DNA from: Eubacteriaceae bacterium ES3
Lineage (GTDB): Bacteria > Bacillota > Clostridia > Eubacteriales > Eubacteriaceae
Direction: 5' to 3'
DNA: 64,000 bases
NCBI GenBank assembly: GCA_030586155.1
Contig: CP130741.1
Location: 2,350,680-2,414,679 of the forward strand
Part shown: piece by piece, positions 1-64,000 of the stretch
How positions within the stretch are numbered: position 1 is the first letter of the stretch
How the letters are laid out: every line of letters starts with the position of its first letter
Position numbers and translations under genes: made by a program
Notes under the pieces: generated by a model
Seen by the model: the letters and a program-made list of their open reading frames with translations, nothing else
What the model was told of the DNA's origin: nothing
Databases searched by the model: none

Positions 1-1302
1 TTTTTTCGGGACTGCCTTTAAAAAATAACTTGAACAGGGATAGACCTTCACCCCCTGCTCTAGGGCTGTTCTCACCATTGTCGATTCATCAGGGCCATCT
101 TTTAAACTCACCAATAAATGATGTCCTGCTTTTTCACCACTGATCTTTATTTTCCCCTCAAATATTTGTAAGGCTTCATTCAAAAAATCATGTTTTTCCC
201 GATAAACTTTGCGCATCCGGTTCAAATGTTTTTCATATTGACCACTGCTGATAAAACGGGCCAGCATTTTCTGTTCAAGAGTTGAGACGGATGACCCAAT
301 GTCATCATAAAGATTATGATAGCCGATCATCAAATCCTCCGGCAGAACCATATAAGAAATTCTAAAAGAGGGGGCTACCGATTTTGAAAAAGTCCCCATA
401 TAAATCACCCTACCGTTTTCATCAATACTTTTTAAGGACGGCAGCGGACGTTCATTATAACGAAACTCACTGTCATAGTCATCTTCGATAATATACATTG
501 CTTCCTGATGATTAGCCAAGTTAAGAAGTTTCATCCGGCGGTCAATGGGCATACTGATCCCCAACGGAAACTGATGAGAGGGCGTGACATAAATGGCAGC
601 ATCGCGATAATTTTTTAAGGGCTCAATTTGAATTCCTTTATGATCAATATCAATTGAATCAACAGAATTACCAATTTGCTTAAAAATATGATAAGCCTTT
701 AAATATACAGGGTTCTCAAGAATAACAGGCTTTTCCTTTCCCCAGATTAAACCCAGTGTTTGGAGCATTCTGTCCGTTCCAGTCCCAACAATAATCTGAT
801 CTTCCGTGCATTTGACGCCCCGACTCCGATAGAGAAGCTCAACCAAAGCTCGACGAAGTTCACTACTGCCCTGGGGATCAGGAAGTTTTAAAAGATCATC
901 ATCACTCTCACAAAAGATATTCTTAAACTCTTTTCTAAATGCCTCATAGGGGAAAAGTTGTTCATCTACTGCATTCGGTGAAAAATCGATATCTATCGCA
1001 ATTTCTTCACCTCTTTTTTGAACTGAACTATTGATATTTTCTTCATTCCCCTTAAAGTAGGGTTCTATCTCACAAACATAAAAACCTGATTTGGGAACGG
1101 CTTCAAGATAACCTTCTGCCACCAGCTGACTGTAAGCGGCATCTACCGTATTGACACTTACTGCCAACTGTAAAGAAAGTTTGCGTTTTGAAGGCAGTTT
1201 TTCCCCACTTTTCAAATGATTTCCAATAATTTGCGCCTTAATCTGCTCATATATTTCTTCGTATAAATGTTTTTCCTGGTTTTTAAATGTTATTGTCAGC
1301 AT
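1..1302 (-). CDS. MocR/PdxR-type transcriptional regulator (3' end outside window)
   Basis: Reading the minus strand from an ATG at 1302 gives an uninterrupted frame to the window edge, so the C-terminus is cut off. The first ~70 residues are a GntR-type winged helix (SGEKLPSKRKLS, then VNTVDAAYSQLVAEGYL). The rest is a type-I aminotransferase-like domain with the PLP-binding signatures EDDYDSEFRY and GTFSKSVAPSFRISY, the latter carrying the Schiff-base lysine. This fused architecture defines MocR regulators. It is divergent from a pyridoxal kinase gene, the classic PdxR arrangement, so it probably senses PLP and controls vitamin B6 salvage. Family assignment is firm; the PLP-sensing role is inferred from the neighbour. 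Confidence 0.9.
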   Translation of the reverse strand, partial: MLTITFKNQEKHLYEEIYEQIKAQIIGNHLKSGEKLPSKRKLSLQLAVSVNTVDAAYSQLVAEGYLEAVPKSGFYVCEIEPYFKGNEENINSSVQKRGEEIAIDIDFSPNAVDEQLFPYEAFRKEFKNIFCESDDDLLKLPDPQGSSELRRALVELLYRSRGVKCTEDQIIVGTGTDRMLQTLGLIWGKEKPVILENPVYLKAYHIFKQIGNSVDSIDIDHKGIQIEPLKNYRDAAIYVTPSHQFPLGISMPIDRRMKLLNLANHQEAMYIIEDDYDSEFRYNERPLPSLKSIDENGRVIYMGTFSKSVAPSFRISYMVLPEDLMIGYHNLYDDIGSSVSTLEQKMLARFISSGQYEKHLNRMRKVYREKHDFLNEALQIFEGKIKISGEKAGHHLLVSLKDGPDESTMVRTALEQGVKVYPCSSYFLKAVPKK

Positions 1303-1427
1303 AGCCCCTCTTTGATACTGTTAATTTTATTAAATCTGATTCTTTTAATAGGTTCAATAATAACTTATAATAATTAAATCAATCTAAAACGCAAAGTATT
1401 TGCGCTTTTACATTTTCAGGAGGACTT
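1303..1427. promoter_or_regulatory. Divergent pdxR-like/pdxK control region with short dyad
   Basis: This 125-base gap separates the MocR regulator from the kinase. It is AT-rich and holds a perfect dyad CGCAAA-GTA-TTTGCG at 1390-1404, about 24 bases before the kinase start, followed by a strong AGGAGG ribosome site at 1418-1423. The dyad is a candidate operator for the divergent regulator or a local mRNA hairpin. No clear consensus promoter was picked out. Confidence 0.5.
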
Positions 1428-2279
1428 ATGAAACAAAAACGCATTGCCGCTATTCACGATATATCCTGCGTTGGCCGATGTTCACTAACGGTCGCCCTAC
1501 CCATACTTTCGGCTGCCGGAATCGATACCGGTGTTTTGCCGACCGCTGTTTTGTCTACTCATACTGGGGGTTTTGAGAATTTCACCTACCGCGATCTAAC
1601 CCAGGACTTAACCCCTATCGCCAACCACTGGAAGTCACTTGATCTGAAATTCGATGCCTTATACAGCGGTTTTCTGGGCTCATATGAACAGATTGACCTG
1701 GTCTCAAACTTTTTTGATACATTTAGAGAAAATAGTACGCTTATTATGGTCGATCCGGTCATGGCTGATAATGGCGAGTTTTATTCTGTTTATTCTCCAG
1801 AAATGGCCAAAGGGATGGCTCGACTCTGTGCTAAAGCAGATATCATCGTCCCCAATCTGACAGAAGCAGCCTTTATGCTGGATCAGCCATATCGAGGGGA
1901 AGACTACGATGAAGACTATGTGATAGACCTACTGAGGCGTTTGGCTGATCTTGGGGCTAAAAAAATCGTCTTAACCGGCATCTCTTACGATGAAACTAAA
2001 CTGGGAGCAGCAACTTATGATTCTGAAACAGGCCTCTATTCATATGTTCACAATGAACGTATTTCTGATCACTTCCACGGTACTGGTGATGTTTTTGGCA
2101 GCACTCTGCTGGCCGCCCTTTTAAACGGTTTTGAGCTCACTGACGCGACACAGATAGCCGTTGATTATACTCGTGAAACGATCATTAAAACGCTTTTATA
2201 CGATCAGGAACGTCGTTACGGTGTCTGTTTTGAAAAAGCAATCCCCTATCTCATCAAACGTTTGAATCTTTCTGAATAA
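1428..2279 (+). CDS. pdxK: Pyridoxal/pyridoxamine kinase (PdxK/PdxY type)
   Basis: The product (283 residues) is a ribokinase-fold vitamin B6 kinase that phosphorylates pyridoxal, pyridoxine or pyridoxamine with ATP in the cytoplasm. Family hallmarks are the N-terminal HDISCVGRCSLT stretch, LSTHTGGF in the substrate pocket, MVDPVMADNG, and the C-terminal anion-hole motif FHGTGDVFGS with the catalytic aspartate. The length is typical. The ATG is chosen for the AGGAGG ribosome site 5 bases upstream. It is monocistronic, ends at a hairpin, and is divergent from a PdxR-type regulator that probably controls it. PLP supply suits a region encoding several PLP enzymes (CysK, YgeX, desulfurase), though that link is only contextual. 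Confidence 0.92.
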   Translation: MKQKRIAAIHDISCVGRCSLTVALPILSAAGIDTGVLPTAVLSTHTGGFENFTYRDLTQDLTPIANHWKSLDLKFDALYSGFLGSYEQIDLVSNFFDTFRENSTLIMVDPVMADNGEFYSVYSPEMAKGMARLCAKADIIVPNLTEAAFMLDQPYRGEDYDEDYVIDLLRRLADLGAKKIVLTGISYDETKLGAATYDSETGLYSYVHNERISDHFHGTGDVFGSTLLAALLNGFELTDATQIAVDYTRETIIKTLLYDQERRYGVCFEKAIPYLIKRLNLSE

Positions 2280-2302
2280 ATCTTTTAAAGCATAAAATAC
2301 TA

Positions 2303-2342
2303 GAAATGCCTGGCCGAATTATTATATTCTGCCAGGCATTTC
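2303..2342. terminator. Convergent-gene hairpin after pdxK
   Basis: A perfect 12-bp stem (GAAATGCCTGGC / GCCAGGCATTTC) encloses a 16-base loop between the convergent pdxK and recX genes. It lacks a long T run on either side, so it is a probable but not ideal bidirectional terminator. Confidence 0.5.
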
Positions 2343-2440
2343 AACTCATTAAACATCTTTGAAAAACTTTGTAAGAAAATCCAATTCCATATTTACACCG
2401 GCTTTTCATTTACAATCTATTATTGTCCCGATAAATTCTT

Positions 2441-3073
2441 TTACCGTTCATTATCCAACAGTCTTTGAATACTTTCATAGTCATACCCCCGCAGGGCCAG
2501 ATTATTAATAAGGCGCTGCTTCAGCTCATATCCCTCGTAACCTTTTTTCTTTAATTTCTCAGCTGCCTTCTGAAAATCTTTTTCAAGGCGCTTAAAGCGT
2601 TCTTCTTTATCCTGCTGATCCTCCAGCCATTCAAGATTATTAACAGCCTCCAAAACCATCTGATGATTATAACCTAAACGCATCAGTTTTTCATAGAGCT
2701 TTTTCTGACGTTCGCGAACAGACTTTCCTTTAACCGTAGATTCATACTTGACCGCAAGTGTTACACATAGCTTTTTTTCTTTTTCCAGCGAAAAATAGTC
2801 ATCTAATTTTTGCAGTAAATGATCAGCTAAACCTCTTTTTTCCAAATCATAATAAATTCTCTTTCGTCCATATTTTTTTACTGCTTCATTATTAGACAAA
2901 TAGCTATTCAAATACTGTTGGTCATCCACATAGTGGTATTCCCGGAGTCGCTCCATAACTTTGACAATCACTTCCTCAGAGAAGCCTTTTTTTCTTAAAT
3001 GTTCAAGCACTTCATTCTCAGTACGACTTCGGTAGGACAAAAACCTGACTGCTGCTTCCATGCATTTCTCCAT
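2441..3073 (-). CDS. recX: RecX recombination regulator
   Basis: RecX binds RecA and modulates its filament and coprotease activities. The product (210 residues from the chosen start) has the all-helical repeated RecX fold: FLSYRSRTENEVLEHLRKKG at the N-terminus, YVDDQQYLNSYL in the second helical unit, KYGRKRIYYDLEKRGL, and a C-terminal repeat ending LALRGYDYESIQRLL. The length is usual for Firmicutes. An ATG four codons upstream (3085) is possible, but the ATG at 3073 sits correctly behind GGAGGGG. A terminator for the upstream gene ends just before it, so recX may need its own promoter. Confidence 0.9.
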   Translation of the reverse strand: MEKCMEAAVRFLSYRSRTENEVLEHLRKKGFSEEVIVKVMERLREYHYVDDQQYLNSYLSNNEAVKKYGRKRIYYDLEKRGLADHLLQKLDDYFSLEKEKKLCVTLAVKYESTVKGKSVRERQKKLYEKLMRLGYNHQMVLEAVNNLEWLEDQQDKEERFKRLEKDFQKAAEKLKKKGYEGYELKQRLINNLALRGYDYESIQRLLDNER

Positions 3074-3083
3074 ATTCCCCTCC

Positions 3084-3108
3084 ATTAAAAAAACACCTTG
3101 CGGTGTTT
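3084..3108 (-). terminator. Rho-independent terminator overlapping a stop codon
   Basis: On the minus strand AAACACC-gcaa-GGTGTTT is followed by a T run. The stem begins inside the TAA stop of the gene at 3107-3655, and the T run ends at the recX ribosome site, so the element separates two tightly packed genes. Confidence 0.8.
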
Positions 3109-3655
3109 ATTTTATTGCTTTAATCTGATTCAGGACAGTCTGGAAATCAGACGTTTCAGCTAAGGTTGCCGTCTGACGAATCAGCACAAGGGGATCACCA
3201 TTCGGATAAATTCGCGAATAAGCATCTGATAATCGTTCGGCTTCATCCAGCGATGCCATCATCCCCACAACCTGGTCATCACACAGCACCAGGACGCCAT
3301 TGGTATTAATTTTAAGTCCTGCTTCAAGTAATACCGTCATGCAGGTTTCAACGTTAAGGCTATCTTCAACTCGGCAAGATTTCAACTCAACTTCCTGGTC
3401 AATAAAAATATCATCGTTCCCGTAATAATCCTGATACCGGGCTTCAATCTGACCGATTGCATCCTCATAAATCCCTGCTGATTGGATATATCCAAGGCTC
3501 TCACCCTGATAAAAAATCTCGTATCCTTGCGTCTGGGCGCTAACAACACCCACAGATATCAAAATGACAATAATCGTTAAGGTAATAATTGTCTGTCTTC
3601 GTTTCTTTAATTTTCGTTCTTTTCTTCTTATCTCGCGTTCTGCTGAAATTTCCAT
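3107..3655 (-). CDS. Membrane-anchored extracytoplasmic protein of unknown function
   Basis: I do not recognise a named family. The protein (about 182 residues) starts with a very basic stretch (RRKERKLKKRR), then one hydrophobic segment at about residues 22-41, then an acidic soluble domain that is probably outside the cell. The segment YEIFYQGESLGYIQSAGIYEDAI resembles the short domain found ahead of G5/peptidase modules in Firmicute wall proteins, but no catalytic module follows. Two cysteines (SCRVED, VETCMT) could form a disulfide. The ATG at 3655 is preferred over a GTG two codons upstream because GGGGTG precedes it. The next gene upstream has the same basic-plus-one-helix N-terminus. 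Confidence 0.6.
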   Translation of the reverse strand: MEISAEREIRRKERKLKKRRQTIITLTIIVILISVGVVSAQTQGYEIFYQGESLGYIQSAGIYEDAIGQIEARYQDYYGNDDIFIDQEVELKSCRVEDSLNVETCMTVLLEAGLKINTNGVLVLCDDQVVGMMASLDEAERLSDAYSRIYPNGDPLVLIRQTATLAETSDFQTVLNQIKAIK

Positions 3656-3738
3656 AGTCACCCCGTCAAATAATTGTTACTTCTTGTTTACATTTTAGCA
3701 TTATTTGTACGTCATTTCAACACTTTTATCTAAATCAT

Positions 3739-5073
3739 TTACAATTCTTCATCATTCCAACCAACAATTTTTATAATCCGCATCTGTGGATAGCCATAAG
3801 CAGAGGCTGGATAATTAATTCGATCAGTGGTATTGGAATTAATCAGGTAGTCAACGATATCGCCGCTATCGTCTTCAACAACATTAGTCACAATCACAGA
3901 GTGCATCCAGTTATCTTCGTATCCGTATTGCAGGATATCGCCTTCCTGCCCGGAAAACAGATTATCATCTACAACTGCCACCAGACCATAACCTGAATTA
4001 TATGAAGCATAGGAATAAAATTCATTGACTCCCGTAAAACTGGGACTTCTACCGTAATCTTCCTGGTAAGCATCAACATTTTCTCCATACCATTTCCACT
4101 GCTCATACAGGTCCCCATCTGTATCCATCGGGATCCCACCGGCAAACAAACACTGCGAAATATAATTATTACAATTTCCGCCATATGTGTCATAAACACC
4201 ATAAATGCTATCGTTTCGCACGACCTCAATGGGGTCAACCCATTTCAAGGCGTATTTTACAGCTGCCTCGCGATCATAGTCATTTTCAGCCTCGGTAATC
4301 CTTTCCTGACTCATTCCATTATTAAAACCAAGTTTCTGAGCTTCGTTATCTGCAACAGCATCAAAAGCGCTGTTTAAAAGCTCCTGCTCAGCTTGATAAG
4401 GCTCAAGGCCTTCATCCACTGCCGCCTCGATCATCAAAAAACTGTCTTCTTCTTTGTAATGTTCACTGATCATATAACCTGCTGCCGTTTCTACCAGTGT
4501 AAAATAATGTTCGATTCCGCTGCTTGAGGAGTCAGTATTCGCCAGAAAAGAAAAATTGACGGTATGATCCTCTAGAACCGATACTTCAATTTCGCCATAG
4601 CTTTCTGATACATCAGTAAAGGTCAAACCACATAAATAAGAAGACATTGTCAGGTCATTGCTTTGACCACTGCGAAGCTCAATCATATACTGAAGAGCCG
4701 CCTGATTCAACTTCGCATTTTCAGCCTCGGGCTCATAGAAAAGTGTTGTAATATCAGTGGAAGTTAGACTAGACAAATCGTCAAAATTTACTCTGAAAAA
4801 ATTTTCAATTGGCATTAGAATTTCATCATCAACTTCGACATCACCATCACGAACTATTATTTCAGAAGATTTTGTTTCTTGTATCTCAGAAGGCGTAGTA
4901 TTACGCTGCTCTTTAGCTACCGTCTCCTCAACTACCACTTCCTGATCAGCGAAGGCATTGACACAAACAACTCCCAGCACCACCATAATAAGCAGACTCA
5001 TCCCGATGGTTATTCGTTTTTTACGACGTTTTTGTCTGATGATTCTTCTTTTTTGGGGGCTGATTTTTTTCAT
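3739..5073 (-). CDS. Membrane-anchored protein with C-terminal amidase-like (Amidase_6) domain
   Basis: A 444-residue protein with a basic N-terminus (KRRIIRQKRRKKR), one hydrophobic segment at about residues 22-42, and an extracytoplasmic remainder. The last ~190 residues match the putative amidase domain fold: YALKWVDP at its start, GGNCNNYISQCLFAGG carrying a cysteine-asparagine pair typical of the family, and WMHSVIVTNV supplying a histidine. Such domains are NlpC/P60-like and often act on cell wall peptides. The middle section (residues ~80-240) has no recognisable domain. The start is supported by AAAGGA eight bases upstream. Catalytic activity is inferred from the motif only. Confidence 0.7.
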   Translation of the reverse strand: MKKISPQKRRIIRQKRRKKRITIGMSLLIMVVLGVVCVNAFADQEVVVEETVAKEQRNTTPSEIQETKSSEIIVRDGDVEVDDEILMPIENFFRVNFDDLSSLTSTDITTLFYEPEAENAKLNQAALQYMIELRSGQSNDLTMSSYLCGLTFTDVSESYGEIEVSVLEDHTVNFSFLANTDSSSSGIEHYFTLVETAAGYMISEHYKEEDSFLMIEAAVDEGLEPYQAEQELLNSAFDAVADNEAQKLGFNNGMSQERITEAENDYDREAAVKYALKWVDPIEVVRNDSIYGVYDTYGGNCNNYISQCLFAGGIPMDTDGDLYEQWKWYGENVDAYQEDYGRSPSFTGVNEFYSYASYNSGYGLVAVVDDNLFSGQEGDILQYGYEDNWMHSVIVTNVVEDDSGDIVDYLINSNTTDRINYPASAYGYPQMRIIKIVGWNDEEL

Positions 5074-5148
5074 TTGTTATCCTTTCGTAAAGCATTTGTA
5101 ACAATTGTACAACTTCCATGTGAAGGTTTTGTGACAAATCATGAGATT

Positions 5149-5586
5149 TTAAATCTTTATCTCAAAATAATCGCCTTGCTTAATTAAACCTTCTTTCTTA
5201 ACTTCTGCAAAAATTACATCATCAACAAGTGGACAATACTGTCCCGTTTCAGATAACGCACACCCAAAACACTGTTTTCCGCTCTCCGTTATTTCGATCT
5301 CGGCCTGTTCAAAACAAATTATTGCTCCCACCTGCAAATCTCTTTTATCAACATCTGAAATCAGAATGTTGGCAATAAAACGTTTTGTACATAACCCCTG
5401 TTCTCTTACTTCTCCTAAAGAACCGGCTACACTTTTTGTCATCAGACTTAATTGTCTGCTGCCTTTTTTTCCATGAAAATCATTTTGTATGCCAAAATCT
5501 TTAATCAACCTAACTGGTTTGTAAAGATCTTCGGTTACCCCTTTACTGATACTTCTTGTTATTTGCACAATATTGCCACTAGTCAT
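5149..5586 (-). CDS. MOSC-domain protein
   Basis: A stand-alone MOSC domain (145 residues), the beta-barrel module found at the C-terminus of molybdenum cofactor sulfurase and in YiiM/YuaD-type proteins. Seen features: N-terminal barrel strand with ITRSISKG, the GIQNDFHGKKGSRQLSLM signature, and a cysteine pair GKQCFGCAL in the region where MOSC proteins carry a conserved sulfur-carrying cysteine. Stand-alone MOSC proteins are linked to Mo-cofactor sulfuration or N-hydroxylated base detoxification. A part in handling the terminal S/Se ligand of the Mo hydroxylases 20-45 kb away is possible but only inferred. GAGGTG precedes the ATG. Confidence 0.8.
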   Translation of the reverse strand: MTSGNIVQITRSISKGVTEDLYKPVRLIKDFGIQNDFHGKKGSRQLSLMTKSVAGSLGEVREQGLCTKRFIANILISDVDKRDLQVGAIICFEQAEIEITESGKQCFGCALSETGQYCPLVDDVIFAEVKKEGLIKQGDYFEIKI

Positions 5587-5629
5587 ATTAATTCACCTCG
5601 TTTATATTATTGTACCTAAATTCAGACAA

Positions 5630-5671
5630 AAAGAAAACCGTGAAAAAAGTCATTTAACTTTGTTCACGGTT
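5630..5671 (-). terminator. Terminator of the tRNA operon
   Basis: The minus strand carries AACCGTGAA, an 18-base loop, TTCACGGTT and a T-rich tail (TTCTTTTT) just beyond the last tRNA, a plausible rho-independent terminator. Confidence 0.75.
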
Positions 5672-5698
5672 ATATTATATGATTAAATACAGCTTTGG

Positions 5699-5774
<76 letters not shown>

Positions 5775-5780
5775 ATAAAA

Positions 5781-5857
5781 TGGTGGGCCTTCAGGGGCTC
5801 GAACCCCGGACCTACCGGTTATGAGCCGGTTGCTCTAACCAACTGAGCTAAAGGCCC
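5781..5857 (-). tRNA. tRNA with CAU anticodon (Met or Ile2)
   Basis: A 77-base cloverleaf with encoded CCA, acceptor GGGCCTT/AAGGCCC and anticodon loop CTCATAA. CAU can be elongator Met, or Ile2 if the C is lysidinylated. The TTTAGCTCAGTTGGTTAGAG and GGCTCATAACC parts resemble Firmicute Ile2, but I cannot settle identity by eye. It is not an initiator type, since the acceptor has a normal first base pair. Confidence 0.9.
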
Positions 5858-5878
5858 CCACAAATGTTCATAAAAAAA

Positions 5879-5955
5879 TGGTCGAGGTGAGAGGATTCGA
5901 ACCTCCGGCCCCATGGTCCCAAACCATGTGCGCTACCAAACTGCGCTACACCTCG
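5879..5955 (-). tRNA. tRNA-Pro (TGG)
   Basis: A 77-base cloverleaf with encoded CCA, acceptor CGAGGTG/CACCTCG, anticodon loop TTTGGGA (UGG) and T-arm GGTTCGAATCC. It is the first gene of the three-tRNA operon. Confidence 0.95.
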
Positions 5956-5968
5956 ATACAACGTTGTT

Positions 5969-5997
5969 ATTATAACAAATTGCTTTGTTAGTGTCAA
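5969..5997 (-). promoter_or_regulatory. Consensus sigma-A promoter of the tRNA operon
   Basis: The minus strand has TTGACA (5992-5997), a 17-base spacer and TATAAT (5969-5974), a perfect consensus placed about 14 bases before tRNA-Pro, as expected for a stable RNA operon. Confidence 0.92.
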
Positions 5998-6110
5998 GCA
6001 CTTTTTTATTTTCTTTTCAGAAAATCATCCGAATCACTTGACGACTTGCTTATTTTAGCACAATAACATTACCCATTGCAATACTTTTTTTTCATTTTTT
6101 TATATTTTTT

Positions 6111-8489
6111 TTATTCACGAATATCTTTTTTCTTTTGTTTCTGCCTCTTTAAGAAAATCGCCTCCGTTCGGTCGATCAGCCAGATTGATGTATGCATAAC
6201 CGGATAAATTAAAATCATGTTTATCGCTGTTATTAGCGCCATCGGCAGCGTAAACGCTCCCGGCGAAACCAGGTAAAAAAAGGGATCGAAAACAAAGACT
6301 GCCACTAAGAATAAAAAAGTCATAGCCAGAAACATTAGTAATCTTTTGTTAGTAAGAGGCCGACTAACTCTAAATAGAATAGCCAAACCGGTAATTCCCG
6401 CAGCAATCACCGATAAAGTTGATTTTTCCTGATAGGATAAACCCAAATAGTCTCCAACAAACATAATCACTAGTACATTAATAACAATCGCCAGTGCACC
6501 TGGTAAAGCTTTTCGAATGACTGTTTCCAGAAAATTACCACTAACCCGATTACGATTAGGCTCAAGGGCCAAATATACCGAAGGAATTCCCGTTGTTAAA
6601 GCACCAACCAGGGTCAACTGAATTGGAACGAAGGGATAAGCCTGATTGGCTACCAAAAGAATAATAGCCAACATTAACGAGAATAAGGTTTTGACTAAGA
6701 ACAAGGACGCCGCGCGACTGATATTATTTATTACCCGGCGTCCTTCCATCAGGACACGGGTAAAACCGGAAAAATCAGAATCTAAAAGCACAACCTGGGA
6801 AACCTGACGCACAGCGTCGCTTCCTTTAGCCATTGCAATACTGCAATCAGCTTCTCGAAGTGCCAGTATATCATTGACCCCATCACCGGTCATTGCAACA
6901 GTATGTCCCTTTTCTTTAAGAGTTTTTATAATTAGTTGTTTCTGATTTGGACTTACCCGACCAAAAACGCTGTACTTAAGTGCTGCCTGGACAACCGCAT
7001 CGTCGGTTTCTAAGATTTTACAATCAATATATGAATTCCAACGCAAAAGACCTGCCCTTCTGGCAACTTGAGCAACAGTCAGGGGATTGTCTCCGGAAAT
7101 CACCTTAATTGATACACCCTGATTAGCAAAATATTCCAGCGTTCTTTTGGCTTCTTTTCTAATTTTATCCCCTAATAAAATCAGGGCAACAATATTCAGA
7201 TTTTCTGGCAATTCAGCCTTTTCGCCGAATGGTTCGTCCGAATGACAAAGACATAAAACACGCTGACCTTCACGGGCATAGCCTTCCACTTTATCACGAA
7301 TCTCGTCATATCGGTTTTTCAGCACAAATTCGGGTGCACCGATCACATAACTTCCAATCCCCTTAAAATGCGCACCACTATATTTACGCTCTGAGGAAAA
7401 GTGAATTACCTCGTCACAGTCCCAATTTTGGACTTCACCCTGAAAAGATTCCCGCAAAGCTTTTGCTGTCGGGTTTTCATCTTTGACATTAGCAACAAGG
7501 GCGCGTAAGGCTTTAACTGGATTTTTTTCAGCCAAAAGGGTCTCAACCGATAAAACCTCCATATTTCCTTCCGTGATAGTACCGGTTTTATCCAAACACA
7601 AGACATCCACCCGGGCCAGAGTCTCAATCGCATAAAGTTCTGATACCAGTATTTGATGACGTCCCAATCGAATCACCCCCACTGCCAGCGCCACACTGGT
7701 TAGCAGTACCAAACCCTGGGGAATCATTCCAATTATGGCCGCAACAACAGAAACTACCGCCGTTTCCAGGGGAAGATCCTGTACAAAAATTTGCTTGTAA
7801 AAAAGAAGCAGTCCAATCGGTACAATTAAAGCCCCAACTACCCGAACAATCAGCCTCAGCAATCTCATGATTTCAGAATCAGATACTTTTACAGCCTTAA
7901 CCTGATCAATCAGCTGAGAAGCATAATTCTGGGATCCTACAGCTGTTGCACAAACATAAGCCTGCCCTGAAACAACAAAACTGCCTGATAACAGCGATTC
8001 ACCCTTAAGCTTGGAAATGGTATCCGATTCACCTGTAAGTAACGCCTCATTAACTTCCAGTTCTCCCTCTAAAACAATAGAATCAGTGGGGATCTGGTTT
8101 CCTGCTTTTAATAGAATTATTTCATCAAGAACAATATCTTCAAAACCTAACTCGATTATTTTTCCATCGCGCAAAACAGACGCAAGCGGCTGAGTCATCA
8201 ATGTCAGTCGATCTACCGTTTGCTTGGCTTTGACTTCCTGAACAATGCCGATAATCGTATTAATCACAACAATATTGATAAACAGCAGATTTTTATATGA
8301 GCCGACAGAAAAAACCATTAGAGCCAGGATCAGATTTAAAAGATTAAATAAGCTTAGCGTATTTTCACGTATAATCCGACCAACGGTTCTGGTTTTCGAT
8401 TCGGGTTGTTGATTAACTTTTCCTTCCCGGATTCTTTCTTCAACCTGTTTTCCAGTAAGACCAGTTTCAGGATTGATTTTATTTATCAA
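6111..8489 (-). CDS. P-type cation-transporting ATPase (CtpE/YfgQ-like)
   Basis: A 792-residue P-type ATPase with the full catalytic set: ALLTGESD in the actuator domain near residue 150, the phosphorylation motif CLDKTGTITEG near residue 300, the hinge AMTGDGVNDILALREADCSIAM, and about ten predicted membrane helices. It has no N-terminal CxxC metal-binding domain, so it is not a copper/cadmium P1B pump. The helix-4 motif IPQGL in place of IPEGL and the compact length match the CtpE/YfgQ group, whose mycobacterial member has been linked to calcium uptake; the ion here is therefore uncertain. It is monocistronic between the tRNA operon and yqeY. Confidence 0.88.
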   Translation of the reverse strand: MINKINPETGLTGKQVEERIREGKVNQQPESKTRTVGRIIRENTLSLFNLLNLILALMVFSVGSYKNLLFINIVVINTIIGIVQEVKAKQTVDRLTLMTQPLASVLRDGKIIELGFEDIVLDEIILLKAGNQIPTDSIVLEGELEVNEALLTGESDTISKLKGESLLSGSFVVSGQAYVCATAVGSQNYASQLIDQVKAVKVSDSEIMRLLRLIVRVVGALIVPIGLLLFYKQIFVQDLPLETAVVSVVAAIIGMIPQGLVLLTSVALAVGVIRLGRHQILVSELYAIETLARVDVLCLDKTGTITEGNMEVLSVETLLAEKNPVKALRALVANVKDENPTAKALRESFQGEVQNWDCDEVIHFSSERKYSGAHFKGIGSYVIGAPEFVLKNRYDEIRDKVEGYAREGQRVLCLCHSDEPFGEKAELPENLNIVALILLGDKIRKEAKRTLEYFANQGVSIKVISGDNPLTVAQVARRAGLLRWNSYIDCKILETDDAVVQAALKYSVFGRVSPNQKQLIIKTLKEKGHTVAMTGDGVNDILALREADCSIAMAKGSDAVRQVSQVVLLDSDFSGFTRVLMEGRRVINNISRAASLFLVKTLFSLMLAIILLVANQAYPFVPIQLTLVGALTTGIPSVYLALEPNRNRVSGNFLETVIRKALPGALAIVINVLVIMFVGDYLGLSYQEKSTLSVIAAGITGLAILFRVSRPLTNKRLLMFLAMTFLFLVAVFVFDPFFYLVSPGAFTLPMALITAINMILIYPVMHTSIWLIDRTEAIFLKRQKQKKKDIRE

Positions 8490-8645
8490 TACATGCCTCC
8501 TGCCAAAAATAATTGCTGCATTATAACATTTGAGTCTTAAATAATCCTAGCAACAGCGCCAATCATTGATCCTAAACCTTTTTTAAATCCGGCTATGCTC
8601 CTATCCATAAGTAATAAAAACCGGATCTATGCCTGAGCTTACACA

Positions 8646-8687
8646 GAAAAAACCCGCACCAATTAATAATCTTAATTGGTGCGGGTT
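8646..8687 (-). terminator. Strong terminator after yqeY
   Basis: A perfect 16-bp stem (AACCCGCACCAATTAA and its complement) with a 5-base loop is followed on the minus strand by TTTTTTCTGTG. It closes the prmA-to-yqeY run. Confidence 0.93.
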
Positions 8688-8692
8688 AAAAT

Positions 8693-9136
8693 TTATGCCA
8701 GTTTTTCTTTAACTGCCTGATTGACAAGTTTTCCATCTGCCCGGCCTTTGACCTTCGGCATCAGGGCCCCCATCACTTTACCCATATCTTTTATATCTCT
8801 TGCTCCAGTTTCCTGAATCGTCTCATCGACAATCACCTTGATTTCATCAAGGGTTAACTGTGTAGGAAGGTAGCTCTCAATAATGGCAATTTCAGCCTGA
8901 GCCTGTTGGATTAAATCATCTCTTTGAGCTTTCTCAAACTCTGCCAGCCCATCCCGGCGCTGTTTTAACTGTTTTGCAATGATTTCAATGACCTGTTCTT
9001 CAGTCAATTCCGTTTTCTGATCCTTTTCCACCTGCAAAATTGCAGCTCGAATCATTGTCACGGTCGACTTGCGAACCTTATCTTTTTCCTTCATTGCCGT
9101 TTTTAAGTCAGCCTGTAATTGATCCTTTAATGCCAA
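8693..9136 (-). CDS. yqeY: GatB/YqeY-domain protein
   Basis: A 147-residue, highly charged helical protein of the YqeY family, related to the tail domain of the GatB amidotransferase subunit that contacts tRNA. Typical stretches are LKTAMKEKDKVRKSTVTMIRAAI, KQRRDGLAEFEKAQRDDLI and the C-terminal DMGKVMGALMPKVKGRADG, which matches the family end. Its cellular role is not well defined. It lies 11 bases after rpsU, the common Firmicute rpsU-yqeY pair, and ends at a strong terminator. Confidence 0.92.
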   Translation of the reverse strand: MALKDQLQADLKTAMKEKDKVRKSTVTMIRAAILQVEKDQKTELTEEQVIEIIAKQLKQRRDGLAEFEKAQRDDLIQQAQAEIAIIESYLPTQLTLDEIKVIVDETIQETGARDIKDMGKVMGALMPKVKGRADGKLVNQAVKEKLA

Positions 9137-9147
9137 TTAGTCACATC

Positions 9148-9330
9148 CTATCTTTTTTTCATCTTTCTTTTTCTAGCAGCTTCTGATTTTCTTTTACGCT
9201 TTACGCTTGGTTTTTCGTAATGCTCTCTTTTTCGAATTTCAGACATAACTCCTGCCATGGCTGTTTTACGCTTAAAGCGTCTTAACGCGCTTTCTAATGT
9301 TTCATTTTCTTTAATTCTAACCTCAGACAT
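9148..9330 (-). CDS. rpsU: Small ribosomal subunit protein bS21
   Basis: This 60-residue basic protein is bS21: [21 protein letters not shown] at the N-terminus and a lysine/arginine-rich tail ([15 protein letters not shown]). It binds the 30S platform near the anti-Shine-Dalgarno. The ATG at 9330 is chosen; a TTG two codons upstream is possible but less likely, since the G-rich ribosome site AGAGGGGGGGG ends about 8 bases before this ATG. It is followed by yqeY. Confidence 0.95.
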
Positions 9331-9435
9331 TTTCAACCCCCCCCTCTAATCCGATGATAATTTCCGGAACAATGCATTCTTAGTATGAGTCAAACTATAT
9401 TATATCGAATTTTTGCAGCACTGTCAAACAATAAA

Positions 9436-9780
9436 TCAGCCTGGCGGCCATAACATGGGTCGACCTCCCAATAAATGATAATGCAAATGCGGGACCGTCT
9501 GGTTACCATCCTGGCCACAATTATTTACCAGTCTAAAACCAGTCTCGGCAATCCCTAATTTTAATGCAATCCGGTTCGCTACACTGTGAATATGTCCAAT
9601 AATCTCATCTCCAGCTGAAACTGACAGAATCGATTCGTAATGCGTTTTTGGTATTATCACAACATGAACAGGTGCTTGCGGCGCAATATCATTAAAGGCC
9701 AACACCAGATCATCTTCGTACACCTTTTCCGACGGCAGTTCATCTTTTACTATTTTACAAAATATACAATCCTGCGACAT
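9436..9780 (-). CDS. hinT: HIT-family nucleotide hydrolase (HinT-like)
   Basis: A 114-residue histidine triad protein. It starts with CIFCKIVKDELPSEKVYEDD, where two cysteines of an optional zinc site are kept, and ends with the triad HLHYHLLGGRPMLWPPG, whose middle histidine is the nucleophile. HinT enzymes cleave adenosine phosphoramidates and aminoacyl-AMP. It follows mtaB by 11 bases in the prmA-rsmE-mtaB-HIT-rpsU-yqeY order, probably one operon. Confidence 0.93.
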   Translation of the reverse strand: MSQDCIFCKIVKDELPSEKVYEDDLVLAFNDIAPQAPVHVVIIPKTHYESILSVSAGDEIIGHIHSVANRIALKLGIAETGFRLVNNCGQDGNQTVPHLHYHLLGGRPMLWPPG

Positions 9781-9791
9781 AAAAGTCCTCC

Positions 9792-11096
9792 TTAAAAAAT
9801 GGTACCGGTCAAATAATTCAAATGCTCATCATATAATACCGTAACTTCAATGATTTTACCATTAATTTTTTGATTTGATTGAATCTTAACGGGAATATAA
9901 TTATCAGTATGACCTTCATATTCGTCTTGATTTTGACTTTGTTCCACAAGTACATTCAGTTTTCTTCGATCATTTTTCTTTAAAAAAGCCTGTTCCATAG
10001 CAGTTCCGCATTCGCTTAATGCCATGGCTCGCTCATTTTTCACATTCTCATTAACCTGACCGGGATAATCGGCAGCTGGTGTTCCCTGGCGTTTGGAATA
10101 CTTGAAAATATGCATCTGATAAAAGCCAATTTTTTTCACAAATAAGAGGGTTTCGTCAAATTCCTGTTTGGTTTCCCCTGGAAAGCCCACCATTACATCT
10201 GTCGTTAAAGCAGCATCTGGAAAAGTACTTCTAATCAATTCTACAGTTTCTTGAAAAGCTTTTGTATCGTAACGCCGCTTCATCCTTTTAAGTACTCCAT
10301 CCGATCCACTTTGCAATGAAAGGTGAAAATGAGGACAAAAGTGTTTAAGTTCTCTTAAACGTTTGATTCGATCTTCGGTTAAAAATGCCGGTTCCAGAGA
10401 TCCCAAACGAATTCTTTCAAGCCCCTCAATTTGATCAACCGCTTCTAACAGGTCTAGCAGATCCACATCCTTTTTCTCAATCCCGTAAGAAGCTATATGA
10501 ATTCCCGTCAACACCACTTCCTGATGTCCCGACAAGACAACCCGTTTCACCTCATCAATTACAGCAGAAAGTTCTCTGCTGCGAACGGGCCCTCTGGCAT
10601 AGGGAATAATGCAATAGGTGCAAAAGCGGTTACACCCTTCCTGAATTTTTATAAAAGCCCGAGTTTTACCTTTGGTTTCGGATATTTTAAGGGGTTCAAA
10701 CACTTTCTCGCTCATAATATCAGTAACAAAGTCCCGTTGACTTCTATTCAGTTGATAAGCTTTAATATATTCGATGATCTGAGAACGATTTTTTGTACCA
10801 ATCATCAGATCCACTTCTTCAATCTTGCTGACCTCTTCGGGCGCTACCTGAACATAGCAGCCAACTGCACATATCACTGCATCATTATTTAAACGTCTGG
10901 CTTTTCTCAGGGCATTTCGAGATTTTCGATCTCCCAAATGTGTAACGGTGCAGGTATTGACCACATAAACATCAGCAACTTGAGAAAAATCAACTATCTC
11001 ATAATTGTCCTTTTCAAAAATTTCCATTAAGGCTTCACTGTCATAGCTGTTCACTTTGCATCCCAGCGTCATAAATCCAACTTTTTTTCTGTTCAC
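9792..11096 (-). CDS. mtaB: tRNA t6A37 C2-methylthiotransferase MtaB
   Basis: A 434-residue radical-SAM methylthiotransferase. In order: an N-terminal UPF0004 domain with GCKVNSYDSEAL, VVNTCTVT and GCYVQ (three cysteines of the auxiliary cluster); a radical-SAM core with CNRFCTYCIIPYARG (CxxxCxxC); and a C-terminal TRAM domain. The GCKVN motif and length identify MtaB (YqeV), which converts t6A to ms2t6A at position 37 of tRNAs reading ANN codons, rather than MiaB or RimO. It lies 10 bases after rsmE. Confidence 0.95.
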   Translation of the reverse strand: MNRKKVGFMTLGCKVNSYDSEALMEIFEKDNYEIVDFSQVADVYVVNTCTVTHLGDRKSRNALRKARRLNNDAVICAVGCYVQVAPEEVSKIEEVDLMIGTKNRSQIIEYIKAYQLNRSQRDFVTDIMSEKVFEPLKISETKGKTRAFIKIQEGCNRFCTYCIIPYARGPVRSRELSAVIDEVKRVVLSGHQEVVLTGIHIASYGIEKKDVDLLDLLEAVDQIEGLERIRLGSLEPAFLTEDRIKRLRELKHFCPHFHLSLQSGSDGVLKRMKRRYDTKAFQETVELIRSTFPDAALTTDVMVGFPGETKQEFDETLLFVKKIGFYQMHIFKYSKRQGTPAADYPGQVNENVKNERAMALSECGTAMEQAFLKKNDRRKLNVLVEQSQNQDEYEGHTDNYIPVKIQSNQKINGKIIEVTVLYDEHLNYLTGTIF

Positions 11097-11106
11097 AAAA
11101 TTATTC

Positions 11107-11850
11107 TTATTCCTTCCAAAAATTCACTTGTCCAATCACCAGCATCCCAGCTGTTTCTGTCCGTAAAATCCGCTTACCAAGCGAAACACTAATCGCTCCT
11201 GCAGCTGTCAGAAGATTAACTTCTTCCGGGTCAAAGCCGCCTTCCGGTCCAACAATCACGGCGATTTTCATTTTATCCTCTGTTATTCCTTCAATTCCTG
11301 ACAGCACTTTTTTTAAACTGTTTTCCTGCTCCGCTTCATAAGCCAATAGAATCAGATTAAAATCTGTCAGGCATTCACATAAGCCTTTAACCGTTAGCAT
11401 TGGTCGAAGCTCCGGGACTATGCCCCGCTTTGACTGTTTAGCTGCCTCATAGGCAATTCGCTGCCAGCGCTCAAGTTTTTTTCCTTCTTTTTTGGAAATC
11501 TCGGCGACTGCACGTTTGGAAGCAAATGGAACAATTGCAGAAACTCCAAGCTCCACTGTCTTTTGAACAATGGTTTCCATTTTAGTTCCTTTGGGGATCC
11601 CCTGAAAAAGCGTGATTGTAAAATCTTTATTTTCTCCCAGTGAAATATATCGATCAAGAATTTTTCCGCTCAGTTCTTTTTCAGTAATTGAATCAACCCT
11701 AACTCGGTAATCAAAACCCTGACCATCACAAACTTCGATCTCATCATCTATTTTTATTCGCAGAACTCTTGTCAGATGTTTAAAATCTTCACCATCAATA
11801 CTTACTGTATCATGTTCAATCTGCTCTTTTGCCACAAAAAACCGATGCAT
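11107..11850 (-). CDS. rsmE: 16S rRNA m3U1498 methyltransferase RsmE
   Basis: A 247-residue SPOUT methyltransferase methylating U1498 of 16S rRNA. Evidence: the N-terminal PUA-like part (MHRFFVAKEQ, HLTRVLRIKIDDEIEVCDGQG), KGTKMETIVQKTVELGV, and the knotted SAM-binding region IVGPEGGFDPEE with SLGKRILRTETA at the end. The ATG at 11850 begins the family-typical MHRFF and follows the prmA stop by two bases. A longer in-frame start inside prmA is unlikely. Confidence 0.95.
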   Translation of the reverse strand: MHRFFVAKEQIEHDTVSIDGEDFKHLTRVLRIKIDDEIEVCDGQGFDYRVRVDSITEKELSGKILDRYISLGENKDFTITLFQGIPKGTKMETIVQKTVELGVSAIVPFASKRAVAEISKKEGKKLERWQRIAYEAAKQSKRGIVPELRPMLTVKGLCECLTDFNLILLAYEAEQENSLKKVLSGIEGITEDKMKIAVIVGPEGGFDPEEVNLLTAAGAISVSLGKRILRTETAGMLVIGQVNFWKE

Positions 11851-11852
11851 AA

Positions 11853-12791
11853 TTACCCAATTTTCTGGGCTACCACACCAACCCATTCGCCCATCTGCTG
11901 AATATATAAGATTTTAAAATTTTCGGATTCCAGCGCATTTAAAACATCTGTAAGACGGTCGATGATAATACCTGAGGAGATGAAAATCCCATCCTTTTTA
12001 AGATAAGGCCGAATCAGTGAAGACAATTCCACAATGGCAGCAGCTAAAATATTAGCAACAATCACATCTGCCACCTCATCGATCACGTCGGTTAAATTAC
12101 CCTCACGAATTTCGATCATCGCACCCAGATCGTTGAGCTGGGCATTTTCTTTGGCAATTTGCACAGCCAGCGTATCAAAATCTACCGCAACAACTTTTTT
12201 AGCTTTTAACTTTCCGGCTATTAAGGATAAAACTCCCGTGCCACAGCCAATATCTAAAACCACATCCCCAGGCTTGATGTAATTTTCCAGATGCATGGCG
12301 CAAAGTTGAGTTGTTTCGTGGGTACCCGTTCCGAATGCCATCCCCGGATCGATATTGATAACAATCTCGTCTTCTTCAGTCTCATATTCCTCCCAGGTCG
12401 GCTTAATAACGATGCTCTTGCCAACCTTGGTCGGTTTATAAAATTTCTTCCAGGAATTTGCCCAGTCGTCTTCTTCAACCTCGGTTATCACCATTTCGCA
12501 ATTTCCGGGATTAAGTCCGCAGGAAGGCAAATTTTTTACTGCTGTAATGAGTTGATGCAATGCTTCCTCAGTATCTTCAACTTCACTGAAATAGCCCCTC
12601 ACAATGGAGGCATTTGGATCAATCTCCAGCAACGACTCATCGATAAAATTTACTTTCGGATCGTCTTGTAAAAGAAGCACATCCTGAAGTGTCTGAATCA
12701 CAACACCTTGTGCCCCACTCTCGTAAAAAGCGTTAACCACCGCTTCTTCGGCCTCCAGTGTTGTCGTGATTTGAACTTCCTTCCAAAGCAT
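11853..12791 (-). CDS. prmA: Ribosomal protein L11 methyltransferase
   Basis: A 312-residue class I SAM methyltransferase that trimethylates ribosomal protein uL11. N-terminal recognition domain (MLWKEVQITTTLEAEEAV); DPGMAFGTGTHETTQLC and the SAM motif VLDIGCGTGVLSL; then NILAAAIVELS, the NxLA catalytic-region motif. The ATG at 12791 has GGAGG 8 bases upstream and matches the usual PrmA start; two earlier ATGs are within 15 bases. In Clostridia prmA usually follows dnaJ; here dnaJ lies 49 kb away and prmA has its own upstream promoter signal. Confidence 0.94.
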   Translation of the reverse strand: MLWKEVQITTTLEAEEAVVNAFYESGAQGVVIQTLQDVLLLQDDPKVNFIDESLLEIDPNASIVRGYFSEVEDTEEALHQLITAVKNLPSCGLNPGNCEMVITEVEEDDWANSWKKFYKPTKVGKSIVIKPTWEEYETEEDEIVINIDPGMAFGTGTHETTQLCAMHLENYIKPGDVVLDIGCGTGVLSLIAGKLKAKKVVAVDFDTLAVQIAKENAQLNDLGAMIEIREGNLTDVIDEVADVIVANILAAAIVELSSLIRPYLKKDGIFISSGIIIDRLTDVLNALESENFKILYIQQMGEWVGVVAQKIG

Positions 12792-12820
12792 TCCCATTAC
12801 CTCCATAACTTGATTTTATT

Positions 12821-12829
12821 ATTATACCA
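12821..12829 (-). promoter_or_regulatory. Extended -10 promoter before prmA
   Basis: The minus strand carries TGGTATAAT, an extended -10 element, about 30 bases ahead of prmA. No good -35 is seen at 17 bases. It would give prmA a promoter independent of dnaK-dnaJ. Confidence 0.5.
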
Positions 12830-13018
12830 CTTAATTTAAAAATAATTGATTCAAAGCCCATTCTTATCGACTTTTTACATTTTAACAAGAATTTCTAAAG
12901 TTTTAAAACCAGATTTTTTATTATATCTTATTTTGTCAAGAAAATAAACAGAAATTCATTCAATCTTTTAAGAAACAATTTTGACAAATCGAAGTAAAAA
13001 ATCGCTAAGTCATGTAAA

Positions 13019-13041
13019 GCATTTCTGATAAATGCTATAAT
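13019..13041 (+). promoter_or_regulatory. Promoter region of the eutS locus with dyad
   Basis: A perfect TATAAT (13036-13041) lies 38 bases before the eutS ATG and is directly preceded by the dyad GCATTT-ctgat-AAATGC (13019-13035), which fills the spacer region and could bind a repressor. The -35 is poor, suggesting activator dependence or an alternative arrangement. Confidence 0.5.
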
Positions 13042-13079
13042 AGCGATAATTATTCTAATAAGATGAAAAGGTGAAATAT

Positions 13080-13430
13080 ATGGAAACCGAAAAAAAGAAC
13101 CGTTCCATACAGGAATATGTACCAGGGAAACAGGTCACACTTGCCCATATCATAGCAAAGCCAAAAGATGAAGTCTACATCAAACTGGGGCTTGATGATG
13201 AAGCCAGCGATGCTATTGGTATTTTAACAATTACTCCCAGCGAAGCTGCCATTATTGCTGCCGATGCTGCAACTAAGGCATCGGCTGTTGAAATCGGATT
13301 TTTGGATCGCTTCAGCGGTTCACTTGTTTTAACCGGACGCGTCAGCGATGTTAAAGCGGCAGTTTCGGAAATTCTTAACACCCTCAATCTGATTTTAGGA
13401 TTCGATATTCCTAAAATTACTTATTCTTAA
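13080..13430 (+). CDS. eutS: Bacterial microcompartment shell protein EutS
   Basis: A 116-residue BMC-domain protein of the circularly permuted EutS/PduU type. [18 protein letters not shown] is the EutS signature; [18 protein letters not shown] and [17 protein letters not shown] are the shell-hexamer core. EutS forms bent hexamers thought to make shell edges. The ATG at 13080 is chosen because AAAAGGTG precedes it by about 6 bases; a GTG three codons upstream is possible. It is followed at once by eutP and a kinase-like gene, with no other shell proteins, encapsulated dehydrogenases or eut/pdu enzymes in the window, so the rest of any compartment must be encoded elsewhere. Confidence 0.93.
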
Positions 13431-13431
13431 T

Positions 13432-13896
13432 ATGGCCAACAATCGAAAAAGAGTGGCCCTAATCGGAAAAATAGGCAGTGGAAAGACCACCCTTAAACAA
13501 CGACTGTCAAAAGATGAACTAAAATACGAAAAAACCCAGATGATAACCTACTACGATGATTTTATTGATACCCCAGGGGAATTTCTTGAGCTCCCCTTTT
13601 TTTCGCGGCAAGCAGTAAATATTACTATGGATGCCGGTCTTGTTATTCTAGTTTCTTCCTGTATTGATCCGCAAAATTCCTATTCGCCGAATTTTGTTTT
13701 CACCTATAACATCCCGACAATTGGCGTGATCACAAAAATCGATCAGGAAAACGGAAATATCAAACGCAGCCGCAACCATCTTTCTTATGCAGGTATTCAA
13801 AAATCACGCATTTACCAAGTCAGCTCCTACACCGGAGAGGGGATCGAAGAACTTGAAGGTATCATTCATCACTATATGCAAAAATACCGAAAATAA
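13432..13896 (+). CDS. eutP: EutP/PduV-type GTPase
   Basis: A 154-residue small Ras-like GTPase of the EutP/PduV family found with microcompartment operons. The P-loop is GKIGSGKTTL, IDTPGEF is the switch-II DxPG region, and VITKIDQE corresponds to the NKxD guanine-specificity motif with T replacing N. PduV associates with the outer compartment surface; some EutP proteins have been reported to have acetate kinase activity. The ATG overlaps the eutS stop region (one base apart), so the genes are translationally linked. Confidence 0.88.
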   Translation: MANNRKRVALIGKIGSGKTTLKQRLSKDELKYEKTQMITYYDDFIDTPGEFLELPFFSRQAVNITMDAGLVILVSSCIDPQNSYSPNFVFTYNIPTIGVITKIDQENGNIKRSRNHLSYAGIQKSRIYQVSSYTGEGIEELEGIIHHYMQKYRK

Positions 13897-13914
13897 CAAT
13901 AAAGGAAGTGTCCT

Positions 13915-15189
13915 ATGACTGTAGACAACTATGGAAATCTTACTGTAAAAGGGGTTGAATCCTATGTAAAGGCTAAGCAACTCTTTGACGCTGACGCCAA
14001 CTTAACTGTCGTCGATCTTCACGCTGTTAAAGAAAGCATTGAAGGTTTTGTGAATCTTATTTATCATGTTTATGATGAAAAAGGAAATTCGGTCATCCTC
14101 AAGCAGATGTTAAATTTACCACGTATGCGAATCGAAGACGAGCAAAGTGAAGATCCCCATGGTCAATTAAACGAATGGACTCTGGATTTAGGACGGATGC
14201 GTTCAGAAATCGCAACCTTAATCTTCTGGAATTCCGTCTATAAAGGAATCTGTCCGGATATTTATCTTTTCGATGAAGAAAATCGGATCATCGTGATGGA
14301 AGATTTGATGGATCTAAGTCTTCTACGTTTTGATTTGTGCCGAATGATAAAATATACCCACTTCGCTAAAAAGATCGGTCATTTTTTTGCTCACAACCTC
14401 TTCTATTCTTCTAATCTACATTTGACCAACTATAAAAAGTCAGAAGTTGAACGTTTTTTTGATAATCCTGAATATACAGCGCTGGAACATTTTTTATTCG
14501 AAGAAGGGGCTGGTGTTTCCTGGGATCGTCCAAGTCTGCCTGGGCTTGAAGTAATTCGTGGAAACATTATCAATGATTCAGACATCCAAAGAGAGTTCAA
14601 GCGTTTGCACCAAAAATTTATCGACGACAAAGAATGTCTGATTCATACTGATCTGCACAGTTCAAACATCATGATTAACCATGATGATGTTCGCATTATC
14701 GACGGAGAATTTGCCGGATTTGGTCCAATCGCCCAGGATTTTGGCCGTCTTACCGGGAGTCTGGTTCTAAACTACCTCTGCTGGTTCGGTGACTCTTCCA
14801 GAACCGCTACAGAAAAAACGGACTTCCAGAATTACCTCTTGGGTACGATTAGAGAGCTGTACGAAAGCTTCCAAACTGAATTTAAAGCCCTGGTTGCCAA
14901 ATTTAAAGATGACTCATATACTCTAAAAAACCTGGATGTCGAAAGTTATTTAATCGATCAGATGCAAAATGCACTGGGTTATACTGGAGTCAATGCCCTT
15001 TCACGACTGGCTATCCGCGGCCTCTGCTATGATATTGCAAGACTGCCTGAAAAAGACCAGCTATGTCCTGCCAGTCTCGGTATGGAAGTCTCACACGAAG
15101 TACTTAAACACAATCGAAACTACCAGTCCATAGACCAATTCATTGAATACTTGAAAGCTTTTCAGGTCAAACATCTGGAGCATTGTTAA
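13915..15189 (+). CDS. Small-molecule kinase resembling methylthioribose kinase
   Basis: A 424-residue APH/choline-kinase-fold phosphotransferase. Evidence: the Brenner-type catalytic loop LIHTDLHSSNIMIN and the metal-binding segment IIDGEFAGFGPIAQDFGRL. The E-F-A-x-x-GP-x-x-x-D arrangement and length are closest to 5-methylthioribose kinase (MtnK). An N-terminal lobe lysine (SVILKQML) fits the ATP site. It is third in the eutS-eutP locus, 18 bases after eutP, with AAGGAAG as ribosome site. MTR or 5-deoxyribose phosphorylation followed by aldol cleavage would give an aldehyde suitable for a microcompartment; this is inference. Another sugar or amino-alcohol kinase is possible. Confidence 0.7.
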   Translation: MTVDNYGNLTVKGVESYVKAKQLFDADANLTVVDLHAVKESIEGFVNLIYHVYDEKGNSVILKQMLNLPRMRIEDEQSEDPHGQLNEWTLDLGRMRSEIATLIFWNSVYKGICPDIYLFDEENRIIVMEDLMDLSLLRFDLCRMIKYTHFAKKIGHFFAHNLFYSSNLHLTNYKKSEVERFFDNPEYTALEHFLFEEGAGVSWDRPSLPGLEVIRGNIINDSDIQREFKRLHQKFIDDKECLIHTDLHSSNIMINHDDVRIIDGEFAGFGPIAQDFGRLTGSLVLNYLCWFGDSSRTATEKTDFQNYLLGTIRELYESFQTEFKALVAKFKDDSYTLKNLDVESYLIDQMQNALGYTGVNALSRLAIRGLCYDIARLPEKDQLCPASLGMEVSHEVLKHNRNYQSIDQFIEYLKAFQVKHLEHC

Positions 15190-15203
15190 TATTTTAAGGC
15201 AAT

Positions 15204-15249
15204 AGAAAAGCGTTATTCTTATTACTTGGATTAAGAATAGCGCTTTTCT
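15204..15249. terminator. Bidirectional terminator between convergent operons
   Basis: An 18-bp stem (AGAAAAGCG...TTCTTA with one G-U pair) and 10-base loop, flanked by A- and T-rich sequence on both sides, lies between the convergent kinase and Rrf2 genes. Confidence 0.85.
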
Positions 15250-15263
15250 TATAATCAAATATT

Positions 15264-15698
15264 TTAAATGCAGTATTCACATTCGCCTTTTTCCCGATAA
15301 CGTAAAACCAGATCGGCCAGAGTGGTCTGATCCACCACCTGATCCACGGCTTCTTTAATTTGTCGGTAAACATCTACTGTCACACAACGATCTGCACGAT
15401 TACATTCGCCTGCTTCACCCACACAGGCAACTGGCGCCAAATCGCCTTCTAGAAGCCTTAGGATCATTCCTACCGTATATGTTTCCGGTGGATTAGCGAG
15501 CTTATAACCACCTTGTGCACCACGTACACTTACGACAAAACCGGCGCGGGATAACTGGGTAATAATTTGTTCAAGGTATTTTTCCGAAATTTCCTGTCGA
15601 TTGGCAATTTTTTTAATCGAAATATACTCACCAGTATCATTAATTGCCAAATCCAACATCAAACGCAAAGCATATCTTCCTTTAGTTGAGATTTTCAT
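15264..15698 (-). CDS. Rrf2-family regulator (IscR/CymR type)
   Basis: A 144-residue winged-helix Rrf2 regulator: [18 protein letters not shown] at the N-terminus, the recognition region [19 protein letters not shown], and GAQGGYKLA. Three cysteines ([11 protein letters not shown]) in a CX6CX5C pattern sit where IscR binds its [2Fe-2S] cluster, and two more close the protein (CEYCI). Bacillus CymR lacks this cluster motif, yet the gene overlaps cysK by 4 bases (ATGA), an arrangement recalling CymR-CysK cysteine control. It may link Fe-S status to cysteine synthesis and autoregulate the operon. Confidence 0.88.
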
Positions 15699-16636
15699 AA
15701 CTGATATAACCCCGTTGATAAGTATCGCTCGCCCGTATCAGGCAAAAGCACAACAATCTTTTTACCCTTATTCTCGGGACGTTTAGCCAGTTGTGTTGCA
15801 GCAAAAAATGCAGCTCCCGAAGAAATTCCAACCAGCAGACCTTCCAGCCCTGCCAGTTCCCGAGAAGTCTCCATGGCCTCTTCATTACCGACGGTTATAA
15901 TTTCATCATAGACACCCTGATTCAATACCCCTGGAACAAAACCAGCACCAATTCCCTGTAACTTGTGAGGCCCCGGCTGTCCACCCGACAATATTTGAGA
16001 GTCTTCCGGCTCTACTCCAACAATTTTAACAGCAGGATTTTTTTCTTTGAGCACTTCACCAACACCTGTAATGGTCCCGCCTGTTCCGATTCCGGCAACA
16101 AAAATATCCACCTCACCATCAGTGTCTTCCCAGATTTCAAGGGCTGTTGTTTTTTTATGTGCTTCGGGATTCGCCTGATTTTCAAACTGCTGAGGCATAT
16201 ATGCAGAAGGCATAGAACTTAGCAGTTCCTCTGCTTTTTCAATCGCCCCTTTCATTCCTTTTGCACCTGGTGTCAGCACCAGTTCAGCACCTAGAGCAGC
16301 CAATAAATTTCGCCGTTCAATACTCATGGTTTCCGGCATTGTCAGAATTACACGATAACCTTTAGCTGCCCCTACAAAAGCCAAACCAACGCCAGTATTG
16401 CCACTGGTGGGCTCAATAATGACTGTTCCTGCTTTTATTTGTCCACTTTTTTCACCTGCTTCGATCATTTCAAAAGCAACCCGATCTTTAACTGATGATA
16501 GAGGATTAAAGTATTCCAATTTCGCAATTAGAGACGCCTCTAAGTGATGTTTTTTTTCGTAATTTACTGTTTCCAATAAAGGTGTATGCCCAATCAGCTC
16601 CGTCAGACTTTTTTTAATATTAGCCATATCTATCAC
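15695..16636 (-). CDS. cysK: Cysteine synthase A (O-acetylserine sulfhydrylase)
   Basis: A 313-residue fold-type II PLP enzyme making cysteine from O-acetylserine and sulfide. [20 protein letters not shown] carries the PLP lysine, [12 protein letters not shown] is the substrate loop, [15 protein letters not shown] binds the phosphate, and [11 protein letters not shown] is near the C-terminus. The length is usual. The GTG start at 16636 is spaced 6 bases from AAGGA; an ATG three codons in is the alternative. It overlaps the Rrf2 gene by 4 bases, indicating translational coupling, and is driven by a consensus promoter. Confidence 0.93.
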
Positions 16637-16682
16637 TCACTTTCCTTAATTCATATTAACTCTATATGTTTTTCTTGTTTTA

Positions 16683-16711
16683 AGTATAAACCCTTTTTTA
16701 GAAGATGTCAA
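16683..16711 (-). promoter_or_regulatory. Promoter of cysK-rrf2
   Basis: The minus strand shows TTGACA (16706-16711), a 17-base spacer and TATACT (16683-16688), about 47 bases before the cysK start. No T-box or S-box leader fits in the short gap. Confidence 0.82.
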
Positions 16712-16812
16712 ATAAAAGGCTCATTAATATTAAGTGAAATTTTTACCGTTTACCAGGCTGTCTCCAAAAATCTTTAACATTAGCTTTCTCGTTCAAAATT
16801 TCAACATATCCT

Positions 16813-17370
16813 TTATGATTTTATTCTATTTTCAGGATTGGAAATCGCCTCAATAACCTCTGTTTCACTGGCAATATCATAATACTGACTTTCAAACAAG
16901 CGATTAAGATAGTTGCTAAAATAATCAATGACAGAAGGCAAAACTGATATGATTTCCGCTTTGCTTTTTTCCGCATTTTGAATCTGCTCAGAGGATTGTT
17001 TCGTAATTCGATCCAGACTTTGATAGGTTTCCAAAAGCTGAGCCGTTGTTTTAATATAGTATTCTTTAAAAGGTTGTCTTAGAAGCAAATCTGGCTTCTT
17101 GTCCAGATAATCTCTTATTTGTTTTAAGATATCTTCTAACTGATGCAAGCTTTGCCATTGGTCAAAAAGCGAGTCCTTTATTCCTGACGAACGCACTAGA
17201 CTGATTAAGTTTTGCAGATCATCGATTTCCGGCAAAGCCTGTTTACTGACTGACACCTCTTTAGTTACGGTATCTAGTCTGTTTTGAACATTATTACTTC
17301 TATTAAGCAGCACTACTATTATTAATGCCGCCAGACCTATGGCAATTAACACTAACATCAATTTTACCAC
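16813..17370 (-). CDS. Single-pass membrane protein with coiled-coil, unknown function
   Basis: I do not recognise a family. The product (185 residues) begins with a transmembrane helix at about residues 3-22 (LMLVLIAIGLAALIIVVLL), followed by a long helical, glutamine- and leucine-rich soluble part (TKEVSVSKQALPEIDDLQNL through ESQYYDIASETEVIEAI), likely cytoplasmic. It follows the flotillin gene in the same direction, but a terminator and about 140 bases lie between, so joint transcription is uncertain. Partnership with flotillin is a guess from position. Confidence 0.6.
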   Translation of the reverse strand: MVKLMLVLIAIGLAALIIVVLLNRSNNVQNRLDTVTKEVSVSKQALPEIDDLQNLISLVRSSGIKDSLFDQWQSLHQLEDILKQIRDYLDKKPDLLLRQPFKEYYIKTTAQLLETYQSLDRITKQSSEQIQNAEKSKAEIISVLPSVIDYFSNYLNRLFESQYYDIASETEVIEAISNPENRIKS

Positions 17371-17448
17371 TCCCTTTCTTCTTTATAAGCTTTGTCCCTT
17401 TATAGCACACAATTTTTAGAATAAATAGGCTTTTTCATATATTACCAC

Positions 17449-17475
17449 AAAAAAGGCGCCCTTAGAAGGCACCTT
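17449..17475 (-). terminator. Terminator after the flotillin gene
   Basis: On the minus strand AAGGTGCC-ttctaag-GGCGCCTT is followed by TTTTTGTGG, a compact intrinsic terminator 38 bases past the stop. Confidence 0.85.
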
Positions 17476-17512
17476 GCATAGAATACTGAATTGCCAGGGT
17501 TAACCCCTGGTG

Positions 17513-18961
17513 TTATTGTTCCGGATTTTGTTCAGATATGCCCTTATCTTTAGGGACAGCCATTTTGCCACCTAGGAATCCGCCAATCAGAGACTGCAGA
17601 TCGATACCAGTGCTTTCTGATATCCCATCTGACACCTGAGATACTGAGTTAACAATATCTTTAACCATCTTAGTCGAATTGCCATCACCATACATGGTAA
17701 TGCGATCCACGTTTTGAAGTGGGGATGCCACTTTTTCAGCAATGCTCGGCAGAGCCTTAAAGTACATTTCCAATACAGCCGCTTCATTATATTTGTTCAT
17801 CGCTTCGGCCTTTGCATCAATTCCCGCGGCTTCAGCCAAACCTTTAGCTTTAATGGCTTCGGCCTCAGCCAAACCATTGATTCGAACTGCTTCAGCTTCC
17901 TGCTCACGTCGATAGCGGTCAGCTTCGGCCTTTACTCTTTCCGCCGCTGCCCTCTGTTCCTCTACATAACGGGCAGCGTCCGCTTCCTTCTGGCGCTCAT
18001 ATAAATCGGCATCCGCTTTTTGCATTCGTTCATACCGTTCAGCATCCGCTTTTTTATTAACCTGTGCCTTTAGCCGCTGTTCTTCAACTTCTGCTTCCTG
18101 CACCGCTAAATCAACTTCTTTCTCCTGTTTGACGATATTAGCTTCCTGCCGTTTTAATTCAATCTCTTTTCGCTGTTCTTCTGTCTCTATTTCATAGGCA
18201 GCATCCGCCTGCGCTTTTTGTTGATCAGCCTGGCGTTTTAGTTGCGCTTTTTTGATTTCCAGATCATTGTTTTTCTGAGCGATTTCAAGATCAGCCTTAA
18301 TTTTTTCATCATTAGCTTCTTTTTCTGCCTGCGCTTCAGCTATTTTAACTTCTTTTTGAGCAATCGCTCTTGAGATTGAAGCGGTCTTCTTAATTTGCTC
18401 CTTATTTTCAATCCCCAGATCTTCAATCACACCGGCCTGATCTCTGATCGATTGAATATTAAAAGAAATAATATCAAGTCCCATTCTTTTTAGATCTGGT
18501 ACGGCGTTTTCCTGTACTTTTTCGGAAAAGCTTTTTCGATCAGTCAGCATATCTTTTAAATCGAGTGAGCCAATAATCTCGCGAACATTACCTTCCAGCA
18601 CATCTTTAACCGTATTGACAATGTAGTCACTTCCCATATTTAGAAAGTTTTCCGATGCAAGAGCGATAGACTCCGGATCAGAGCTTATTTTAATCTTAAC
18701 TGCTCCATCGACCATAACGTCAATATAGTTGTTGGTTGGTACCGTCTCACCAGTCTTGACGTCAACCGACATCATCTGCAGATTGAGTTTATCAACCCGC
18801 TCCAGAAACGGTATCCTAATCCCTGCCCGACCAATAATAACCCTTTTACGGATGCCTGAAATTACATAAGCCATATCTGGTGGTGCCTTAACATAGCTCA
18901 ATAACAAAATTCCAAATACCAGCGCCACAAGCAGAACAATCATAATTATTATACCTAACAT
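17513..18961 (-). CDS. floT: Flotillin-like SPFH protein (FloT/YuaG type)
   Basis: A 482-residue flotillin scaffolding membrane microdomains. It has an N-terminal hydrophobic anchor (residues ~3-24), an SPFH/PHB domain (PPDMAYVISGIRKRVIIGRAGIRIPFLE to about residue 190) and a long alanine/glutamate-rich coiled coil with the EA-repeat pattern typical of flotillins (about 200-400), ending in a glycine-rich tail. The length fits FloT rather than the shorter FloA. The usual NfeD-type partner is absent here. It is probably monocistronic, ending at a terminator. Confidence 0.9.
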   Translation of the reverse strand: MLGIIIMIVLLVALVFGILLLSYVKAPPDMAYVISGIRKRVIIGRAGIRIPFLERVDKLNLQMMSVDVKTGETVPTNNYIDVMVDGAVKIKISSDPESIALASENFLNMGSDYIVNTVKDVLEGNVREIIGSLDLKDMLTDRKSFSEKVQENAVPDLKRMGLDIISFNIQSIRDQAGVIEDLGIENKEQIKKTASISRAIAQKEVKIAEAQAEKEANDEKIKADLEIAQKNNDLEIKKAQLKRQADQQKAQADAAYEIETEEQRKEIELKRQEANIVKQEKEVDLAVQEAEVEEQRLKAQVNKKADAERYERMQKADADLYERQKEADAARYVEEQRAAAERVKAEADRYRREQEAEAVRINGLAEAEAIKAKGLAEAAGIDAKAEAMNKYNEAAVLEMYFKALPSIAEKVASPLQNVDRITMYGDGNSTKMVKDIVNSVSQVSDGISESTGIDLQSLIGGFLGGKMAVPKDKGISEQNPEQ

Positions 18962-19371
18962 TTACTAGTCTCCTTATTATTCATTTCTACTTTCTTGTTT
19001 ACTTCATTATCTCAAACAGTTGTTAACGAGCTTTGTCGCCCCCTTTCGCCGTCAACAATCATAATCTTATATTTATAATAACACTTAACAAATCGGTGTC
19101 AATGCCTTGAACAAGTCTAATTATGGTCGTAACCTTTCTCTAGATATCATCTGTTCGATTATTATACTTTTTTGATATACGTAAGGCTGATATGCCATTA
19201 AAACCACTCTTACTCTATCTTAGTATTCATATTTCAATTTATTGAAATTAGCTGGAAATTTTGCAAAAAAAAGAGACTCTTTTTAGCCTCTAAATATAAT
19301 GTTTACTTTGCTATATCCACATCACCTGAGCAGACTTACCAAAATCCTCTAACTTCAGGCTACATCAAAAA
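18962..19371. other. 410-base intergenic region upstream of flotillin
   Basis: No open reading frame of note or RNA gene is seen. It holds the flotillin upstream sequence on the right side of that gene and, at its far end, the terminator of the selenium operon (19264-19291). The rest is AT-rich with no clear consensus promoter. Confidence 0.6.
19264..19291 (-). terminator. Terminator of the selenium-cofactor operon
   Basis: Minus-strand AGAGGCT-aaaaag-AGTCTCT (one G-T pair) followed by eight T residues lies about 80 bases past the yqeC stop. Confidence 0.8.
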
Positions 19372-20103
19372 TCAATTATTATACTCTCTGATCCAATGTT
19401 CATTCAAAGATCCCCAAAAACACTGAGAAAAAAACGAGCTCCCAACTTTACAGATTTTTTCAGCTTTTTGCTCATTTAAACCCTCGGCCTTATTGACAAA
19501 AAGAATCAGAGATAGATTATCGAGCTGATATGGCAAAAGTCTTGTCTGGTAAAAGCTTCTCAGTGAATCTTCCAGCACTTTTTCATCTAGCAGCAACTTC
19601 TCCCCTTTATAAAGCTTTGAACGATGAATATAATCATCGTTCATCGGTTTATATAAGACTTCAGCCCCAATCACATGAATTAACTTGGTTGTCTTCTTCG
19701 GAATAATTGGTTCATATTCCTGATAAAACTTATAAGGTTTTCCTTTCGAACCATCACCCTCGTTAAGAATCACCACTGGTGCCAAATCATTTTGGATTTT
19801 TTCCAGTTCATGATCTGAAAATCCCGAAATTTTCTCATCTTCCAGTAAACATTTACCGATAATCATCCCCGCTTCTTTTGTCTTTAGCAGCTCATGCTTA
19901 ATTGCTTCGATGTTCTGATTAATTAAAACCCGTCTTTTATCAATATTTGCTATAGATATCTTTGCTGTTGTTGTAAGGATATTTGCCATTCCAGCAGCTG
20001 TTAATTCTCGGGACAGAGCAACCATCAGCGATGTTTTTCCGCCACCACCGGTAATTGTAATCAGCTCATTGTTCTTGATTTTAAAATTTTTAATCAGCTT
20101 CAT
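19372..20103 (-). CDS. yqeC: Selenium-dependent Mo hydroxylase accessory protein YqeC
   Basis: A 243-residue YqeC-family protein. It begins with a P-loop-like ITGGGGKTSLMVALSRELTAAG, followed by ILTTTAKI and, further in, VILNEGDGSKGKPYKFYQEYEP, which resembles the family's nucleotide-binding core. YqeC co-occurs with SelD in genomes carrying selenium-dependent molybdenum hydroxylases and is presumed to act in maturation of the Se-containing Mo cofactor; its exact reaction is not established. It is the last gene of the seven-gene operon from 24938, 18 bases after the MoeA-like gene, and ends at a terminator. Confidence 0.88.
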   Translation of the reverse strand: MKLIKNFKIKNNELITITGGGGKTSLMVALSRELTAAGMANILTTTAKISIANIDKRRVLINQNIEAIKHELLKTKEAGMIIGKCLLEDEKISGFSDHELEKIQNDLAPVVILNEGDGSKGKPYKFYQEYEPIIPKKTTKLIHVIGAEVLYKPMNDDYIHRSKLYKGEKLLLDEKVLEDSLRSFYQTRLLPYQLDNLSLILFVNKAEGLNEQKAEKICKVGSSFFSQCFWGSLNEHWIREYNN

Positions 20104-20121
20104 TTCATACTCTCAAAACTG

Positions 20122-21141
20122 CTATTTACCAAATCCACAATTGGGAAAGGTACAAATGTCACAGGACAAACAGATACCGCCTGTTCCCATTTTCACCAGA
20201 TCATCTTTTGTAATCCGGTCATCCGCCATAATTCTTGGCAGAACCAGATCAAAAATTGTCCGCTTTGAATACATGACACATCCAGGCAATCCGATTACCG
20301 GAATCTGATTTTTATAGTAGGCCAGCAAAAACAGAGCTCCTGGTAAAACTGGCGCTCCATAAGAAACAATTTCAGCACCGGTGTTCTTTATTGCCAAAGG
20401 AGTCCGATCATCAGGATCGACACTCATTCCACCAGTACAGATAACCAGTTCAGCGCCATCGTTTATTAAATTTTTGATCGATTTTTCAATCATTTCCGGA
20501 TTGTCATCTAAAATCTCTTTTCTCAGCAGTTGAATATCATATTCAGCAAGTTTTTCTAAAATAACCGGTCCAAAATCATCCTTAATCCGCCCCTTAAAAA
20601 CTTCACTGCCGGTTACCAGAATCCCAACTTTTTTCTTCTGATAGGGTTTGATCACCAGCAAGGGCATACTGCCTGCCTGATTTGAAACCTGGTCCATTAT
20701 TTCTTTTGCAATCACCAGCGGGGTTACTCTGGTGCCTGCCAGCAATTCACCAGCGTTAACAGGTGTATTATTATGTCGGGTTGCAATAATAATATCGCCC
20801 ATTGCATTAATCGCATTGATCCGATCGCTGTCAACTTTCAGCAAACCTTTAAGCTCCGAAAAGATTTCAATTTTTCCTTCTTTTACATCTGATCTGCTCA
20901 TATTTTCATTAATACAACAGTTGCAGAGAATTTCCGCAGCTTCATTTTCATGCAGAAAACCTTCCTGATTCTCCCATACATATAAATGTTCTTTACCAAT
21001 TGATAAGAGCATTTCAATATCTTCTTCTTTAATAACAGTTCCTTTTTTAAGCACTGCTTCCTTTTTTGAGCCTTTTATAATCTGGGTTATATCATGACAT
21101 AAAATATGTCCAACTGCTTCTGTTGTATTAATAAGTTTCAT
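20122..21141 (-). CDS. MoeA/MogA-like molybdopterin-binding protein with C-terminal Cys cluster
   Basis: A 339-residue protein with a MoCF/MogA-type core: KVGILVTGSEVF, LVICTGGMSVDPDDRTP and IPVIGLPGCVMY are the molybdopterin-binding loops shared with MoeA. It lacks the full-length MoeA domains II and IV, so it is the short form seen in selenium-Mo hydroxylase clusters, where it probably inserts or modifies the metal. The last residues carry C324, C327, C330 and C335 (CX2CX2CX4C), an iron-sulfur or zinc ligand set not found in ordinary MoeA; an NCC pair also lies near residue 75. It overlaps mocA by 14 bases. Confidence 0.85.
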   Translation of the reverse strand: MKLINTTEAVGHILCHDITQIIKGSKKEAVLKKGTVIKEEDIEMLLSIGKEHLYVWENQEGFLHENEAAEILCNCCINENMSRSDVKEGKIEIFSELKGLLKVDSDRINAINAMGDIIIATRHNNTPVNAGELLAGTRVTPLVIAKEIMDQVSNQAGSMPLLVIKPYQKKKVGILVTGSEVFKGRIKDDFGPVILEKLAEYDIQLLRKEILDDNPEMIEKSIKNLINDGAELVICTGGMSVDPDDRTPLAIKNTGAEIVSYGAPVLPGALFLLAYYKNQIPVIGLPGCVMYSKRTIFDLVLPRIMADDRITKDDLVKMGTGGICLSCDICTFPNCGFGK

Positions 21142-21781
21142 TTTTCACCTTTTTTAAGTTTTCATCATTTGCAGAGTTGATCTGCTTGTTATTTTCTACT
21201 GAATCGCCAAAGTTTTGATACGCATCCCAGGTATCAATATCTACACCGGCCCGAACATCCGAAATCATTTCATAACAGATTTTACCTTGGCCTTTTTTTA
21301 TGATTTCCCGTCCCCCCTTATTACCGGTGAGCGCCATTAACTGTTTTTTATATTGAACGGGAAAGACAACCGGCGTCCCATTCTTACCATTATACTGCGG
21401 GATAATAATCGCATCCTCTTCCATTTTAAACCGCCGGATCAGCTGGTTGAGCAGCTGACTGCTAATAAAAGGCTGATCTCCGACAAGAAAAACAAAAGCT
21501 TCTGTTAAATTGTCGGAATTTTTAATTCCAATTTTAATCGATTCGCTTTGTCCAACAACTGCATTCCGATTTTCACAGGTTTTAATCGGATATCGATCTG
21601 CCAAATCTTTAATTTTGGGATCTCTATAGATCAGCAGAACATCATCCAGGTCTGATGAAACAGCCGCCTGGATCACCCGCTCAACCATCGGAATTCCAGA
21701 AATTTTTAATTCCAGCTTATTATTGGTTTTTCTGTTCATCCGATTCGAAAAACCGGAAGCTAAAATAATTCCTGTGATCAT
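21128..21781 (-). CDS. mocA: Molybdenum cofactor nucleotidyltransferase (MocA-like)
   Basis: A 217-residue GT-A-fold nucleotidyltransferase. ILASGFSNRMNRKTNNKLEL is the NTP-binding loop (LAxGxSxRM...K), VFLVGDQPFIS carries the metal-binding GDQP, and YNGKNGTPVVFP is typical of MocA/MobA relatives. MocA attaches CMP to molybdopterin for xanthine oxidase-family enzymes, which use the cytosine dinucleotide form; three such enzymes are encoded downstream. The C-terminal tail is lysine- and asparagine-rich and overlaps the MoeA-like gene. Confidence 0.87.
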   Translation of the reverse strand: MITGIILASGFSNRMNRKTNNKLELKISGIPMVERVIQAAVSSDLDDVLLIYRDPKIKDLADRYPIKTCENRNAVVGQSESIKIGIKNSDNLTEAFVFLVGDQPFISSQLLNQLIRRFKMEEDAIIIPQYNGKNGTPVVFPVQYKKQLMALTGNKGGREIIKKGQGKICYEMISDVRAGVDIDTWDAYQNFGDSVENNKQINSANDENLKKVKNETY

Positions 21782-21838
21782 ATCAATCTCCTATTTCATT
21801 TAAAAAATCAAATCAACTGAAGCTTTGAACAATGGCGA

Positions 21839-22102
21839 TCAATAAATTTTTTGCGGTTTAATTACCCCATCATTTTTCTGAATCAACCAAAGCTGCACCA
21901 TCTTTTGCGAAAAACCGTTGCTCCTCAGTTTTTGATAAGCCGCTTCAGCAAGACTTTCGTCAATTTTAATCGAGATTCCGCAACCAGCTGAAATCTCCCG
22001 AAGCGTCGGGATAACGATGATTTCAAATTCATCTTTTAAAATTGATTCCGCCATCATAAAACGATGGGTTCCGTCAAATGTAAGCAAAGAGTATGTATCC
22101 AT
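21839..22102 (-). CDS. DUF3343 putative Se/S carrier protein
   Basis: A small 87-residue protein of the DUF3343 family: FDGTHRFMMAESILKDEF at the N-terminus and IPTLREISAGCGISIKI with the conserved cysteine next to glycine. The family is suspected to carry selenium or sulfur and is commonly encoded beside YedF and SelD. It begins one base after the yedF stop. The single conserved cysteine is consistent with a persulfide/selenosulfide carrier, but this has not been shown. Confidence 0.82.
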   Translation of the reverse strand: MDTYSLLTFDGTHRFMMAESILKDEFEIIVIPTLREISAGCGISIKIDESLAEAAYQKLRSNGFSQKMVQLWLIQKNDGVIKPQKIY

Positions 22103-22103
22103 C

Positions 22104-22709
22104 CTATAAGGTTACTACCTTGTGGGCGTTTAGCATTTTCTCAGTGATATCATACATATTACTGACTTCACCAATGGCCAGACTGTCTGTCAGCTGATAG
22201 AAGTCAAGACAGGTTCCACAGACCAGAATATTGACGCCCCGCTCCCTTAGGGTTTTAAGGTGTCCAACGGTACGATTTTCGGCCGCAACGATTTTAACAC
22301 CGCCGTTCATAAACAGGATACTTTCCGGCAGGTCATCTGATTCTGATAAGGTGTAAAAAAACATTTCAGTCAGGAGACTCCCCAGTTTCAAATCACCATC
22401 ACCAATCATTTCTTTTCCCATAAAAACGACATATTGAGCATTTTCGATAATTCTTTTTTCCATTTTCGGCGTTTGGACTTTCTGAACTGCCACAACCTGA
22501 TCGTCTCCGCTTATAAAAGAGACTTCAAAAATCCCATCTTTTTCTGCAACCTGCGTCGTATAATTCATTTTTCTGGCCAATTTCTTGAGATTTTCTATTG
22601 CAATCTGATTATCAACACGAATGATAAAATTGCCGTGATTTTCATCAATTTCTTTTTTTGCCAAAACGACCGGCATTGGACAGGCTTTCCCTACAGCATC
22701 AATAATCAT
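22104..22709 (-). CDS. yedF: Selenium metabolism protein YedF (TusA-like + DsrE-like)
   Basis: A 201-residue two-domain protein. Residues 1-75 are TusA/SirA-like, with the carrier motif KACPMPVVLAKKEI; the rest is DsrE/F-like (YVVFMGKEMIGDGDLKLGSLL, then FMNGGVKI and LVCGTCLDFY with a cysteine pair). It matches the YedF family that tracks with SelD in genomes and probably delivers sulfur or selenium. The ATG at 22709 follows AAGGAG; a GTG five codons upstream overlaps the ribosome site and is unlikely. The gene overlaps the selD end by 11 bases. Confidence 0.9.
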   Translation of the reverse strand: MIIDAVGKACPMPVVLAKKEIDENHGNFIIRVDNQIAIENLKKLARKMNYTTQVAEKDGIFEVSFISGDDQVVAVQKVQTPKMEKRIIENAQYVVFMGKEMIGDGDLKLGSLLTEMFFYTLSESDDLPESILFMNGGVKIVAAENRTVGHLKTLRERGVNILVCGTCLDFYQLTDSLAIGEVSNMYDITEKMLNAHKVVTL

Positions 22710-23751
22710 TTTGATCTCCTTCACTTATTTTTAAATATTTATCTTCTTTTTTGACCATTCGGCCAACAATACCATAATCTGTTTCTAAATTCTTATCAAA
22801 TTCTGCGATCAGTTTCGGGGCATCGTCAGGTGCTACTGAAATCAGTAGACCACCTGAAGTTTGGGGATCAAAGATAATATCCTCCCAGAGTATTTCCACT
22901 TCCGACTGATAATCAGGAGAAAAATGATCTCTATTCCGGTATGTACCTCCGGGAATGACACCCATTTCTGCCAGCTCAATCGCTTGCGGCATAACCGGGA
23001 TACCATCAGTATTGATAATCATCGTCAGACCACTGGCTTTTGCCATCTCAATGGCATGGCCAGCCAGTGAAAAACCGGTCACATCAGTACAGCCATGAAC
23101 CCCAGGAAACCGGTTCATGATTTCGCAGGCAGTCTTATTCAGAGTTGACATGGAACGAACCGCTGCCTGCTCAGCTTCGTCACTGGCTATTCCCCCTTTA
23201 ATTCCCGAAATAATAATGCCAGTCCCAATGGGTTTGGTCAAAATAACAAGATCACCTTCTTCAGCACTGCAATTGCCGCGCAAATGTTCGTTATCGGTTA
23301 TGCCGGTGACTGAAAGACCGTACTTGGGTTCAAGATCTTCAACAGAGTGTCCGCCGACAATCACTGCCCCGGCCTCTAAAACCTTGTCAGCACCGCCTCT
23401 TAGAATCTCAGCCAGAATTTTTTTATCTTCATTTTCCGGAAAACAGACGATATTCATGGCAGTCAAGGGCTTTCCACCCATTGCATAGATATCACTCAGG
23501 GCATTGGTTGCTGCAATTTGTCCAAACATATAAGGGTCATCCACGATTGGCGGAAAGAAATCAAGGGTCTGAAGAAGAATCCGCTCATCATCGATCCGAT
23601 AAGCTGCCGCATCATCCGAATGTTCAAACCCGATTAAGAGTTCATCACATTTCATCTGGCTTATATTGCCCAGCACCTCAGACAGGGTTCCCGGGCCAAG
23701 TTTAGCAGCACAACCGCAATTTCTAACCATTTCTGTCAGTCGTTTTTTCAT
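22699..23751 (-). CDS. selD: Selenide, water dikinase (selenophosphate synthetase)
   Basis: SelD makes selenophosphate from selenide and ATP. The product (350 residues) has the N-terminal loop RNCGCAAKLGPGTL with the catalytic Cys14 and Lys17, the ATP/metal motif FEHSDDAAAYRID, FGQIAATNALSDIYAMGGKP, and FDPQTSGGLL near the end. The active site uses cysteine, not selenocysteine; there is no in-frame TGA. ATG 23751 is taken; a GTG one codon earlier overlaps the desulfurase stop. In a cluster with YedF, YqeB, YqeC and three Mo hydroxylases, the selenophosphate is probably used at least partly for the labile Se-Mo cofactor. Confidence 0.95.
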   Translation of the reverse strand: MKKRLTEMVRNCGCAAKLGPGTLSEVLGNISQMKCDELLIGFEHSDDAAAYRIDDERILLQTLDFFPPIVDDPYMFGQIAATNALSDIYAMGGKPLTAMNIVCFPENEDKKILAEILRGGADKVLEAGAVIVGGHSVEDLEPKYGLSVTGITDNEHLRGNCSAEEGDLVILTKPIGTGIIISGIKGGIASDEAEQAAVRSMSTLNKTACEIMNRFPGVHGCTDVTGFSLAGHAIEMAKASGLTMIINTDGIPVMPQAIELAEMGVIPGGTYRNRDHFSPDYQSEVEILWEDIIFDPQTSGGLLISVAPDDAPKLIAEFDKNLETDYGIVGRMVKKEDKYLKISEGDQNDY

Positions 23752-23753
23752 CA

Positions 23754-24938
23754 CTATTGTTTCCTTCCAAAGATTTCTTCAAGGGCTTGAAGACAAGTTT
23801 TAATTTCATCTTCAGTATTCTGGCTATTAAACGAGAATCGTAAAGTGCCTTTGGGATAAGTCCCTAAAGTCTGATGAGCAATTGGTGCACAATGTAGGCC
23901 CACCCGGGTCATAATTCCAAAACCCTGTTCCAGTTCGAATGCAGCTTCCGAGAGATCTTTCACGGAAGATGTGATCGAAACCAACGCACACCGTTCTTTA
24001 TCGAAGTGTCTGTTAATTACGTCAATTCCTTTAATAGCTGCCAGTCCGTTTAAAAAACTGTTCGTTAACTGTCTTTCCCGGCTATTATTCACCCCACGTT
24101 TCTTTAACGCTTTGAGTGCTGCGTGCAAACCATAAATCCCAGGAATATTAAGTGTCCCGGCTTCAAACCTGTCAGGTAAAAAATCCGGCATTTCCAGAGA
24201 ATCAGATGAGGAACCGGTTCCTCCTGATAAAAGCACATCCAATTCTTCAGCCATTTCAGTATTAATCAGAAAGCCGCCAATTCCCTGGGGGCCTCTCAGT
24301 CCCTTGTGTCCGGTAAAACAAAGAACATCAATCTTACTGGCCTTCATATCGATACCATGCGTGCCAGCCGTCTGAGCAGTATCAATAATCAATCGGATAC
24401 TATGCTTTTCACAAATCTCCCCTACCTCTTTGAGCGGCAGAATGGCACCACTAACATTTGATCCGTGCGTCATAACAATCGCTTTTGTATTAGGCTTTAT
24501 CATTTTTTCCAGGGCTGTAATATCCATTTCATAATCTGGAAAATCTTGATTTTGCTTTTTAGAAGTGTCTTTCCCAGGAATAATTTCATATTCCACACCC
24601 TTTTTCCCGAGCTGATACAGCGGTCGAATTACTGCATTATGCTCCAGCCCACTGGTTAAGACATGATCGCCAGGTTTTAAATAACCATTAAGGACCATAT
24701 TTAGAGCAAGGGTTACATTTTGCGTGAAGATGACGTTCTGATTGCTTTCTCCGTTAAAAAGCTCTCGTAACATTTCACGGGTTTCAAACACAACTCGTGA
24801 GACTTCCATTGCCTTATGATAAACACCTCTGCCAGTGTTGACACCAATATCTTCTATATAGTGATACATCGCCTTACCCACACCATCGGCTTTGGGCCAG
24901 GAAGTGGCTGCATTATCAAAATAAATTTGTTCTTTCAT
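23754..24938 (-). CDS. Class V aminotransferase, cysteine desulfurase-like
   Basis: A 394-residue PLP enzyme of the cysteine desulfurase family (the group often annotated with EF2568-like members). [12 protein letters not shown] starts the protein, [16 protein letters not shown] and [13 protein letters not shown] are PLP-binding, and [16 protein letters not shown] has the Schiff-base lysine; [14 protein letters not shown] near the C-terminus holds the likely catalytic cysteine. It heads the selD operon and probably mobilises S or Se from cysteine/selenocysteine for SelD or the Mo cofactor. The ATG at 24938 begins the family-typical N-terminus; a longer GTG start is possible but unsupported. 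Confidence 0.88.
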
Positions 24939-25052
24939 TTTTAATACACGTCTTTCTAAATTGATGCGGTTCACTCACAACAGCTGTTTAAAACCATAAA
25001 TTTTTAGGATTAATCAGTAACTTTTTCTCCCAGCAAACACTTCTTTTAATAT

Positions 25053-25086
25053 TAAAAAACAGTCCGACAAATAAATGCCCGACCGT
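25053..25086 (-). terminator. Terminator after ridA
   Basis: Minus strand ACGGTC...GACTGT, with inner pairing GGC/GTC, followed by TTTTTTAAT. It separates ridA from the selenium-cofactor operon, whose promoter must lie in the ~115 bases between here and 24938. Confidence 0.7.
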
Positions 25087-25158
25087 TTCTGCCACTTATA
25101 TCATCTAATTTTGTCTGAATAGTTTAATACATATTGGTATATAGTATACTATAAAGCT

Positions 25159-25557
25159 TTAAACTAAGGCAATCGCCTCAATTTCAATCAAACCGTCTTT
25201 AGGTAATTGAGCAACTTCTACTGCCGACCTTGCCGGAGGGGTAGAAGTAAAATATTCTGAATAGACTTCATTCATATCTGCAAAATCTGACATATTTTTT
25301 AAGAACACGGTTGTTTTCACCACGTTATCAAGAGTTGCTCCTTTTGCGGCTAAAATCCCCTTGATATTTTCAATGCTTTGTTTTGTTGCCTTTTTAATGC
25401 AGTCACTGACCATTTCACCAGTTTGCGGATCAATTGGCAATTGACCGGATGTAAAAAGCATATTCCCTACAACAACTGCCTGAGAATAGGCTCCTATAGC
25501 TGAAGGTGCTTCTTTTGTTTCAATTATTTCTTTGTTTACTGTTACGTCAGAATTCAT
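25159..25557 (-). CDS. ridA: RidA-family enamine/imine deaminase
   Basis: A 132-residue RidA/YjgF protein that hydrolyses reactive 2-aminoacrylate-type enamines to keto acids and ammonia. Typical stretches: [77 protein letters not shown]; the arginine of PPARSAVEV binds the substrate carboxylate. The DAP ammonia-lyase (ygeX) 3 kb away releases exactly such an intermediate, so a protective role in the same pathway is likely. Upstream it carries the dyad motif shared with the purine regulators. Confidence 0.93.
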
Positions 25558-25679
25558 AGTTGTTCTCCTTTAATATCATTAATAAGTATATAATTTAAAT
25601 AATAATCCATCAAATAGTTAAGGTGTAGATCTTGTTTAAACACCGTCTGATAATCCTTATTGCTAGCCGTACAATTATT

Positions 25680-25700
25680 TTATCATCGCAATAATTTATT
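25680..25700 (-). promoter_or_regulatory. Shared dyad motif upstream of ridA
   Basis: Minus-strand TTATTGCGATGATAA (25680-25694), partly overlapping an AT-only dyad (25690-25700), lies about 125 bases before ridA. The same 15-mer pattern recurs at 26488, 43079, 52689 and 59572. A weak promoter TTGTAC-N16-TATCAG lies 5 bases downstream. Confidence 0.6.
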
Positions 25701-25787
25701 ATCAATGTTTTTTGCTGCTCTTAAGCATGCTAAAGAGCAATAATAGCTATCCTATAAATAACTTCTCATAATTTTTAAACCCGCAGT

Positions 25788-26456
25788 CTATTTAATTTTA
25801 TGTAAATATCTGTACAATGTTGCATCTGATACTTTCAGGTATTCAGCCACTCTACTTACTTCCCCTTTTATAAGAAAGATGCCTTTATCAAATAGCTTCT
25901 TAACAATTTCCATCTTTTCATCTGATGACATTCTTTCTGGTGGAATATCATAATCAGCCAGGACAGCTTCAATCGAACCTAGTGTAATATCTTCCACTGA
26001 TTCACTGAAATTTTCTTCTATTGCTGCAACCGCATTTTCGTTATTATCTCCACTTACTAACTTCTGATCCATGCCATAATTGATTAATTCACCCAGTTGT
26101 TTCTGAAGTTCCATATAAACGGAAATGTTGGTATTGATACACAGCATTCCAATAATAGAACCTTGAGCATCTTTTATAAAGAAAGAAGATGATTTAAGCA
26201 GATTGCCGCTTTTTGTTTTACCTGTATAGTTGGCAACATAATCACTGTCATCATATTCCCGGTTTTTGACAATACCTAATACCAGATCGGTCACCGGTCC
26301 GCCAACTTTTCTTCCACTAATATGACCATTCTCTATTGCAATAATCGATTCTTCGTAGTTTCTAAGATCATGCAGGACAATTTCAGTATTTGGACCTAAT
26401 ACTTTAGCTAGAAAATTCACCATTGGTATGTAATCTTTCACATCATAATTTTTCAT
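25788..26456 (-). CDS. YheO/DauR-type PAS-HTH transcriptional regulator (copy 1)
   Basis: A 222-residue regulator with an N-terminal PAS_6-type sensor domain (YIPMVNFLAKVLGPNTEIVLHDL, IAIENGHISGRKVGGPVTDL, SSSFFIKDAQGSIIGMLCIN; residues ~5-120) and a C-terminal HTH_22 helix-turn-helix (GEVSRVAEYLKVSDATLYRYL). It is about 80% identical to the copy at 51998-52657, and the DNA-binding helix region is nearly invariant between them, so both should bind the same operator. Family members such as DauR respond to small metabolites; here a purine or breakdown product is the likely signal. Its own promoter overlaps the shared dyad, implying autoregulation. Confidence 0.9.
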   Translation of the reverse strand: MKNYDVKDYIPMVNFLAKVLGPNTEIVLHDLRNYEESIIAIENGHISGRKVGGPVTDLVLGIVKNREYDDSDYVANYTGKTKSGNLLKSSSFFIKDAQGSIIGMLCINTNISVYMELQKQLGELINYGMDQKLVSGDNNENAVAAIEENFSESVEDITLGSIEAVLADYDIPPERMSSDEKMEIVKKLFDKGIFLIKGEVSRVAEYLKVSDATLYRYLHKIK

Positions 26457-26487
26457 AACGCTCCTCCAATTATTATGTCAAATTATT

Positions 26488-26516
26488 TTATCATAACAAT
26501 AAAATCTTAGCATCAA
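26488..26516 (-). promoter_or_regulatory. Promoter of regulator copy 1 with dyad over the -10
   Basis: TTGATG (26511-26516), a 17-base spacer and TGATAA (26488-26493). The shared motif TTATTGTTATGATAA (26488-26502) overlaps the -10 and half the spacer, an arrangement expected of an autorepressor. Confidence 0.68.
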
Positions 26517-26599
26517 TCCACATAATAGGCAAGTCCTTTGACCTTAAGCGTAGTTATAATTATTCAAAATGATGTTATCTATAAACTTTTAAGTTCTTT

Positions 26600-27415
26600 T
26601 TAATTACAGACGCCATACAAAACCGCTTCTAAGACACTGCCTGCTATACACCTGGCTTTATCAGATATGGTGAAGCAATTTTTCAATTCCTCAGTTCGTG
26701 GATCGATATCAGCAATTTTAAAACCTTGTGTTACATTATATCCGTCACGAATTAAGCCACGGATAATGCCCGAAATTGAGGCTTCCACCGGATGAGCTCC
26801 ATCACTGTTTTCAATAATCGCGATTTCCTGGCCTTTTGTTACTGCATCACCGATGCTCTTAACATTTCTGATTAACCCCTGATGTGAAGCATGAATCACT
26901 CGATCGCTGGTATGGCCTGCAATGCTGCCTGGAATACCGGTATTGGCGATTGCTGTTCCCTTTCGAATGATACGACCAAGGTTATGTCCTCGCATAGTTT
27001 CAATCACCACATCTACATCTACACCTGCGGTAAAACCCGGTCCCAAAGCAATTGTCAAGGGTGCCATCTCATAATCTGTCCCCAGATTTTTTTTCGCCAG
27101 AATTGCGTCGACGACAACTTGAGGTTTTAGTCTGCTAATCCACAATCCCTGAGGATCAATAAGAACCGGAATATTTCTCTCAGACAAGGTTCTTTCGATT
27201 TCAGATGCAGTATCAACATGAATCGCCTTTACTCCTTCAATAGTCGCCTGTCCATCGTAAACAGCTTCAGAGAATGATACCTGCCGCCTGATAGCAGAAG
27301 GTTCTTCCACCTCCAGCACAACCACTTTAAAACCGCTGGAATGCAGTCTGTGAATCGTACCAGTAGCGATATCACCTCCGCCTCTAACAACTATTAAAAC
27401 ATCTTTTAGCTTCAT
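26600..27415 (-). CDS. yqeB: Selenium-dependent Mo hydroxylase system protein YqeB
   Basis: A 271-residue EF2563/YqeB-family protein. Seen: VVRGGGDIATGTIHRLHSSGF, a Rossmann-like nucleotide-binding start; IRRQVSFSEAVYDG; APLTIALGPGFTAGVDVDVVIETMRGHNLGR, the family core; and a biotinyl-lipoyl-like C-terminal half (ENSDGAHPVEASISGIIRGLIRDG). YqeB tracks with SelD in genomes that have selenium-dependent Mo hydroxylases and lack other selenium uses, so it is presumed to mature the Se-Mo cofactor. ATG 27415 follows AGGAGG; it is the last gene of the eleven-gene operon. Confidence 0.9.
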   Translation of the reverse strand: MKLKDVLIVVRGGGDIATGTIHRLHSSGFKVVVLEVEEPSAIRRQVSFSEAVYDGQATIEGVKAIHVDTASEIERTLSERNIPVLIDPQGLWISRLKPQVVVDAILAKKNLGTDYEMAPLTIALGPGFTAGVDVDVVIETMRGHNLGRIIRKGTAIANTGIPGSIAGHTSDRVIHASHQGLIRNVKSIGDAVTKGQEIAIIENSDGAHPVEASISGIIRGLIRDGYNVTQGFKIADIDPRTEELKNCFTISDKARCIAGSVLEAVLYGVCN

Positions 27416-27447
27416 GATCCCTCCTGACCACTTCAATCCACCTTCCG

Positions 27448-28632
27448 TTAAACGAGATATGCTTCCATAATACCCATGTAAGACTCAACGGCACCGGTCA
27501 ACTGACCAAGTTCGATGTACTCATCGATGGTATGAGCCAGTTTCTCATCAGACGGCCCCAAACCAATTGTCTCAATTCCCGCTTCTCCCGCATAATGGCT
27601 GCCGTTAGTGCAGAAGTTGTAATAGGTCACTTGCGGTTTGAAACCTTTGTCTTCAAGATGCTTTTTAACAGTCTGAACAGTTTCTGAATTTTCATCCATC
27701 AGCCATCCAGGAAAGAAACGCTCGCCTTTTATCTTTTCACCAGTATAGCAATCTTCTTCGCCAACAGCAAAAGAAACTTTGGCATCAACCTCTTTGTCTT
27801 CCGCGGACAGGGCATCAATCACAGCCTGAATGGGTGCCAGCACGCTTTCTTTGGTATCCCCAACCAGTAGTCGTCGGTCATAAGTTGCCTTGCAGTAAGA
27901 CGGTACAACCGATGCACCTGGATAAGGACTTGATTTGATATCAGTCAGTTCCAGAATCCCTTTGCCCAGAATCGGATGGACCGGTGCTTCGATTTCTCGG
28001 ATTGCCCCAATCACCTTAGCCATTGCATAGACCGCGTTTTTACCAGCCTCTGGACTGGCCGAATGGGCCGGTACACCAAATGTTTCCACAACCACTTCGC
28101 CTCGTCCCCGCTGTCCAATCTTTAGATTTAAGTTGGAAGCTTCGCCAATTACCACCAGGTCCGGCTGAACCGACTCACTCATCTTTCTGGCTGCGATTCC
28201 TTCAAAGCACTCTTCATGAACAATCCCTGCCACATATATTTCACCAGGAAATTGCTTCTGAGTCTTTTTAGCAAACTGAGCTGCCGCACTGGCCATAGCA
28301 GCAATAGCCCCTTTCATGTCCGAAGTTCCTCTTCCATACAGACGATCTTCCACTATTTCGCCAGCAAAAGGGTCCTTGCTCCAATCAGCCAGATCTCCAA
28401 CAGGCACCGTATCCATATGTCCATCGAAAAGGATTTTTTTCCCTGGTGCGTTTCCTTTTATAACACCATAAATGTTGCCATAGGCATCGACGACAGCATT
28501 ATCAAATCCGTTATCATTAAAAAAGTTCTCCAGGACACCAGCCACACCGCTTTCATTGCCTGAATAAGACTCCTGCCTAATCAGGTCCTGACAAAGTCCG
28601 ATCACCTGTGATTTCTGTTCTTCATTTAACAT
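27448..28632 (-). CDS. ygeY: YgeY-type M20-family amidohydrolase
   Basis: A 394-residue di-metal M20 peptidase/deacylase of the YgeY selenium-linked group. LFDGHMDTVPVGD holds the first metal ligands and catalytic aspartate; YGRGTSDMKGAIAAM supplies the bridging aspartate; AGIVHEECFEGIA carries the catalytic glutamate; GQRGRGEVVVETFGVPAHSA and TYYNFCTNGSHYAGEAGIETIGLGP follow. In purine clusters it probably cleaves an acyl or carbamoyl group from a ring-opened intermediate on the way to 2,3-diaminopropionate. The ATG at 28632 has AGGAGG upstream; ygeX ends 11 bases before it. Confidence 0.9.
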   Translation of the reverse strand: MLNEEQKSQVIGLCQDLIRQESYSGNESGVAGVLENFFNDNGFDNAVVDAYGNIYGVIKGNAPGKKILFDGHMDTVPVGDLADWSKDPFAGEIVEDRLYGRGTSDMKGAIAAMASAAAQFAKKTQKQFPGEIYVAGIVHEECFEGIAARKMSESVQPDLVVIGEASNLNLKIGQRGRGEVVVETFGVPAHSASPEAGKNAVYAMAKVIGAIREIEAPVHPILGKGILELTDIKSSPYPGASVVPSYCKATYDRRLLVGDTKESVLAPIQAVIDALSAEDKEVDAKVSFAVGEEDCYTGEKIKGERFFPGWLMDENSETVQTVKKHLEDKGFKPQVTYYNFCTNGSHYAGEAGIETIGLGPSDEKLAHTIDEYIELGQLTGAVESYMGIMEAYLV

Positions 28633-28643
28633 AGTATTCCTCC

Positions 28644-29840
28644 TTATGGTCTTGGATACAGACCGTCCCAAACGATACTGCGATAGTTGTCTTTGTCTGT
28701 ATCCCCTTCAGTGCTGATAAAAAGCAGTGAAGAGTTTTCATTAATACCAAGCTCTTCCTTAATACTTAAAAACTTGGGGTTGGTCAGAATCTCATAGGCT
28801 GCTCCCAAACCAGCGGCCCCACTCTCTCCTGACACGATCCTGCTATCATCGCCTTCCGGTGATGACAGGACACGCATTCCCTGAGCCGCAACATAGTCAT
28901 CGCAGGCAAGGTAATGATCAGCATAAGCTCTAAGAATATCGATACCTACCGTTACCGGCTCGCCACAAGCGAGACCAGCCATAATCGTATCCATATCACC
29001 ATCAACCACATGAATCTGGCCGTCATTGGCTTTCATCGTTTTATAGATACAAGCTGCTTCAGTTGGTTCCACAATAATGATTTGTGGTTTATCTTCACCA
29101 TAAACTGAAGCCAGGAATCCAGTTACCGCTGAGGCAAAAGATCCTACACCAGCTTGAAGAAAGACATGGGACGGCTTCTTACCGTCTAACTGCTGATAGA
29201 TTTCATATGCCAGGGTCATATAACCCTGGATGATGTGAGTTGGGATGGTTTCGTAACCTGGCCAGGAAGTGTCCTGAACCATAACCCAGCCATTGTCGTT
29301 GGCATTTTGACTAGCTAGTCTTACAGCATCATCATAATTCATATCGGTTATTGAAGCATCTGCCCCTTCGCTGCGAATGTTGTCCAACCGTTCCTGAGCA
29401 CTACCCTTTGGCATGTAAATCACACATTTTTGCTGCAACTGGTTGGCCGTCCAGGCCACCCCTCTACCATGGTTACCATCGGTAGCCGAAATGAAAGTCA
29501 GATCGCCCAGACGGTCTTTAACTTCACTGGAGATCATTCGTTCAAAACTCAAATTTTCGATTGGCTCACCCAGTTTTTCAGCAATATACTGGCCGATGGC
29601 GTAAGATCCGCCAAGCACCTTAAAAGCATTAAGACCGAAACGGTAGGATTCATCCTTAACATGGATTTCTCCCACACCAAGCTGACTGGCAAGGGATGAC
29701 AATTCCCTTAACGGGGTCTCCTCATAAGCCGGAAAAGTCCGATGATAACCGACGACTTTCTCCGCGACTTCCATACTGACATGGTCAAGCCCCGGTTTAT
29801 TATTTTTTTCATCACTGCGATGTACAATCTCTATAGACAT
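28644..29840 (-). CDS. ygeX: Diaminopropionate ammonia-lyase
   Basis: A 398-residue fold-type II PLP lyase converting 2,3-diaminopropionate to pyruvate and two ammonia via 2-aminoacrylate. HVKDESYRFGLNAFKVLGGSYA carries the PLP lysine; SATDGNHGRGVAWTANQL, VQDTSWPGYETIPTHIIQGY and LQAGVGSFASAVTGFLAS are family signatures, the last being the PLP phosphate site. The length matches E. coli YgeX/DpaL. It lies between the fused Mo hydroxylase and ygeY in one operon, and is the likely final carbon-releasing step of purine breakdown here. Confidence 0.95.
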   Translation of the reverse strand: MSIEIVHRSDEKNNKPGLDHVSMEVAEKVVGYHRTFPAYEETPLRELSSLASQLGVGEIHVKDESYRFGLNAFKVLGGSYAIGQYIAEKLGEPIENLSFERMISSEVKDRLGDLTFISATDGNHGRGVAWTANQLQQKCVIYMPKGSAQERLDNIRSEGADASITDMNYDDAVRLASQNANDNGWVMVQDTSWPGYETIPTHIIQGYMTLAYEIYQQLDGKKPSHVFLQAGVGSFASAVTGFLASVYGEDKPQIIIVEPTEAACIYKTMKANDGQIHVVDGDMDTIMAGLACGEPVTVGIDILRAYADHYLACDDYVAAQGMRVLSSPEGDDSRIVSGESGAAGLGAAYEILTNPKFLSIKEELGINENSSLLFISTEGDTDKDNYRSIVWDGLYPRP

Positions 29841-29870
29841 TATTTCTTTACTCCTTTGCTGATATCTGAT

Positions 29871-32633
29871 TTATTTCTGGTCATTCTTATTAAGACTTGC
29901 CAAAACCGCATCAGCAGTTACCGGCAGGTCATTATATTCTTTTTCCATCCCATTAGCCACCGCATTAACGATTGCGCTTAAGGATGGAACCACCGCACAC
30001 TCCCCAATACTCTTGCCGCCAAAGGGACCGGAAGCTTCATTCGAATTAATAAATCCGGCCTTGATATGAGGCATATCCATTGCTCTCGGAATCGTATAAT
30101 TTTTGAAATTCCGATTAGTGACCTTGCCCTGATTATCATAGATAATTCCCTCTGAAAGGGCCTGACCCATTCCCATCTGAATGCCGCCTTCTACCTGTCC
30201 TTCCAGACCCAGCGGATTCAGCGGCTTGCCCACATCATGAATTGCGACATATTTAAGAACTTTTATGGCTCCTGTCTGAGTATCGATTTGAACTTTTACA
30301 AAATGGGCCCCGTATGAAACGGCATTAGCTTCAGCTGAAAAGGTATCTGATTCGCAGATATCTTTGCCATGTTTTTCATGAGCATGGATAACCAGGTCAC
30401 CGATGCTGGCTTTCGTTTTAAAATCTCTAACACTAACTGCTTCGTTATTGATGAAGTCCACATCTTTAACCGGTATATCCAGATATTCTGCGGCATATTT
30501 TTCCAAAGTTTCTCGAACTTTGACCGCTGTTACTCGGGCAGCCTGGGCCGAAATATAGGTGCCACGACTGGCATAAGCGCCAACATCAAAGAGAGTCGTT
30601 TCCGTATCAGCTTCGTGACAGGCGATTCGATCCATTGTGATCCCTAAAACTTCAGAGATAGCCATGGCCTGGAGAGTACTGGAACCATTACCCATATCCG
30701 ATACACCGGTGAAGAATGTCGCCGAACCATCTTCATTCAGCTTGATCATAATGCCCGTTGTGTCAGCCATAACATTGAATAAGCCGTTGCCGTGGGCCCC
30801 GAGTGCCATTCCAACACCGATTCTATAACGGCCATTTTCCTGCTTGGATGCTGCCATTGTCGCCATTTCATCGGCCCATGAAAAATCTTCTTTTCCTTTT
30901 ATGACACAATCCTTTGCTCTGGCATTACCAACATTCATCACCCCATCAGATTCCAGATCCCATGGATCTACCAGGTTTAACAGCTGGAGATCTGTTATAT
31001 CCTTATTCAGCTCATGGGCAATCCGGTTAAGTTGCCGTTGTTGGGCGAAAAATCCCTGGGGCGAGCCAAACCCTCTCATCGCTGCCGCAACTGGTGTGTT
31101 GGTATAGACCGGCTGAGCATTAATCCGGATATTTTTATTCTTATGAACTTTTAGAAATTTACCGCTCATAGCCCAGGCAACGCTGGTGGAACAGCTGGTG
31201 TGGGCACCGGCATTAACAACGGCCTGGATATCCTGGGCGATAATACGTCCCTCTTCATCCACTCCAGTCTTAACTTTAACATCCATCGCATGGCGAATTC
31301 GTGATGAAGCAATGTCTTCCCGACGAGTATAAACCAGCTTGACCGGCTTCATCGCTTTCATCGAAAGCAGGGCTGCAACGGGCTCTGTCACCAGGTCCAC
31401 TTTGCCGCCGAAGCCGCCGCCAATAGCCGGTCGAATCACTCGGATCTTATTCATTGACATGCCGAAAATTCGCGACAGGTTGGAACGCTGTCCAAAGACA
31501 TCCTGGGTTGGTGTGTAGACCGTCAATTTACCGCTGATATCATATTGAGCAATTGAAACGTGGGGTTCCATGGCACTGTGATGAATCGGCTGCAGTGAAT
31601 AAGTATCTTCGAAGACATGGGACGCTTTGGCCATTTGACCATCCACATCACCAGTCTCAATAACCGCCGGGTCCAAACAATTACCAAAGTCATGTATCTG
31701 GTAAGCATCTTCCTTCATCGCTTCCTTGGGATCTAGATAATAAGGAAGCATTTCATACTCCACGTCAATCAGCTTGACCGCCGCTTCAGCAATCTCAATT
31801 GATGTTGCTGCAACGGCCGCTACCTTATCGCCAACGTAACGAACAATCTGATCAAAGACCAATTCGCTGGGACTGGCATCTTTATCCTCCGCATTACTGT
31901 TAAAGCGAACATCCGGAGAATCTTTGTAGCAAACAACTGCTTCAACACCCTCCAAAGCTTCTGCTTTACTGGTATCAATGCTGATGATTTTTGCATGGGG
32001 ATGGGGGCTGAAAAGCACCTTTGCATGAAGCATTCCTGGTAGTACAATATCCCCGGTATATTTAAGGCTCCCAGTTGCTTTAAGGTCTGCATCGATAACC
32101 GCTACCCCACGACCAATCGTACCTTTTGTCGATGCAGCTGTGACTGCTGCCTCCATGACCTGGTCCTCATGTCTCATCACTCTGGCTGCCTGCTGAATTG
32201 CTTTAACAACCTTGGCATAACCTGTACATCGACAAAGATTGCCATTAATCGCTTGCCGAATTTCATCTTCAGTGGGATCAGGATTCCGGTCAAGAAATGC
32301 CTTAATCACCATGATAATTCCCGGTGTACAGAAACCGCACTGAATAGCCCCATTGTCGATAAAAGCCTTTTGAATCGGATGCAGATCGGTGCCCTTTGAA
32401 AGACCTTCAATGGTTTCAACCGTTTTGTCTTTAACATTTTTGACGAGTGTTGTACATGATCTGACCGCTTCCCCATCCAGAATGACGGTACAGGCACCAC
32501 AATCTCCCGTGCTGCAGCCGCATTTGGTGCCAGTCAGTCCGACTACTTCTCTGATGACATACATCAGTGTCCAGTTTGGTTTTGCCAGAATCTGATGTTT
32601 TTTTCCGTTGATTGTCAGTATGTAACTTTCCAT
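29871..32633 (-). CDS. Fused [2Fe-2S]/molybdenum hydroxylase (XdhD-like)
   Basis: A 920-residue xanthine oxidase-family enzyme with two fused parts. Residues 1-155: plant-type [2Fe-2S] (GTKCGCSTGDCGACTV) and the second helical cluster (IQCGFCTPG...NLCRCTGY). Residues ~175-920: Mo-binding domains with GGGFGGK, RGFGSPQGFF and FGGKSIGECAVVP, whose glutamate is the catalytic base. The layout and length match E. coli XdhD, linked to purine hydroxylation. No FAD domain is present or encoded nearby. ATG 32633 is preferred over 32639 because AAGGAG is 7 bases away. Whether it acts on C2 or C8 cannot be read from sequence. Confidence 0.92.
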   Translation of the reverse strand: MESYILTINGKKHQILAKPNWTLMYVIREVVGLTGTKCGCSTGDCGACTVILDGEAVRSCTTLVKNVKDKTVETIEGLSKGTDLHPIQKAFIDNGAIQCGFCTPGIIMVIKAFLDRNPDPTEDEIRQAINGNLCRCTGYAKVVKAIQQAARVMRHEDQVMEAAVTAASTKGTIGRGVAVIDADLKATGSLKYTGDIVLPGMLHAKVLFSPHPHAKIISIDTSKAEALEGVEAVVCYKDSPDVRFNSNAEDKDASPSELVFDQIVRYVGDKVAAVAATSIEIAEAAVKLIDVEYEMLPYYLDPKEAMKEDAYQIHDFGNCLDPAVIETGDVDGQMAKASHVFEDTYSLQPIHHSAMEPHVSIAQYDISGKLTVYTPTQDVFGQRSNLSRIFGMSMNKIRVIRPAIGGGFGGKVDLVTEPVAALLSMKAMKPVKLVYTRREDIASSRIRHAMDVKVKTGVDEEGRIIAQDIQAVVNAGAHTSCSTSVAWAMSGKFLKVHKNKNIRINAQPVYTNTPVAAAMRGFGSPQGFFAQQRQLNRIAHELNKDITDLQLLNLVDPWDLESDGVMNVGNARAKDCVIKGKEDFSWADEMATMAASKQENGRYRIGVGMALGAHGNGLFNVMADTTGIMIKLNEDGSATFFTGVSDMGNGSSTLQAMAISEVLGITMDRIACHEADTETTLFDVGAYASRGTYISAQAARVTAVKVRETLEKYAAEYLDIPVKDVDFINNEAVSVRDFKTKASIGDLVIHAHEKHGKDICESDTFSAEANAVSYGAHFVKVQIDTQTGAIKVLKYVAIHDVGKPLNPLGLEGQVEGGIQMGMGQALSEGIIYDNQGKVTNRNFKNYTIPRAMDMPHIKAGFINSNEASGPFGGKSIGECAVVPSLSAIVNAVANGMEKEYNDLPVTADAVLASLNKNDQK

Positions 32634-32648
32634 ACTCATGCTCCTTAT

Positions 32649-33269
32649 CTACAGGGATTTACCCTGGCTCAACCAGGTCGCCGTTTTTGCCAGCCTGGTT
32701 CCCAAACCTTTTGCGTTATCTAGTCCAAAGGGATCATCCATCGTTGTCGAACCATCCCCTGGACTCCAAAGTGATGTTCCGGCGTAACCTGCACCACCGC
32801 TGTTGCAGACAGTGATTCCCTGGGTATGGTAGAAATTATGAATGGACTGAATGACCGCTTCCTGACCACCGTTTCTGGTGCCGCCAACAGACATGGCCGC
32901 ACCGGCTTTACGGATAAAGAAATCAGGCCTGGTCATACCAATACTCCATGATGAGCGAAAACGGCTGAAGAATGCAGCCAATTGCGGCGTATAGTTCATA
33001 TCATATACCGGTGAGATAATCAGAATCCCATCCGCTTCATAAAATTTATCGTAGAGCGGTGCCATATCATCTTCATAAACAGTACAACGATCCGCCTTAT
33101 CTTTTAAGCATTTGTTACAGTGGATACAGGGCGCAATTTTCTTTCCCTTTAATTCAACCAGTTCAGTTTCAACCCCCTGAATCTGAGCCGCACTTTCCAT
33201 TGCCGCAACCAGTGCCGTATAAGATGATTTCTTTCTTGGACTGGCGCATATTCCTAATATCTTTGTCAT
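32649..33269 (-). CDS. Iron-sulfur flavoprotein-like FMN reductase
   Basis: A 206-residue flavodoxin-fold protein. GICASPRKKSSYTALVAA is the FMN phosphate loop of the NADPH-dependent FMN reductase superfamily, and IISPVYDMNYTPQL lines the isoalloxazine. After the second strand lies C48-x2-C51-x2-C54-x7-C62 (CIHCNKC...C), the compact motif that binds [4Fe-4S] in Isf-type flavoproteins. It is placed between two Mo hydroxylases (9 and 32 base gaps), neither of which has an FAD subunit, so it is a good candidate for their one/two-electron exchange partner. NAD(P)H use is uncertain. Confidence 0.83.
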   Translation of the reverse strand: MTKILGICASPRKKSSYTALVAAMESAAQIQGVETELVELKGKKIAPCIHCNKCLKDKADRCTVYEDDMAPLYDKFYEADGILIISPVYDMNYTPQLAAFFSRFRSSWSIGMTRPDFFIRKAGAAMSVGGTRNGGQEAVIQSIHNFYHTQGITVCNSGGAGYAGTSLWSPGDGSTTMDDPFGLDNAKGLGTRLAKTATWLSQGKSL

Positions 33270-33301
33270 TTGAATTTCTCCTTTTTATCACATATTATTC
33301 T

Positions 33302-35560
33302 TTATTTTTTATTGAACACTGCCAGAATCCGTTCTTCATTGGCCGGCAGATCATTAATCTCATAACCGATAGCATTACTAACCGCATTAACCACAGCTGG
33401 TCCTGCCGGCACTACCGGCGATTCCCCCAGACTTTTGGCACCAAATGGTCCACCATCTTCGCCTTCTTCTATAAAGCCGAGCAGAAGCTCCGGCATCTGG
33501 CTGGCATTCATCATATTAAATCGCTTCAGCGTACTTGTCAAAGTCTTGCCTTTTTCATCAACCTTCATTCCTTCATACAAACCATATCCGATACCCATCT
33601 GGATACCACCTGCCAGCTGCCCTTCCAAAGCCATTGGATTCAAAGCTCTGCCAACATCATGAACAGCTGCGTATTTTAAAACTTGCGTTTTTCCAGTTTG
33701 AGTATCAACGCTTACCATGGCAATATGGAAGCCATAACTGTACGGACCGGAAGCTGCGGCATGAGTTTCCGAAACACAGATTTCCCGCATCGAGTTTTTC
33801 TGGCAGTTCTTCATGACTTCTTTGACCGAGACCTGTTTGTCCGGTTCAGAAATCAGACAAGCCATATTGTTGCTGATTTCGATATTGTCGGGAGTGGTTT
33901 GCAGCAGTTTCGCCGCTTCAATTTTTAATTCTTCTTTTAACTTAGAAGCTACTTTATAAGCTGCCTGACCAACAACAAAGACCCCGCGGCTGGCATAATC
34001 ACCAAGATGCCACAAGCAGGCATCGGTATCCGCTTCCACTGCATCGATTTTATCAAGGGAAAGGCCTGCCACTTCGGCGACAATCGCCATCTGAGCCCCA
34101 ACGTTGTCATTTCCCATATCATGGGCCCCGGTATAAAGGATAGCCGAACCGTCTTCGTTCATCTTAACCATTAGGGTGGTTACATCCCGATGAGCACCAA
34201 AACAACTGTTTCCATGAAGACCGGCCGCCATACCGACGCCAATTTTATATCGGTCATTACTTGACGCTTTTGCTTCAGCCAGCGCTTTTTCCAGACCAAA
34301 ATCAGCAATTGCTTTTTCCAGACAGTCCAGAGGTCTCGGATTGCCGATTGGTGACTTGAACTTGGGATCAAGGCTATCCGGTTTAACCAGGTTGCTTCGA
34401 TAAAGAGTCACCGGATCGATTCCCAGGGACATGCTGATTCTGTTCATCAATCGCTCAATCCCAAAGAAGGCCTGGGGACTACCATAACCTCGCATGGCAC
34501 CGGCAACCGGTGTATTGGTGTAGACTGTCCGCCCCTGAAAACGCATGTTCTCAACCTGATACAGTTTAAAAACTTTATGCGAGGAAGCACCCAGGACGTT
34601 CAAGGCACTGGAGGCATAGGCTCCGGTATTATGGGTCATATCCATGTCAACAGCTGTCAGCCGGCCTTCATTAGTAACCCCAATTCTGACTCTCGAACGG
34701 CTGGCGTGACGAACACGGGTTGAAATCATCGTTTCTCTTCGGTTGTAGACCAGCTTCACCGGTTTGCGGCACATTTTCGATAAAACAGCGGCCACCGGTT
34801 CCAGTGTTACTTCAAGCTTGCCGCCAAAACCACCGCCAATAGCCGGGCTGTTAATTCGTACTTTATTATAGGGCAGGTCAAACAGGTCCGAGAAAATGCA
34901 CCTGAAACCAAAGGAATTCTGGCAGGGTGTAAAGACCGTCAGCTTGTTGTCGTGGCGGTAATCCGCTATGGCAACGTGGGTTTCAATCGCCCCATGATGA
35001 ATAGCAGGAGTAGTAAAGGTTTCTTCAAAGATATGGTCTGCGGCCTTAAAGCCGGCTTCGATGTCACCGGCTTCGACGTCACTGGTTCCAACAATATTGC
35101 TGTCACCGTGGATTGGCACCGCCCCTTCCGCCATCGCTTCAAGAGAATCAAAAACAGCCGGCAGCTCTTCATATTCCACTTCAATCAGACCAATGGCTTT
35201 TGCTGCAATCTCCGCTGTATCTGCGGCAACAGCTGCAACCCGGTCACCGACAAAGCGAACCCTGTCATCAAAAATCCGTTCAGTTTTGGGGATATCATGT
35301 TCGATAAAACGAAGCGCGCTATTGTAACGCTTGTCCGGTGTGTTCATATGGGTGGCAATCGCTCTGACACCCTTTAATTGACTGGCTTTAGTCGTATCGA
35401 TGGAAATGATCTTTGCATGGGCATGGGGACTAAAGAGGACTTTTGCATAAAGCATACCCGGAAGCTTCATATCATCGACATAGACTTTACGTCCCGTGAC
35501 TTTAAGCGATGCGTCACGAATCGGTGTTCCTTTTCCCAGAACGTTGAATTTTTCCTCCAT
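33302..35560 (-). CDS. Molybdenum-binding subunit of a two-subunit purine hydroxylase
   Basis: A 752-residue xanthine dehydrogenase-family Mo subunit. The N-terminal a/b hammerhead domain (DASLKVTGRKVYVDDMKLPGML) is followed by Mo-binding motifs AIGGGFGGKLEV, AMRGYGSPQAFFGIERL, and GGPFGAKSLGESPVVPAG with the catalytic glutamate. It starts within the stop of the [2Fe-2S] subunit gene (TGATG), so the two are made together. In all key regions it is closest in layout to the other Mo proteins of this window, probably acting on another purine position. No FAD subunit gene follows. Confidence 0.92.
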   Translation of the reverse strand: MEEKFNVLGKGTPIRDASLKVTGRKVYVDDMKLPGMLYAKVLFSPHAHAKIISIDTTKASQLKGVRAIATHMNTPDKRYNSALRFIEHDIPKTERIFDDRVRFVGDRVAAVAADTAEIAAKAIGLIEVEYEELPAVFDSLEAMAEGAVPIHGDSNIVGTSDVEAGDIEAGFKAADHIFEETFTTPAIHHGAIETHVAIADYRHDNKLTVFTPCQNSFGFRCIFSDLFDLPYNKVRINSPAIGGGFGGKLEVTLEPVAAVLSKMCRKPVKLVYNRRETMISTRVRHASRSRVRIGVTNEGRLTAVDMDMTHNTGAYASSALNVLGASSHKVFKLYQVENMRFQGRTVYTNTPVAGAMRGYGSPQAFFGIERLMNRISMSLGIDPVTLYRSNLVKPDSLDPKFKSPIGNPRPLDCLEKAIADFGLEKALAEAKASSNDRYKIGVGMAAGLHGNSCFGAHRDVTTLMVKMNEDGSAILYTGAHDMGNDNVGAQMAIVAEVAGLSLDKIDAVEADTDACLWHLGDYASRGVFVVGQAAYKVASKLKEELKIEAAKLLQTTPDNIEISNNMACLISEPDKQVSVKEVMKNCQKNSMREICVSETHAAASGPYSYGFHIAMVSVDTQTGKTQVLKYAAVHDVGRALNPMALEGQLAGGIQMGIGYGLYEGMKVDEKGKTLTSTLKRFNMMNASQMPELLLGFIEEGEDGGPFGAKSLGESPVVPAGPAVVNAVSNAIGYEINDLPANEERILAVFNKK

Positions 35561-36033
35561 CAGTCTTCCTCCTGTAAAAGTCGCGATGCCAGCATAATAG
35601 CTTCAACGATTTTCTCATAACCTGTACAGCGACACAGATTACCATCAATAGCTTTACGGATTTCTTCTTCGGTGGGAATCGGATTTCTATCAAGTAAAGC
35701 TTTGGCCGAAATAATCATTCCAGGTGTGCAGTATCCGCACTGGACGGCGCCTGCTTCAATAAAGGCCATCTGTATGGGATGCAGGACTTCACCGCTTGAA
35801 AAGCCTTCAATGGTCATGATTTGTGCACCATCTGCTTTTTTACCCTTTATTAAACAGGACTTTTGTGCACCACCGTTAAACAGCACCATACAGGCGCCGC
35901 AATCGCCAGTTGAGCATCCACATTTGGTACCGGTCAGGCCGATGACTTCTCGCAGGATGTGGAGTAATGTCCAGTTTTTCTCGATATCCAGTTCATAAGC
36001 GTCCCCATTCACCGTCATTTTGATTGTTTCCAT
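35560..36033 (-). CDS. [2Fe-2S] subunit of purine hydroxylase
   Basis: A 157-residue ferredoxin subunit of the xanthine dehydrogenase family. The plant-type cluster is GTKCGCSTGDCGACMV plus a following cysteine (QKSCLIKG); the helical second cluster is VQCGYCTPG and NLCRCTGYEKIVEAI. It transfers electrons from the Mo centre in the subunit encoded next, with which it shares a one-base stop/start overlap. The start likewise overlaps the stop of the dipeptidase gene (TAATG). Confidence 0.94.
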   Translation of the reverse strand: METIKMTVNGDAYELDIEKNWTLLHILREVIGLTGTKCGCSTGDCGACMVLFNGGAQKSCLIKGKKADGAQIMTIEGFSSGEVLHPIQMAFIEAGAVQCGYCTPGMIISAKALLDRNPIPTEEEIRKAIDGNLCRCTGYEKIVEAIMLASRLLQEED

Positions 36034-36923
36034 TACCCCACCTCATTTCTGCTCTCAAAGAAGGCACTTGCATTCTCATAAAAAATCTTTTCAATAATCC
36101 TATCAGTTAAGCCCATCTGGGATAAATAAGCTTTTAAGGACATTAACTTATCGGGACAATCAAGCTCACTACTTACATCTGCTCCGTCAAAATCACTGCC
36201 GGAGGCGATGACATCCTGACCACCCAGTTCAAGCATCCGATAAATGTGTCTGAAAATCGCTTCCTTGGGCTCAAACCGACCATCACCGACAAAAGGCTCA
36301 TGAAGGTTAAAACCTACCAGACCGCCCCTTCGGACAATTTCCTTAAACTGCTCATCGGTCAGATTTCGGCTATGGTCAAATACTGACCGCATATTGGAAT
36401 GGGAAGCAACAAAAGGCTGACTGGTCAGTTGACAGACTTCATCAAAGCCCTGTTCATTAATATGGGAGAGATCGATGACCATTCCCTTGGTCTCCATTTC
36501 AACCACTACTTCACGACCAAACTTAGACAGACCGCCGGGCTTAAGATGACCTGAAGCGATGTCATTGCCGTTGTTCCAGGTCAGGGTCATCATCTTGAAT
36601 CCCCGATTGACATAATCTGCCACCATAGAGAGTTCCCCTCCCAGGGCAGCTCCGTTTTCGATGGAAAGCAGAATCTTTCTGTTCTCCCCTAATTCAGGGT
36701 AAGTTTCTTTCAGCCAATCCAAATAAGGAAGATGGGACAAGGTATGATTGATGGCTTCTTTCCCTGACAAATCTTCAGGTACGAACACAGCGAAAAAAAC
36801 CGTCAATTCATCAATATTTTGGCATTTATCCAGTGAAAAATGGCGAGAATACTCTTTTAAACCCTGTTTATTTTTCTTGAGCTCATAGAGTGTATCCATA
36901 TGCAGATCAAACCATCGATTCAT
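36033..36923 (-). CDS. Membrane dipeptidase-family (renal dipeptidase-like) hydrolase
   Basis: A 296-residue M19 dipeptidase-fold amidohydrolase. Metal ligands are visible: FDLHMDTLYEL (HxD), ILLSIENGAALGG (bridging glutamate), MVIDLSHINEQGF and FVASHSNMRSVFDHSRNL (histidines), and IASGSDFDGAD. Classical members hydrolyse dipeptides in which the second residue may be D. Within a purine operon, between the PreA-like reductase and the Mo hydroxylase, a small N-acyl, ureido or carbamoyl intermediate is a more likely substrate; this is inference. ATG 36923 is chosen, five codons' worth of upstream frame being unsupported; GGGTGA precedes it. Confidence 0.85.
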   Translation of the reverse strand: MNRWFDLHMDTLYELKKNKQGLKEYSRHFSLDKCQNIDELTVFFAVFVPEDLSGKEAINHTLSHLPYLDWLKETYPELGENRKILLSIENGAALGGELSMVADYVNRGFKMMTLTWNNGNDIASGHLKPGGLSKFGREVVVEMETKGMVIDLSHINEQGFDEVCQLTSQPFVASHSNMRSVFDHSRNLTDEQFKEIVRRGGLVGFNLHEPFVGDGRFEPKEAIFRHIYRMLELGGQDVIASGSDFDGADVSSELDCPDKLMSLKAYLSQMGLTDRIIEKIFYENASAFFESRNEVG

Positions 36924-36927
36924 AACG

Positions 36928-38061
36928 TCACCCAATTTTTCCAGTTAGCGCACCAGTGGGACACACATCCACACAAAGACCGCATTGTCGACACTTTTGC
37001 TCGTCAAACTTCATCTCCGGAAAATCAATCTCTCGAGCATCATAGCAACAGACTGTCACACACTTTCCACAATCGACACAATGGGCTTTGCCATTCTCAC
37101 AATAAGCATTGAAAGAAAATGTGAAGGGAGTCATGATTTCCTCAGAAACCATGTGCTCCAGAGCCACGCGATGAGCCTTGTCAACAGAGTCATAGCCCAG
37201 CGATTTTAGTCGTTTGGACAGGTCATAGCACATTTGTTCCACTGTTTCGACACCTTTAAGAATCCCAACCGTACAAAGACCCAAGCCGTAAGCACCGGCC
37301 ATCAGGTATTCGATGGCGTCATCCACTTTCATAATACCGCCGGTGGCATACAAGTTTTTTAGCTCTGGATGCTTTTTCGCAATATCAGCATTTATCCTTA
37401 GTGCGATTGGCCTAATCGCTTCTCCGGTGAGATAGCCGTAGCCGCCAGGCGTCATCATCGCTGGACGACCGGTAGTGACATCAATCTTCAGGGCCGGGCC
37501 GATAGAGTCAATGGCACAGATACCATCAGCACCCCGTTCAAGGCATTCACTGCCAATCTCAACCACATCCGGCCAGTTGCCACTGAGTTTACAGATAACC
37601 GGAATATCGACATGATTTTTAGTGTACTCCAGCATCGGAAGCATGGTGTCTTTCGTATAGGAAACCAGCTCAATCATATGGGCTCCTGCCAGTTCGGCAT
37701 CTCTGACGATGGCTTTGGCTTCTTCCGGCGTGTGGCCCACACTGGCAATTAAAGTCGCACCTGCTGCTACCGATTCAGGAATCTCCTTCTCATACCATTG
37801 AAGCCGATCAATATCCGCCCATTTCTCGCTGTTAATCAGACTGGTATTACCAATTCGACTCATATGGTTGGTCGGGTTTTCAGCCGCTTCAAGCCTGATG
37901 GTCTTTGTGACCACTGCACCAAACCCTGCCTGATGGGCCTTGATAATCCCTTCCGCCGCATAAGACAGCGGACCTGATGAAAGGATAAAGGGGCTTTGCA
38001 GCCTTTTTCCACAGAATTCAATATCGATTGCCGCACCTTCTAATCGGTTCTTATCAAACAT
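36928..38061 (-). CDS. PreA-like dihydroorotate/dihydropyrimidine dehydrogenase-fold reductase
   Basis: A 377-residue protein with an FMN-binding DHOD-type barrel (FILSSGPLSYAAEGIIKAHQAGFGAVVTKTI, ICKLSGNWPDVVEI, NLYATGGIMKVDDAIEYLMAGA; residues ~15-300) followed by two [4Fe-4S] motifs, CVDCGKCVTVCCYD and CRQCGLCVDVCPTGAL. This is the PreA layout, which in bacteria pairs with an NAD(P)H-oxidising PreT to reduce uracil. No PreT homologue is in the window, so reducing power may come from ferredoxin. In this operon it could reduce a purine- or pyrimidine-like ring before HyuA opens it. Confidence 0.88.
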   Translation of the reverse strand: MFDKNRLEGAAIDIEFCGKRLQSPFILSSGPLSYAAEGIIKAHQAGFGAVVTKTIRLEAAENPTNHMSRIGNTSLINSEKWADIDRLQWYEKEIPESVAAGATLIASVGHTPEEAKAIVRDAELAGAHMIELVSYTKDTMLPMLEYTKNHVDIPVICKLSGNWPDVVEIGSECLERGADGICAIDSIGPALKIDVTTGRPAMMTPGGYGYLTGEAIRPIALRINADIAKKHPELKNLYATGGIMKVDDAIEYLMAGAYGLGLCTVGILKGVETVEQMCYDLSKRLKSLGYDSVDKAHRVALEHMVSEEIMTPFTFSFNAYCENGKAHCVDCGKCVTVCCYDAREIDFPEMKFDEQKCRQCGLCVDVCPTGALTGKIG

Positions 38062-38064
38062 TTG

Positions 38065-39384
38065 CTATTCCTCCGTATTTACAGACCAGAAGCCCTGTGC
38101 CGCCGATCGCATTTCTTCTTTTACTTCCACCGCATTTATCGTCAGCAGTTTGCCATTGCGTTTAAGCCATTTGCCATCCACCATAACGTCCATGACATTT
38201 TGGGGATTCATAAAGAGGACAATCTGCTCATAAACATTGTGATCAGTGATTGGCGTTGGCAGATCAAGTGAAACACTGATGATATCTGCATAAGCCCCTG
38301 GAGCCAATTTACCGGCTTGAGGTTTTCCAATCGCTTCTGCCCCCATTTCTGTCGCCATCTTATAGACAGTCTCAGCAGACATGACCTGGGGGTTCTTCTG
38401 GTTGGCTTTGTGCATCAGAAAGGCCCCACGCATCACTTCAAAGAAGTTGTTGATGTAGCCATCGGTTCCCAGACCGACGGTCATACCACGTTCCAGCATT
38501 TTCGTTAAAGGGGCAAACCCTCCGCCCACTTCACAATTGGAAAGCGGCATGGATACAGCCCTGACTTGTCGTTTGGCCAGTATATCCAGCTCTTGGTCTG
38601 AGACCTGTACCACCTGGGAGGCCAGAACCGATTCATCCAGATAATTATGGCCCTCATAAATGTCAACCGGCTTCTCATTTCGGTTTTTAAGACACCATTC
38701 CGGTTCATAATCGCTTTCGCTCAAATGCATATGAATCGTAGTGCCAATACTTTTGGCCATTTCTTTGGCCCTAATCACAAATTCGTCGGAACAGGTGAAA
38801 AGGGTATGGATGCTCATAATACCATCTACGAGCCCTTGAGTTTCACTGGCCTTTTCAATAAATCGCAGGTTTTCTTCCAGCCAGCCAATTCCATTCTCAG
38901 CACTGATTCTTTCACAGGCTTCAATAGAAAGGCGTCCACGCAATCCACTGGCTTCAATGATACTTTTTTCAAGTTCCAGAACCCCCGGTTTGGCCATGGG
39001 TGCTTCCAGTACATCAACAAATGAAGTAACACCGCTTTCAATCATCTCAAGACAGGCCATTTTAGTCGTAGCAGTCACCTCAGCATGATCCACACGATTT
39101 TCAATATATGGCCACCAGTAATCTTCAAGAAAATCGCTAAAATCCTCAACAATCGATGCCACATGGATGCCATGAGACAGAAATCCATACATATGGTTGT
39201 GGCCGTTAACAAATCCTGGCATCAGCATCCTGTCTTCGAATTGAAGCCGCTCATCACAAGGCTCTTTTTCAAAGTCTCTTGTAGGTCCTATACCCATAAT
39301 GATCCCGTCTTCAATCAAAATGCTCCAATTTTTTTTCAAACCGTCTGTGGCCAGTAACCACTTGGCATCCATTATCATTCGCAT
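38065..39384 (-). CDS. Amidohydrolase-family deaminase (chlorohydrolase/SsnA-like group)
   Basis: A 439-residue metal-dependent TIM-barrel deaminase. Metal ligands: MPGFVNGHNHMYGFL (HxH), IHMHLSESD (third histidine with following glutamate), and LGTDGYINN (aspartate). The segment IESGVTSFVDVLEAP is distinctive. It belongs to the guanine deaminase/TrzA/MtaD/SsnA class but is not SsnA itself, which lies at 46289. The substrate could be an amino-purine or cyclic amidine. It follows hyuA by 13 bases and precedes the PreA-like gene by 3, so it works in the same pathway. GGAGG supports the start. Confidence 0.82.
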   Translation of the reverse strand: MRMIMDAKWLLATDGLKKNWSILIEDGIIMGIGPTRDFEKEPCDERLQFEDRMLMPGFVNGHNHMYGFLSHGIHVASIVEDFSDFLEDYWWPYIENRVDHAEVTATTKMACLEMIESGVTSFVDVLEAPMAKPGVLELEKSIIEASGLRGRLSIEACERISAENGIGWLEENLRFIEKASETQGLVDGIMSIHTLFTCSDEFVIRAKEMAKSIGTTIHMHLSESDYEPEWCLKNRNEKPVDIYEGHNYLDESVLASQVVQVSDQELDILAKRQVRAVSMPLSNCEVGGGFAPLTKMLERGMTVGLGTDGYINNFFEVMRGAFLMHKANQKNPQVMSAETVYKMATEMGAEAIGKPQAGKLAPGAYADIISVSLDLPTPITDHNVYEQIVLFMNPQNVMDVMVDGKWLKRNGKLLTINAVEVKEEMRSAAQGFWSVNTEE

Positions 39385-39397
39385 TATGCTTCCTCCA

Positions 39398-40783
39398 TCA
39401 CTTAAAAGATCTTCTTTTGATAAACCGACCCTCGGGTATGACTAGCTTGTCCTGCATCTCATCCAATAGCAGGCCATCCTCAACCACCTGTCTGCCCCTT
39501 AAAAAAACGTGCTCAACGCTGCAATTTGTTTTCCAGTTTTCATATGGTGTGTAATCGACCTCCTGATGTTGACTATCCTTTGAAATGAGCGTTTCCTTAT
39601 CCAGTCGCACAAGGATCAGATCAGCATCACTGCCCACGGCAAGACACCCTTTTTGCGGGTACATGCCAAAGATTTTTGCCGGATTTCCCGATAAAACCTG
39701 GGACAATTGGATCAGATCCATCCCTCTTTCCAAACCATGATGGATAGATAAGACCATTCGGTTTTCAACAGATGGCATCCCTTTGGGAATATTTCTGAAA
39801 TCCGTCAAGTCTTCATCCTTCTGACTATGCAGATTAAAAGAGCAGTGATCGGTGGCAATATTCTGTATTACTCCTTCAAATAGACCCTGCCACAGCTTTT
39901 CCTGGTCTTCCTTTTTACGAAGAGGCGGACTTATCATGAATTTAGCCGCTTCTTGAGCTTCCAACTGGTATCGCTTCTCATCCAAAAGTAAATACTGGGG
40001 ACAGGTTTCAGCGTAAATATCAGAAAAGTTTTTTCGCCCTTCAAGAATCGCATCCAGTCCGGCAGCCGAGCTCAGGTGGACAATATAGATTGGTGCCTGA
40101 ACTTGAGCCGCCAAAGAAATAAAGCTGTCAATTGCTTCTACTTCTGCGTTTTCCGGTCTTGATGCCGGGTAATATGCAGGTGTTAACAACCCTTTATCTG
40201 CCATCTGGTCCTCAAGTCCTTCAATTATCTCACCACGCTCACAGTGACAACTGACCAGGGTCCCTAATTCGCCTGATGTCTTCAGGAGTTCCCTAATTGT
40301 CCCGGTATCGCCCATGCCTTCCAGGTTGGTCATATAGATTTTAAAGGAAGTGACGCCTTGTTCTTTCATTTTAACCATTTCTTCTGGCATCCGCTCATGC
40401 CATTCGATGAGGGTCATATGGAATCCATAATCACACCAGGCTTTCCCCCTGGCCTTATGATGCCAGGTATCAAGAGCTGCTTGAAGAGACTGGCCCTGAC
40501 TCGGCTCGGTAAAATCAATCACTGTCGTTGTTCCACCAGCAAGGGCTGCTCTGGTACCGCGATAAAAGTCATCTGAGGTGGTTCCTCCAGACCAGGGCAT
40601 ATCAAAATGCGTATGGACATCAACACCACCCGGCATCAAAACCATGCCATCTGCATCAATGACTTTTTCTTCAGGTAAAAGCTTAAGCTCAGATTCAATT
40701 TCTGTAATAAGCTCTCCAATTATTCTCAGATCACCACTAAAAATATTTTCTTCTGTAACGATTCTAGCATTCTTGATTAACAT
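39398..40783 (-). CDS. hyuA: Dihydropyrimidinase/hydantoinase-type ring hydrolase
   Basis: A 461-residue cyclic amidohydrolase. GGVDVHTHFDMPWSGG (HxH metal ligands), GVTSFKIYMT with the carboxylated lysine, LVSCHCERGEII and IYIVHLSSAAG (histidines), and QNIATDHCSFNLHSQ (aspartate) are all intact. Such enzymes open dihydropyrimidine, hydantoin or related rings to ureido acids. In selenium-linked purine clusters HyuA probably opens a reduced urate-derived ring. It is the first gene of the eleven-gene operon (40783 to 26600); the region upstream carries a direct repeat and a hairpin that may control the whole operon. Confidence 0.92.
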   Translation of the reverse strand: MLIKNARIVTEENIFSGDLRIIGELITEIESELKLLPEEKVIDADGMVLMPGGVDVHTHFDMPWSGGTTSDDFYRGTRAALAGGTTTVIDFTEPSQGQSLQAALDTWHHKARGKAWCDYGFHMTLIEWHERMPEEMVKMKEQGVTSFKIYMTNLEGMGDTGTIRELLKTSGELGTLVSCHCERGEIIEGLEDQMADKGLLTPAYYPASRPENAEVEAIDSFISLAAQVQAPIYIVHLSSAAGLDAILEGRKNFSDIYAETCPQYLLLDEKRYQLEAQEAAKFMISPPLRKKEDQEKLWQGLFEGVIQNIATDHCSFNLHSQKDEDLTDFRNIPKGMPSVENRMVLSIHHGLERGMDLIQLSQVLSGNPAKIFGMYPQKGCLAVGSDADLILVRLDKETLISKDSQHQEVDYTPYENWKTNCSVEHVFLRGRQVVEDGLLLDEMQDKLVIPEGRFIKRRSFK

Positions 40784-40830
40784 ACTTGACCTTTCTACGT
40801 TTGAATAACTATCTCGATAAAACGATAGAA

Positions 40831-40875
40831 AACGCCAGCAAGCGGCCTTTGAAAAAGGTTACCAAACTGACGTCT
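40831..40875 (-). repeat. 45-base imperfect inverted repeat, copy A
   Basis: Minus strand ACGTCAG...CTGGCGT (7-bp stem, one G-T pair) with nested CCTTT/AAAGG pairing. Its two ends, AGACGTCAGTTT and CTTGCTGGCGTT, recur almost exactly at 52717-52760. It lies between a permease stop and hyuA and could be a terminator (TTTTC follows) or a leader hairpin. Confidence 0.6.
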
Positions 40876-40895
40876 ATCATATAATGTCTATCATA
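40872..40895 (-). promoter_or_regulatory. Tandem direct repeat upstream of the hyuA operon
   Basis: TATGATAGAC occurs twice on the minus strand, 14 bases start to start, about 90-110 bases before hyuA. One copy supplies a possible -10 (TATGAT) behind a weak -35 TAAACA at 16 bases. It is a candidate regulator-binding site for the main operon and differs from the shared dyad motif. Confidence 0.45.
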
Positions 40896-40929
40896 ACTGT
40901 TTAGTCTTTAACTATTCTTTTTTAAGCGC

Positions 40930-41805
40930 TTATTTACCCTTGCTAAATGGTACTCCCAGGGCACAGGGATCGCCTGATTTCTGGCCAAAGACCGAAACCA
41001 TGACAATGGTCAGCACATAGGGAATCATTAAAAGCAGCTGGGTTGGTATGTCACTGCCAAAGGACTGAATCCTGAACTGCATGGCCTCTCCCGCACCAAA
41101 GAGCAGGACCGCCAGCAAAGCACCCACAGGGGTGTATCTGCCGAAAATAACCGCCGCCAGGGCAATAAAGCCACGGCCGCTGACCATATTTTCGGTGAAA
41201 AAAGACAACAGACCCAGTGACAGATAGGCGCCGCCCGCTCCAATAAACATCGAGCCGCCAATGGTACTCAGGTATCGGATTTTTTCAACACTGAGACCCA
41301 CAGAATCAATCGCCGCCGGATATTCACCGGTTGCTCTGACTCTCAGCCCCGGTCTGGTCTTGTACAGAAACAGACTCAGCAGGATAACCGCCAGAATCGT
41401 CAGGTACACCGGCAGGGTAAAACCGCCGCCAATCTCTGTAAATCCTGCCACCTTCATCGACCCTTCCTTCATCCCAAACAGGGTCCGGTAGAGGGTCGTC
41501 GTCAGGCCTTCAGCAATGATATTCAGGGCAATCCCCACCACCACCTGATTGGCTTTGATTCCCACCGTCAGCCAGGCAAAGAGCAGGCCGACCACTGCGC
41601 TGACACCCAGAGCAAAGAGCATTCCCAGCCACACATTGCCAAACAGATAGGACCCGACCACACCGGAAAAGGCACCAATCAGCATCATCCCTTCCGCTCC
41701 GATATTTATCACACCGGCCAGGTGCATGATCAGAATCCCCATTGCCGCCAGAAGAATCGGCGTTGATGTATTTATTACAGTTGTCAGGAAACTTAATAGA
41801 TTCAC
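40930..41805 (-). CDS. Nucleoside/nucleobase ABC permease, YufQ-like (copy 1)
   Basis: A 291-residue hydrophobic inner-membrane permease of the BPD_transp_2 type used with BmpA-family binding proteins (YufQ/NupQ). MNLLSFLTTVINTSTPILLAAMG begins the first helix; HLAGVINIGAEGMMLIGAFSG and RATGEYPAAIDSVGLSVEKIRYLS, the cytoplasmic coupling region, are typical. The GTG start overlaps the preceding permease stop by 4 bases. It is all but identical to 57456-58331. No binding protein or ATPase gene accompanies this copy, so it must share those of copy 2 or be redundant. Confidence 0.93.
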   Translation of the reverse strand: MNLLSFLTTVINTSTPILLAAMGILIMHLAGVINIGAEGMMLIGAFSGVVGSYLFGNVWLGMLFALGVSAVVGLLFAWLTVGIKANQVVVGIALNIIAEGLTTTLYRTLFGMKEGSMKVAGFTEIGGGFTLPVYLTILAVILLSLFLYKTRPGLRVRATGEYPAAIDSVGLSVEKIRYLSTIGGSMFIGAGGAYLSLGLLSFFTENMVSGRGFIALAAVIFGRYTPVGALLAVLLFGAGEAMQFRIQSFGSDIPTQLLLMIPYVLTIVMVSVFGQKSGDPCALGVPFSKGK

Positions 41806-42903
41806 TGGGATACTTCCTTTCTTTCCAACCGCTTTCTTTCAAGAAGCTTTCCTAAACCCTCAGACTTTTTGAAGCTGAACGGCTTGAACTGATCCACCAC
41901 CACAAATATGATAACCAGTCCCTGGATGATATAGATGACGGCAATCGGCAGTCGGGTGAACATCTGAACCGCGTTTCCGCCGCTTCTAAGAGCACCGAAC
42001 AGAATCGAGGAGAAGAAAATTCCGATGGCACTGCTGTTGCCCAGAAGGGCTACCGCAATCCCGTCAAAACCGTATCCAGCCGACAGACCTTCCAGCAGTT
42101 TATGCTGAACGCCCAGCACTTCCATGCTGCCCGCCAGGCCACCGATTCCGCCCGAAATAACCATCGCCATCAGCACCATCCGTTTTACCGGAATCCCTAC
42201 ATATTCAGCGGCGTCTTTGTTGGTTCCCACTGTTGCCATTCTGAATCCCTGGGGGGTATATTTCCAGTAGATATAATAGACCACCAAGGCCGCCAGAGCA
42301 ATGAATAATCCAATCGTCAGCTGGCTGTTGGGAATCAGCTTAATCAGCTTGGCACTGTCCATGATGATGTCCGACTGGGGATAGGTCGCCTTTTCTTCCA
42401 TCATCGGTCCGTTGACCAGGGCTGATACGATATACACTGCCACATAGTTCATCATTACTGTGGTAATCATTTCGCTGGCATTAAAACGGTTCTTTAAAAA
42501 TCCGACAATCCCTCCCCAGAAGGCGCCTCCGATAAAACCTGCCAGGAGTGCCAGCGGCACATGCAGCACCATCGGCAGCTCCATATAGACCGCGACATAT
42601 GTGGAAAACAGGGCTCCCATGTAAAGCTGGCCTTCGATCCCGATATTGACCAGGCCGCACTTATAGGCAAATCCATAGGACAGACCGACAAAAATCAGCG
42701 TTGTCGCTTTGACCAGTGTTGCCGCAATGGCCATTTTTGAACCAAAGGCCCCCTGCCACATGACCTGATAAACTTCCACCGGATTCTGCTGAATCAGAGC
42801 TATGATGAGTGCTCCGAATATCAGCGCAAATACAATGGATAAGAGGGGTTTTATTATATTTGTTTGCAGTTTCATTGATGCCTCCTGAGTATGGTTCAAT
42901 CTT
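40932..42903. repeat. Segmental duplication of the permease pair, copy 1
   Basis: About 1.97 kb matches 57458-59414 with only scattered base changes and one 15-base indel. Similarity stops abruptly just past the distal permease stop on the left and 28 bases before the proximal permease start on the right; the promoters beyond are similar but more diverged. Confidence 0.93.
41802..42875 (-). CDS. Nucleoside/nucleobase ABC permease, YufP-like (copy 1)
   Basis: A 357-residue permease with about 8-10 membrane helices, YufP/NupP type: LVNIGIEGQLYMGALFSTYVA, NRFNASEMITTVMMNYVAVYIV, and MATVGTNKDAAEYVGIPVKRMVLMAM (cytoplasmic loop contacting the ATPase). It pairs with the next permease to form the channel. 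Compared with copy 2 (58328) it has a five-residue tandem insertion near the C-terminus (ERKRLERK against ERK). ATG 42875 follows CAGGAGG; a longer frame upstream crosses the leader and is not used. Its promoter and a leader terminator lie at 42971-43104. Confidence 0.92.
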   Translation of the reverse strand: MKLQTNIIKPLLSIVFALIFGALIIALIQQNPVEVYQVMWQGAFGSKMAIAATLVKATTLIFVGLSYGFAYKCGLVNIGIEGQLYMGALFSTYVAVYMELPMVLHVPLALLAGFIGGAFWGGIVGFLKNRFNASEMITTVMMNYVAVYIVSALVNGPMMEEKATYPQSDIIMDSAKLIKLIPNSQLTIGLFIALAALVVYYIYWKYTPQGFRMATVGTNKDAAEYVGIPVKRMVLMAMVISGGIGGLAGSMEVLGVQHKLLEGLSAGYGFDGIAVALLGNSSAIGIFFSSILFGALRSGGNAVQMFTRLPIAVIYIIQGLVIIFVVVDQFKPFSFKKSEGLGKLLERKRLERKEVSQ

Positions 42904-42970
42904 AATTCCCTGATTTTTCTAAACTTTTCAGTCCTTATGGAGCCAATATCTTTATTCTATATTCTCTGGC

Positions 42971-43011
42971 AAAAAATAAAGGCGCATTGATTAAAAATCA
43001 ATAACGCCTTT
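42971..43011 (-). terminator. Intrinsic terminator inside the permease leader (copy 1)
   Basis: Minus strand AAAGGCG-tt-ATTGATT-ttt-AATCAAT-g-CGCCTTT followed by ATTTTTT. It lies only ~35 bases after the predicted transcription start and ~100 bases before the permease ATG, so it is placed as an attenuator. It could also stop read-through from the deaminase upstream. Confidence 0.72.
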
Positions 43012-43044
43012 GTTATTTCGATACAATATTTTCTTTGTGCCGTA

Positions 43045-43104
43045 ATAATAACATGGTTATCCTATGATGTCAACATAAATCTCATCGCAATAATAATTTA
43101 TTAT
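43045..43104 (-). promoter_or_regulatory. Promoter and operator of permease copy 1
   Basis: TTGACA (43068-43073), a 17-base spacer and TATTAT (43045-43050). Directly upstream is TTATTGCGATGAGAT (43079-43093), matching the shared motif, and a perfect AT dyad ATAATAA-T-TTATTAT (43090-43104). The position next to the -35 suits an activator. Confidence 0.75.
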
Positions 43105-43115
43105 CACGACTTTTT

Positions 43116-44492
43116 CTAAAAGCTCTTTTCTCTTTGATACATCACTATCTCCGTTGCCAATTGATTTGCTTTTTTTGCCATCTCATCGGTATCTATTGAA
43201 GTCAATTCTCCATCCTTGGCAACAATTTTCCCATTTACAATCGTCATCTTTGTATAGGAATGATTTCCCAGAGAAACCAGGGATACTAATGGATCATGGC
43301 ATCCCGCATAGGCAATGTCGTTCAGATCAAAGAGAATCAGATCTGCCCCCATATTCTCTTGAATATAACCGATATCATTTCTACCAAGAACTTCAGCGCC
43401 CCCTCTTGTTGCAACTTTTAGACACTCATATGCGTTTAATCCCTGGGTTCCGTATTTTAAATGATTCAATAAATACATCCGCCTTACTTCTTCCCACATG
43501 TTTGATCCATCATTGCTGGCACTGCCATCAACAGCCAGACTGAGTTTTGCTTTACTTTTCACCAATTCGCTGGTTCTACAGATTCCACTGTTTAATTTCA
43601 TATTGCTTGAAGGACAATGGGCAATTCCACTACCATTCAAGCGAGATATTTCCTGATCATTCAAGTAAATGCTGTGGGCAAACCAAACATCTTGTCCGAC
43701 CCATTCTAAGGATTCCATTAATTCAAAGGGGCGAAGTCCATATTTCTCTAAACAAAATTTTTCTTCATCTTTTGTTTCTGCCAGATGGGTATGAAGCATC
43801 ACTTTATTTTGCCTCGCCATTTTAGCTGTTTCTTTCATCAGTGAATCCGTAACCGAAAAAGGCGAACACGGTGCCAGGGCAATTCTTGTCATCGCAAAAT
43901 CGCCAGTGTCGTGATAGCTGTCAATCAGCCTTTGAGAATCATTTAAAATCTCCGTCTCTGTTTGCACAACACTCATCGGCGGCAGACCCCCATCATCTAC
44001 CCCTAGTGACATAGACCCTCTGGTTGCATGAAAGCGGATCCCAATCTCTTTTGCTGCTTTAATCTGAGTATCGATCAGCTGACTGCCAGCCCCTTGTGGA
44101 AAAACATAGTGGTGATCTGCCGTATAGGTACAGCCGGTTCTCAATAATTCACTCATCCCAACCATTGCACCATAATAAATTGCTTCTTCATCCATATGCT
44201 GCCAGAATTGATATAATCCTTTGAGCCAGGGAAATAGGGGTAATTCCTGAACCTCTTTTATTCCCCGAAATAAAGTCTGATACAAGTGATGGTGGGTATT
44301 TACAAAGCCTGGTAAAGCTACCAGTCCATTGCAGTCAACCACCTGGTTAACTTTTGTGTACTTTTCATCCAAACTTTTGCCAATTTCCATAATGACCCCA
44401 TCTTCCACAAAGAGATCAGTCTCCTCTAAAATTTCATCATCATGATTAAAAGTATAAATTGTTTTAATTTTTTTCAACAGTAAACTGGACAT
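43116..44492 (-). CDS. 8-oxoguanine deaminase-like amidohydrolase
   Basis: A 458-residue TIM-barrel deaminase. LPGFVNTHHHLYQTLFRG (HxH), LPLFPWLKGLYQFW, and TCTYTADHHYVFPQGAG match the 8-oxoguanine/isoxanthopterin deaminase group; LHTHLAETKDEE, VWFAHSIYL and LAVDGSASNDGSNM give the other metal and base residues. Deamination of 8-oxoguanine yields urate, which fits a route in which a Mo hydroxylase oxidises guanine at C8. ATG 44492 is chosen, with AGAAAGGATCG upstream; longer starts run into the leader terminator. It is monocistronic, and the downstream permease operon starts 240 bases on. Confidence 0.85.
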   Translation of the reverse strand: MSSLLLKKIKTIYTFNHDDEILEETDLFVEDGVIMEIGKSLDEKYTKVNQVVDCNGLVALPGFVNTHHHLYQTLFRGIKEVQELPLFPWLKGLYQFWQHMDEEAIYYGAMVGMSELLRTGCTYTADHHYVFPQGAGSQLIDTQIKAAKEIGIRFHATRGSMSLGVDDGGLPPMSVVQTETEILNDSQRLIDSYHDTGDFAMTRIALAPCSPFSVTDSLMKETAKMARQNKVMLHTHLAETKDEEKFCLEKYGLRPFELMESLEWVGQDVWFAHSIYLNDQEISRLNGSGIAHCPSSNMKLNSGICRTSELVKSKAKLSLAVDGSASNDGSNMWEEVRRMYLLNHLKYGTQGLNAYECLKVATRGGAEVLGRNDIGYIQENMGADLILFDLNDIAYAGCHDPLVSLVSLGNHSYTKMTIVNGKIVAKDGELTSIDTDEMAKKANQLATEIVMYQREKSF

Positions 44493-44530
44493 GATCGATC
44501 CTTTCTGATCAAGCAAGTGGTTATGGGCAC

Positions 44531-44574
44531 AAAAAAACCACATTATTTACTCGATCTGAGTATTTAATGTGGTT
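44531..44574 (-). terminator. Intrinsic terminator inside the 8-oxoguanine deaminase leader
   Basis: Minus strand AACCACATTA..TACTC / GAGTA..TAATGTGGTT plus TTTTTGTG: a long stem with a small internal mismatch. It follows a good promoter by about 25 bases and precedes the start codon by about 40, again an attenuator position. It would also terminate the ygfK operon. Confidence 0.78.
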
Positions 44575-44596
44575 AACTCAACACAAATTCTGCCTT

Positions 44597-44625
44597 ATTA
44601 TATAATTGTTCTCCAAAAAAATCAA
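44597..44625 (-). promoter_or_regulatory. Promoter of the 8-oxoguanine deaminase gene
   Basis: TTGATT (44620-44625), a 17-base spacer and TATAAT (44597-44602). The transcript would begin near GGCAGAATTTG and run at once into the terminator stem. Confidence 0.78.
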
Positions 44626-44682
44626 GCGCTTCAATAAAAATCCTTTGGCATAACACTGCTACACTTAAAATAGAATGACTGA

Positions 44683-46296
44683 TTAATGATGACCTGTTTT
44701 CAGAAACTCCCTTAAACAATTCGACCAGCTATCGTTTTTTAAAAACATCTTTACTTCATGCTCATCATTACGCAAATGATCTTCGCTATCACTATAAACG
44801 CCAGGATTACTACTGTTTTCGAACCCTTCTCTGGTCGAAAATAGCGTGAACTTAGCCTGATAGGGTTCATGCCCTTTTATACAGTATAAGCTGCATAAGC
44901 CACATTCATTGCAGAGATCATCAATATGAATAACGACCTTTTTTTGTTCCAGCTCAATCACACGATTAGCCCGGTTAGGACATAGATCCACACAATTATT
45001 ACAGGCTGAACATAATGACGTATAGGCTTTTGCCTGTTTGAAAATTTTTCTTTCCTTGTATTGATACAAGCTTTCTTCACAAGCACTTAAAGATAAATTT
45101 TCCAGTTTTTCCAAATCAATGGTCGCCGGACAATCAACTCCCGAAGCTGCAGTAATCAGGCGATTAAAATTCTTGTAACCACCTGACTTCAGTAGTAAAG
45201 ATGAAACGGTTACCGGCTTAATGCCACAGGCCAGGATATCAGAGATGTTATGCTCATCCGCACCGCCTGAATAAGATATGGGCAGTTTACCATCAAACTG
45301 CCTGGCCAGAATATCGGCTACGCCAATTGCTATAGGATAAAGGGCTGGTCCTGATAAGTACATATTATCACCGGTGAGTTCATGATTAGCATTTTTTACC
45401 GGAAGTGTATTCGTAAGTTTAACCCCGAATATTTTTCCATCTTTTTCAGCTTCTGACATGAGTCTTTTGAGCATATCTACGGCACTGTCCAAATCGATAT
45501 CCAATTCAAAAACATGGTCGTCCAATAGAATATGCTGATAGCCTTGCTTATCAAGAATGCTTCTGACGCTCTCTTTACCTAAAAGCGTTGGATTTAGCTT
45601 GACATAAACATTCATAACCTTATTTTTAAGGAGATGTCCGGCAATTACTTCAATCTCCTCTTTCTTGCAGCCGTGCATGGTAGAGAGGGCAATGGTATTG
45701 CTGATAAAAGGACTGATATTTTTAATATAATCCCTTGAAATATTGTCAAACAAATCCACATTTTCCAGCAGATAAGCGATATCTTTTTTCCATTCCTCAG
45801 CTTGGGAGGCATCCATAAGTTGATTGATAAACCCATCCACAGGCTCACTTTGTATCCCTGCTAAATCATATCCAACGCTCATAATGAATTCAAATTCATC
45901 GGGATCACCCAGATCGAATTCCTTTATCAGCACTTTTAGAAGAAGATAGGCTTTGATATATTCCGCTTTCGCTTCTTCGATAGACAACTCAGTCGACCAT
46001 TCTGTATTAAAAACTTCTGTGGCAGCGTATATACAGGGTTTGACAATTCCTAATGCTTCACCCGTCAGTATCTGAACAGTTTTCAGTTCAAAGCAGGACG
46101 CGCCCGCCCCATAAGCGGCGACAATATTTCCCGCAAGCTGCGTATGCGGGCCAGCAGCAGGACCTATATTTTGCCCCGTTGAACAGTTTTTATTTCTGTC
46201 TACCGGGACATCAAGAAAGCATTTTTTTTCCTTATATCCTTTAAGCAGATCTGCTAAAAGCATTTCAAACGAAATCGGCACCATTACATCACTCAT
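44683..46296 (-). CDS. ygfK: Short YgfK-type reductase lacking the NAD(P)H oxidoreductase module
   Basis: A 537-residue protein whose N-terminal ~420 residues match the DHOD-like barrel of YgfK (IGPAAGPHTQLAGNIVAAYGAG, FELKTVQIL, STEWSTELS-type FNTEWSTEL, FIMSVGYDLAGI, ALSTMHGCKKEEIEVI, LPISYSGGADEHNI). This is joined directly to the YgfK C-terminal ferredoxin part (CSACNNCVDLCPNRANRV, CNECGLCSLYC) and tail (FTLFSTREGFENSSNPG). YgfK of E. coli is about 1,030 residues because a GltD-like FAD/NAD(P)H module lies between; that module is cleanly absent here. YgfK is needed for anaerobic urate use and was long called a selenate reductase subunit. ATG 46296 overlaps the ssnA stop by 8 bases. Confidence 0.9.
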   Translation of the reverse strand: MSDVMVPISFEMLLADLLKGYKEKKCFLDVPVDRNKNCSTGQNIGPAAGPHTQLAGNIVAAYGAGASCFELKTVQILTGEALGIVKPCIYAATEVFNTEWSTELSIEEAKAEYIKAYLLLKVLIKEFDLGDPDEFEFIMSVGYDLAGIQSEPVDGFINQLMDASQAEEWKKDIAYLLENVDLFDNISRDYIKNISPFISNTIALSTMHGCKKEEIEVIAGHLLKNKVMNVYVKLNPTLLGKESVRSILDKQGYQHILLDDHVFELDIDLDSAVDMLKRLMSEAEKDGKIFGVKLTNTLPVKNANHELTGDNMYLSGPALYPIAIGVADILARQFDGKLPISYSGGADEHNISDILACGIKPVTVSSLLLKSGGYKNFNRLITAASGVDCPATIDLEKLENLSLSACEESLYQYKERKIFKQAKAYTSLCSACNNCVDLCPNRANRVIELEQKKVVIHIDDLCNECGLCSLYCIKGHEPYQAKFTLFSTREGFENSSNPGVYSDSEDHLRNDEHEVKMFLKNDSWSNCLREFLKTGHH

Positions 46297-47632
46297 ATAG
46301 TTTCCTCCATAATTCGGCCGCGCTTTCCACACATTTAGCCGATAAGTTTTCGGTGTCAGCCATCATCTTCTTATGCCGCATCAAAACTTTTCCATTGATA
46401 ATTGTGGTGTCTGTATGATTTCCGGTAATACCAAAGAAAAGATGGCCATCAATGTTACTTTCATTAAGCGGTGTATAAGGTCGATAGTCAACAATAATCA
46501 CATCGGCTGCTGCGCCTTCTTTTATTATACCTAGAGTCTCACCAAATATTTTCGAAGCGATTCTGGCATTATTTTCAAATAACATCGCTGACGTTTCTGC
46601 AAAGCCTCTATCCGGATTCCCGCTTTGGTGCTTTTGCAGTACCAGGGCAGCCTTTGCCGATTCGAGCATGTCAAAGGTATATCCATCAGTACCAAGACAG
46701 ACGGTTATCCCTTTGTCAATCATTCTCAATACATCCGGTACGCCCACAGCATTTGCCATATTGGACTGGGGATTATGGATAACGGTAACACCTGATTCTT
46801 TCAGAATATCCATATCCTCTTTAGAAATATGGACACAATGGCCTGCCAAAGTATTCTCGTTCAATATGTCAAAACGCTTCAATCTTTCTACCACTGAACA
46901 TCCATATTCTTTTAAGGAATGTTCCTGGTCATAAAGGCCTTCAGCAACGTGTACATGATAACCAATTTTCCGGGAATTTCTTTCTTTGCAAATTTTGAGT
47001 GTTTCATCACTCAGCGTAAACGAAGCATGTAAACCGATCAGGGTTTCAATCATTGTGCTATTTTCAAGACTTTCTGCGAAGTCAAAAGACTCTTCTACCG
47101 CTTGCAGCATTTTCTCTTTTCCGTCTCTATCTGATATTTCATAAGAAAGACAGGTTCTTACACCTGTTAACGCGGCCGCTTTTTCCAACGCATACAGACT
47201 TCCAGTCACTTCTTTATAGCTTGCATGATGGTCAATTAATGTTGTCACACCATTTCTGATACATTCAAGATAAGCTGCAATTCCAGAGTTATAAGTTTCT
47301 TCCAGTGTCATATGCCGGTCTAAATTCCACCAGGTTCCTTCCAGAATTTCCAGAAAATTTTGAGGATGGTTATCCGGTATACTCATCCCTCTGGCAAAAG
47401 CACTGTAAATGTGATGGTGGGCATTGATATAGCCTGGCATTATAAACATTCCCTGTGCATCAATATAATCTGAACCGGGATATTTCTGCAAAAGGACCTG
47501 GGTCTCTCCAACTTCTTCGATGTGATTTGCGTCTATCACTAATGCTCCATTTTTTAAAAAAGGTCTTAATGGATCTCTGGTAATCAGCCTTCCATTTCCT
47601 ATCAATATTTTTCCGGATTTCGTCATCGTCAT
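46289..47632 (-). CDS. ssnA: Aminohydrolase SsnA
   Basis: A 447-residue amidohydrolase of the SsnA group associated with selenium-linked purine clusters. IMPGYINAHHHIYSAFARGM (HxH), EGTWWNLDRHMTLEE, TTLIDHHASYKEVTGSLYALEKAA, YHVHVAEGLYDQEHSLKEYG, VCLGTDGYTFDMLE and a C-terminal SAAELWRKLYE all match SsnA. It is required with YgfK for urate breakdown in bacteria that have it, and the two are coupled here (8-base overlap, with the ygfK ribosome site inside ssnA). The start could be the ATG at 47632 or the one two codons later. Confidence 0.93.
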   Translation of the reverse strand: MTMTKSGKILIGNGRLITRDPLRPFLKNGALVIDANHIEEVGETQVLLQKYPGSDYIDAQGMFIMPGYINAHHHIYSAFARGMSIPDNHPQNFLEILEGTWWNLDRHMTLEETYNSGIAAYLECIRNGVTTLIDHHASYKEVTGSLYALEKAAALTGVRTCLSYEISDRDGKEKMLQAVEESFDFAESLENSTMIETLIGLHASFTLSDETLKICKERNSRKIGYHVHVAEGLYDQEHSLKEYGCSVVERLKRFDILNENTLAGHCVHISKEDMDILKESGVTVIHNPQSNMANAVGVPDVLRMIDKGITVCLGTDGYTFDMLESAKAALVLQKHQSGNPDRGFAETSAMLFENNARIASKIFGETLGIIKEGAAADVIIVDYRPYTPLNESNIDGHLFFGITGNHTDTTIINGKVLMRHKKMMADTENLSAKCVESAAELWRKLYE

Positions 47633-47640
47633 GTCTCCAA

Positions 47641-50193
47641 TTATTTAGAATACGGTGTATTTTCAAGCGGCAATGATGTTCTAAAGTTCCCATCCCATTT
47701 ATAGTAAGCGGCCTGTGTTGCAGGCGCTGTCGGGATCAGGGTAATTTCTCCTACCCCTTTCGCCCCATAAGCTAACTCAGCATGATTCTTCTCAATCAGA
47801 ATCGTTTCTATATCTGGTGTATCAGTTGAACGTAAAAGCCCCAATTTTCCAAAGCTTGCTGTCGGACAACCATTTTTAATTTTTAGATCTTCTGTCAACG
47901 CATAGCCCAGGCCCATTACAATACCACCTTCTATCTGACCTTCTACATTAGTCGGATTAATGGCCCGGCCCACATCATGGGCTGCCACTACCTTATCGAC
48001 TTTTCCATCTTCCCCCAGTATAACAACCTGACAGGCGTATCCATACTCCAGATGACTGACCGGGTTTGCTTTATCACTTCCCATCGGATCAGTAATACCA
48101 GTAAATTCTTCATAGTAGACTTTTCCTTCCAGTTCTGAAAGGCTATGATTATTCAGATCCTGTGCGAGTTTAAGGCTGGCCCTTCTGGTCGTTTCACCAT
48201 TAATAACCGTTTGCCTTGAAGCTGTACTGGTTCCTGAATCAGGGGTAATATCTGTATCCGGATCTGAGACTATCACGTCTTCTGGTTTCAAACCAGTGGT
48301 TTGACATAAGATTGTTCTCATTGTTTCGGCAATTCCCTGGCCCATGCAGGAGGCACTGGTTCTTAACGATACCTTGCCATCGATAATTACCAGACGTACA
48401 CGACCGGTATCTGGAATCCCCACGCCCACACCTGCATTCTTGATGGCACAGGCTATGCCAGCGCGTTTATAGTTATCATAATAAGCATCTTTAACTGCTT
48501 CAATACACTCCAAAAGTCCAGTACCTTCATCGACAATCTGTCCATTGGGCAAAGTCTGTCCCGGTCTGATAGCATTTAAATGCCGTATTTCATAGGGGTC
48601 TAATCCGACTTTCTCAGCCAGCAAATTAATATTACATTCTGTGGCAAATATCGTCTGTGTTACTCCAAAGCCCCTAAATGCCCCGCTGGGAACGTTATTG
48701 GTATAAACTGCCTTGCCGATTATATCTATATTCTGATAATTATATGGTCCAGCTGCGTGGGTACAGGCTCTTTGCAGGACCGGACCGCCCAATGAAGCAT
48801 AGGCCCCGGTATCAGCGTTCAATCGCAGCTTCATCGCGGTCAGTCTGCCATCTTTATCGCAAGCTGTGGTTAATTCCATCTCCATTGGATGACGTTTAGG
48901 ATGAACAAGAAAACTTTCTTCTCTTGTCAGACTAACACGCACCGGAAGTTTTGTAATATATGCCAGCAGAGCAGCATGATGCTGAACACTCATATCTTCC
49001 TTACCGCCGAATCCGCCCCCAACAACTGCACTTTTTATCCGCAGCTTTTCTTTGGGAATTCCCAAAAGCATGCTTATTTCACGATACTCATCATAAATCC
49101 CCTGACCGCCAGTATAGACAGTTAAACGCTCCTGCTCAGGAACAGCCAAAGCAGTCTCAGGCTCCAGAAAAGCGTGTTCCTGATGAGGTGTTGAGTAAGA
49201 CATGGTCACAACATGGGCTGACTCACGCAAAGCCTTGTCTACTTGACCTCTTTTAATCACTTCTGTCCGGTAGATATTTCCGCCCTCATGAATATCCTCA
49301 GCGTTTTTTTCTATCGCTTGCTCAGCCGATAACATCGGTTCTAATTCTTGGTACTGGACATCAATCAGGTCTTTAATTTCCTGCAGGGCTTCAGAGTTCT
49401 TGGCCGCAACAAGGGCGATACTGTCTCCAAGATAACGTGTTATCTCTCCTTTAGCGATAAGGGCTGGCCAATCATGGGTTAAGTGACCAATGTATCGCTG
49501 ACCAGGTACATCTTCTGCCAATACTATCGCTACTGCATCGGGATGTTTAATCGCTTGCGTTATATCAATATCTTTTACCAGGGCTCTGGGATATCGGGAA
49601 CGCAGGGCACTGCCATAGATCATTCCTTCAACTTTGATATCTTCAACATATTTTGCCGAGCCATCAATTTTACTCATCGCATCCGGCCGAAATGTTCGCT
49701 CACCAATTTTTCCGGTAAATTTCTCTACAGGGATAGGCAAATCCACTCTAAAAAAATCTGCCGCCTGTAGGATTGCCTCCTCGATTTTTTTATAGCCTGT
49801 GCAACGGCAGATATTGCCTTTGATGGCTTTTTTAACATCGCTTGATGAGGGGTTCTTTTCAGTATCTAAAAGGGATTTAGCACTAATAATCATTCCCGGT
49901 GTGCAGAAACCGCATTGCACTCCTCCTGCTTTTTTGAAACAGTAGTCATAAACTTCTTTTTCTCGTTCTGATAGTCCTTCGACCGTTATGATATTTTTGC
50001 CATTAACTTTTGCCGTCGTATTTTTGCAGGCACGTCCTTTTTTCCCGTCGATAAGCACCATACATGCACCACAGGAGCCTTCTTTACAACCATTCTTAAG
50101 GGAAGTGATATCCAGCTCATCTCTAATAAAATCCAAAAGATTTTTATCCAAAGCTGTTGAAATTTCTATGCCATTGACCCAAAATGTATACAT
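47641..50193 (-). CDS. Selenium-dependent xanthine dehydrogenase (fused Fe-S/Mo)
   Basis: An 850-residue fused enzyme matching the selenium-dependent xanthine dehydrogenase family in length and order. The [2Fe-2S] part has LKNGCKEGSCGACMV, VQCGFCTPG and NICRCTGYKKIEEAI (residues 1-150). The Mo part has VVGGGFGGKEDMSV, GAFRGFGVTQTIFATE, CMGQGIAETM and AYGAKGVGEITLIPTAP with the catalytic glutamate. The selenium is a labile ligand of Mo, so no selenocysteine codon is expected or seen. It hydroxylates hypoxanthine/xanthine in known members. The ATG follows AGGAGG, 2 bases after the D-aminoacylase stop. No FAD domain. Confidence 0.92.
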   Translation of the reverse strand: MYTFWVNGIEISTALDKNLLDFIRDELDITSLKNGCKEGSCGACMVLIDGKKGRACKNTTAKVNGKNIITVEGLSEREKEVYDYCFKKAGGVQCGFCTPGMIISAKSLLDTEKNPSSSDVKKAIKGNICRCTGYKKIEEAILQAADFFRVDLPIPVEKFTGKIGERTFRPDAMSKIDGSAKYVEDIKVEGMIYGSALRSRYPRALVKDIDITQAIKHPDAVAIVLAEDVPGQRYIGHLTHDWPALIAKGEITRYLGDSIALVAAKNSEALQEIKDLIDVQYQELEPMLSAEQAIEKNAEDIHEGGNIYRTEVIKRGQVDKALRESAHVVTMSYSTPHQEHAFLEPETALAVPEQERLTVYTGGQGIYDEYREISMLLGIPKEKLRIKSAVVGGGFGGKEDMSVQHHAALLAYITKLPVRVSLTREESFLVHPKRHPMEMELTTACDKDGRLTAMKLRLNADTGAYASLGGPVLQRACTHAAGPYNYQNIDIIGKAVYTNNVPSGAFRGFGVTQTIFATECNINLLAEKVGLDPYEIRHLNAIRPGQTLPNGQIVDEGTGLLECIEAVKDAYYDNYKRAGIACAIKNAGVGVGIPDTGRVRLVIIDGKVSLRTSASCMGQGIAETMRTILCQTTGLKPEDVIVSDPDTDITPDSGTSTASRQTVINGETTRRASLKLAQDLNNHSLSELEGKVYYEEFTGITDPMGSDKANPVSHLEYGYACQVVILGEDGKVDKVVAAHDVGRAINPTNVEGQIEGGIVMGLGYALTEDLKIKNGCPTASFGKLGLLRSTDTPDIETILIEKNHAELAYGAKGVGEITLIPTAPATQAAYYKWDGNFRTSLPLENTPYSK

Positions 50194-50195
50194 CT

Positions 50196-51803
50196 TTACC
50201 TCCTGATAACTTTTCCGCTTCGATTACCGGTAAATTCACCGTTAAGTATCAATGGTATACCATTAACAATAACATGGTCAATTCCTACAGGCTTCTTCTT
50301 AGGCTCGACAAAAGTTCCCCGATCACTAATCGTTTCAGCATTCCATATTACTATATCTGCATAATATCCTTCTTTGAGAAAGCCCCTTTCCTTTATTCCC
50401 ATTGAGGTTGCCGATTTTCCAGACATTTTAGCTACAGCTGCCTCAAGACTTATTACTTTTTCTTCTCTTACATATTTTCCTGCTATTCGCGGAAAAGATC
50501 CGTAAACTCTGGGATGGGGTGTACCTGCCAGAAGTCCGTCGGTACAGGCATTCATCTCATCACGTTTCATAATCTGAATGATATGTTCTTCCAGTCCATA
50601 GAAATCGACCATCCCAACTGCATTTTCTTCTGCCAGAAGCAGATCAAATGTCGCCTCCAGGGCATCCTTACCCTTTTTATTCCCCAGCTCCGCCAAACTC
50701 AAACCGATGACATCCTGATTATGCTCCGTATTGACACTGGTAATAAATATCTGATCAAGACCGGCAAAATCCACAAAATTATCCCAGCCGGGAATGCCGC
50801 TTGCGATATCTTCTTTCATTTTTTGCCGTACCGAGTGATCCCTTAAGCGATCCATAAGCTGATCCGTCCCACCATCATGGGCCCAGGGGGGTAAAATAAC
50901 GCCCAGCATAGTAGAACCCGCCGCATATGGATATTGATCAAATGTTACAGCTATTCCCTCTTCTTTTGCCTCATCCAGTAATTTAAACATCTCCGGGATA
51001 TACTTCCAGTTGTTTTTGCCGCAGACCTTAAAGTGGGAAAAATGAATCTTTACCCCTGTTTTTCGCCCAATTTCTAAAATTTCTTTCATCGAAGTAATAA
51101 TCGTGTCCGCTTCACTTCTTTGATGCACCACAAAAACACCATTATACTCGGCAATAATCTTACATATCGCAATTATTTCACTGGTTTTGGAATAAGCACA
51201 AGGCGTATAAATTAATCCTGATGAAAAGCCCAAGCATCCCGCTTCCATCTCGCGTCTGGTTATTTTGCACATCTGCTCAATTTCTTCGGCAGTAGGCTTG
51301 CGATCGTCCAAACCCATGGCTTCCATTCTGACATTCCCATGAGGCAGCAGATAGCTTTCATTTAAAGCCGGTTTTGCTGCTTCGATCATGGCCAGATAGT
51401 TACTGGTATTTTCATATGCCCAGTCAATCTGGTCGCTGTCTCCATCTAGACCGGCCAGATTTTTTCGCCAGGCTGAAATATACTTTGGGGGTAAAGGCGC
51501 CATCGATATGCCATCCTGGCCCAGAACTTCTGTGGTAATACCCTGGTTGAGTTTAGGCAATAATTCCGGTTCTATCAGTACTGCCAGGTCCGAATGACTG
51601 TGGGTATCGATAAATCCCGGTGACACAATTTTTTCAGCAGCATCGATGATTAATGCCTCCGACTCATTATCAAAAGACCCTGCTGCCGCTATTGCCTGGA
51701 TACGCTCTTCTTTTATCATAAGATCTGCCATAAAAGCTGCCTGGCCGGTACCATCCACCAATGTCCCATTTTTAATTATCATAATCGATTTATTCACCAT
51801 CAT
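50196..51803 (-). CDS. D-aminoacylase-family N-acyl amidohydrolase
   Basis: A 535-residue amidohydrolase of the N-acyl-D-amino-acid deacylase/dihydroorotase-like type. SPGFIDTHSHSDLAVL (HxH), TEVLGQDGISMAPLP, CLGFSSGLIYTPCAYSKT, FVVHQRSEAD, KIHFSHFKVCGK (metal histidine) and ACTDGLLAGTPHPRVYGSFPR (aspartate) are all family motifs. It heads the operon D-aminoacylase > Se-XDH > ssnA > ygfK, so it probably hydrolyses an N-carbamoyl, N-formyl or ureido intermediate of purine breakdown rather than a D-amino acid derivative. ATG 51803 follows AAGGAG; another ATG is next to it. Confidence 0.85.
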   Translation of the reverse strand: MMVNKSIMIIKNGTLVDGTGQAAFMADLMIKEERIQAIAAAGSFDNESEALIIDAAEKIVSPGFIDTHSHSDLAVLIEPELLPKLNQGITTEVLGQDGISMAPLPPKYISAWRKNLAGLDGDSDQIDWAYENTSNYLAMIEAAKPALNESYLLPHGNVRMEAMGLDDRKPTAEEIEQMCKITRREMEAGCLGFSSGLIYTPCAYSKTSEIIAICKIIAEYNGVFVVHQRSEADTIITSMKEILEIGRKTGVKIHFSHFKVCGKNNWKYIPEMFKLLDEAKEEGIAVTFDQYPYAAGSTMLGVILPPWAHDGGTDQLMDRLRDHSVRQKMKEDIASGIPGWDNFVDFAGLDQIFITSVNTEHNQDVIGLSLAELGNKKGKDALEATFDLLLAEENAVGMVDFYGLEEHIIQIMKRDEMNACTDGLLAGTPHPRVYGSFPRIAGKYVREEKVISLEAAVAKMSGKSATSMGIKERGFLKEGYYADIVIWNAETISDRGTFVEPKKKPVGIDHVIVNGIPLILNGEFTGNRSGKVIRR

Positions 51804-51899
51804 TTGTCTCCTTATATATGTCCCATTTGATAGAAACACCTGTCTTCATTATTTAGCGTCTAGTTTCCTAAATCACAAAATAACCATTAATCCACGACT

Positions 51900-51938
51900 A
51901 AAAAGCCCCCTGTTCTAATGATTGCTCTACGGGTGCTT
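51900..51938 (-). terminator. Terminator after regulator copy 2
   Basis: Minus strand AAGCACCC ... GGGGGCTT with one mismatch, then TTT. It lies about 60 bases past the regulator stop and 97 before the D-aminoacylase ATG. A possible promoter (TTGCAA-N18-TATATA) just upstream would also make it a leader hairpin for that operon. Confidence 0.6.
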
Positions 51939-51997
51939 ATCTTAGCGCTTATATATGGAAAGACCTTTTTCCTTTGCAAATAATATCCTGCTGCAGT

Positions 51998-52657
51998 CTA
52001 TTTGATCTTATTTAAATATCGATACATTGTCGCATCGGACACTTTTAAATATTCAGCGACTCTGCTGACTTCTCCCTTGATAAGAAAGATCCCCTTATCA
52101 AACAGCTTTTTGACAATTTCCATTTTTTCATCAGACGACATTCTTTCCGGCGGAATATCATAGCCTGCCAAAACGGCCTCAACAGAACCCATTGTGATCT
52201 CTTCCACCGATTCGCGAAAATTCTCTTCTACAATGTTACTCTCACTCACCTGACTGATCAGGTCCTGATCCATACCATAGTTGATAATATCGCTAAGCTG
52301 CTTGTGCAGTTCTAAATAGACAGAAATACTTGTATTAACACACAGCATACCAATAATTGAACCAGCTTCATCCTTGATAAAAAAAGATGATGATTTAAGA
52401 CGAATACCGTCTTTTGTTTTGCCGGTATAATTGGCTACATAATCGCTGTCTGAATATTTTTTATTCTTAACAATGCCCAGTACTAAATCCGTAACCGGTC
52501 CGCCTATTTTTCTTCCGCTGATATGACCGTTTTCAATTGCAATAATCGATTCTTCATAATTTCTCAAATCATGCAGTACGACTTCAGTATTTGGTCCCAA
52601 TACGTTTGCAAGAAAATTTACCATTGGTATGTAATCACTCACATCATAAAATTTCAT
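51998..52657 (-). CDS. YheO/DauR-type PAS-HTH transcriptional regulator (copy 2)
   Basis: A 219-residue paralogue of the regulator at 25788-26456, about 80% identical by eye. The same PAS_6 sensor (YIPMVNFLANVLGPNTEVVLHDL, SSSFFIKDEAGSIIGMLCVN) and HTH_22 domain (GEVSRVAEYLKVSDATMYRYL) are present. Differences cluster at residues ~85-90 and ~120-150, which may separate ligand specificity while DNA binding is conserved. It lies between the importer/deaminase operon and the D-aminoacylase operon. Its promoter contains the same dyad over the -10, so cross-regulation with copy 1 is expected. Confidence 0.9.
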   Translation of the reverse strand: MKFYDVSDYIPMVNFLANVLGPNTEVVLHDLRNYEESIIAIENGHISGRKIGGPVTDLVLGIVKNKKYSDSDYVANYTGKTKDGIRLKSSSFFIKDEAGSIIGMLCVNTSISVYLELHKQLSDIINYGMDQDLISQVSESNIVEENFRESVEEITMGSVEAVLAGYDIPPERMSSDEKMEIVKKLFDKGIFLIKGEVSRVAEYLKVSDATMYRYLNKIK

Positions 52658-52688
52658 AATTGTCCTCCAATTATTATGTCAATTTATT

Positions 52689-52717
52689 TTATCAAAGCAA
52701 TAAAATATTAATATCAA
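52689..52717 (-). promoter_or_regulatory. Promoter of regulator copy 2 with dyad over the -10
   Basis: TTGATA (52712-52717), a 17-base spacer and TGATAA (52689-52694); the shared motif TTATTGCTTTGATAA covers 52689-52703. Geometry is identical to that at 26488-26516. Confidence 0.7.
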
Positions 52718-52760
52718 ACGCCAGTAAGCAAACACTTAAAATCCAGCAAAACTGACGTCT
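52717..52760 (-). repeat. 44-base imperfect inverted repeat, copy B
   Basis: Minus strand AGACGTCAGTTTT ... GCTTACTGGCGTT, same ends and stem as copy A at 40831-40875 but a different centre. It lies 18 bases past the stop of the deaminase at 52778 and abuts the -35 of regulator copy 2, so it is probably the terminator of the importer operon. Confidence 0.58.
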
Positions 52761-52777
52761 GTTCTTGCTTTATAGTC

Positions 52778-53254
52778 TTAGTCCCAAAAGCCTCTATGAA
52801 CTTCTGCGATTGACTCCTCCAGTTCCTTGAACGGCCCAGTCACTTGAATGTCTTTTTGGCCGGCAGCCAGAATGGTCCGGCAAGGCATATTAAAGGTTGG
52901 ATTGACTTCATTGTTACCCGTCATCTTCAGCAGGTCCGATTCTTCCATACCGTACACGATAGCACCGATATTGGCCCAGTAAATAGCCCCAGTGCACATG
53001 GCGCATGGTTCAACCGTCGTATACAGGGTACACTCTGCCAAAAATTCCTTACTGTAAAGCTGGGAAGCCTTTTCTGCCAATGCTGTTTCAGCATGGCCGG
53101 TGCAACGGTGTTCAGTCAGTTCAACATTACCCTGACGCAAAAGAATATTCCCATCTTTATCTGCCAGCAATGCACCAAATGGTGTGTTTCCAGATTCCCT
53201 GGCTTTTTTCGAAACTTCAATTGCTTCTTCCAGATATTTAACATGCTTATTCAT
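52778..53254 (-). CDS. CDA-fold nucleobase deaminase (guanine deaminase/TadA-like)
   Basis: A 158-residue cytidine-deaminase-fold enzyme. GNTPFGALLADKDG, CTGHAETALAEKA (zinc histidine and catalytic glutamate) and TTVEPCAMCTGAIYWANIGAIVYGM (zinc cysteines PCxxC) are intact. It resembles the small guanine deaminase GuaD of Bacillus (GAIYWA) more than the tRNA deaminase TadA, which normally has other flanks. As last gene of a purine importer operon, guanine to xanthine deamination is the best guess. It lies 5 bases after the upstream amidohydrolase. Confidence 0.82.
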   Translation of the reverse strand: MNKHVKYLEEAIEVSKKARESGNTPFGALLADKDGNILLRQGNVELTEHRCTGHAETALAEKASQLYSKEFLAECTLYTTVEPCAMCTGAIYWANIGAIVYGMEESDLLKMTGNNEVNPTFNMPCRTILAAGQKDIQVTGPFKELEESIAEVHRGFWD

Positions 53255-53259
53255 ATTGG

Positions 53260-54675
53260 TTACACCTCTAACTCAATTGTTTTCCATTCATGGCCTTCTC
53301 TACGGTTTGTAATCCCTGCGCGAAGTGCCAAATCGTCTGCTGTTGCCTGTGCTTTTCTGTAAGCGGCTTCTTCATCAATACCACCGGTAAACTTGCTGTT
53401 ATGCAGTATTAACCGACCATCAACCGCAACACTTTCGATATTATCCATACCCGAAGAATAAACCAGAGTTGAAACAGGGTTGTGAACCGGTATCGCCTTG
53501 GGATTTAAATACGGATTAAAGATAATATAGTCAGCCTTTTTACCTGCTTCCAGAGAGCCTATTTCATTTTCCATTCCCAGGGCCTTGGCGCCGTCAATGG
53601 TTGCCATTTCAAGTACCTTTTCAGCGGTCATCGCCGTTGGGTCCAGGTTATGGACTTTTTGAAGCAGAGAGGCCGACTTCATCAATTCAATCATATCCTG
53701 GGAGTTATTGCTGGCCGCTCCATCAACGCCCAGACTAACCGTCACGCCAGATCGAATCATCTGTGGAACTGGTGCCACCCCAGATGACAAATACATATTA
53801 CTGACGGCATTATAAGAAACCTTGAAATCATAAGCCGCTGCTTTCCGAATATCTTCTTCTGTCAGATAAACACAGTGCACCATCAGTACATTAGATCCGG
53901 TAATGCCCAGTTTTTCTAGGCAATCCACCCCCGCAACACCGTGAAGGGCTTCTGTCGCCATCCGATCAAAAGGTGTCTCAGACACATGAACTGTCAAACC
54001 CGACTTATAGGCATTAGTCACTTCATAGAGCATTTTAAACATTTCTTCTGAGTTTGACCAAAGGGCAGCCGGTGCTGTCCAAACCTTGATTCTGCCATCT
54101 TCGGTGTTATGGTAGGTATCAAACAAACGTACCAGATCTTTTTCGACCGTTTTCACGTCCTGAGTAATCTCCTGGCAAACACCGAAATCCAAACCGGCAT
54201 TCATGGTTCCCCTGCCAAAAACACCACGGATTTTTAAATCTTTAAAGGCCTGGATTACGCCGTCACTCAAACCTTCTGATGCATGGGGGTACATATAGTC
54301 AAGGGATGTGGTAATCCCGCTGCGGACGGATTCCATACTTCCCAGAAGAGCAGCCTGGTAACAGTCCTCCGGTGTCAGAAAGCGGGCGGCCGGAAAGGTC
54401 ATCGTCGCTAACCAGTCCTTTAGATCCATATCATCGCCGAGCCCCTTTAAAAGCGTCTGAAAAAGGTGGGTATGGGTATTGATAAAACCGGGAAAGATAA
54501 TTTTGCCATCACAGTCTATGACCTCTTTAACTTCTGAATACTTTTTTTCAAGGATTTCAGACGGTCCAACTTCGACAATTTTCCCCTGAGCGACAGCCAT
54601 CGCCCCTTTGTACCAGATTTTTCTGTCACTGTCTACTGTGACAATAATCGCATTTATAAGTAATTGATCTAACAT
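53260..54675 (-). CDS. Amidohydrolase-family deaminase (TrzA/MtaD/8-oxoguanine deaminase-like)
   Basis: A 471-residue metal-dependent deaminase. FPGFINTHTHLFQTLLKGLGDD (HxH), SGITTSLDYMYPHASEG, LTVHVSETPFDRM (metal histidine), VLMVHCVYL and VSLGVDGAASNNSQDM (aspartate) are conserved. It is related to the 8-oxoguanine deaminase-like protein at 43116, but the DHH of that protein is DYM here, pointing to a different substrate. It starts in the stop of the ABC ATPase gene (TAATG), so it is made together with the importer. An imported amino-purine or cytosine-like base is the likely substrate. Confidence 0.82.
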   Translation of the reverse strand: MLDQLLINAIIVTVDSDRKIWYKGAMAVAQGKIVEVGPSEILEKKYSEVKEVIDCDGKIIFPGFINTHTHLFQTLLKGLGDDMDLKDWLATMTFPAARFLTPEDCYQAALLGSMESVRSGITTSLDYMYPHASEGLSDGVIQAFKDLKIRGVFGRGTMNAGLDFGVCQEITQDVKTVEKDLVRLFDTYHNTEDGRIKVWTAPAALWSNSEEMFKMLYEVTNAYKSGLTVHVSETPFDRMATEALHGVAGVDCLEKLGITGSNVLMVHCVYLTEEDIRKAAAYDFKVSYNAVSNMYLSSGVAPVPQMIRSGVTVSLGVDGAASNNSQDMIELMKSASLLQKVHNLDPTAMTAEKVLEMATIDGAKALGMENEIGSLEAGKKADYIIFNPYLNPKAIPVHNPVSTLVYSSGMDNIESVAVDGRLILHNSKFTGGIDEEAAYRKAQATADDLALRAGITNRREGHEWKTIELEV

Positions 54676-56207
54676 TATGCCTCCATCTCTTCACTCTCAC
54701 AAAGTCCTGCCATCAGGCATCCGATTCTTTCGATTGTCGCGCTCTTTCTATCCATTTCTCCCAGAATCTGACCATCATACATGACGCCAATCCTGTCGCT
54801 AAGGGCCATGATTTCATCCAATTCTGTTGAAACCAGTAAAACCGCACAGCCTCTGTTTTTAGCCTCGATGATCTCTTTATGTATAAACTCTATCGCTCCA
54901 ATATCAACGCCCCGCGTCGGGTGTACTGCCAAAAGCAGGTCCGGATTTTTTTCCAGTTCTCTGGCAATGACCACCTTTTGCTGGTTACCGCCAGAAAGGC
55001 TTTCCATCGGCGCCCAGATATCCGGCGTTTTGACATTATATTTGGCAATTCGTTCTTCTGTCCGCTGCTGATGCAAAGGCCAGTTGATAAAAGGTCCTTT
55101 TTTGTATTCTTTTTTTCCAATATCGTGGAGAATCATGTTTTCCAGTATGCTCTTGCTCATCAGGACACCATCTGCCTGACGATCTTCTGGTATATGCGAA
55201 ACACCACACTCAAGAATATCGTTAGGCTTCTTATTGGTCATATCCCGGCCATTAATCTTAACACTTCCAGATGCCGCCTTGTCCAGAGCACTGATTGCTT
55301 TGATCAGTTCCGTCTGACCATTGCCATCAACTCCAGCAATACCATAGATCTCGCCGGCTCGGACTTTCAGGTTCAAGTTCTTGACTACTAAATTATGGCG
55401 TTTACCTTTTACAGTCAGGTCATTCACAACCAGCCGATCTTCCCCCGGCTCCCGATCATGCTCATTGACCACAAAGGCCACCTCTTTACCCACCATCAAA
55501 GCCGCCAGTTCTTTCTGACTGGTTGCTTCTTTATCACGTTCAGCTACTAACCGGCCGTTTCTCAAAACACTAATTTTCTCACTGATTTTCATAACCTCAT
55601 TCAGCTTGTGACTGATAAAGATTACAGACTTGTCTTCAGACTTAAGTTGATGAATGATTTCAAACAGCTGTTCTGTTTCTCTCGGTGTCAATACTGCTGT
55701 CGGCTCATCCAATATCAGCAAATTACAATCGGTATAGACAGCCTTGATGATTTCAACGCGCTGCTGCTGGCCAACTGTCAAATCTGCAACAAGCATGTTC
55801 GGATCAATTTCCAACTGATATTTCTCGGAAATTTCTTTAATCCTCTTAATAACATTTGCCTTGTCCAGCAATAAGCCTTTCTGATCAACCATTGATAAAA
55901 TAATGTTCTCAGCAACGGTCAGTGTCGAAATCAGCATGAAGTGCTGATGGACCATCCCTATGCCGTTTTTAATTGCGTCTTTAGGAGAATTGATCTCCAC
56001 TTCCCTGCCATTGATGATAATAGCACCAGAGTCCTGTTTAATAATCCCGAAGATAATATTCATCAGGGTACTTTTACCGGCACCATTTTCCCCCAGTAAA
56101 GCATGAATCTGACCTTTCTCCAGAGAAAAGCTTATTTCATCATTTGCTTTTAAATCATTAAATGATTTTGTTATTTTTTTGAGTTCAAGTAAGGCATCCA
56201 TGGCCAT
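54675..56207 (-). CDS. Nucleoside/nucleobase ABC importer ATPase (YufO-like)
   Basis: A 510-residue tandem ABC ATPase of the sugar/nucleoside type. First domain: Walker A GENGAGKST, Q-loop GMVHQHFML, signature LTVGQQQRVEI, Walker B LLILDEPTAVLT. Second domain: degenerate Walker A GVDGNGQTEL, signature LSGGNQQKVVIARE, and LLAVHPTRGVDIGA. This asymmetry is normal in the family (YufO/NupO). It energises the permeases at 57456 and 58328 and probably the orphan pair at 40930-42875. The start follows GGAAGGAAA. Confidence 0.94.
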   Translation of the reverse strand: MAMDALLELKKITKSFNDLKANDEISFSLEKGQIHALLGENGAGKSTLMNIIFGIIKQDSGAIIINGREVEINSPKDAIKNGIGMVHQHFMLISTLTVAENIILSMVDQKGLLLDKANVIKRIKEISEKYQLEIDPNMLVADLTVGQQQRVEIIKAVYTDCNLLILDEPTAVLTPRETEQLFEIIHQLKSEDKSVIFISHKLNEVMKISEKISVLRNGRLVAERDKEATSQKELAALMVGKEVAFVVNEHDREPGEDRLVVNDLTVKGKRHNLVVKNLNLKVRAGEIYGIAGVDGNGQTELIKAISALDKAASGSVKINGRDMTNKKPNDILECGVSHIPEDRQADGVLMSKSILENMILHDIGKKEYKKGPFINWPLHQQRTEERIAKYNVKTPDIWAPMESLSGGNQQKVVIARELEKNPDLLLAVHPTRGVDIGAIEFIHKEIIEAKNRGCAVLLVSTELDEIMALSDRIGVMYDGQILGEMDRKSATIERIGCLMAGLCESEEMEA

Positions 56208-56242
56208 TTTCCTTCCTTAATTCAGCCCTTTATTGATTTAAT

Positions 56243-56273
56243 CCAGGTATATCGGATTGTCCGATATACCTGG
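56243..56273 (-). other. Perfect mid-operon hairpin between bmpA and the ATPase gene
   Basis: A perfect 14-bp stem CCAGGTATATCGGA with a 3-base loop lies in the 145-base gap after bmpA. No T run follows. Such a hairpin usually protects the upstream mRNA 3' end and gives the binding protein higher expression than the ATPase. Confidence 0.75.
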
Positions 56274-56352
56274 AAAACCATCATCGGGGTTATGGTAATA
56301 ATCTACTTTTATACGGCTATCTGTTATGATGAGCCTTCTTTTCCTGCTGTTC

Positions 56353-57360
56353 TTAGTTAGCCTGTGCGCTTTCGATTTCGATTTCGCCAGCTGCGATTTT
56401 ATCCATTGTATCAGTCACAAACTGTTTTTCATCATCTGTCAGCACATCTTCACAGTCATGGTAAGGAGCCAGGCCAATAACGCCTTCAGCAATACCGAAG
56501 TGGTAAACTTTAGCTTCTAATGGTCCATTCATGGCTTCTTTAACAGCCGCTACCATACCCAGACTAATCTGGTTGGTCGCACTGGTGAGTGTCTGTTCCG
56601 GATTTTCTTCATACTGGTCTTTAACTGCTCCAATAGCGTAAACGCCTTCGTGGCCTTTAACTGCTTCAAAGACACCCAGACCTGCCTGGTCCGCATCATG
56701 AGCGATAATGTCCGCACCATCTTCGATGAATACTACTGCCTGATCTTTAAGCTTGGCTGCATCGTCAAAATCGCCAGTAAAAGCAGTCAGAGCAACAGTT
56801 CCATTATCAACATAGGCAACACCCTGTTCAAAACCTGTTATATAGCTTTGGATTGATGGAATCTCCATCCCACCGATAGCTCCAACTTTTCCTGTTTCTG
56901 TCGCTAATGCCGCTACTACACCGGCAATGAATCCCTGCTGATCATTCAGATTCAGCACACCTGCTACATTGGGTTCCTGAACTACGTCAGAACTGGTGAT
57001 TAAAAACATTGTATCCAAATAGTCTGGGGCAACATTTTTGGCTGCATCGGCAAATTCAGAACCATGTCCGAAAATGATATTGTAACCCTGATCAGCATAG
57101 CCGCGGAATACAGTTTCATAATCAGAAGCAGCTACCGCTTCAGAATAAGCGACTTCACATCCCAGTTCCTCAATCTCCATCAATCCGTCATAGGCTTCAT
57201 TGTTCCAGCCCTTATCATTAGCTGTTCCCGGCAGCAGCAGAGCTACCTTTAAAGTATCACCTGTTGCAGCATCACCTTCAGTATCGCTCGAGCTCTGACA
57301 TCCGGCAAATAAGGTTACCGTCATCATCAGGGCAAGCATTAACACAAGTACTTTTTTCAT
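56353..57360 (-). CDS. BmpA/Med-family nucleoside-binding lipoprotein
   Basis: A 335-residue substrate-binding lipoprotein. The signal peptide KVLVLMLALMMTVTLFAGC ends in a lipobox (LFAGC, Cys20 lipidated), followed by a serine/aspartate linker. KVALLLPGTANDKGWNNEAYDGL starts the mature BmpA/Med domain; IIFGHGSEFADAAKNVAPDY and IIAHDADQAGLGVFEA follow, as in purine nucleoside receptors of this family. It is third in the importer operon, flanked by mid-operon hairpins on both sides, in line with a need for excess receptor. Confidence 0.93.
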   Translation of the reverse strand: MKKVLVLMLALMMTVTLFAGCQSSSDTEGDAATGDTLKVALLLPGTANDKGWNNEAYDGLMEIEELGCEVAYSEAVAASDYETVFRGYADQGYNIIFGHGSEFADAAKNVAPDYLDTMFLITSSDVVQEPNVAGVLNLNDQQGFIAGVVAALATETGKVGAIGGMEIPSIQSYITGFEQGVAYVDNGTVALTAFTGDFDDAAKLKDQAVVFIEDGADIIAHDADQAGLGVFEAVKGHEGVYAIGAVKDQYEENPEQTLTSATNQISLGMVAAVKEAMNGPLEAKVYHFGIAEGVIGLAPYHDCEDVLTDDEKQFVTDTMDKIAAGEIEIESAQAN

Positions 57361-57404
57361 TTCTTCTTCCTCCTGTTTATAACATTCTTTTTAAATTTAT
57401 AGAT

Positions 57405-57427
57405 AAAAGGAATCCCGGGTTCCTTTT
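57405..57427 (-). other. Mid-operon hairpin between permease and bmpA
   Basis: AAAAGGAA / TTCCTTTT stem around a GC-rich 7-base loop in the 95-base permease-bmpA gap. A partial terminator or processing site; no long T run. Confidence 0.6.
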
Positions 57428-57455
57428 ATACTTGACGTGATTTATTTTAAAGCTG

Positions 57456-58331
57456 TCATTTACCCTTGGTAAATGGTACTCCCAGGGCACTGGGATCGCC
57501 TGATTTCTGGCCAAAGACCGAAACCATGACAATGGTCAGCACATAGGGAATCATTAAAAGCAGCTGGGTTGGTATGTCACTGCCAAAGGACTGAATCCTG
57601 AACTGCATGGCCTCTCCCGCACCAAAGAGCAGGACCGCCAGCAAAGCACCCACAGGGGTGTATCTGCCGAAAATAACCGCTGCCAGGGCAATAAAGCCAC
57701 GGCCGCTGACCATATTTTCGGTGAAAAAAGACAACAGACCCAGTGACAGATAGGCGCCGCCCGCTCCAATAAACATCGAGCCGCCAATGGTACTCAGGTA
57801 TCGGATTTTTTCAACACTGAGACCCACAGAATCAATCGCCGCCGGATATTCACCGGTTGCTCTGACTCTCAGCCCCGGTCTGGTCTTGTACAGAAACAGA
57901 CTCAGCAGGATAACCGCCAGAATCGTCAGGTACACCGGCAGGGTAAAACCGCCGCCAATCTCTGTAAATCCTGCCACCTTCATCGACCCTTCCTTCATCC
58001 CGAACAGGGTCCGGTAGAGGGTCGTCGTCAGGCCTTCAGCAATGATATTCAGGGCAATCCCCACCACCACCTGATTGGCTTTGATTCCCACCGTCAGCCA
58101 GGCAAAAAGCAGGCCGACCACTGCGCTGACACCCAGAGCAAAGAGCATTCCCAGCCACACATTGCCAAACAGATAGGACCCGACCACACCGGAAAAGGCA
58201 CCAATCAGCATCATCCCTTCCGCTCCGATATTTATCACACCGGCCAGGTGCATGATCAGAATCCCCATTGCCGCCAGAAGAATCGGCGTTGATGTATTTA
58301 TTACAGTTGTCAGGAAACTTAATAGATTCAC
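57456..58331 (-). CDS. Nucleoside/nucleobase ABC permease, YufQ-like (copy 2)
   Basis: A 291-residue permease, differing from the copy at 40930 by very few residues (for example SALGVPFTKGK against CALGVPFSKGK at the C-terminus). Helix and coupling-loop motifs are the same. This copy lies in a complete importer operon: permease, permease, bmpA, ATPase, two deaminases. The GTG start overlaps the upstream permease stop by 4 bases. Confidence 0.94.
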   Translation of the reverse strand: MNLLSFLTTVINTSTPILLAAMGILIMHLAGVINIGAEGMMLIGAFSGVVGSYLFGNVWLGMLFALGVSAVVGLLFAWLTVGIKANQVVVGIALNIIAEGLTTTLYRTLFGMKEGSMKVAGFTEIGGGFTLPVYLTILAVILLSLFLYKTRPGLRVRATGEYPAAIDSVGLSVEKIRYLSTIGGSMFIGAGGAYLSLGLLSFFTENMVSGRGFIALAAVIFGRYTPVGALLAVLLFGAGEAMQFRIQSFGSDIPTQLLLMIPYVLTIVMVSVFGQKSGDPSALGVPFTKGK

Positions 58332-59414
58332 TGGGATACTTCCTTTCTTTCCAATAGCTTTCTTAAACCCTCAGGCTTTTTGAAGCTGAATGGCTTGAAC
58401 TGATCCACCACCACAAATATGATAACCAGTCCCTGGATGATATAGATGACGGCAATCGGCAGTCGGGTGAACATCTGAACCGCGTTTCCGCCGCTTCTAA
58501 GAGCACCGAACAGAATCGAGGAGAAGAAAATTCCGATGGCACTGCTGTTGCCCAGAAGAGCTACCGCAATCCCGTCAAAACCGTATCCGGCCGACAGACC
58601 TTCCAGCAGTTTATGCTGAACGCCCAGCACTTCCATGCTGCCCGCCAGGCCACCGATTCCGCCCGAAATAACCATCGCCATCAGCACCATCCGTTTTACC
58701 GGAATCCCCACATATTCAGCGGCGTCTTTGTTGGTTCCCACTGTTGCCATTCTGAATCCCTGGGGGGTATATTTCCAGTAGATATAATAGACCACCAGGG
58801 CCGCCAGAGCAATGAATAATCCAATCGTCAGCTGGCTGTTGGGAATCAGCTTAATCAGCTTGGCACTGTCCATGATGATGTCCGACTGGGGATAGGTCGC
58901 CTTTTCTTCCATCATCGGTCCGTTGACCAGGGCTGATACGATATACACTGCCACATAGTTCATCATTACTGTGGTGATCATTTCGCTGGCATTAAAACGG
59001 TTCTTTAAAAATCCGACGATTCCTCCCCAGAAGGCGCCTCCGATAAAACCTGCCAGGAGTGCCAGCGGCACATGCAGCACCATCGGCAGATCCATATAGA
59101 CCGCGACATATGTGGAAAACAAAGCTCCCATGTAAAGCTGGCCTTCGATCCCGATATTGACCAGGCCGCACTTATAGGCAAATCCATAGGCCAGACCGAC
59201 AAAAATCAGCGTTGTTGCTTTGACCAGTGTTGCCGCAATGGCCATTTTTGAACCAAAGGCCCCCTGCCACATGACCTGATAAACTTCCACCGGATTCTGC
59301 TGAATCAGAGCGATGATGAGTGCTCCGAATATCAGCGCAAATACAATGGATAAGAGGGGTTTTATTATATTTGTTTGCAGTTTCATTGATGCCTCCTGAG
59401 TATGGTTCAATCTT
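57458..59414. repeat. Segmental duplication of the permease pair, copy 2
   Basis: Counterpart of 40932-42903. The 15-base length difference is wholly explained by the tandem unit lost or gained near the end of the first permease gene. Near-identity including synonymous positions suggests a recent duplication or ongoing gene conversion. Confidence 0.93.
58328..59386 (-). CDS. Nucleoside/nucleobase ABC permease, YufP-like (copy 2)
   Basis: A 352-residue permease, first gene of the importer operon. It is nearly identical to the copy at 41802 apart from a few substitutions and the lack of the five-residue C-terminal tandem unit. ATG 59386 with CAGGAGG is chosen as in copy 1; an open frame extends 32 codons further upstream across the leader but has no matching counterpart in copy 1 and is not used. 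Confidence 0.93.
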   Translation of the reverse strand: MKLQTNIIKPLLSIVFALIFGALIIALIQQNPVEVYQVMWQGAFGSKMAIAATLVKATTLIFVGLAYGFAYKCGLVNIGIEGQLYMGALFSTYVAVYMDLPMVLHVPLALLAGFIGGAFWGGIVGFLKNRFNASEMITTVMMNYVAVYIVSALVNGPMMEEKATYPQSDIIMDSAKLIKLIPNSQLTIGLFIALAALVVYYIYWKYTPQGFRMATVGTNKDAAEYVGIPVKRMVLMAMVISGGIGGLAGSMEVLGVQHKLLEGLSAGYGFDGIAVALLGNSSAIGIFFSSILFGALRSGGNAVQMFTRLPIAVIYIIQGLVIIFVVVDQFKPFSFKKPEGLRKLLERKEVSQ

Positions 59415-59463
59415 TTTTCACTAATTGTTTCAATCAAACCTTTTAAATGCTTTGGTATGTGAC

Positions 59464-59505
59464 AAAAAAATAAAAGGCGCATTGATTAAAATCAATAACG
59501 CCTTT
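59464..59505 (-). terminator. Intrinsic terminator inside the permease leader (copy 2)
   Basis: Minus strand AAAGGCG-tt-ATTGATT-tt-AATCAAT-g-CGCCTTT followed by TATTTTTTT, equivalent to 42971-43011. It begins about 30 bases after the predicted transcription start. No other gene needing termination lies between it and the promoter, which favours attenuation. Confidence 0.78.
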
Positions 59506-59537
59506 GTTATTTCGTTCTTCTATTTTCTTGTGTCGTT

Positions 59538-59599
59538 ATAATAACATGGTTATAGTTAGATGTCAACATAAATCTCATCGTAATAATAAATTATTATTA
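59538..59599 (-). promoter_or_regulatory. Promoter and operator of the importer operon
   Basis: TTGACA (59561-59566), a 17-base spacer and TATTAT (59538-59543), with TTATTACGATGAGAT (59572-59586) and a perfect 9-bp AT dyad TAATAATAA-A-TTATTATTA (59581-59599) directly upstream. Same layout as copy 1 although the surrounding sequence has diverged, so these parts are under selection. Confidence 0.78.
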
Positions 59600-59671
59600 T
59601 CATTTTTTCTATTTACTTACTTTGGCTATTAATAGCTTTTATAGCCGCCTTTTTCTAATTGCTTGCCACAT

Positions 59672-59718
59672 AAAAACAGCTCCATCTGAATGATTGATTC
59701 AGAAAGAGCTGTTTTTTT
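59672..59718 (-). terminator. Terminator after the subtilisin-like protease gene
   Basis: Minus strand AAACAGCTC..TCTGAAT / ATTCAGA..GAGCTGTTT followed by TTA, a two-part stem 20 bases past the protease stop. Confidence 0.85.
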
Positions 59719-59737
59719 ATAATTATATTCATTTAAA

Positions 59738-61828
59738 TCATTTTTCAATAAACGGCCTAGCTGTCGCTCCCGGTGCCGGATCTCCTACTGGCACAACGAC
59801 AATCTTAATCCCCTCAAGGCGATAGCCATAGCCAGCGGTTCCTGAAGATTCACCGTTCTTAGCCCAGTCCAGCCAGCCAATATTTTGGGCATGAACCTGA
59901 TAATAAATATCATAGAGGTCCGCATCTGCACCGGTTAATTCTATTTGAATCCCTTCCAGCCTTAAGGACTGACCAGTCGTTCCCGATAAAGCTCCGTCTG
60001 CTGCCCAGTTCATCCAGCCGTAATTCTCCACATGGGTTTTATAGGAAACACCCAGGTCAGCCCCATTATCATCAACTGTGATATGAATTCCTTCCAGCCT
60101 CAGACTCTTTCCAGTTGTACCGGAAAGGGCTCCATCTGCTACCCAGTCTTGCCAGCCCTCATTTTGAACATGGGTCTGGTAGGTTACCCCAATTTCTAAA
60201 AGATCTTGTTTCACTGTCACCATGCAAGAGGCTGAGAAGCTGCCGACGGTTGCGGTAATGGTTGCCGTACCAGCTGATATAGCCGTCACCTTACCATCAG
60301 TATCAACACTTGCAACCGCCTCGTCAGAGCTGGTCCATGATACAGTCTTATTATCCGTCGTATTGACCGGACTGTAAGCAAGCTCAAGGCCTTTTGAATT
60401 CCCCGCCAATAAAGTCATACTGGTCTGTGAAAGACTGATGCCTGACAGTGGTTTCTCTGAGGTTACTGCCGCTACAGCCTGATCCAATTGAATCCTTCCA
60501 TATCCGAAATAATTATCTTTACCGACCGTTCCAAGATCCAGAGCAGTCTCTTTTAAAACAGTCTCCACATCCGTCGCCGTCATCGTCTCATCAAGCGACA
60601 TTAGAAGGGCCGCGGCACCGGCTACAATAGGAGCAGAAAAAGAAGTCCCAGTGGCCGTTCCATATAAACCATTTCTGGTTGTCGTGTAAACAGAACTTCC
60701 AGGTGCCGAAATATCTACTTTATCATTATACTGTGAAAAACTGGGATGGCCGTCGCTGCTGTCGGTTGCTGCTACAGAAATAACTCCATCAAAGGAAGCC
60801 GGATAAATATAAGAACCAGCGTTGGCTGAAGCTCCTCCATTCCCTGCCGAAGCCACCAGCACCTTACCTTTTGACACAGCGTAGGCAACACTCGACTGAA
60901 TTGTAGGATACGATGTATCGGTTCCAAAGCTCATATTGATGACTGAAACATCTGAGCGATCGGCAGCCGCCATAATCGCCGCCACTATATGGGAAATATA
61001 AAGTGTCTTGTCCCCAACATACTGGCCACCTGTACGGTATGGTGCTATTTTTACATTGGCCGAAACAGCACTCCCTGACACACCTATGCCATTGTTGACA
61101 GATGCAGCTACACAACCACTAACCATCGTTCCGTGACCAGATAGATCTGTAACCGCTGAACTACCTTCTACATAATCATATCCGCTGGTAATCCGTCCCG
61201 CCAGATCTGGATGGCTGGTATTAAGACCAGTATCGATGACAGCTACGACAATTTCGTCAGCGCTGTTAAGATCTTCCCATATTTTATCGGCACCGATTTT
61301 TTCAAACTGCCAGGCCGACCCATCCAGAATATAGGGATCATTGGGTAAGGAGCTGGCCTGAATCACTGCATTTTTTTCGACCGATAACACATTGGGGTTT
61401 TGCGAAAGTAACTCAATTGCCTGTTCAGCTGTTTCTTCATCTTTCAATTCAATGACATCTACCCAATCAGAAACAGATTCACCTGCTACCACCTCACCAG
61501 ATTGCAGGTCCAGAGTTTCAACGGATTCATTGGCATTCTTATAAATAACAACAATCTGATTTTCTATGGATTCATCATACTCAGGCTCCGGTTGCGCTTC
61601 AAGCGTTGTCAGTAAAGACTCTTCGGGCGAATCAATTTGCAAACCAGATTCAGCACTATTTTCTTCACTTATTGAAGCAGTTTCATTCAAATTTGTCTGT
61701 TCTTCACTTATGTCACTGTTTACTGTACTTTGAACGGTGAGCTCTGTTGCAAAACTGTTGACTGGAAACCAGCTGGCCATTATTAGAAAAACCAGTGCAA
61801 CACTCACAATTGATTTCATTTTTTTCAT
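59738..61828 (-). CDS. Secreted subtilisin-like protease with Ig-like and ChW repeats
   Basis: A 696-residue secreted S8 protease. Signal peptide at residues 1-28 (FLIMASWFPVNSFA); a pro-region to about 150; catalytic domain with AVIDTGLNTSHPDLAG (Asp), DLSGHGTMVSGCVA (His) and TGTSFSAPIVAGAAAL (Ser), all intact. A bacterial Ig-like Big_2 domain follows (LSQTSMTLLAG, VSWTSSDEAVASVDTDGKVTAISAGTATITA). Three C-terminal repeats of about 45 residues share YQTHVQN.GW..WVADGALSGTTG..LRLEGI, the clostridial hydrophobic W (ChW) pattern used for surface or polymer binding. It is monocistronic, with terminators on both sides, and has no evident link to purines. Confidence 0.93.
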   Translation of the reverse strand: MKKMKSIVSVALVFLIMASWFPVNSFATELTVQSTVNSDISEEQTNLNETASISEENSAESGLQIDSPEESLLTTLEAQPEPEYDESIENQIVVIYKNANESVETLDLQSGEVVAGESVSDWVDVIELKDEETAEQAIELLSQNPNVLSVEKNAVIQASSLPNDPYILDGSAWQFEKIGADKIWEDLNSADEIVVAVIDTGLNTSHPDLAGRITSGYDYVEGSSAVTDLSGHGTMVSGCVAASVNNGIGVSGSAVSANVKIAPYRTGGQYVGDKTLYISHIVAAIMAAADRSDVSVINMSFGTDTSYPTIQSSVAYAVSKGKVLVASAGNGGASANAGSYIYPASFDGVISVAATDSSDGHPSFSQYNDKVDISAPGSSVYTTTRNGLYGTATGTSFSAPIVAGAAALLMSLDETMTATDVETVLKETALDLGTVGKDNYFGYGRIQLDQAVAAVTSEKPLSGISLSQTSMTLLAGNSKGLELAYSPVNTTDNKTVSWTSSDEAVASVDTDGKVTAISAGTATITATVGSFSASCMVTVKQDLLEIGVTYQTHVQNEGWQDWVADGALSGTTGKSLRLEGIHITVDDNGADLGVSYKTHVENYGWMNWAADGALSGTTGQSLRLEGIQIELTGADADLYDIYYQVHAQNIGWLDWAKNGESSGTAGYGYRLEGIKIVVVPVGDPAPGATARPFIEK

Positions 61829-61931
61829 ATTTTCCTCGTTTTTATATAAGACAGATATTGTTCTAATTATATGCTATTTGAAATCGCCCCTGCAAGCCTT
61901 TTCGTTTTTCCAAAGAATTCCTTAAAGAAAG

Positions 61932-61956
61932 AAAAAAAGCCGATCAAATCGGCTTT
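61932..61956 (-). terminator. Terminator after dnaJ
   Basis: Minus strand AAAGCCGAT-ttg-ATCGGCTTT followed by TTTTC, 8 bases past the dnaJ stop. It ends the chaperone operon here, where prmA follows in many relatives. Confidence 0.9.
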
Positions 61957-61963
61957 TCTTTCC

Positions 61964-63115
61964 TTATTTTGAAAAGCGGTTCCAGAAATGCTTTCCGACC
62001 GGATGCACTTCTTCACCGGTTAATTTGGCAAATTCTTCCAGAACTTTTTTCTGTTCCTTGTTAAGCTTTTTAGGTACTTCTATATTGACCAGAATAAACA
62101 GATCGCCCCGTCCTCGTCCATTAACATTAGGAATTCCTTTGTTTTTCAGACGGAAAACCTTTCCGTTTTGAGTTCCTTCAGGAATCTTTAATTTGATTTT
62201 ACCATCCAGAGTTGGAACTACAAGACTGTCACCCAGAGCTGCCTGAACAAAGGTTAGAGGCAGTTCATAATGAACGTCATCGCCTTCCCGTTTGAAGAGT
62301 TCATCCTCTTCCACCGAGATATAAACGTAAAGATCACCTTTAGGTCCGTTTTTAGGACCGGTGTTTCCTTCTCCACGTAGTGGCAGAACGGATTCATCAT
62401 CCACACCGGCAGGAATCTTAATACTGATGGTACGTTCCTTTAATTCCACGCCTGACCCATTACAATAGGTACATGGTTTTTCGATTATGGTTCCTTCGCC
62501 GCCGCACTTTTCACAGGTATGAACCTGTTGAACGGTACCAAACGGAGTCTGCTGTCTCATGACAACCTGACCGGTGCCGCCGCACTGATCACAGGTTTTA
62601 GACTCTGACCCAGCCTGAGCACCACTGCCGCCGCAATGTTCACAGGATTCCTTGCGTTTGATTTTGATCTTTTTCTCAGTTCCAAAAACGGCTTCCTTAA
62701 AGGTCAGGTTAATACTGATCTTCATATCGCTGCCGCGATTAGACCGTCTTCGTCCCCGAGAGCTTCCGCCAAAGCCACCAAAGCCTCCGCCTCCGCCGCC
62801 AAAAGCACCAAAAATATCACTGAAAATATCTTCAAAACCGCCAAAGCCGCCTCCGCCGCCATAGCCTGCACCGCCGCCAGCCATTCCATCCATGCCGGCA
62901 TGACCATACTGATCATAAACAGACTTCTTTTCTTCATCACTTAAAACTTCGTAGGCTTCATTTGCTTCTTTAAATTTTTCTTCAGCTTCTTTGTCACCTG
63001 GATTTTTATCCGGATGATACTGCATTGCCTTTTTTCGATAGGCTTTTTTTATTTCATCTGCACTGGCCGATTTATCAACGCCCAGCACCTCATAATAATC
63101 ACGTTTCTCGCTCAT
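61964..63115 (-). CDS. dnaJ: Chaperone DnaJ
   Basis: A 383-residue type I Hsp40. J domain at residues 1-70 with the [10 protein letters not shown] motif that stimulates DnaK ATPase; a glycine/phenylalanine-rich linker (about 75-130); four zinc-binding CxxCxGxG repeats ([32 protein letters not shown]); and a C-terminal substrate domain ending HFWNRFSK. All hallmark parts are intact. It lies about 210 bases after dnaK with a terminator between them, so it may be partly independently transcribed. Confidence 0.97.
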
Positions 63116-63278
63116 TGATTCAACTCACCTCTTTTATACTCGTTCTCTGCCAGAGACAACGCTTTATTATACCTTCAATCCTCTGCGATTCGCAAGTATT
63201 TTAAAGCTAATCCTCAATTCAGCAGTCGGTTTCACAAGGTTGACGATGCCTGTATTATGTTTTCTACACCTTCAACGA

Positions 63279-63301
63279 AAATAAAGGCAGCTTTCGCTGC
63301 C
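63279..63301 (-). terminator. Hairpin between dnaK and dnaJ
   Basis: Minus strand GGCAGC-gaaa-GCTGCC then TTTATTTT, a stable tetraloop hairpin 28 bases past the dnaK stop. Read-through to dnaJ is probable in part. Confidence 0.82.
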
Positions 63302-63328
63302 AATTATTTTTTTGTCTTACCCTATTGC

Positions 63329-64000
63329 TTAGTCATTTACTTCTTCGTATTCAGCATCCATGACTTCATCATCGTCATCAGATCCTTCCGCACCCTGAGC
63401 TTCTGCTCCCTGCTGTGCAGCTGCTTCTTCATACATCTTCTGGGCAATTGGATAGAAAGCTTCATTTAGTTCTTCAGTTGCTTTAGTGATTGCTTCAACG
63501 TCATCGCCTTCAGCCGTTGTTTTAAGTTTTTCAATGGCTGCCTGAACTTTTTCCTTTTCATCATCGGAAATTTTATCTTTGGCTTCTTCCAGTGACTGTT
63601 CCATCTGGTAAGCTGTTGAGTCGGCTGTGTTTTTCGCTTCGATCAGTGCTTTTTGTTTTTTATCTTCTTCAGCATGAAGTTCCGCTTCTTTTACAGCTTT
63701 TTCAATTTCTTCTTCATTCATGTTAGTGCTTGATTTAATAACCACATTCTGAGTTGTTCCTGTACCCATATCTTTAGCAGATACATTAACAATCCCATTG
63801 GCATCAATATCGAAGGTTACTTCAATTTGTGGAATACCGCGTCGAGCTGCAGGAATTCCAGTTAACTGGAAGCGACCAAGGGTTTTATTGTCTTTAGACA
63901 TTTCACGTTCACCCTGGAGGACGTGGATATCAACAGCGGTCTGATTGTCAGCTGCAGTTGAGAATACCTGACTTTTCTTGGTCGGAATGGTTGTATTTCT
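63329..64000 (-). CDS. dnaK: Chaperone DnaK, C-terminal part (5' end outside window)
   Basis: The frame is open from the window edge to a stop at 63329, giving the last 223 residues. [66 protein letters not shown] is the Hsp70 substrate-binding domain; the helical lid follows (about 150 residues), ending in an acidic [16 protein letters not shown] tail. The internal methionine at 63901 is not a start. The ATPase domain, and probably grpE and hrcA, lie beyond 64000. Confidence 0.97.

Follow-up and report, generated by a model that had tools for sequence, protein, structure and literature searches.

A probable reductive purine-degradation locus with two ring-opening modules in Eubacteriaceae bacterium ES3

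Overview of the locus

A gene block on the minus strand of Eubacteriaceae bacterium ES3 is probably the reductive purine-degradation locus of an anaerobe, wired to ferredoxin and composed of a urate module (B) joined to a second ring-opening module (A). This assignment, which draws on profile matches, trees and gene order, concerns ~33 kb within the 64,000-nucleotide stretch of DNA analyzed here (the window). A gene-family profile search of the window places the better bounds of the block at 25159-59482, adjoining a seven-gene Se/Mo-cofactor operon. All features described below lie on the minus strand. The pathway itself is already known as the reductive urate pathway (PMC12507026), and gut bacteria that possess it lower host urate. 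What appears to be new in the gene content is the joining of two modules that are separate elsewhere, an uncharacterized second ring-opening pair, and FAD-less wiring.

The families named in an initial annotation of this DNA were recovered at their places with scores far above chance and above curated cut-offs, which rules out a chance or mis-annotated block; the key genes matched the expected families rather than unrelated ones. A reductive urate cluster is recognized by SsnA, HyuA, YgeY and YgeX together with YgfK or UacX and with YgeW or UacY. Here the first four all exceed their curated cut-offs, a short YgfK lies beside SsnA1 and UacX2 beside SsnA2, and UacY represents the last pair. No YgeW, carbamate kinase, XdhD or FAD subunit occurs in the block, and the whole genome holds no YgeW, its relatives there scoring just 35 bits where the cut-off is 500. 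No Rfam match to a purine or other riboswitch was obtained, and the literature searched yielded no report of members of the genus growing on purines. Overlooked in the earlier reading were the two paralogous ring-opening modules, the lack of an NAD(P)H module in YgfK, and the lack of an FAD subunit in the genome.

Module B and the probable urate route

Module B comprises YgfK-SsnA1-Se-XDH-UacY, the canonical urate set. Its Se-dependent XDH (47641..50193; TIGR03311, 1364.7 bits, cut-off 830), in which FeS and Mo domains are fused, is a candidate urate-to-yanthine reductase that, by homology, would strip the 6-oxo group of urate to yield 2,8-dioxopurine (yanthine). The ring would then be reduced by the short YgfK (44683..46332) while SsnA1, a canonical SsnA (46289..47632; TIGR03314, 559 bits, cut-off 455.5), hydrolyzes it open. 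The YgfK-type reductase recognized earlier corresponds to part of a YgfK only: an FMN-type catalytic domain is joined directly to a C-terminal ferredoxin domain, the match to TIGR03315 covers profile positions 1-427 and about 885-991, positions of about 430-880 are absent, and the score is 547 bits against the 835 of a full-length YgfK with its FAD/NADPH module. The protein may work like the catalytic part of YgfK. With regard to its origin, the tree splits the short forms, which amounts to two changes by parsimony, but a single clade is not rejected by the AU test (p 0.35).

In the lower pathway, the hydantoin would be opened by HyuA (39398..40783; TIGR02033, 498.6 bits, cut-off 393), whose gene heads operon A, a unit of 11 genes. 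The two ureido groups would be removed by UacY (50196..51839; PF07969), a D-aminoacylase-type 2-ureido hydrolase with 58–63% identity to UacY of C. difficile-type clusters, and by the ureido-group hydrolase YgeY (27448..28671; NF009555, 484.8 bits, cut-off 321), with 63–64% identity to its C. difficile-type counterpart. Finally, the 2,3-diaminopropionate ammonia-lyase YgeX (28644..29840; TIGR03528, 609.7 bits, cut-off 532), 54% identical to that of E. coli, would act with RidA (25159..25557; TIGR00004, 176 bits) to produce pyruvate and ammonia, the RidA enamine/imine deaminase likely clearing the 2-aminoacrylate made by YgeX. RidA also adjoins the clusters of other genomes (G014, G022, G106, G280, G412, G415 and G417). 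Every step of the pathway has a biochemically tested relative (PMC12507026); the earlier route from urate to 2,3-diaminopropionate, pyruvate and ammonia stands by homology, with its operation in the organism presumed.

Import and deamination

A BMP-type ABC importer spans 54675-59482. It consists of an ABC ATPase and a BMP-family binding protein (54675..57360), whose PDB relatives are of the BMP/TmpC and atrazine-binding types, and of a permease pair (57456..59482) within a duplicated segment (57445-59611). The other permease pair (40930..42899) lies in the matching segment at 40919-43118. The importer genes claimed earlier are therefore present, while their purine specificity is presumed, and the importer would take up purines or nucleosides. 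Deaminases and Mo hydroxylases would convert the imported compounds to urate. For instance, an 8-oxoguanine deaminase-family enzyme (43116..44543; NF006055, 589 bits, cut-off 532) would feed urate, and a CDA/TadA-fold deaminase (52778..53254; PF00383), with a 63% relative in the G362 cluster, is possibly guanine-deaminase-like. A TRZ/ATZ-type deaminase (53260..54675) shares 57–64% identity with relatives in module A clusters of Clostridioides.

Module A and the second ring-opening pair

Module A is arranged as HyuA-SsnA2-UacX2...YgeX-YgeY within operon A. UacX2 (36928..38061) is a reductase with an FMN barrel and 2x[4Fe-4S], and SsnA2 (38065..39384) is its amidohydrolase partner. In trees, UacX2 falls outside UacX1 as its sister clade (support 98/97 and 99/96), where UacX1 denotes the C. 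difficile-type UacX, the assayed C. difficile gene being assigned from the cluster description. SsnA2 is likewise sister to SsnA1 (100/100) and stands outside the SsnA family TIGR03314, with 229 bits (218–256 for other SsnA2) against a cut-off of 455.5. The UacX2/SsnA2 and UacX1/SsnA1 clades are congruent, and partners were never exchanged in the loci read. The M19 renal-dipeptidase-type hydrolase that follows UacX2 (36033..36935; PF01244, 217.8 bits) had no match in the other clusters compared.

Active-site residues of the pair also differ. The catalytic His is replaced by Gln257 in all 16 SsnA2 members, and Asp185 occupies the position of Asn736 of dihydropyrimidine dehydrogenase (DPD) in 18 of 18 UacX2 members. 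In DPD, the Cys671 loop is catalytic, and Asn609, Glu611 and Asn736 contact the pyrimidine. UacX2 keeps the N609 and E611 positions, but the Cys671 loop is deleted.

Our best guess is that the modules would provide two reductive routes running side by side, with B acting on urate, A on a different purine, and both sharing the diaminopropionate-to-pyruvate end; in module A, UacX2-SsnA2 would perform the same kind of reduce-and-open step. It is proposed tentatively that C. difficile-type bacteria, other Clostridia and Anaerolineae possess a second reductive purine pathway, in which UacX2-SsnA2 dearomatizes and opens the ring. Its substrate would be a purine other than yanthine, e.g., a derivative of hypoxanthine or of an amino-purine. 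Such a pathway would have escaped notice since cluster finding relies on the curated SsnA family, to which SsnA2 does not belong. If the second module does consume another purine, surveys with SsnA (IPR017700) as the marker undercount purine degraders and miss one substrate. C. difficile has been reported to grow on hypoxanthine independently of selenium (PMC11448449), and UacX2-SsnA2 offers a concrete gene pair that could underlie it, with hypoxanthine as the module A substrate being a guess. That growth could also be plain purine salvage that spares glycine.

The alternative that survives best, which is possible if somewhat doubtful, is a single urate pathway with redundant enzymes, in which UacX2-SsnA2 would catalyze the same yanthine reaction as YgfK-SsnA1, the block having arisen when two clusters gained on separate occasions merged. 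C. ultunense, Cult1 and Tissierella P1 have module A but no SsnA1, and the module A of C. ultunense itself carries YgeX, YgeY, UacY, HyuA and an Xdh, so that it resembles a complete urate cluster. Furthermore, modules A and B share HyuA, YgeX and YgeY in this genome, and UacX2 was probably acquired, since only one of 19 genomes of the genus possesses it. However, both modules are kept in Clostridioides, Metaclostridioides, Maledivibacter and Anaerolineae, and the catalytic His of SsnA2 and the substrate-contact Asn of UacX2 are replaced in every member. Because the active sites are changed and module B coexists, a different purine substrate for module A seems somewhat more likely than mere redundancy.

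Pyrimidine degradation, with UacX2 as a uracil reductase like PydAc and HyuA as a dihydropyrimidinase, is very improbable and was rejected as the main reading. DPD is the best solved relative of UacX2, and PydAc, the ferredoxin-dependent uracil reductase (PMC7332683), resembles UacX2 in its FMN barrel, ferredoxin domains and lack of an FAD/NADPH domain. UacX2 differs in its pocket residues, including the missing Cys671 loop and the Asp in place of Asn736, and in its purine operon context: YgeX, YgeY, SsnA2 and Mo hydroxylases are not needed for uracil breakdown, and the sister clade of UacX2 is UacX1.

Mo hydroxylases and electron supply

The three Mo hydroxylases listed earlier were all recovered. 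In addition to the fused Se-dependent XDH of module B, Mo hydroxylase 1 (29871..32639; NF043082 and TIGR03311 domains) fuses 2Fe-2S and Mo domains and is a sister of XdhA2 (46%), and Mo hydroxylase 2 (33302..36033) is split into XdhA2 (33302-35560) and XdhC2 (35560-36033). Neither has FAD, and the FAD-subunit domain PF00941 is absent from the whole genome. E. coli XdhD residue E606 has been proposed for yanthine formation, but it sits in an insert that is found only in EcXdhD and two other clusters and is absent from all three enzymes here, so it is uninformative as a marker of yanthine-forming enzymes.

The pathway is probably driven by ferredoxin (or flavodoxin) rather than directly by NAD(P)H, as an FAD/NADPH domain is lacking in both YgfK and UacX2 and the Mo hydroxylases have no FAD subunit anywhere in the genome. 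In fold, both short YgfK and UacX2 match DPD best. PydAc, ferredoxin-driven after the same domain loss, provides a precedent (PMC7332683). Through a YgfK naturally devoid of FAD, purine breakdown would be linked to the ferredoxin pool of anaerobes. A flavodoxin-fold, FMN reductase-like protein (32649..33269; PF03358) is a candidate for supplying electrons to the FAD-less Mo hydroxylase; the order XdhC2-XdhA2-FMN reductase is the same at G329 and L062, and L063 has XdhA2-FMN reductase. Entry of NAD(P)H by way of this protein or an unlinked partner is still conceivable.

Comparison with other loci

The partner list is of the C. difficile type and not of the E. coli type. In C. difficile, UacY and UacX replace YgeW and YgfK (PMC12507026), and the urate cluster (UacX1/UacY) shares YgeX, YgeY, UacY, SsnA, HyuA and a fused Se-XDH without an FAD subunit with the present locus. 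In contrast, the reductase here is a short YgfK, and a second module is joined (UacX2-SsnA2, two further Mo hydroxylases and the M19 hydrolase). Module B of Metaclostridioides mangenotii reads YgeX-YgeY-UacY-SsnA1-YgfK(short)-permease-HyuA-SeXDH; C. difficile is arranged almost identically, except that UacX1 serves as the reductase.

The E. coli ygeW-ygfK/xdhD cluster has YgeX (54%), HyuA, SsnA, the YgfK N-terminal domain (42%), YqeB, YqeC and MocA in common with this locus. Unlike that cluster, the locus has no YgeW, neighboring YqeA, XdhD or YgfM, has UacY instead of YgeW, and its YgfK is without the FAD/NADPH module. The set had been taken as larger than that of E. coli, which was a misreading: what had looked like an extra D-aminoacylase is related to UacY, and the supposedly extra PreA-like reductase to UacX.

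C. difficile-type genomes carry modules A and B at different places, and other genomes have A alone. In G329, C. difficile-type strains and M. mangenotii, for example, module A has a locus of its own. The four Mo-hydroxylase sets of G329 show exactly the subunit pattern reported for the C. difficile xdhA1-xdhA4/yqeC locus (PMC11448449), and the G329 locus also has SsnA2-UacX2, YgeX, YgeY, HyuA, TRZ deaminases, XdhA2/C2 and the FMN-reductase-like protein. There the Xdh beside SsnA2 has an FAD subunit, whereas here it has none and module B is physically adjacent.

Selenium cofactor genes and regulators

The seven-gene operon (19372..24974) noted earlier holds up, with NCBIfam matches above or near cut-off for a SclA/EF2568-like Cys-desulfurase, SelD, YedF, MocA, a MoCF-domain protein and YqeC, plus one 87-aa ORF (21839-22102). 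YqeB, a Se-cofactor maturation protein (26600..27436; TIGR03309, 363 bits, cut-off 220), is encoded by the last gene of operon A. SelD, YqeB and YqeC near Mo hydroxylases mark the Se-dependent Mo hydroxylase trait (PMC2276186), and all three occur so placed in this genome. The trait would entail labile selenium in the enzyme; of the three Mo hydroxylases in the block, only one falls within the curated family of Se-dependent XDH. That YgfK is instead a selenate reductase and the block serves selenium supply rather than purines, as the NCBIfam name of TIGR03315 and a SelD-linked distribution (PMC2276186) would have it, is scarcely credible, given that E. coli YgfK and SsnA convert yanthine in vitro (PMC12507026) and that the remaining operon genes are purine-catabolic.

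Two YheO-type PAS/HTH regulators are encoded at 25788..26456 (PF08348 and PF13309) and, with Pfam domains likewise matched, at 51998..52657; the copies share 83% identity.

Gene Content and Order

The genome is a single contig of 3,392,449 bases, and each gene family named in the initial annotation is present in the window. Reading down the minus strand, the block begins with a BMP-type ABC importer encoded as permeases, a binding protein and an ATPase, followed by a TRZ-type deaminase, a TadA-like deaminase and a YheO-type regulator. Next come UacY, a selenium-dependent XDH, SsnA1 and a short YgfK, which form the canonical urate set (module B), and then an 8-oxoguanine deaminase-family gene and a second permease pair. 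Module A lies in an uninterrupted 11-gene run with intergenic gaps of ≤32 bases: HyuA, SsnA2, UacX2, an M19 hydrolase, XdhC2, XdhA2, an FMN-reductase-like protein, XdhAC1, YgeX, YgeY and YqeB. Past YqeB, another YheO-type regulator and RidA precede the Se-Mo cofactor operon, which does comprise seven genes, the seventh an 87-aa ORF. The two modules adjoin and have one HyuA, one YgeX and one YgeY in common.

The fused (29871-32639) and split (33302-36033) Mo hydroxylases of the 11-gene operon are close paralogues (46% identical), and the pair looks like the product of duplication and gene fusion. The M19 renal-dipeptidase family enzyme (36033-36935) occurs in no other cluster compared; its substrate could be a ureido or peptide-like intermediate.

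Relation to the Reductive Urate Pathway

The reductive urate pathway has already been assayed. Urate is converted to yanthine by XdhD, YgfK dearomatisation coupled to SsnA yields ureidomethyl-hydantoin, and HyuA, YgeW or UacY, YgeY and YgeX then lead to pyruvate (PMC12507026). In C. difficile, UacX takes the place of YgfK, and UacY that of YgeW (PMC12507026). UacY from the window shares 58-63% identity with its counterparts in C. difficile-type clusters, and no YgeW is encoded in the genome. The D-aminoacylase and PreA-like reductase, initially regarded as extras, are therefore relatives of these C. difficile replacements rather than additions.

UacX2 and SsnA2 as a Distinct Pair

Both families divide into well-supported clades: UacX1 (98/97) and UacX2 (99/96), and SsnA1 (100/100; 27 rows, including E. 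coli SsnA) and SsnA2 (100/100; 16 rows). Partners are not swapped between clades in any locus read. SsnA2 proteins score 218-256 bits, against 559-641 for SsnA1, and fall below the SsnA family cut-off (455.5); surveys built on this family therefore overlook them.

The conserved active-site His265 of SsnA1, a residue that TRZ, 8-oxoguanine and guanine deaminases also have, is replaced by Gln in all 16 SsnA2 proteins; none of the metal-site residues (HxH, His220, Glu223 and Asp308) is changed. In UacX2, the loop bearing catalytic Cys671 of dihydropyrimidine dehydrogenase (DPD) is deleted, the Asn609 and Glu611 positions are retained, and the Asn736 position is Asp (18/18; Asn in all UacX1). Such active-site changes suggest that the substrate may differ.

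Distribution of the Two Modules

With each species represented by a single genome, scanning recovered UacX2 in 16 loci, every one with SsnA2 adjoining, from C. difficile-type strains, M. mangenotii, C. ultunense, Cult1, Tissierella P1, Maledivibacter and Anaerolineae. Whole-genome checks found canonical SsnA1 as well in G329 (a comparison genome), M. mangenotii, C. difficile 173070, Maledivibacter and the Anaerolineae genomes; C. ultunense, Cult1 and Tissierella P1 showed none. At the Tissierella sp. P1 locus (L070), module A XdhC, XdhA and HyuA each appear split into two adjacent frames, suggesting frameshifts or assembly errors.

G329 carries two clusters at separate loci. One reads YgeX-YgeY-UacY-SsnA1-UacX1-HyuA-SeXDH. 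The other holds TRZ deaminases, XdhC2-XdhA2-FMN reductase, YgeX, YgeY, HyuA, XdhC-FAD-XdhA, SsnA2 and UacX2, then a further FAD-XdhA and YqeC-MocA-MoCF. C. difficile has xdhA1-xdhA4 with a yqeC neighbour and a fused xdhA5 elsewhere (PMC11448449). Since the four Mo-hydroxylase sets of the second cluster share this subunit pattern and neighbour, the G329 layout is very probably that of C. difficile. In C. difficile-type genomes, at loci L044-L047 (G329), L065 and L066, a transposase-like ORF that by eye is of the TnpB type separates yqeC from the last Xdh pair.

Among 19 genomes of the genus, UacX2 occurs only in that of the window, where G+C is 44-49% over 28-44 kb versus 37-43% to the left. 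Together, these observations point to acquisition.

Substrate of Module A

Mutating selD or yqeB costs C. difficile its growth on urate and part of its growth on xanthine, but not that on hypoxanthine (PMC11448449). A selenium-independent route through module A would fit this pattern. However, growth on hypoxanthine can also reflect plain salvage that spares glycine, and the gene for YqeB lies within the window's module A operon and close to module A in C. ultunense and Tissierella. That module A acts on a different substrate is a reading we rate as rather less likely than not.

Redox Wiring

In the short YgfK, the catalytic domain is fused directly to the C-terminal ferredoxin domain, and ~430 residues are missing, the FAD/NADPH module among them. 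The same form occurs in G010, G014, G328, G102, G310 and M. mangenotii, and in M. mangenotii it occupies the reductase slot held by UacX1 in C. difficile; G022, G025, G146 and other comparison genomes encode full-length YgfK. Predicted folds of short YgfK and UacX2 (moderate models; mean pLDDT 73 and 65) match DPD best. No FAD_binding_5 protein was found in the whole genome, so all three Mo hydroxylases lack the usual FAD subunit. PydAc, which has shed the same domains, is a uracil reductase that takes its electrons from reduced ferredoxin (PMC7332683). By analogy, and given both losses, ferredoxin would be the likeliest electron donor. A second candidate is the FMN-reductase-like protein, which also adjoins XdhA2 in G329 and M. 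mangenotii.

Importer Duplication and Regulators

A 2.2-kb direct repeat (40919-43118 and 57445-59611) holds both BMP-type permeases and a leader in each copy. At 95.8% DNA identity, the permease pairs are nearly identical and the duplication is recent. Both leaders, which are nearly the same in sequence (42970-43075 and ~59465-59570), carry a promoter-like site whose -10 element is extended. In the first copy, a long hairpin and U-run follow, upstream of the permeases and preceding the first gene; this hairpin matched no Rfam family and is possibly an attenuator. The two YheO-type PAS/HTH regulators (25783-26516 and 51993-52717; proteins 83% identical), one at the end of each block half, are likely purine sensors. 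Between the purine block and dnaJ/dnaK lies a subtilisin/mycosin-like protease gene (59738-61828).

Follow-up and report, generated by a model that had tools for sequence, protein, structure and literature searches.

A short YgfK in a urate-degradation gene cluster

The window, which is the whole stretch of DNA that we analysed (64,000 nucleotides from Eubacteriaceae bacterium ES3; G000:C1:2350680-2414679), contains genes for urate degradation that encode Xdh, UacY-like, YgeX, YgeY, and HyuA-like proteins (Table 1). Four of the genes, in the order uacY-like, selenium-type xdh, ssnA, ygfK, are separated by gaps of 2 nt and 8 nt and then an 8-nt overlap, so we consider them to be one operon. (A scan for promoters and terminators gave a chance-level result.) The Xdh of this operon has [2Fe-2S] and molybdopterin domains and no FAD domain. 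The reading frame of ygfK is intact, from a conserved "MSD" start at 46296, and as had been claimed in an earlier note on this DNA, the gene is coupled to ssnA, although here ssnA is upstream of ygfK, while in E. coli ygfK precedes ssnA. Just downstream of ygfK is a gene for 8-oxoguanine deaminase (43116–44543; PRK08203, 589 vs 532 bits). The window also contains two copies of a pair of ABC permease genes (40930–42899 and 57456–59482), which are 98.2% identical over 1968 bases.

Table 1. Genes and protein regions discussed in the text, by position in the window.
Feature	Position	Strand	Remarks
YgeY-type hydrolase	27448..28671	-	PRK13004, 485 vs 321 bits
YgeX, diaminopropionate ammonia-lyase	28644..29840	-	
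UacX/PydAc-like reductase	36928..38061	-	DHO_dh barrel (PF01180) and two 4Fe-4S motifs; no FAD domain
SsnA-like amidohydrolase	38065..39384	-	Paired with the UacX-like gene
HyuA/dihydropyrimidinase-like hydrolase	39398..40783	-	
Short YgfK, 537 aa	44683..46296	-	Barrel (probably DHOD-like) and ferredoxin tail with two 4Fe-4S motifs
C-terminal ferredoxin tail of YgfK	44797..45020	-	TIGR03315 885–991; approximately residues 426–500
N-terminal barrel of YgfK	45093..46296	-	TIGR03315 1–427; approximately residues 1–405
SsnA aminohydrolase	46289..47632	-	Exceeds the cut-offs of both SsnA models (597 vs 444 bits, 559 vs 455.5)
Xanthine dehydrogenase, selenium-dependent type	47641..50193	-	TIGR03311, 1365 bits
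UacY-like D-aminoacylase/amidohydrolase	50196..51839	-	PF07969; at the head of the four-gene operon

YgfK from the window has 537 amino acids instead of the 1032 of E. coli YgfK, or about half the length, as the earlier note had estimated. The protein matches TIGR03315, which is the YgfK equivalog model (1012 positions), with E = 5.2e-164 and 547.2 bits, less than the 835.3 bits that the curated cut-off requires. The main match runs from position 1 to 427 of the profile (residues 2–418 of the protein), and the second match runs from 885 to 991. The GltD-like FAD/NAD(P)H module, which spans approximately positions 428–884 of the profile, had no match in the window protein with either TIGR03315 or our purpose-made profile models. 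These models of the parts of YgfK found the barrel and the ferredoxin tail in the window protein and all three parts in E. coli YgfK. When aligned to the long forms, the window protein has its barrel joined directly to its tail. So the earlier note was right that the two ends of YgfK are present and joined, with the NAD(P)H module missing.

Within the remaining parts, the barrel motif LSTMHGC is kept (residues 204–210). The tail carries two C-x2-C-x2-C-x3-C motifs, CSACNNCVDLCP and CNECGLCSLYC, with all 8 of the cluster cysteines present. The protein lacks about 11 residues before IGPAAGP, near the N-terminus, and its C-terminus is shortened and divergent. Pfam gave only weak matches to Fer4, and a sequence search of the PDB gave only ferredoxin-type matches, for the tail.

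The earlier note described the barrel as DHOD-like. The Pfam model for this family (DHO_dh, PF01180) does not match YgfK from the window, and what favors a DHOD-type fold comes from remote comparisons. Our scan of the collection for close relatives yielded just two loci, so the AlphaFold2 model was built from three sequences and is weak (mean pLDDT of 48, with parts of the barrel at 70–90). In a Foldseek search with this weak model, pig dihydropyrimidine dehydrogenase came first and DHODHs came next. With hhalign, a profile of 66 YgfK barrels aligned to PyrD with E = 2.4e-4 and to UacX/PreA with E = 1.9e-3, as compared to E = 0.07–0.29 for four unrelated proteins. Published modelling also places an FMN site in YgfK (PMC12507026). 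Given the profile comparisons and the model, it is likely that the barrel of YgfK has a DHOD-type fold.

Search for a detached NAD(P)H module

We considered that the NAD(P)H module might act in trans, with a separate GltD-like protein or a GltD-containing complex docking with the short YgfK. There are precedents for this: E. coli PreA and PreT have the same architecture split across two genes, and a separate Pyr_redox_2 gene is common in PydA clusters (PMC7332683). Also, the host encodes several free GltD-like proteins. However, the stronger of these fit other families far better: the glutamate synthase small subunit (742 vs 164 bits), a diclust_near_Sec protein (862 vs 88 bits), a NuoG-fused protein of the PRK12814 type (657 vs 306 bits), and a PRK12771 protein (430 vs 290 bits). 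As the earlier note had stated, there is no other GltD-like gene within the window.

The earlier note also named what would speak against it, namely a GltD-like subunit that is encoded elsewhere. Using a model of the GltD module, we found no detached gene of the YgfK type in the host or in ten other genomes with short forms of YgfK (described below), nor did we find the GltD part of a split gene. Across these genomes, the best free GltD scored 330 bits, as compared to 783–806 bits for the modules of two long forms, and each of the ten free GltD matches that we classified is fit better by a family other than YgfK. None of the short forms has an adjoining GltD-like gene. The GltD-like gene in locus L100 of genome G661 is 7.8 kb away from the short ygfK and follows a GltB-like ORF of 1,531 amino acids, so we read it as glutamate synthase and rejected it as a partner. 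Overall, a module in trans seems unlikely, though a promiscuous partner could escape these sequence searches.

Short forms of YgfK recur

Our searches with the barrel identified YgfK in 13 of 391 genomes from the class and in 50 of 399 genomes from the phylum. The comparison set comprises these two samples, relatives, two named loci, and one E. coli sequence. Of its 67 YgfK barrels, 53 were classified as long (though some of these end at the edge of a contig or locus), 11 are short, and 3 are intermediate. The short architecture is present in ten genomes besides the host, including Soehngenia longivitae and a Tissierellaceae MAG. The short YgfK is a natural form, as the earlier note had supposed, and it recurs. 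The three intermediate proteins (L053, L078, and L111) have about 860 amino acids and lack roughly 140–160 positions of the module, including the NAD(P)-binding part; they keep the 4Fe-4S helical part and an FAD-type dinucleotide motif. So it appears that NAD(P)H input was lost by more than one route.

On a tree of the barrels, the short label requires three changes, of which at least two are forced by starred branches, but the number of changes on this tree does not by itself separate gain from loss. In particular, one short form (L098, from genome G778) is nested within a starred group that is otherwise long. A single clade of short forms, as expected from a single origin, was rejected by the AU test (p-AU = 0.009). 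YgfK from the window is on a long branch (1.16) and groups with the short form of G353, a genome from another family, instead of with the two short forms from its own genus; because of the long branches in this tree, exact placements are unsure.

A gene for SsnA directly adjoins 7 of the 11 short forms. Another two have SsnA nearby (with one gene in between for L099, and within 5 kb for L098), and none was seen near L096 or L100. (The SsnA near L099, at 6908–8245, is encoded by two adjacent ORFs and is perhaps interrupted by a stop.) Several of the short-form clusters are otherwise like long-form clusters: they include YgeX, YgeY, YgeW, and often YqeA, HyuA, and the selenium-type Xdh. This resemblance is our main reason for assigning short YgfK to the same step as YgfK.

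The window protein retains 61 of the 73 columns in which 50 long forms show no variation, including H208, G209, and C210. Other short forms keep 57–69 of these columns and the intermediate forms keep 70–73. Close to where the barrel ends, A365, P371, G372, and R376 are invariant in the long forms and are changed in 3–4 of the 5 short lineages, for a boundary that was chosen post hoc with the data in view. These changes are suggestive of a lost contact with the GltD module.

Comparison with known reductases

According to PMC12507026, the conversion of urate to yanthine is carried out by Xdh, and it is yanthine that is reduced by YgfK, so the earlier note was mistaken in taking urate to be the substrate. 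E. coli YgfK has a barrel that is about 45% identical to the barrel of the window protein and the same kind of ferredoxin tail, and it is paired with SsnA within a urate cluster. Unlike the short form, it has its own Fer4_20/FAD/NAD(P)H module between the barrel and the tail, and its reduction of yanthine uses NAD(P)H as well as SsnA (PMC12507026). In that study, the product of E. coli YgfK was detectable only if SsnA was included, which the authors ascribe to unfavourable thermodynamics. A stronger reductant would presumably help this step.

PydAc from clostridia is a precedent for reductases of this type without FAD. Like the short YgfK, PydAc has an FMN domain and ferredoxin clusters, has no FAD or NADPH domains, and is found in strict anaerobes, and its reduction of uracil by reduced ferredoxin has been demonstrated (PMC7332683). 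However, its barrel is from another family (PydA/DHO_dh), its substrate is uracil, and each of its two ferredoxin domains has 8 cysteines (PMC7332683). Similarly, UacX from Clostridioides difficile stands in for YgfK in a urate cluster and has an FMN barrel without an FAD domain, and ferredoxin is its proposed donor (PMC12507026). Like UacX and PydAc, short YgfK has no FAD/NAD(P)H domain within its chain and, given that no GltD-like gene lies in the window, no adjacent gene for a pyridine-nucleotide oxidoreductase. It differs in that the UacX barrel belongs to DHO_dh (PF01180). E. coli PreA is also an FMN/Fe-S subunit with no GltD module on the same chain, but its GltD-like partner PreT is encoded alongside, and no such partner gene was found for short YgfK.

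The earlier note's idea of a ferredoxin-driven reductase without FAD was heading in the right direction, but the strategy itself is not new: it has been published for PydAc (PMC7332683) and proposed for UacX (PMC12507026). Among the papers that we searched, none describes this strategy for YgfK.

A second reductase in the window

The earlier note overlooked another reductase in the window and its SsnA-like partner (together, 36928–39384). This reductase is 43–45% identical to genes from two genera of another family, and within the class sample, a close relative was found only in the host and in genome G354. In G354, the UacX-like gene sits with YgeX, YgeY, HyuA, and an SsnA-like gene of the same type, whose product is 46% identical to its counterpart in the window. 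The reductase resembles C. difficile UacX by its architecture and context. It is a second candidate for the yanthine reductase, and the row of UacX-like, SsnA-like, and HyuA-like genes (36928–40783) is a candidate for a second purine-reducing module. With two candidates in the window, short YgfK is not necessarily the main yanthine reductase. A gene of the peptidase M19 family (36033–36935) lies between the Xdh-type genes and the UacX-like gene.

So we also considered that the short YgfK might act on some other purine or related ring, while the UacX-like reductase and its SsnA-like partner handle yanthine. This would fit with the presence of two pairs of reductase and amidohydrolase in the window, with the similarity of the UacX-like pair to the pair in G354 that is accompanied by YgeX, YgeY, and HyuA, and with the long branch of the window YgfK. 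However, the SsnA that is linked to ygfK passes both of the curated models for SsnA, while the UacX-linked protein scores just 252 bits, below the cut-off of 444. Also, short forms that have no UacX-like gene nearby are found in clusters like those of long YgfK, and the passages of PMC12507026 that we consulted give no product for C. difficile UacX acting on yanthine. We doubt that short YgfK has another substrate.

Another scenario is that the UacX-like reductase took over and that the short ygfK is a decaying relict that is losing its function. The long branch, the loss of 11 residues near the N-terminus, the short and divergent C-terminus, and the changes at 12 of the 73 family-invariant columns could all be viewed as signs of decay. 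But the reading frame, the overlap with ssnA, the 8 cluster cysteines, and the LSTMHGC motif are all intact, and the other short forms have kept a similar range of the invariant columns. This makes a relict quite improbable. Finally, an artefact of assembly or annotation has virtually no chance of being the explanation, as the host genome is a single contig, and a frameshift or assembly error is ruled out by the same form in ten other, independent genomes.

Electron supply

Losing the NAD(P)H module implies that short YgfK draws its electrons from something else, most likely a low-potential donor. In the whole genome of the host, no gene matched PF00941 (FAD_binding_5, the FAD subunit of Xdh), so the host's several Xdh-type molybdenum enzymes (three of which are in the window) lack the usual NAD(P)H-facing FAD subunit. 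The host does encode RnfC. Neither YgfK nor the UacX-like reductase has an NAD(P)H input either, and taken together, these features suggest that ferredoxin or a similar carrier is the donor. The earlier note proposed that ferredoxin or another low-potential carrier replaces NAD(P)H. Our results support a donor other than NAD(P)H, and we infer that it is ferredoxin or something similar. RnfC had no match in three of the genomes with short forms (G353, G545, and G609). (We used rnfC because the model for rnfB, TIGR01944, found nothing in 22 genomes at E = 1e-30.)

We also considered a link between short YgfK and Xdh without the FAD subunit, but the association is not clean. Genome G022, which has a long YgfK, also lacks PF00941, and the same type of Xdh occurs in both short-form and long-form clusters, so one loss does not closely track the other. 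Between the Xdh-type genes in the window is a flavoprotein of the FMN_red family (32649–33269) with a cysteine cluster (CIHCNKC...C). Its counterpart in G354, which is 43% identical, adjoins Xdh. This flavoprotein is a possible electron carrier.

Proposed role of the short YgfK

We propose that the short YgfK is a yanthine (2,8-dioxopurine) reductase that has no GltD module and receives its electrons from ferredoxin or a different low-potential carrier, and we consider this to be probably correct. The enzyme would be an FMN and iron-sulfur protein from the YgfK family whose GltD-like FAD/NAD(P)H module was lost. Its two-cluster tail would be the direct docking site for reduced ferredoxin, or for some other one-electron carrier of low potential, and electrons would flow from the carrier to the two 4Fe-4S clusters, to the FMN in the barrel, and then to the purine ring. 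Once the ring is reduced, it would be opened by SsnA, whose gene overlaps ygfK from upstream, and this would draw the unfavourable step forward. The substrate and the coupling to SsnA are taken from the literature on E. coli YgfK (PMC12507026); the occupancy by FMN, the identity of the carrier, and the activity of the short protein are what we infer.

Anaerobic breakdown of urate bears on the purine balance of the gut and on gout. Annotation with the full-length model (cut-off of 835 bits) misses the short ygfK genes. Natural deletions of domains, such as this one, help to show which part of YgfK carries out the ring chemistry. The source of electrons sets the energy yield and the redox balance of the urate pathway. 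If the short form is driven by ferredoxin, then pyruvate from the end of the pathway could, via pyruvate:ferredoxin oxidoreductase, feed the initial reductions without NAD(P)H. More broadly, we see roughly an even chance that in anaerobes, the NAD(P)H module of YgfK was shed repeatedly, either fully (the short forms) or partly (the forms of about 860 amino acids), in favor of taking the electrons for purine dearomatisation directly from ferredoxin; in the host, where the Xdh-type enzymes have no FAD subunit, the entire four-electron reduction of urate would then proceed without NAD(P)H.
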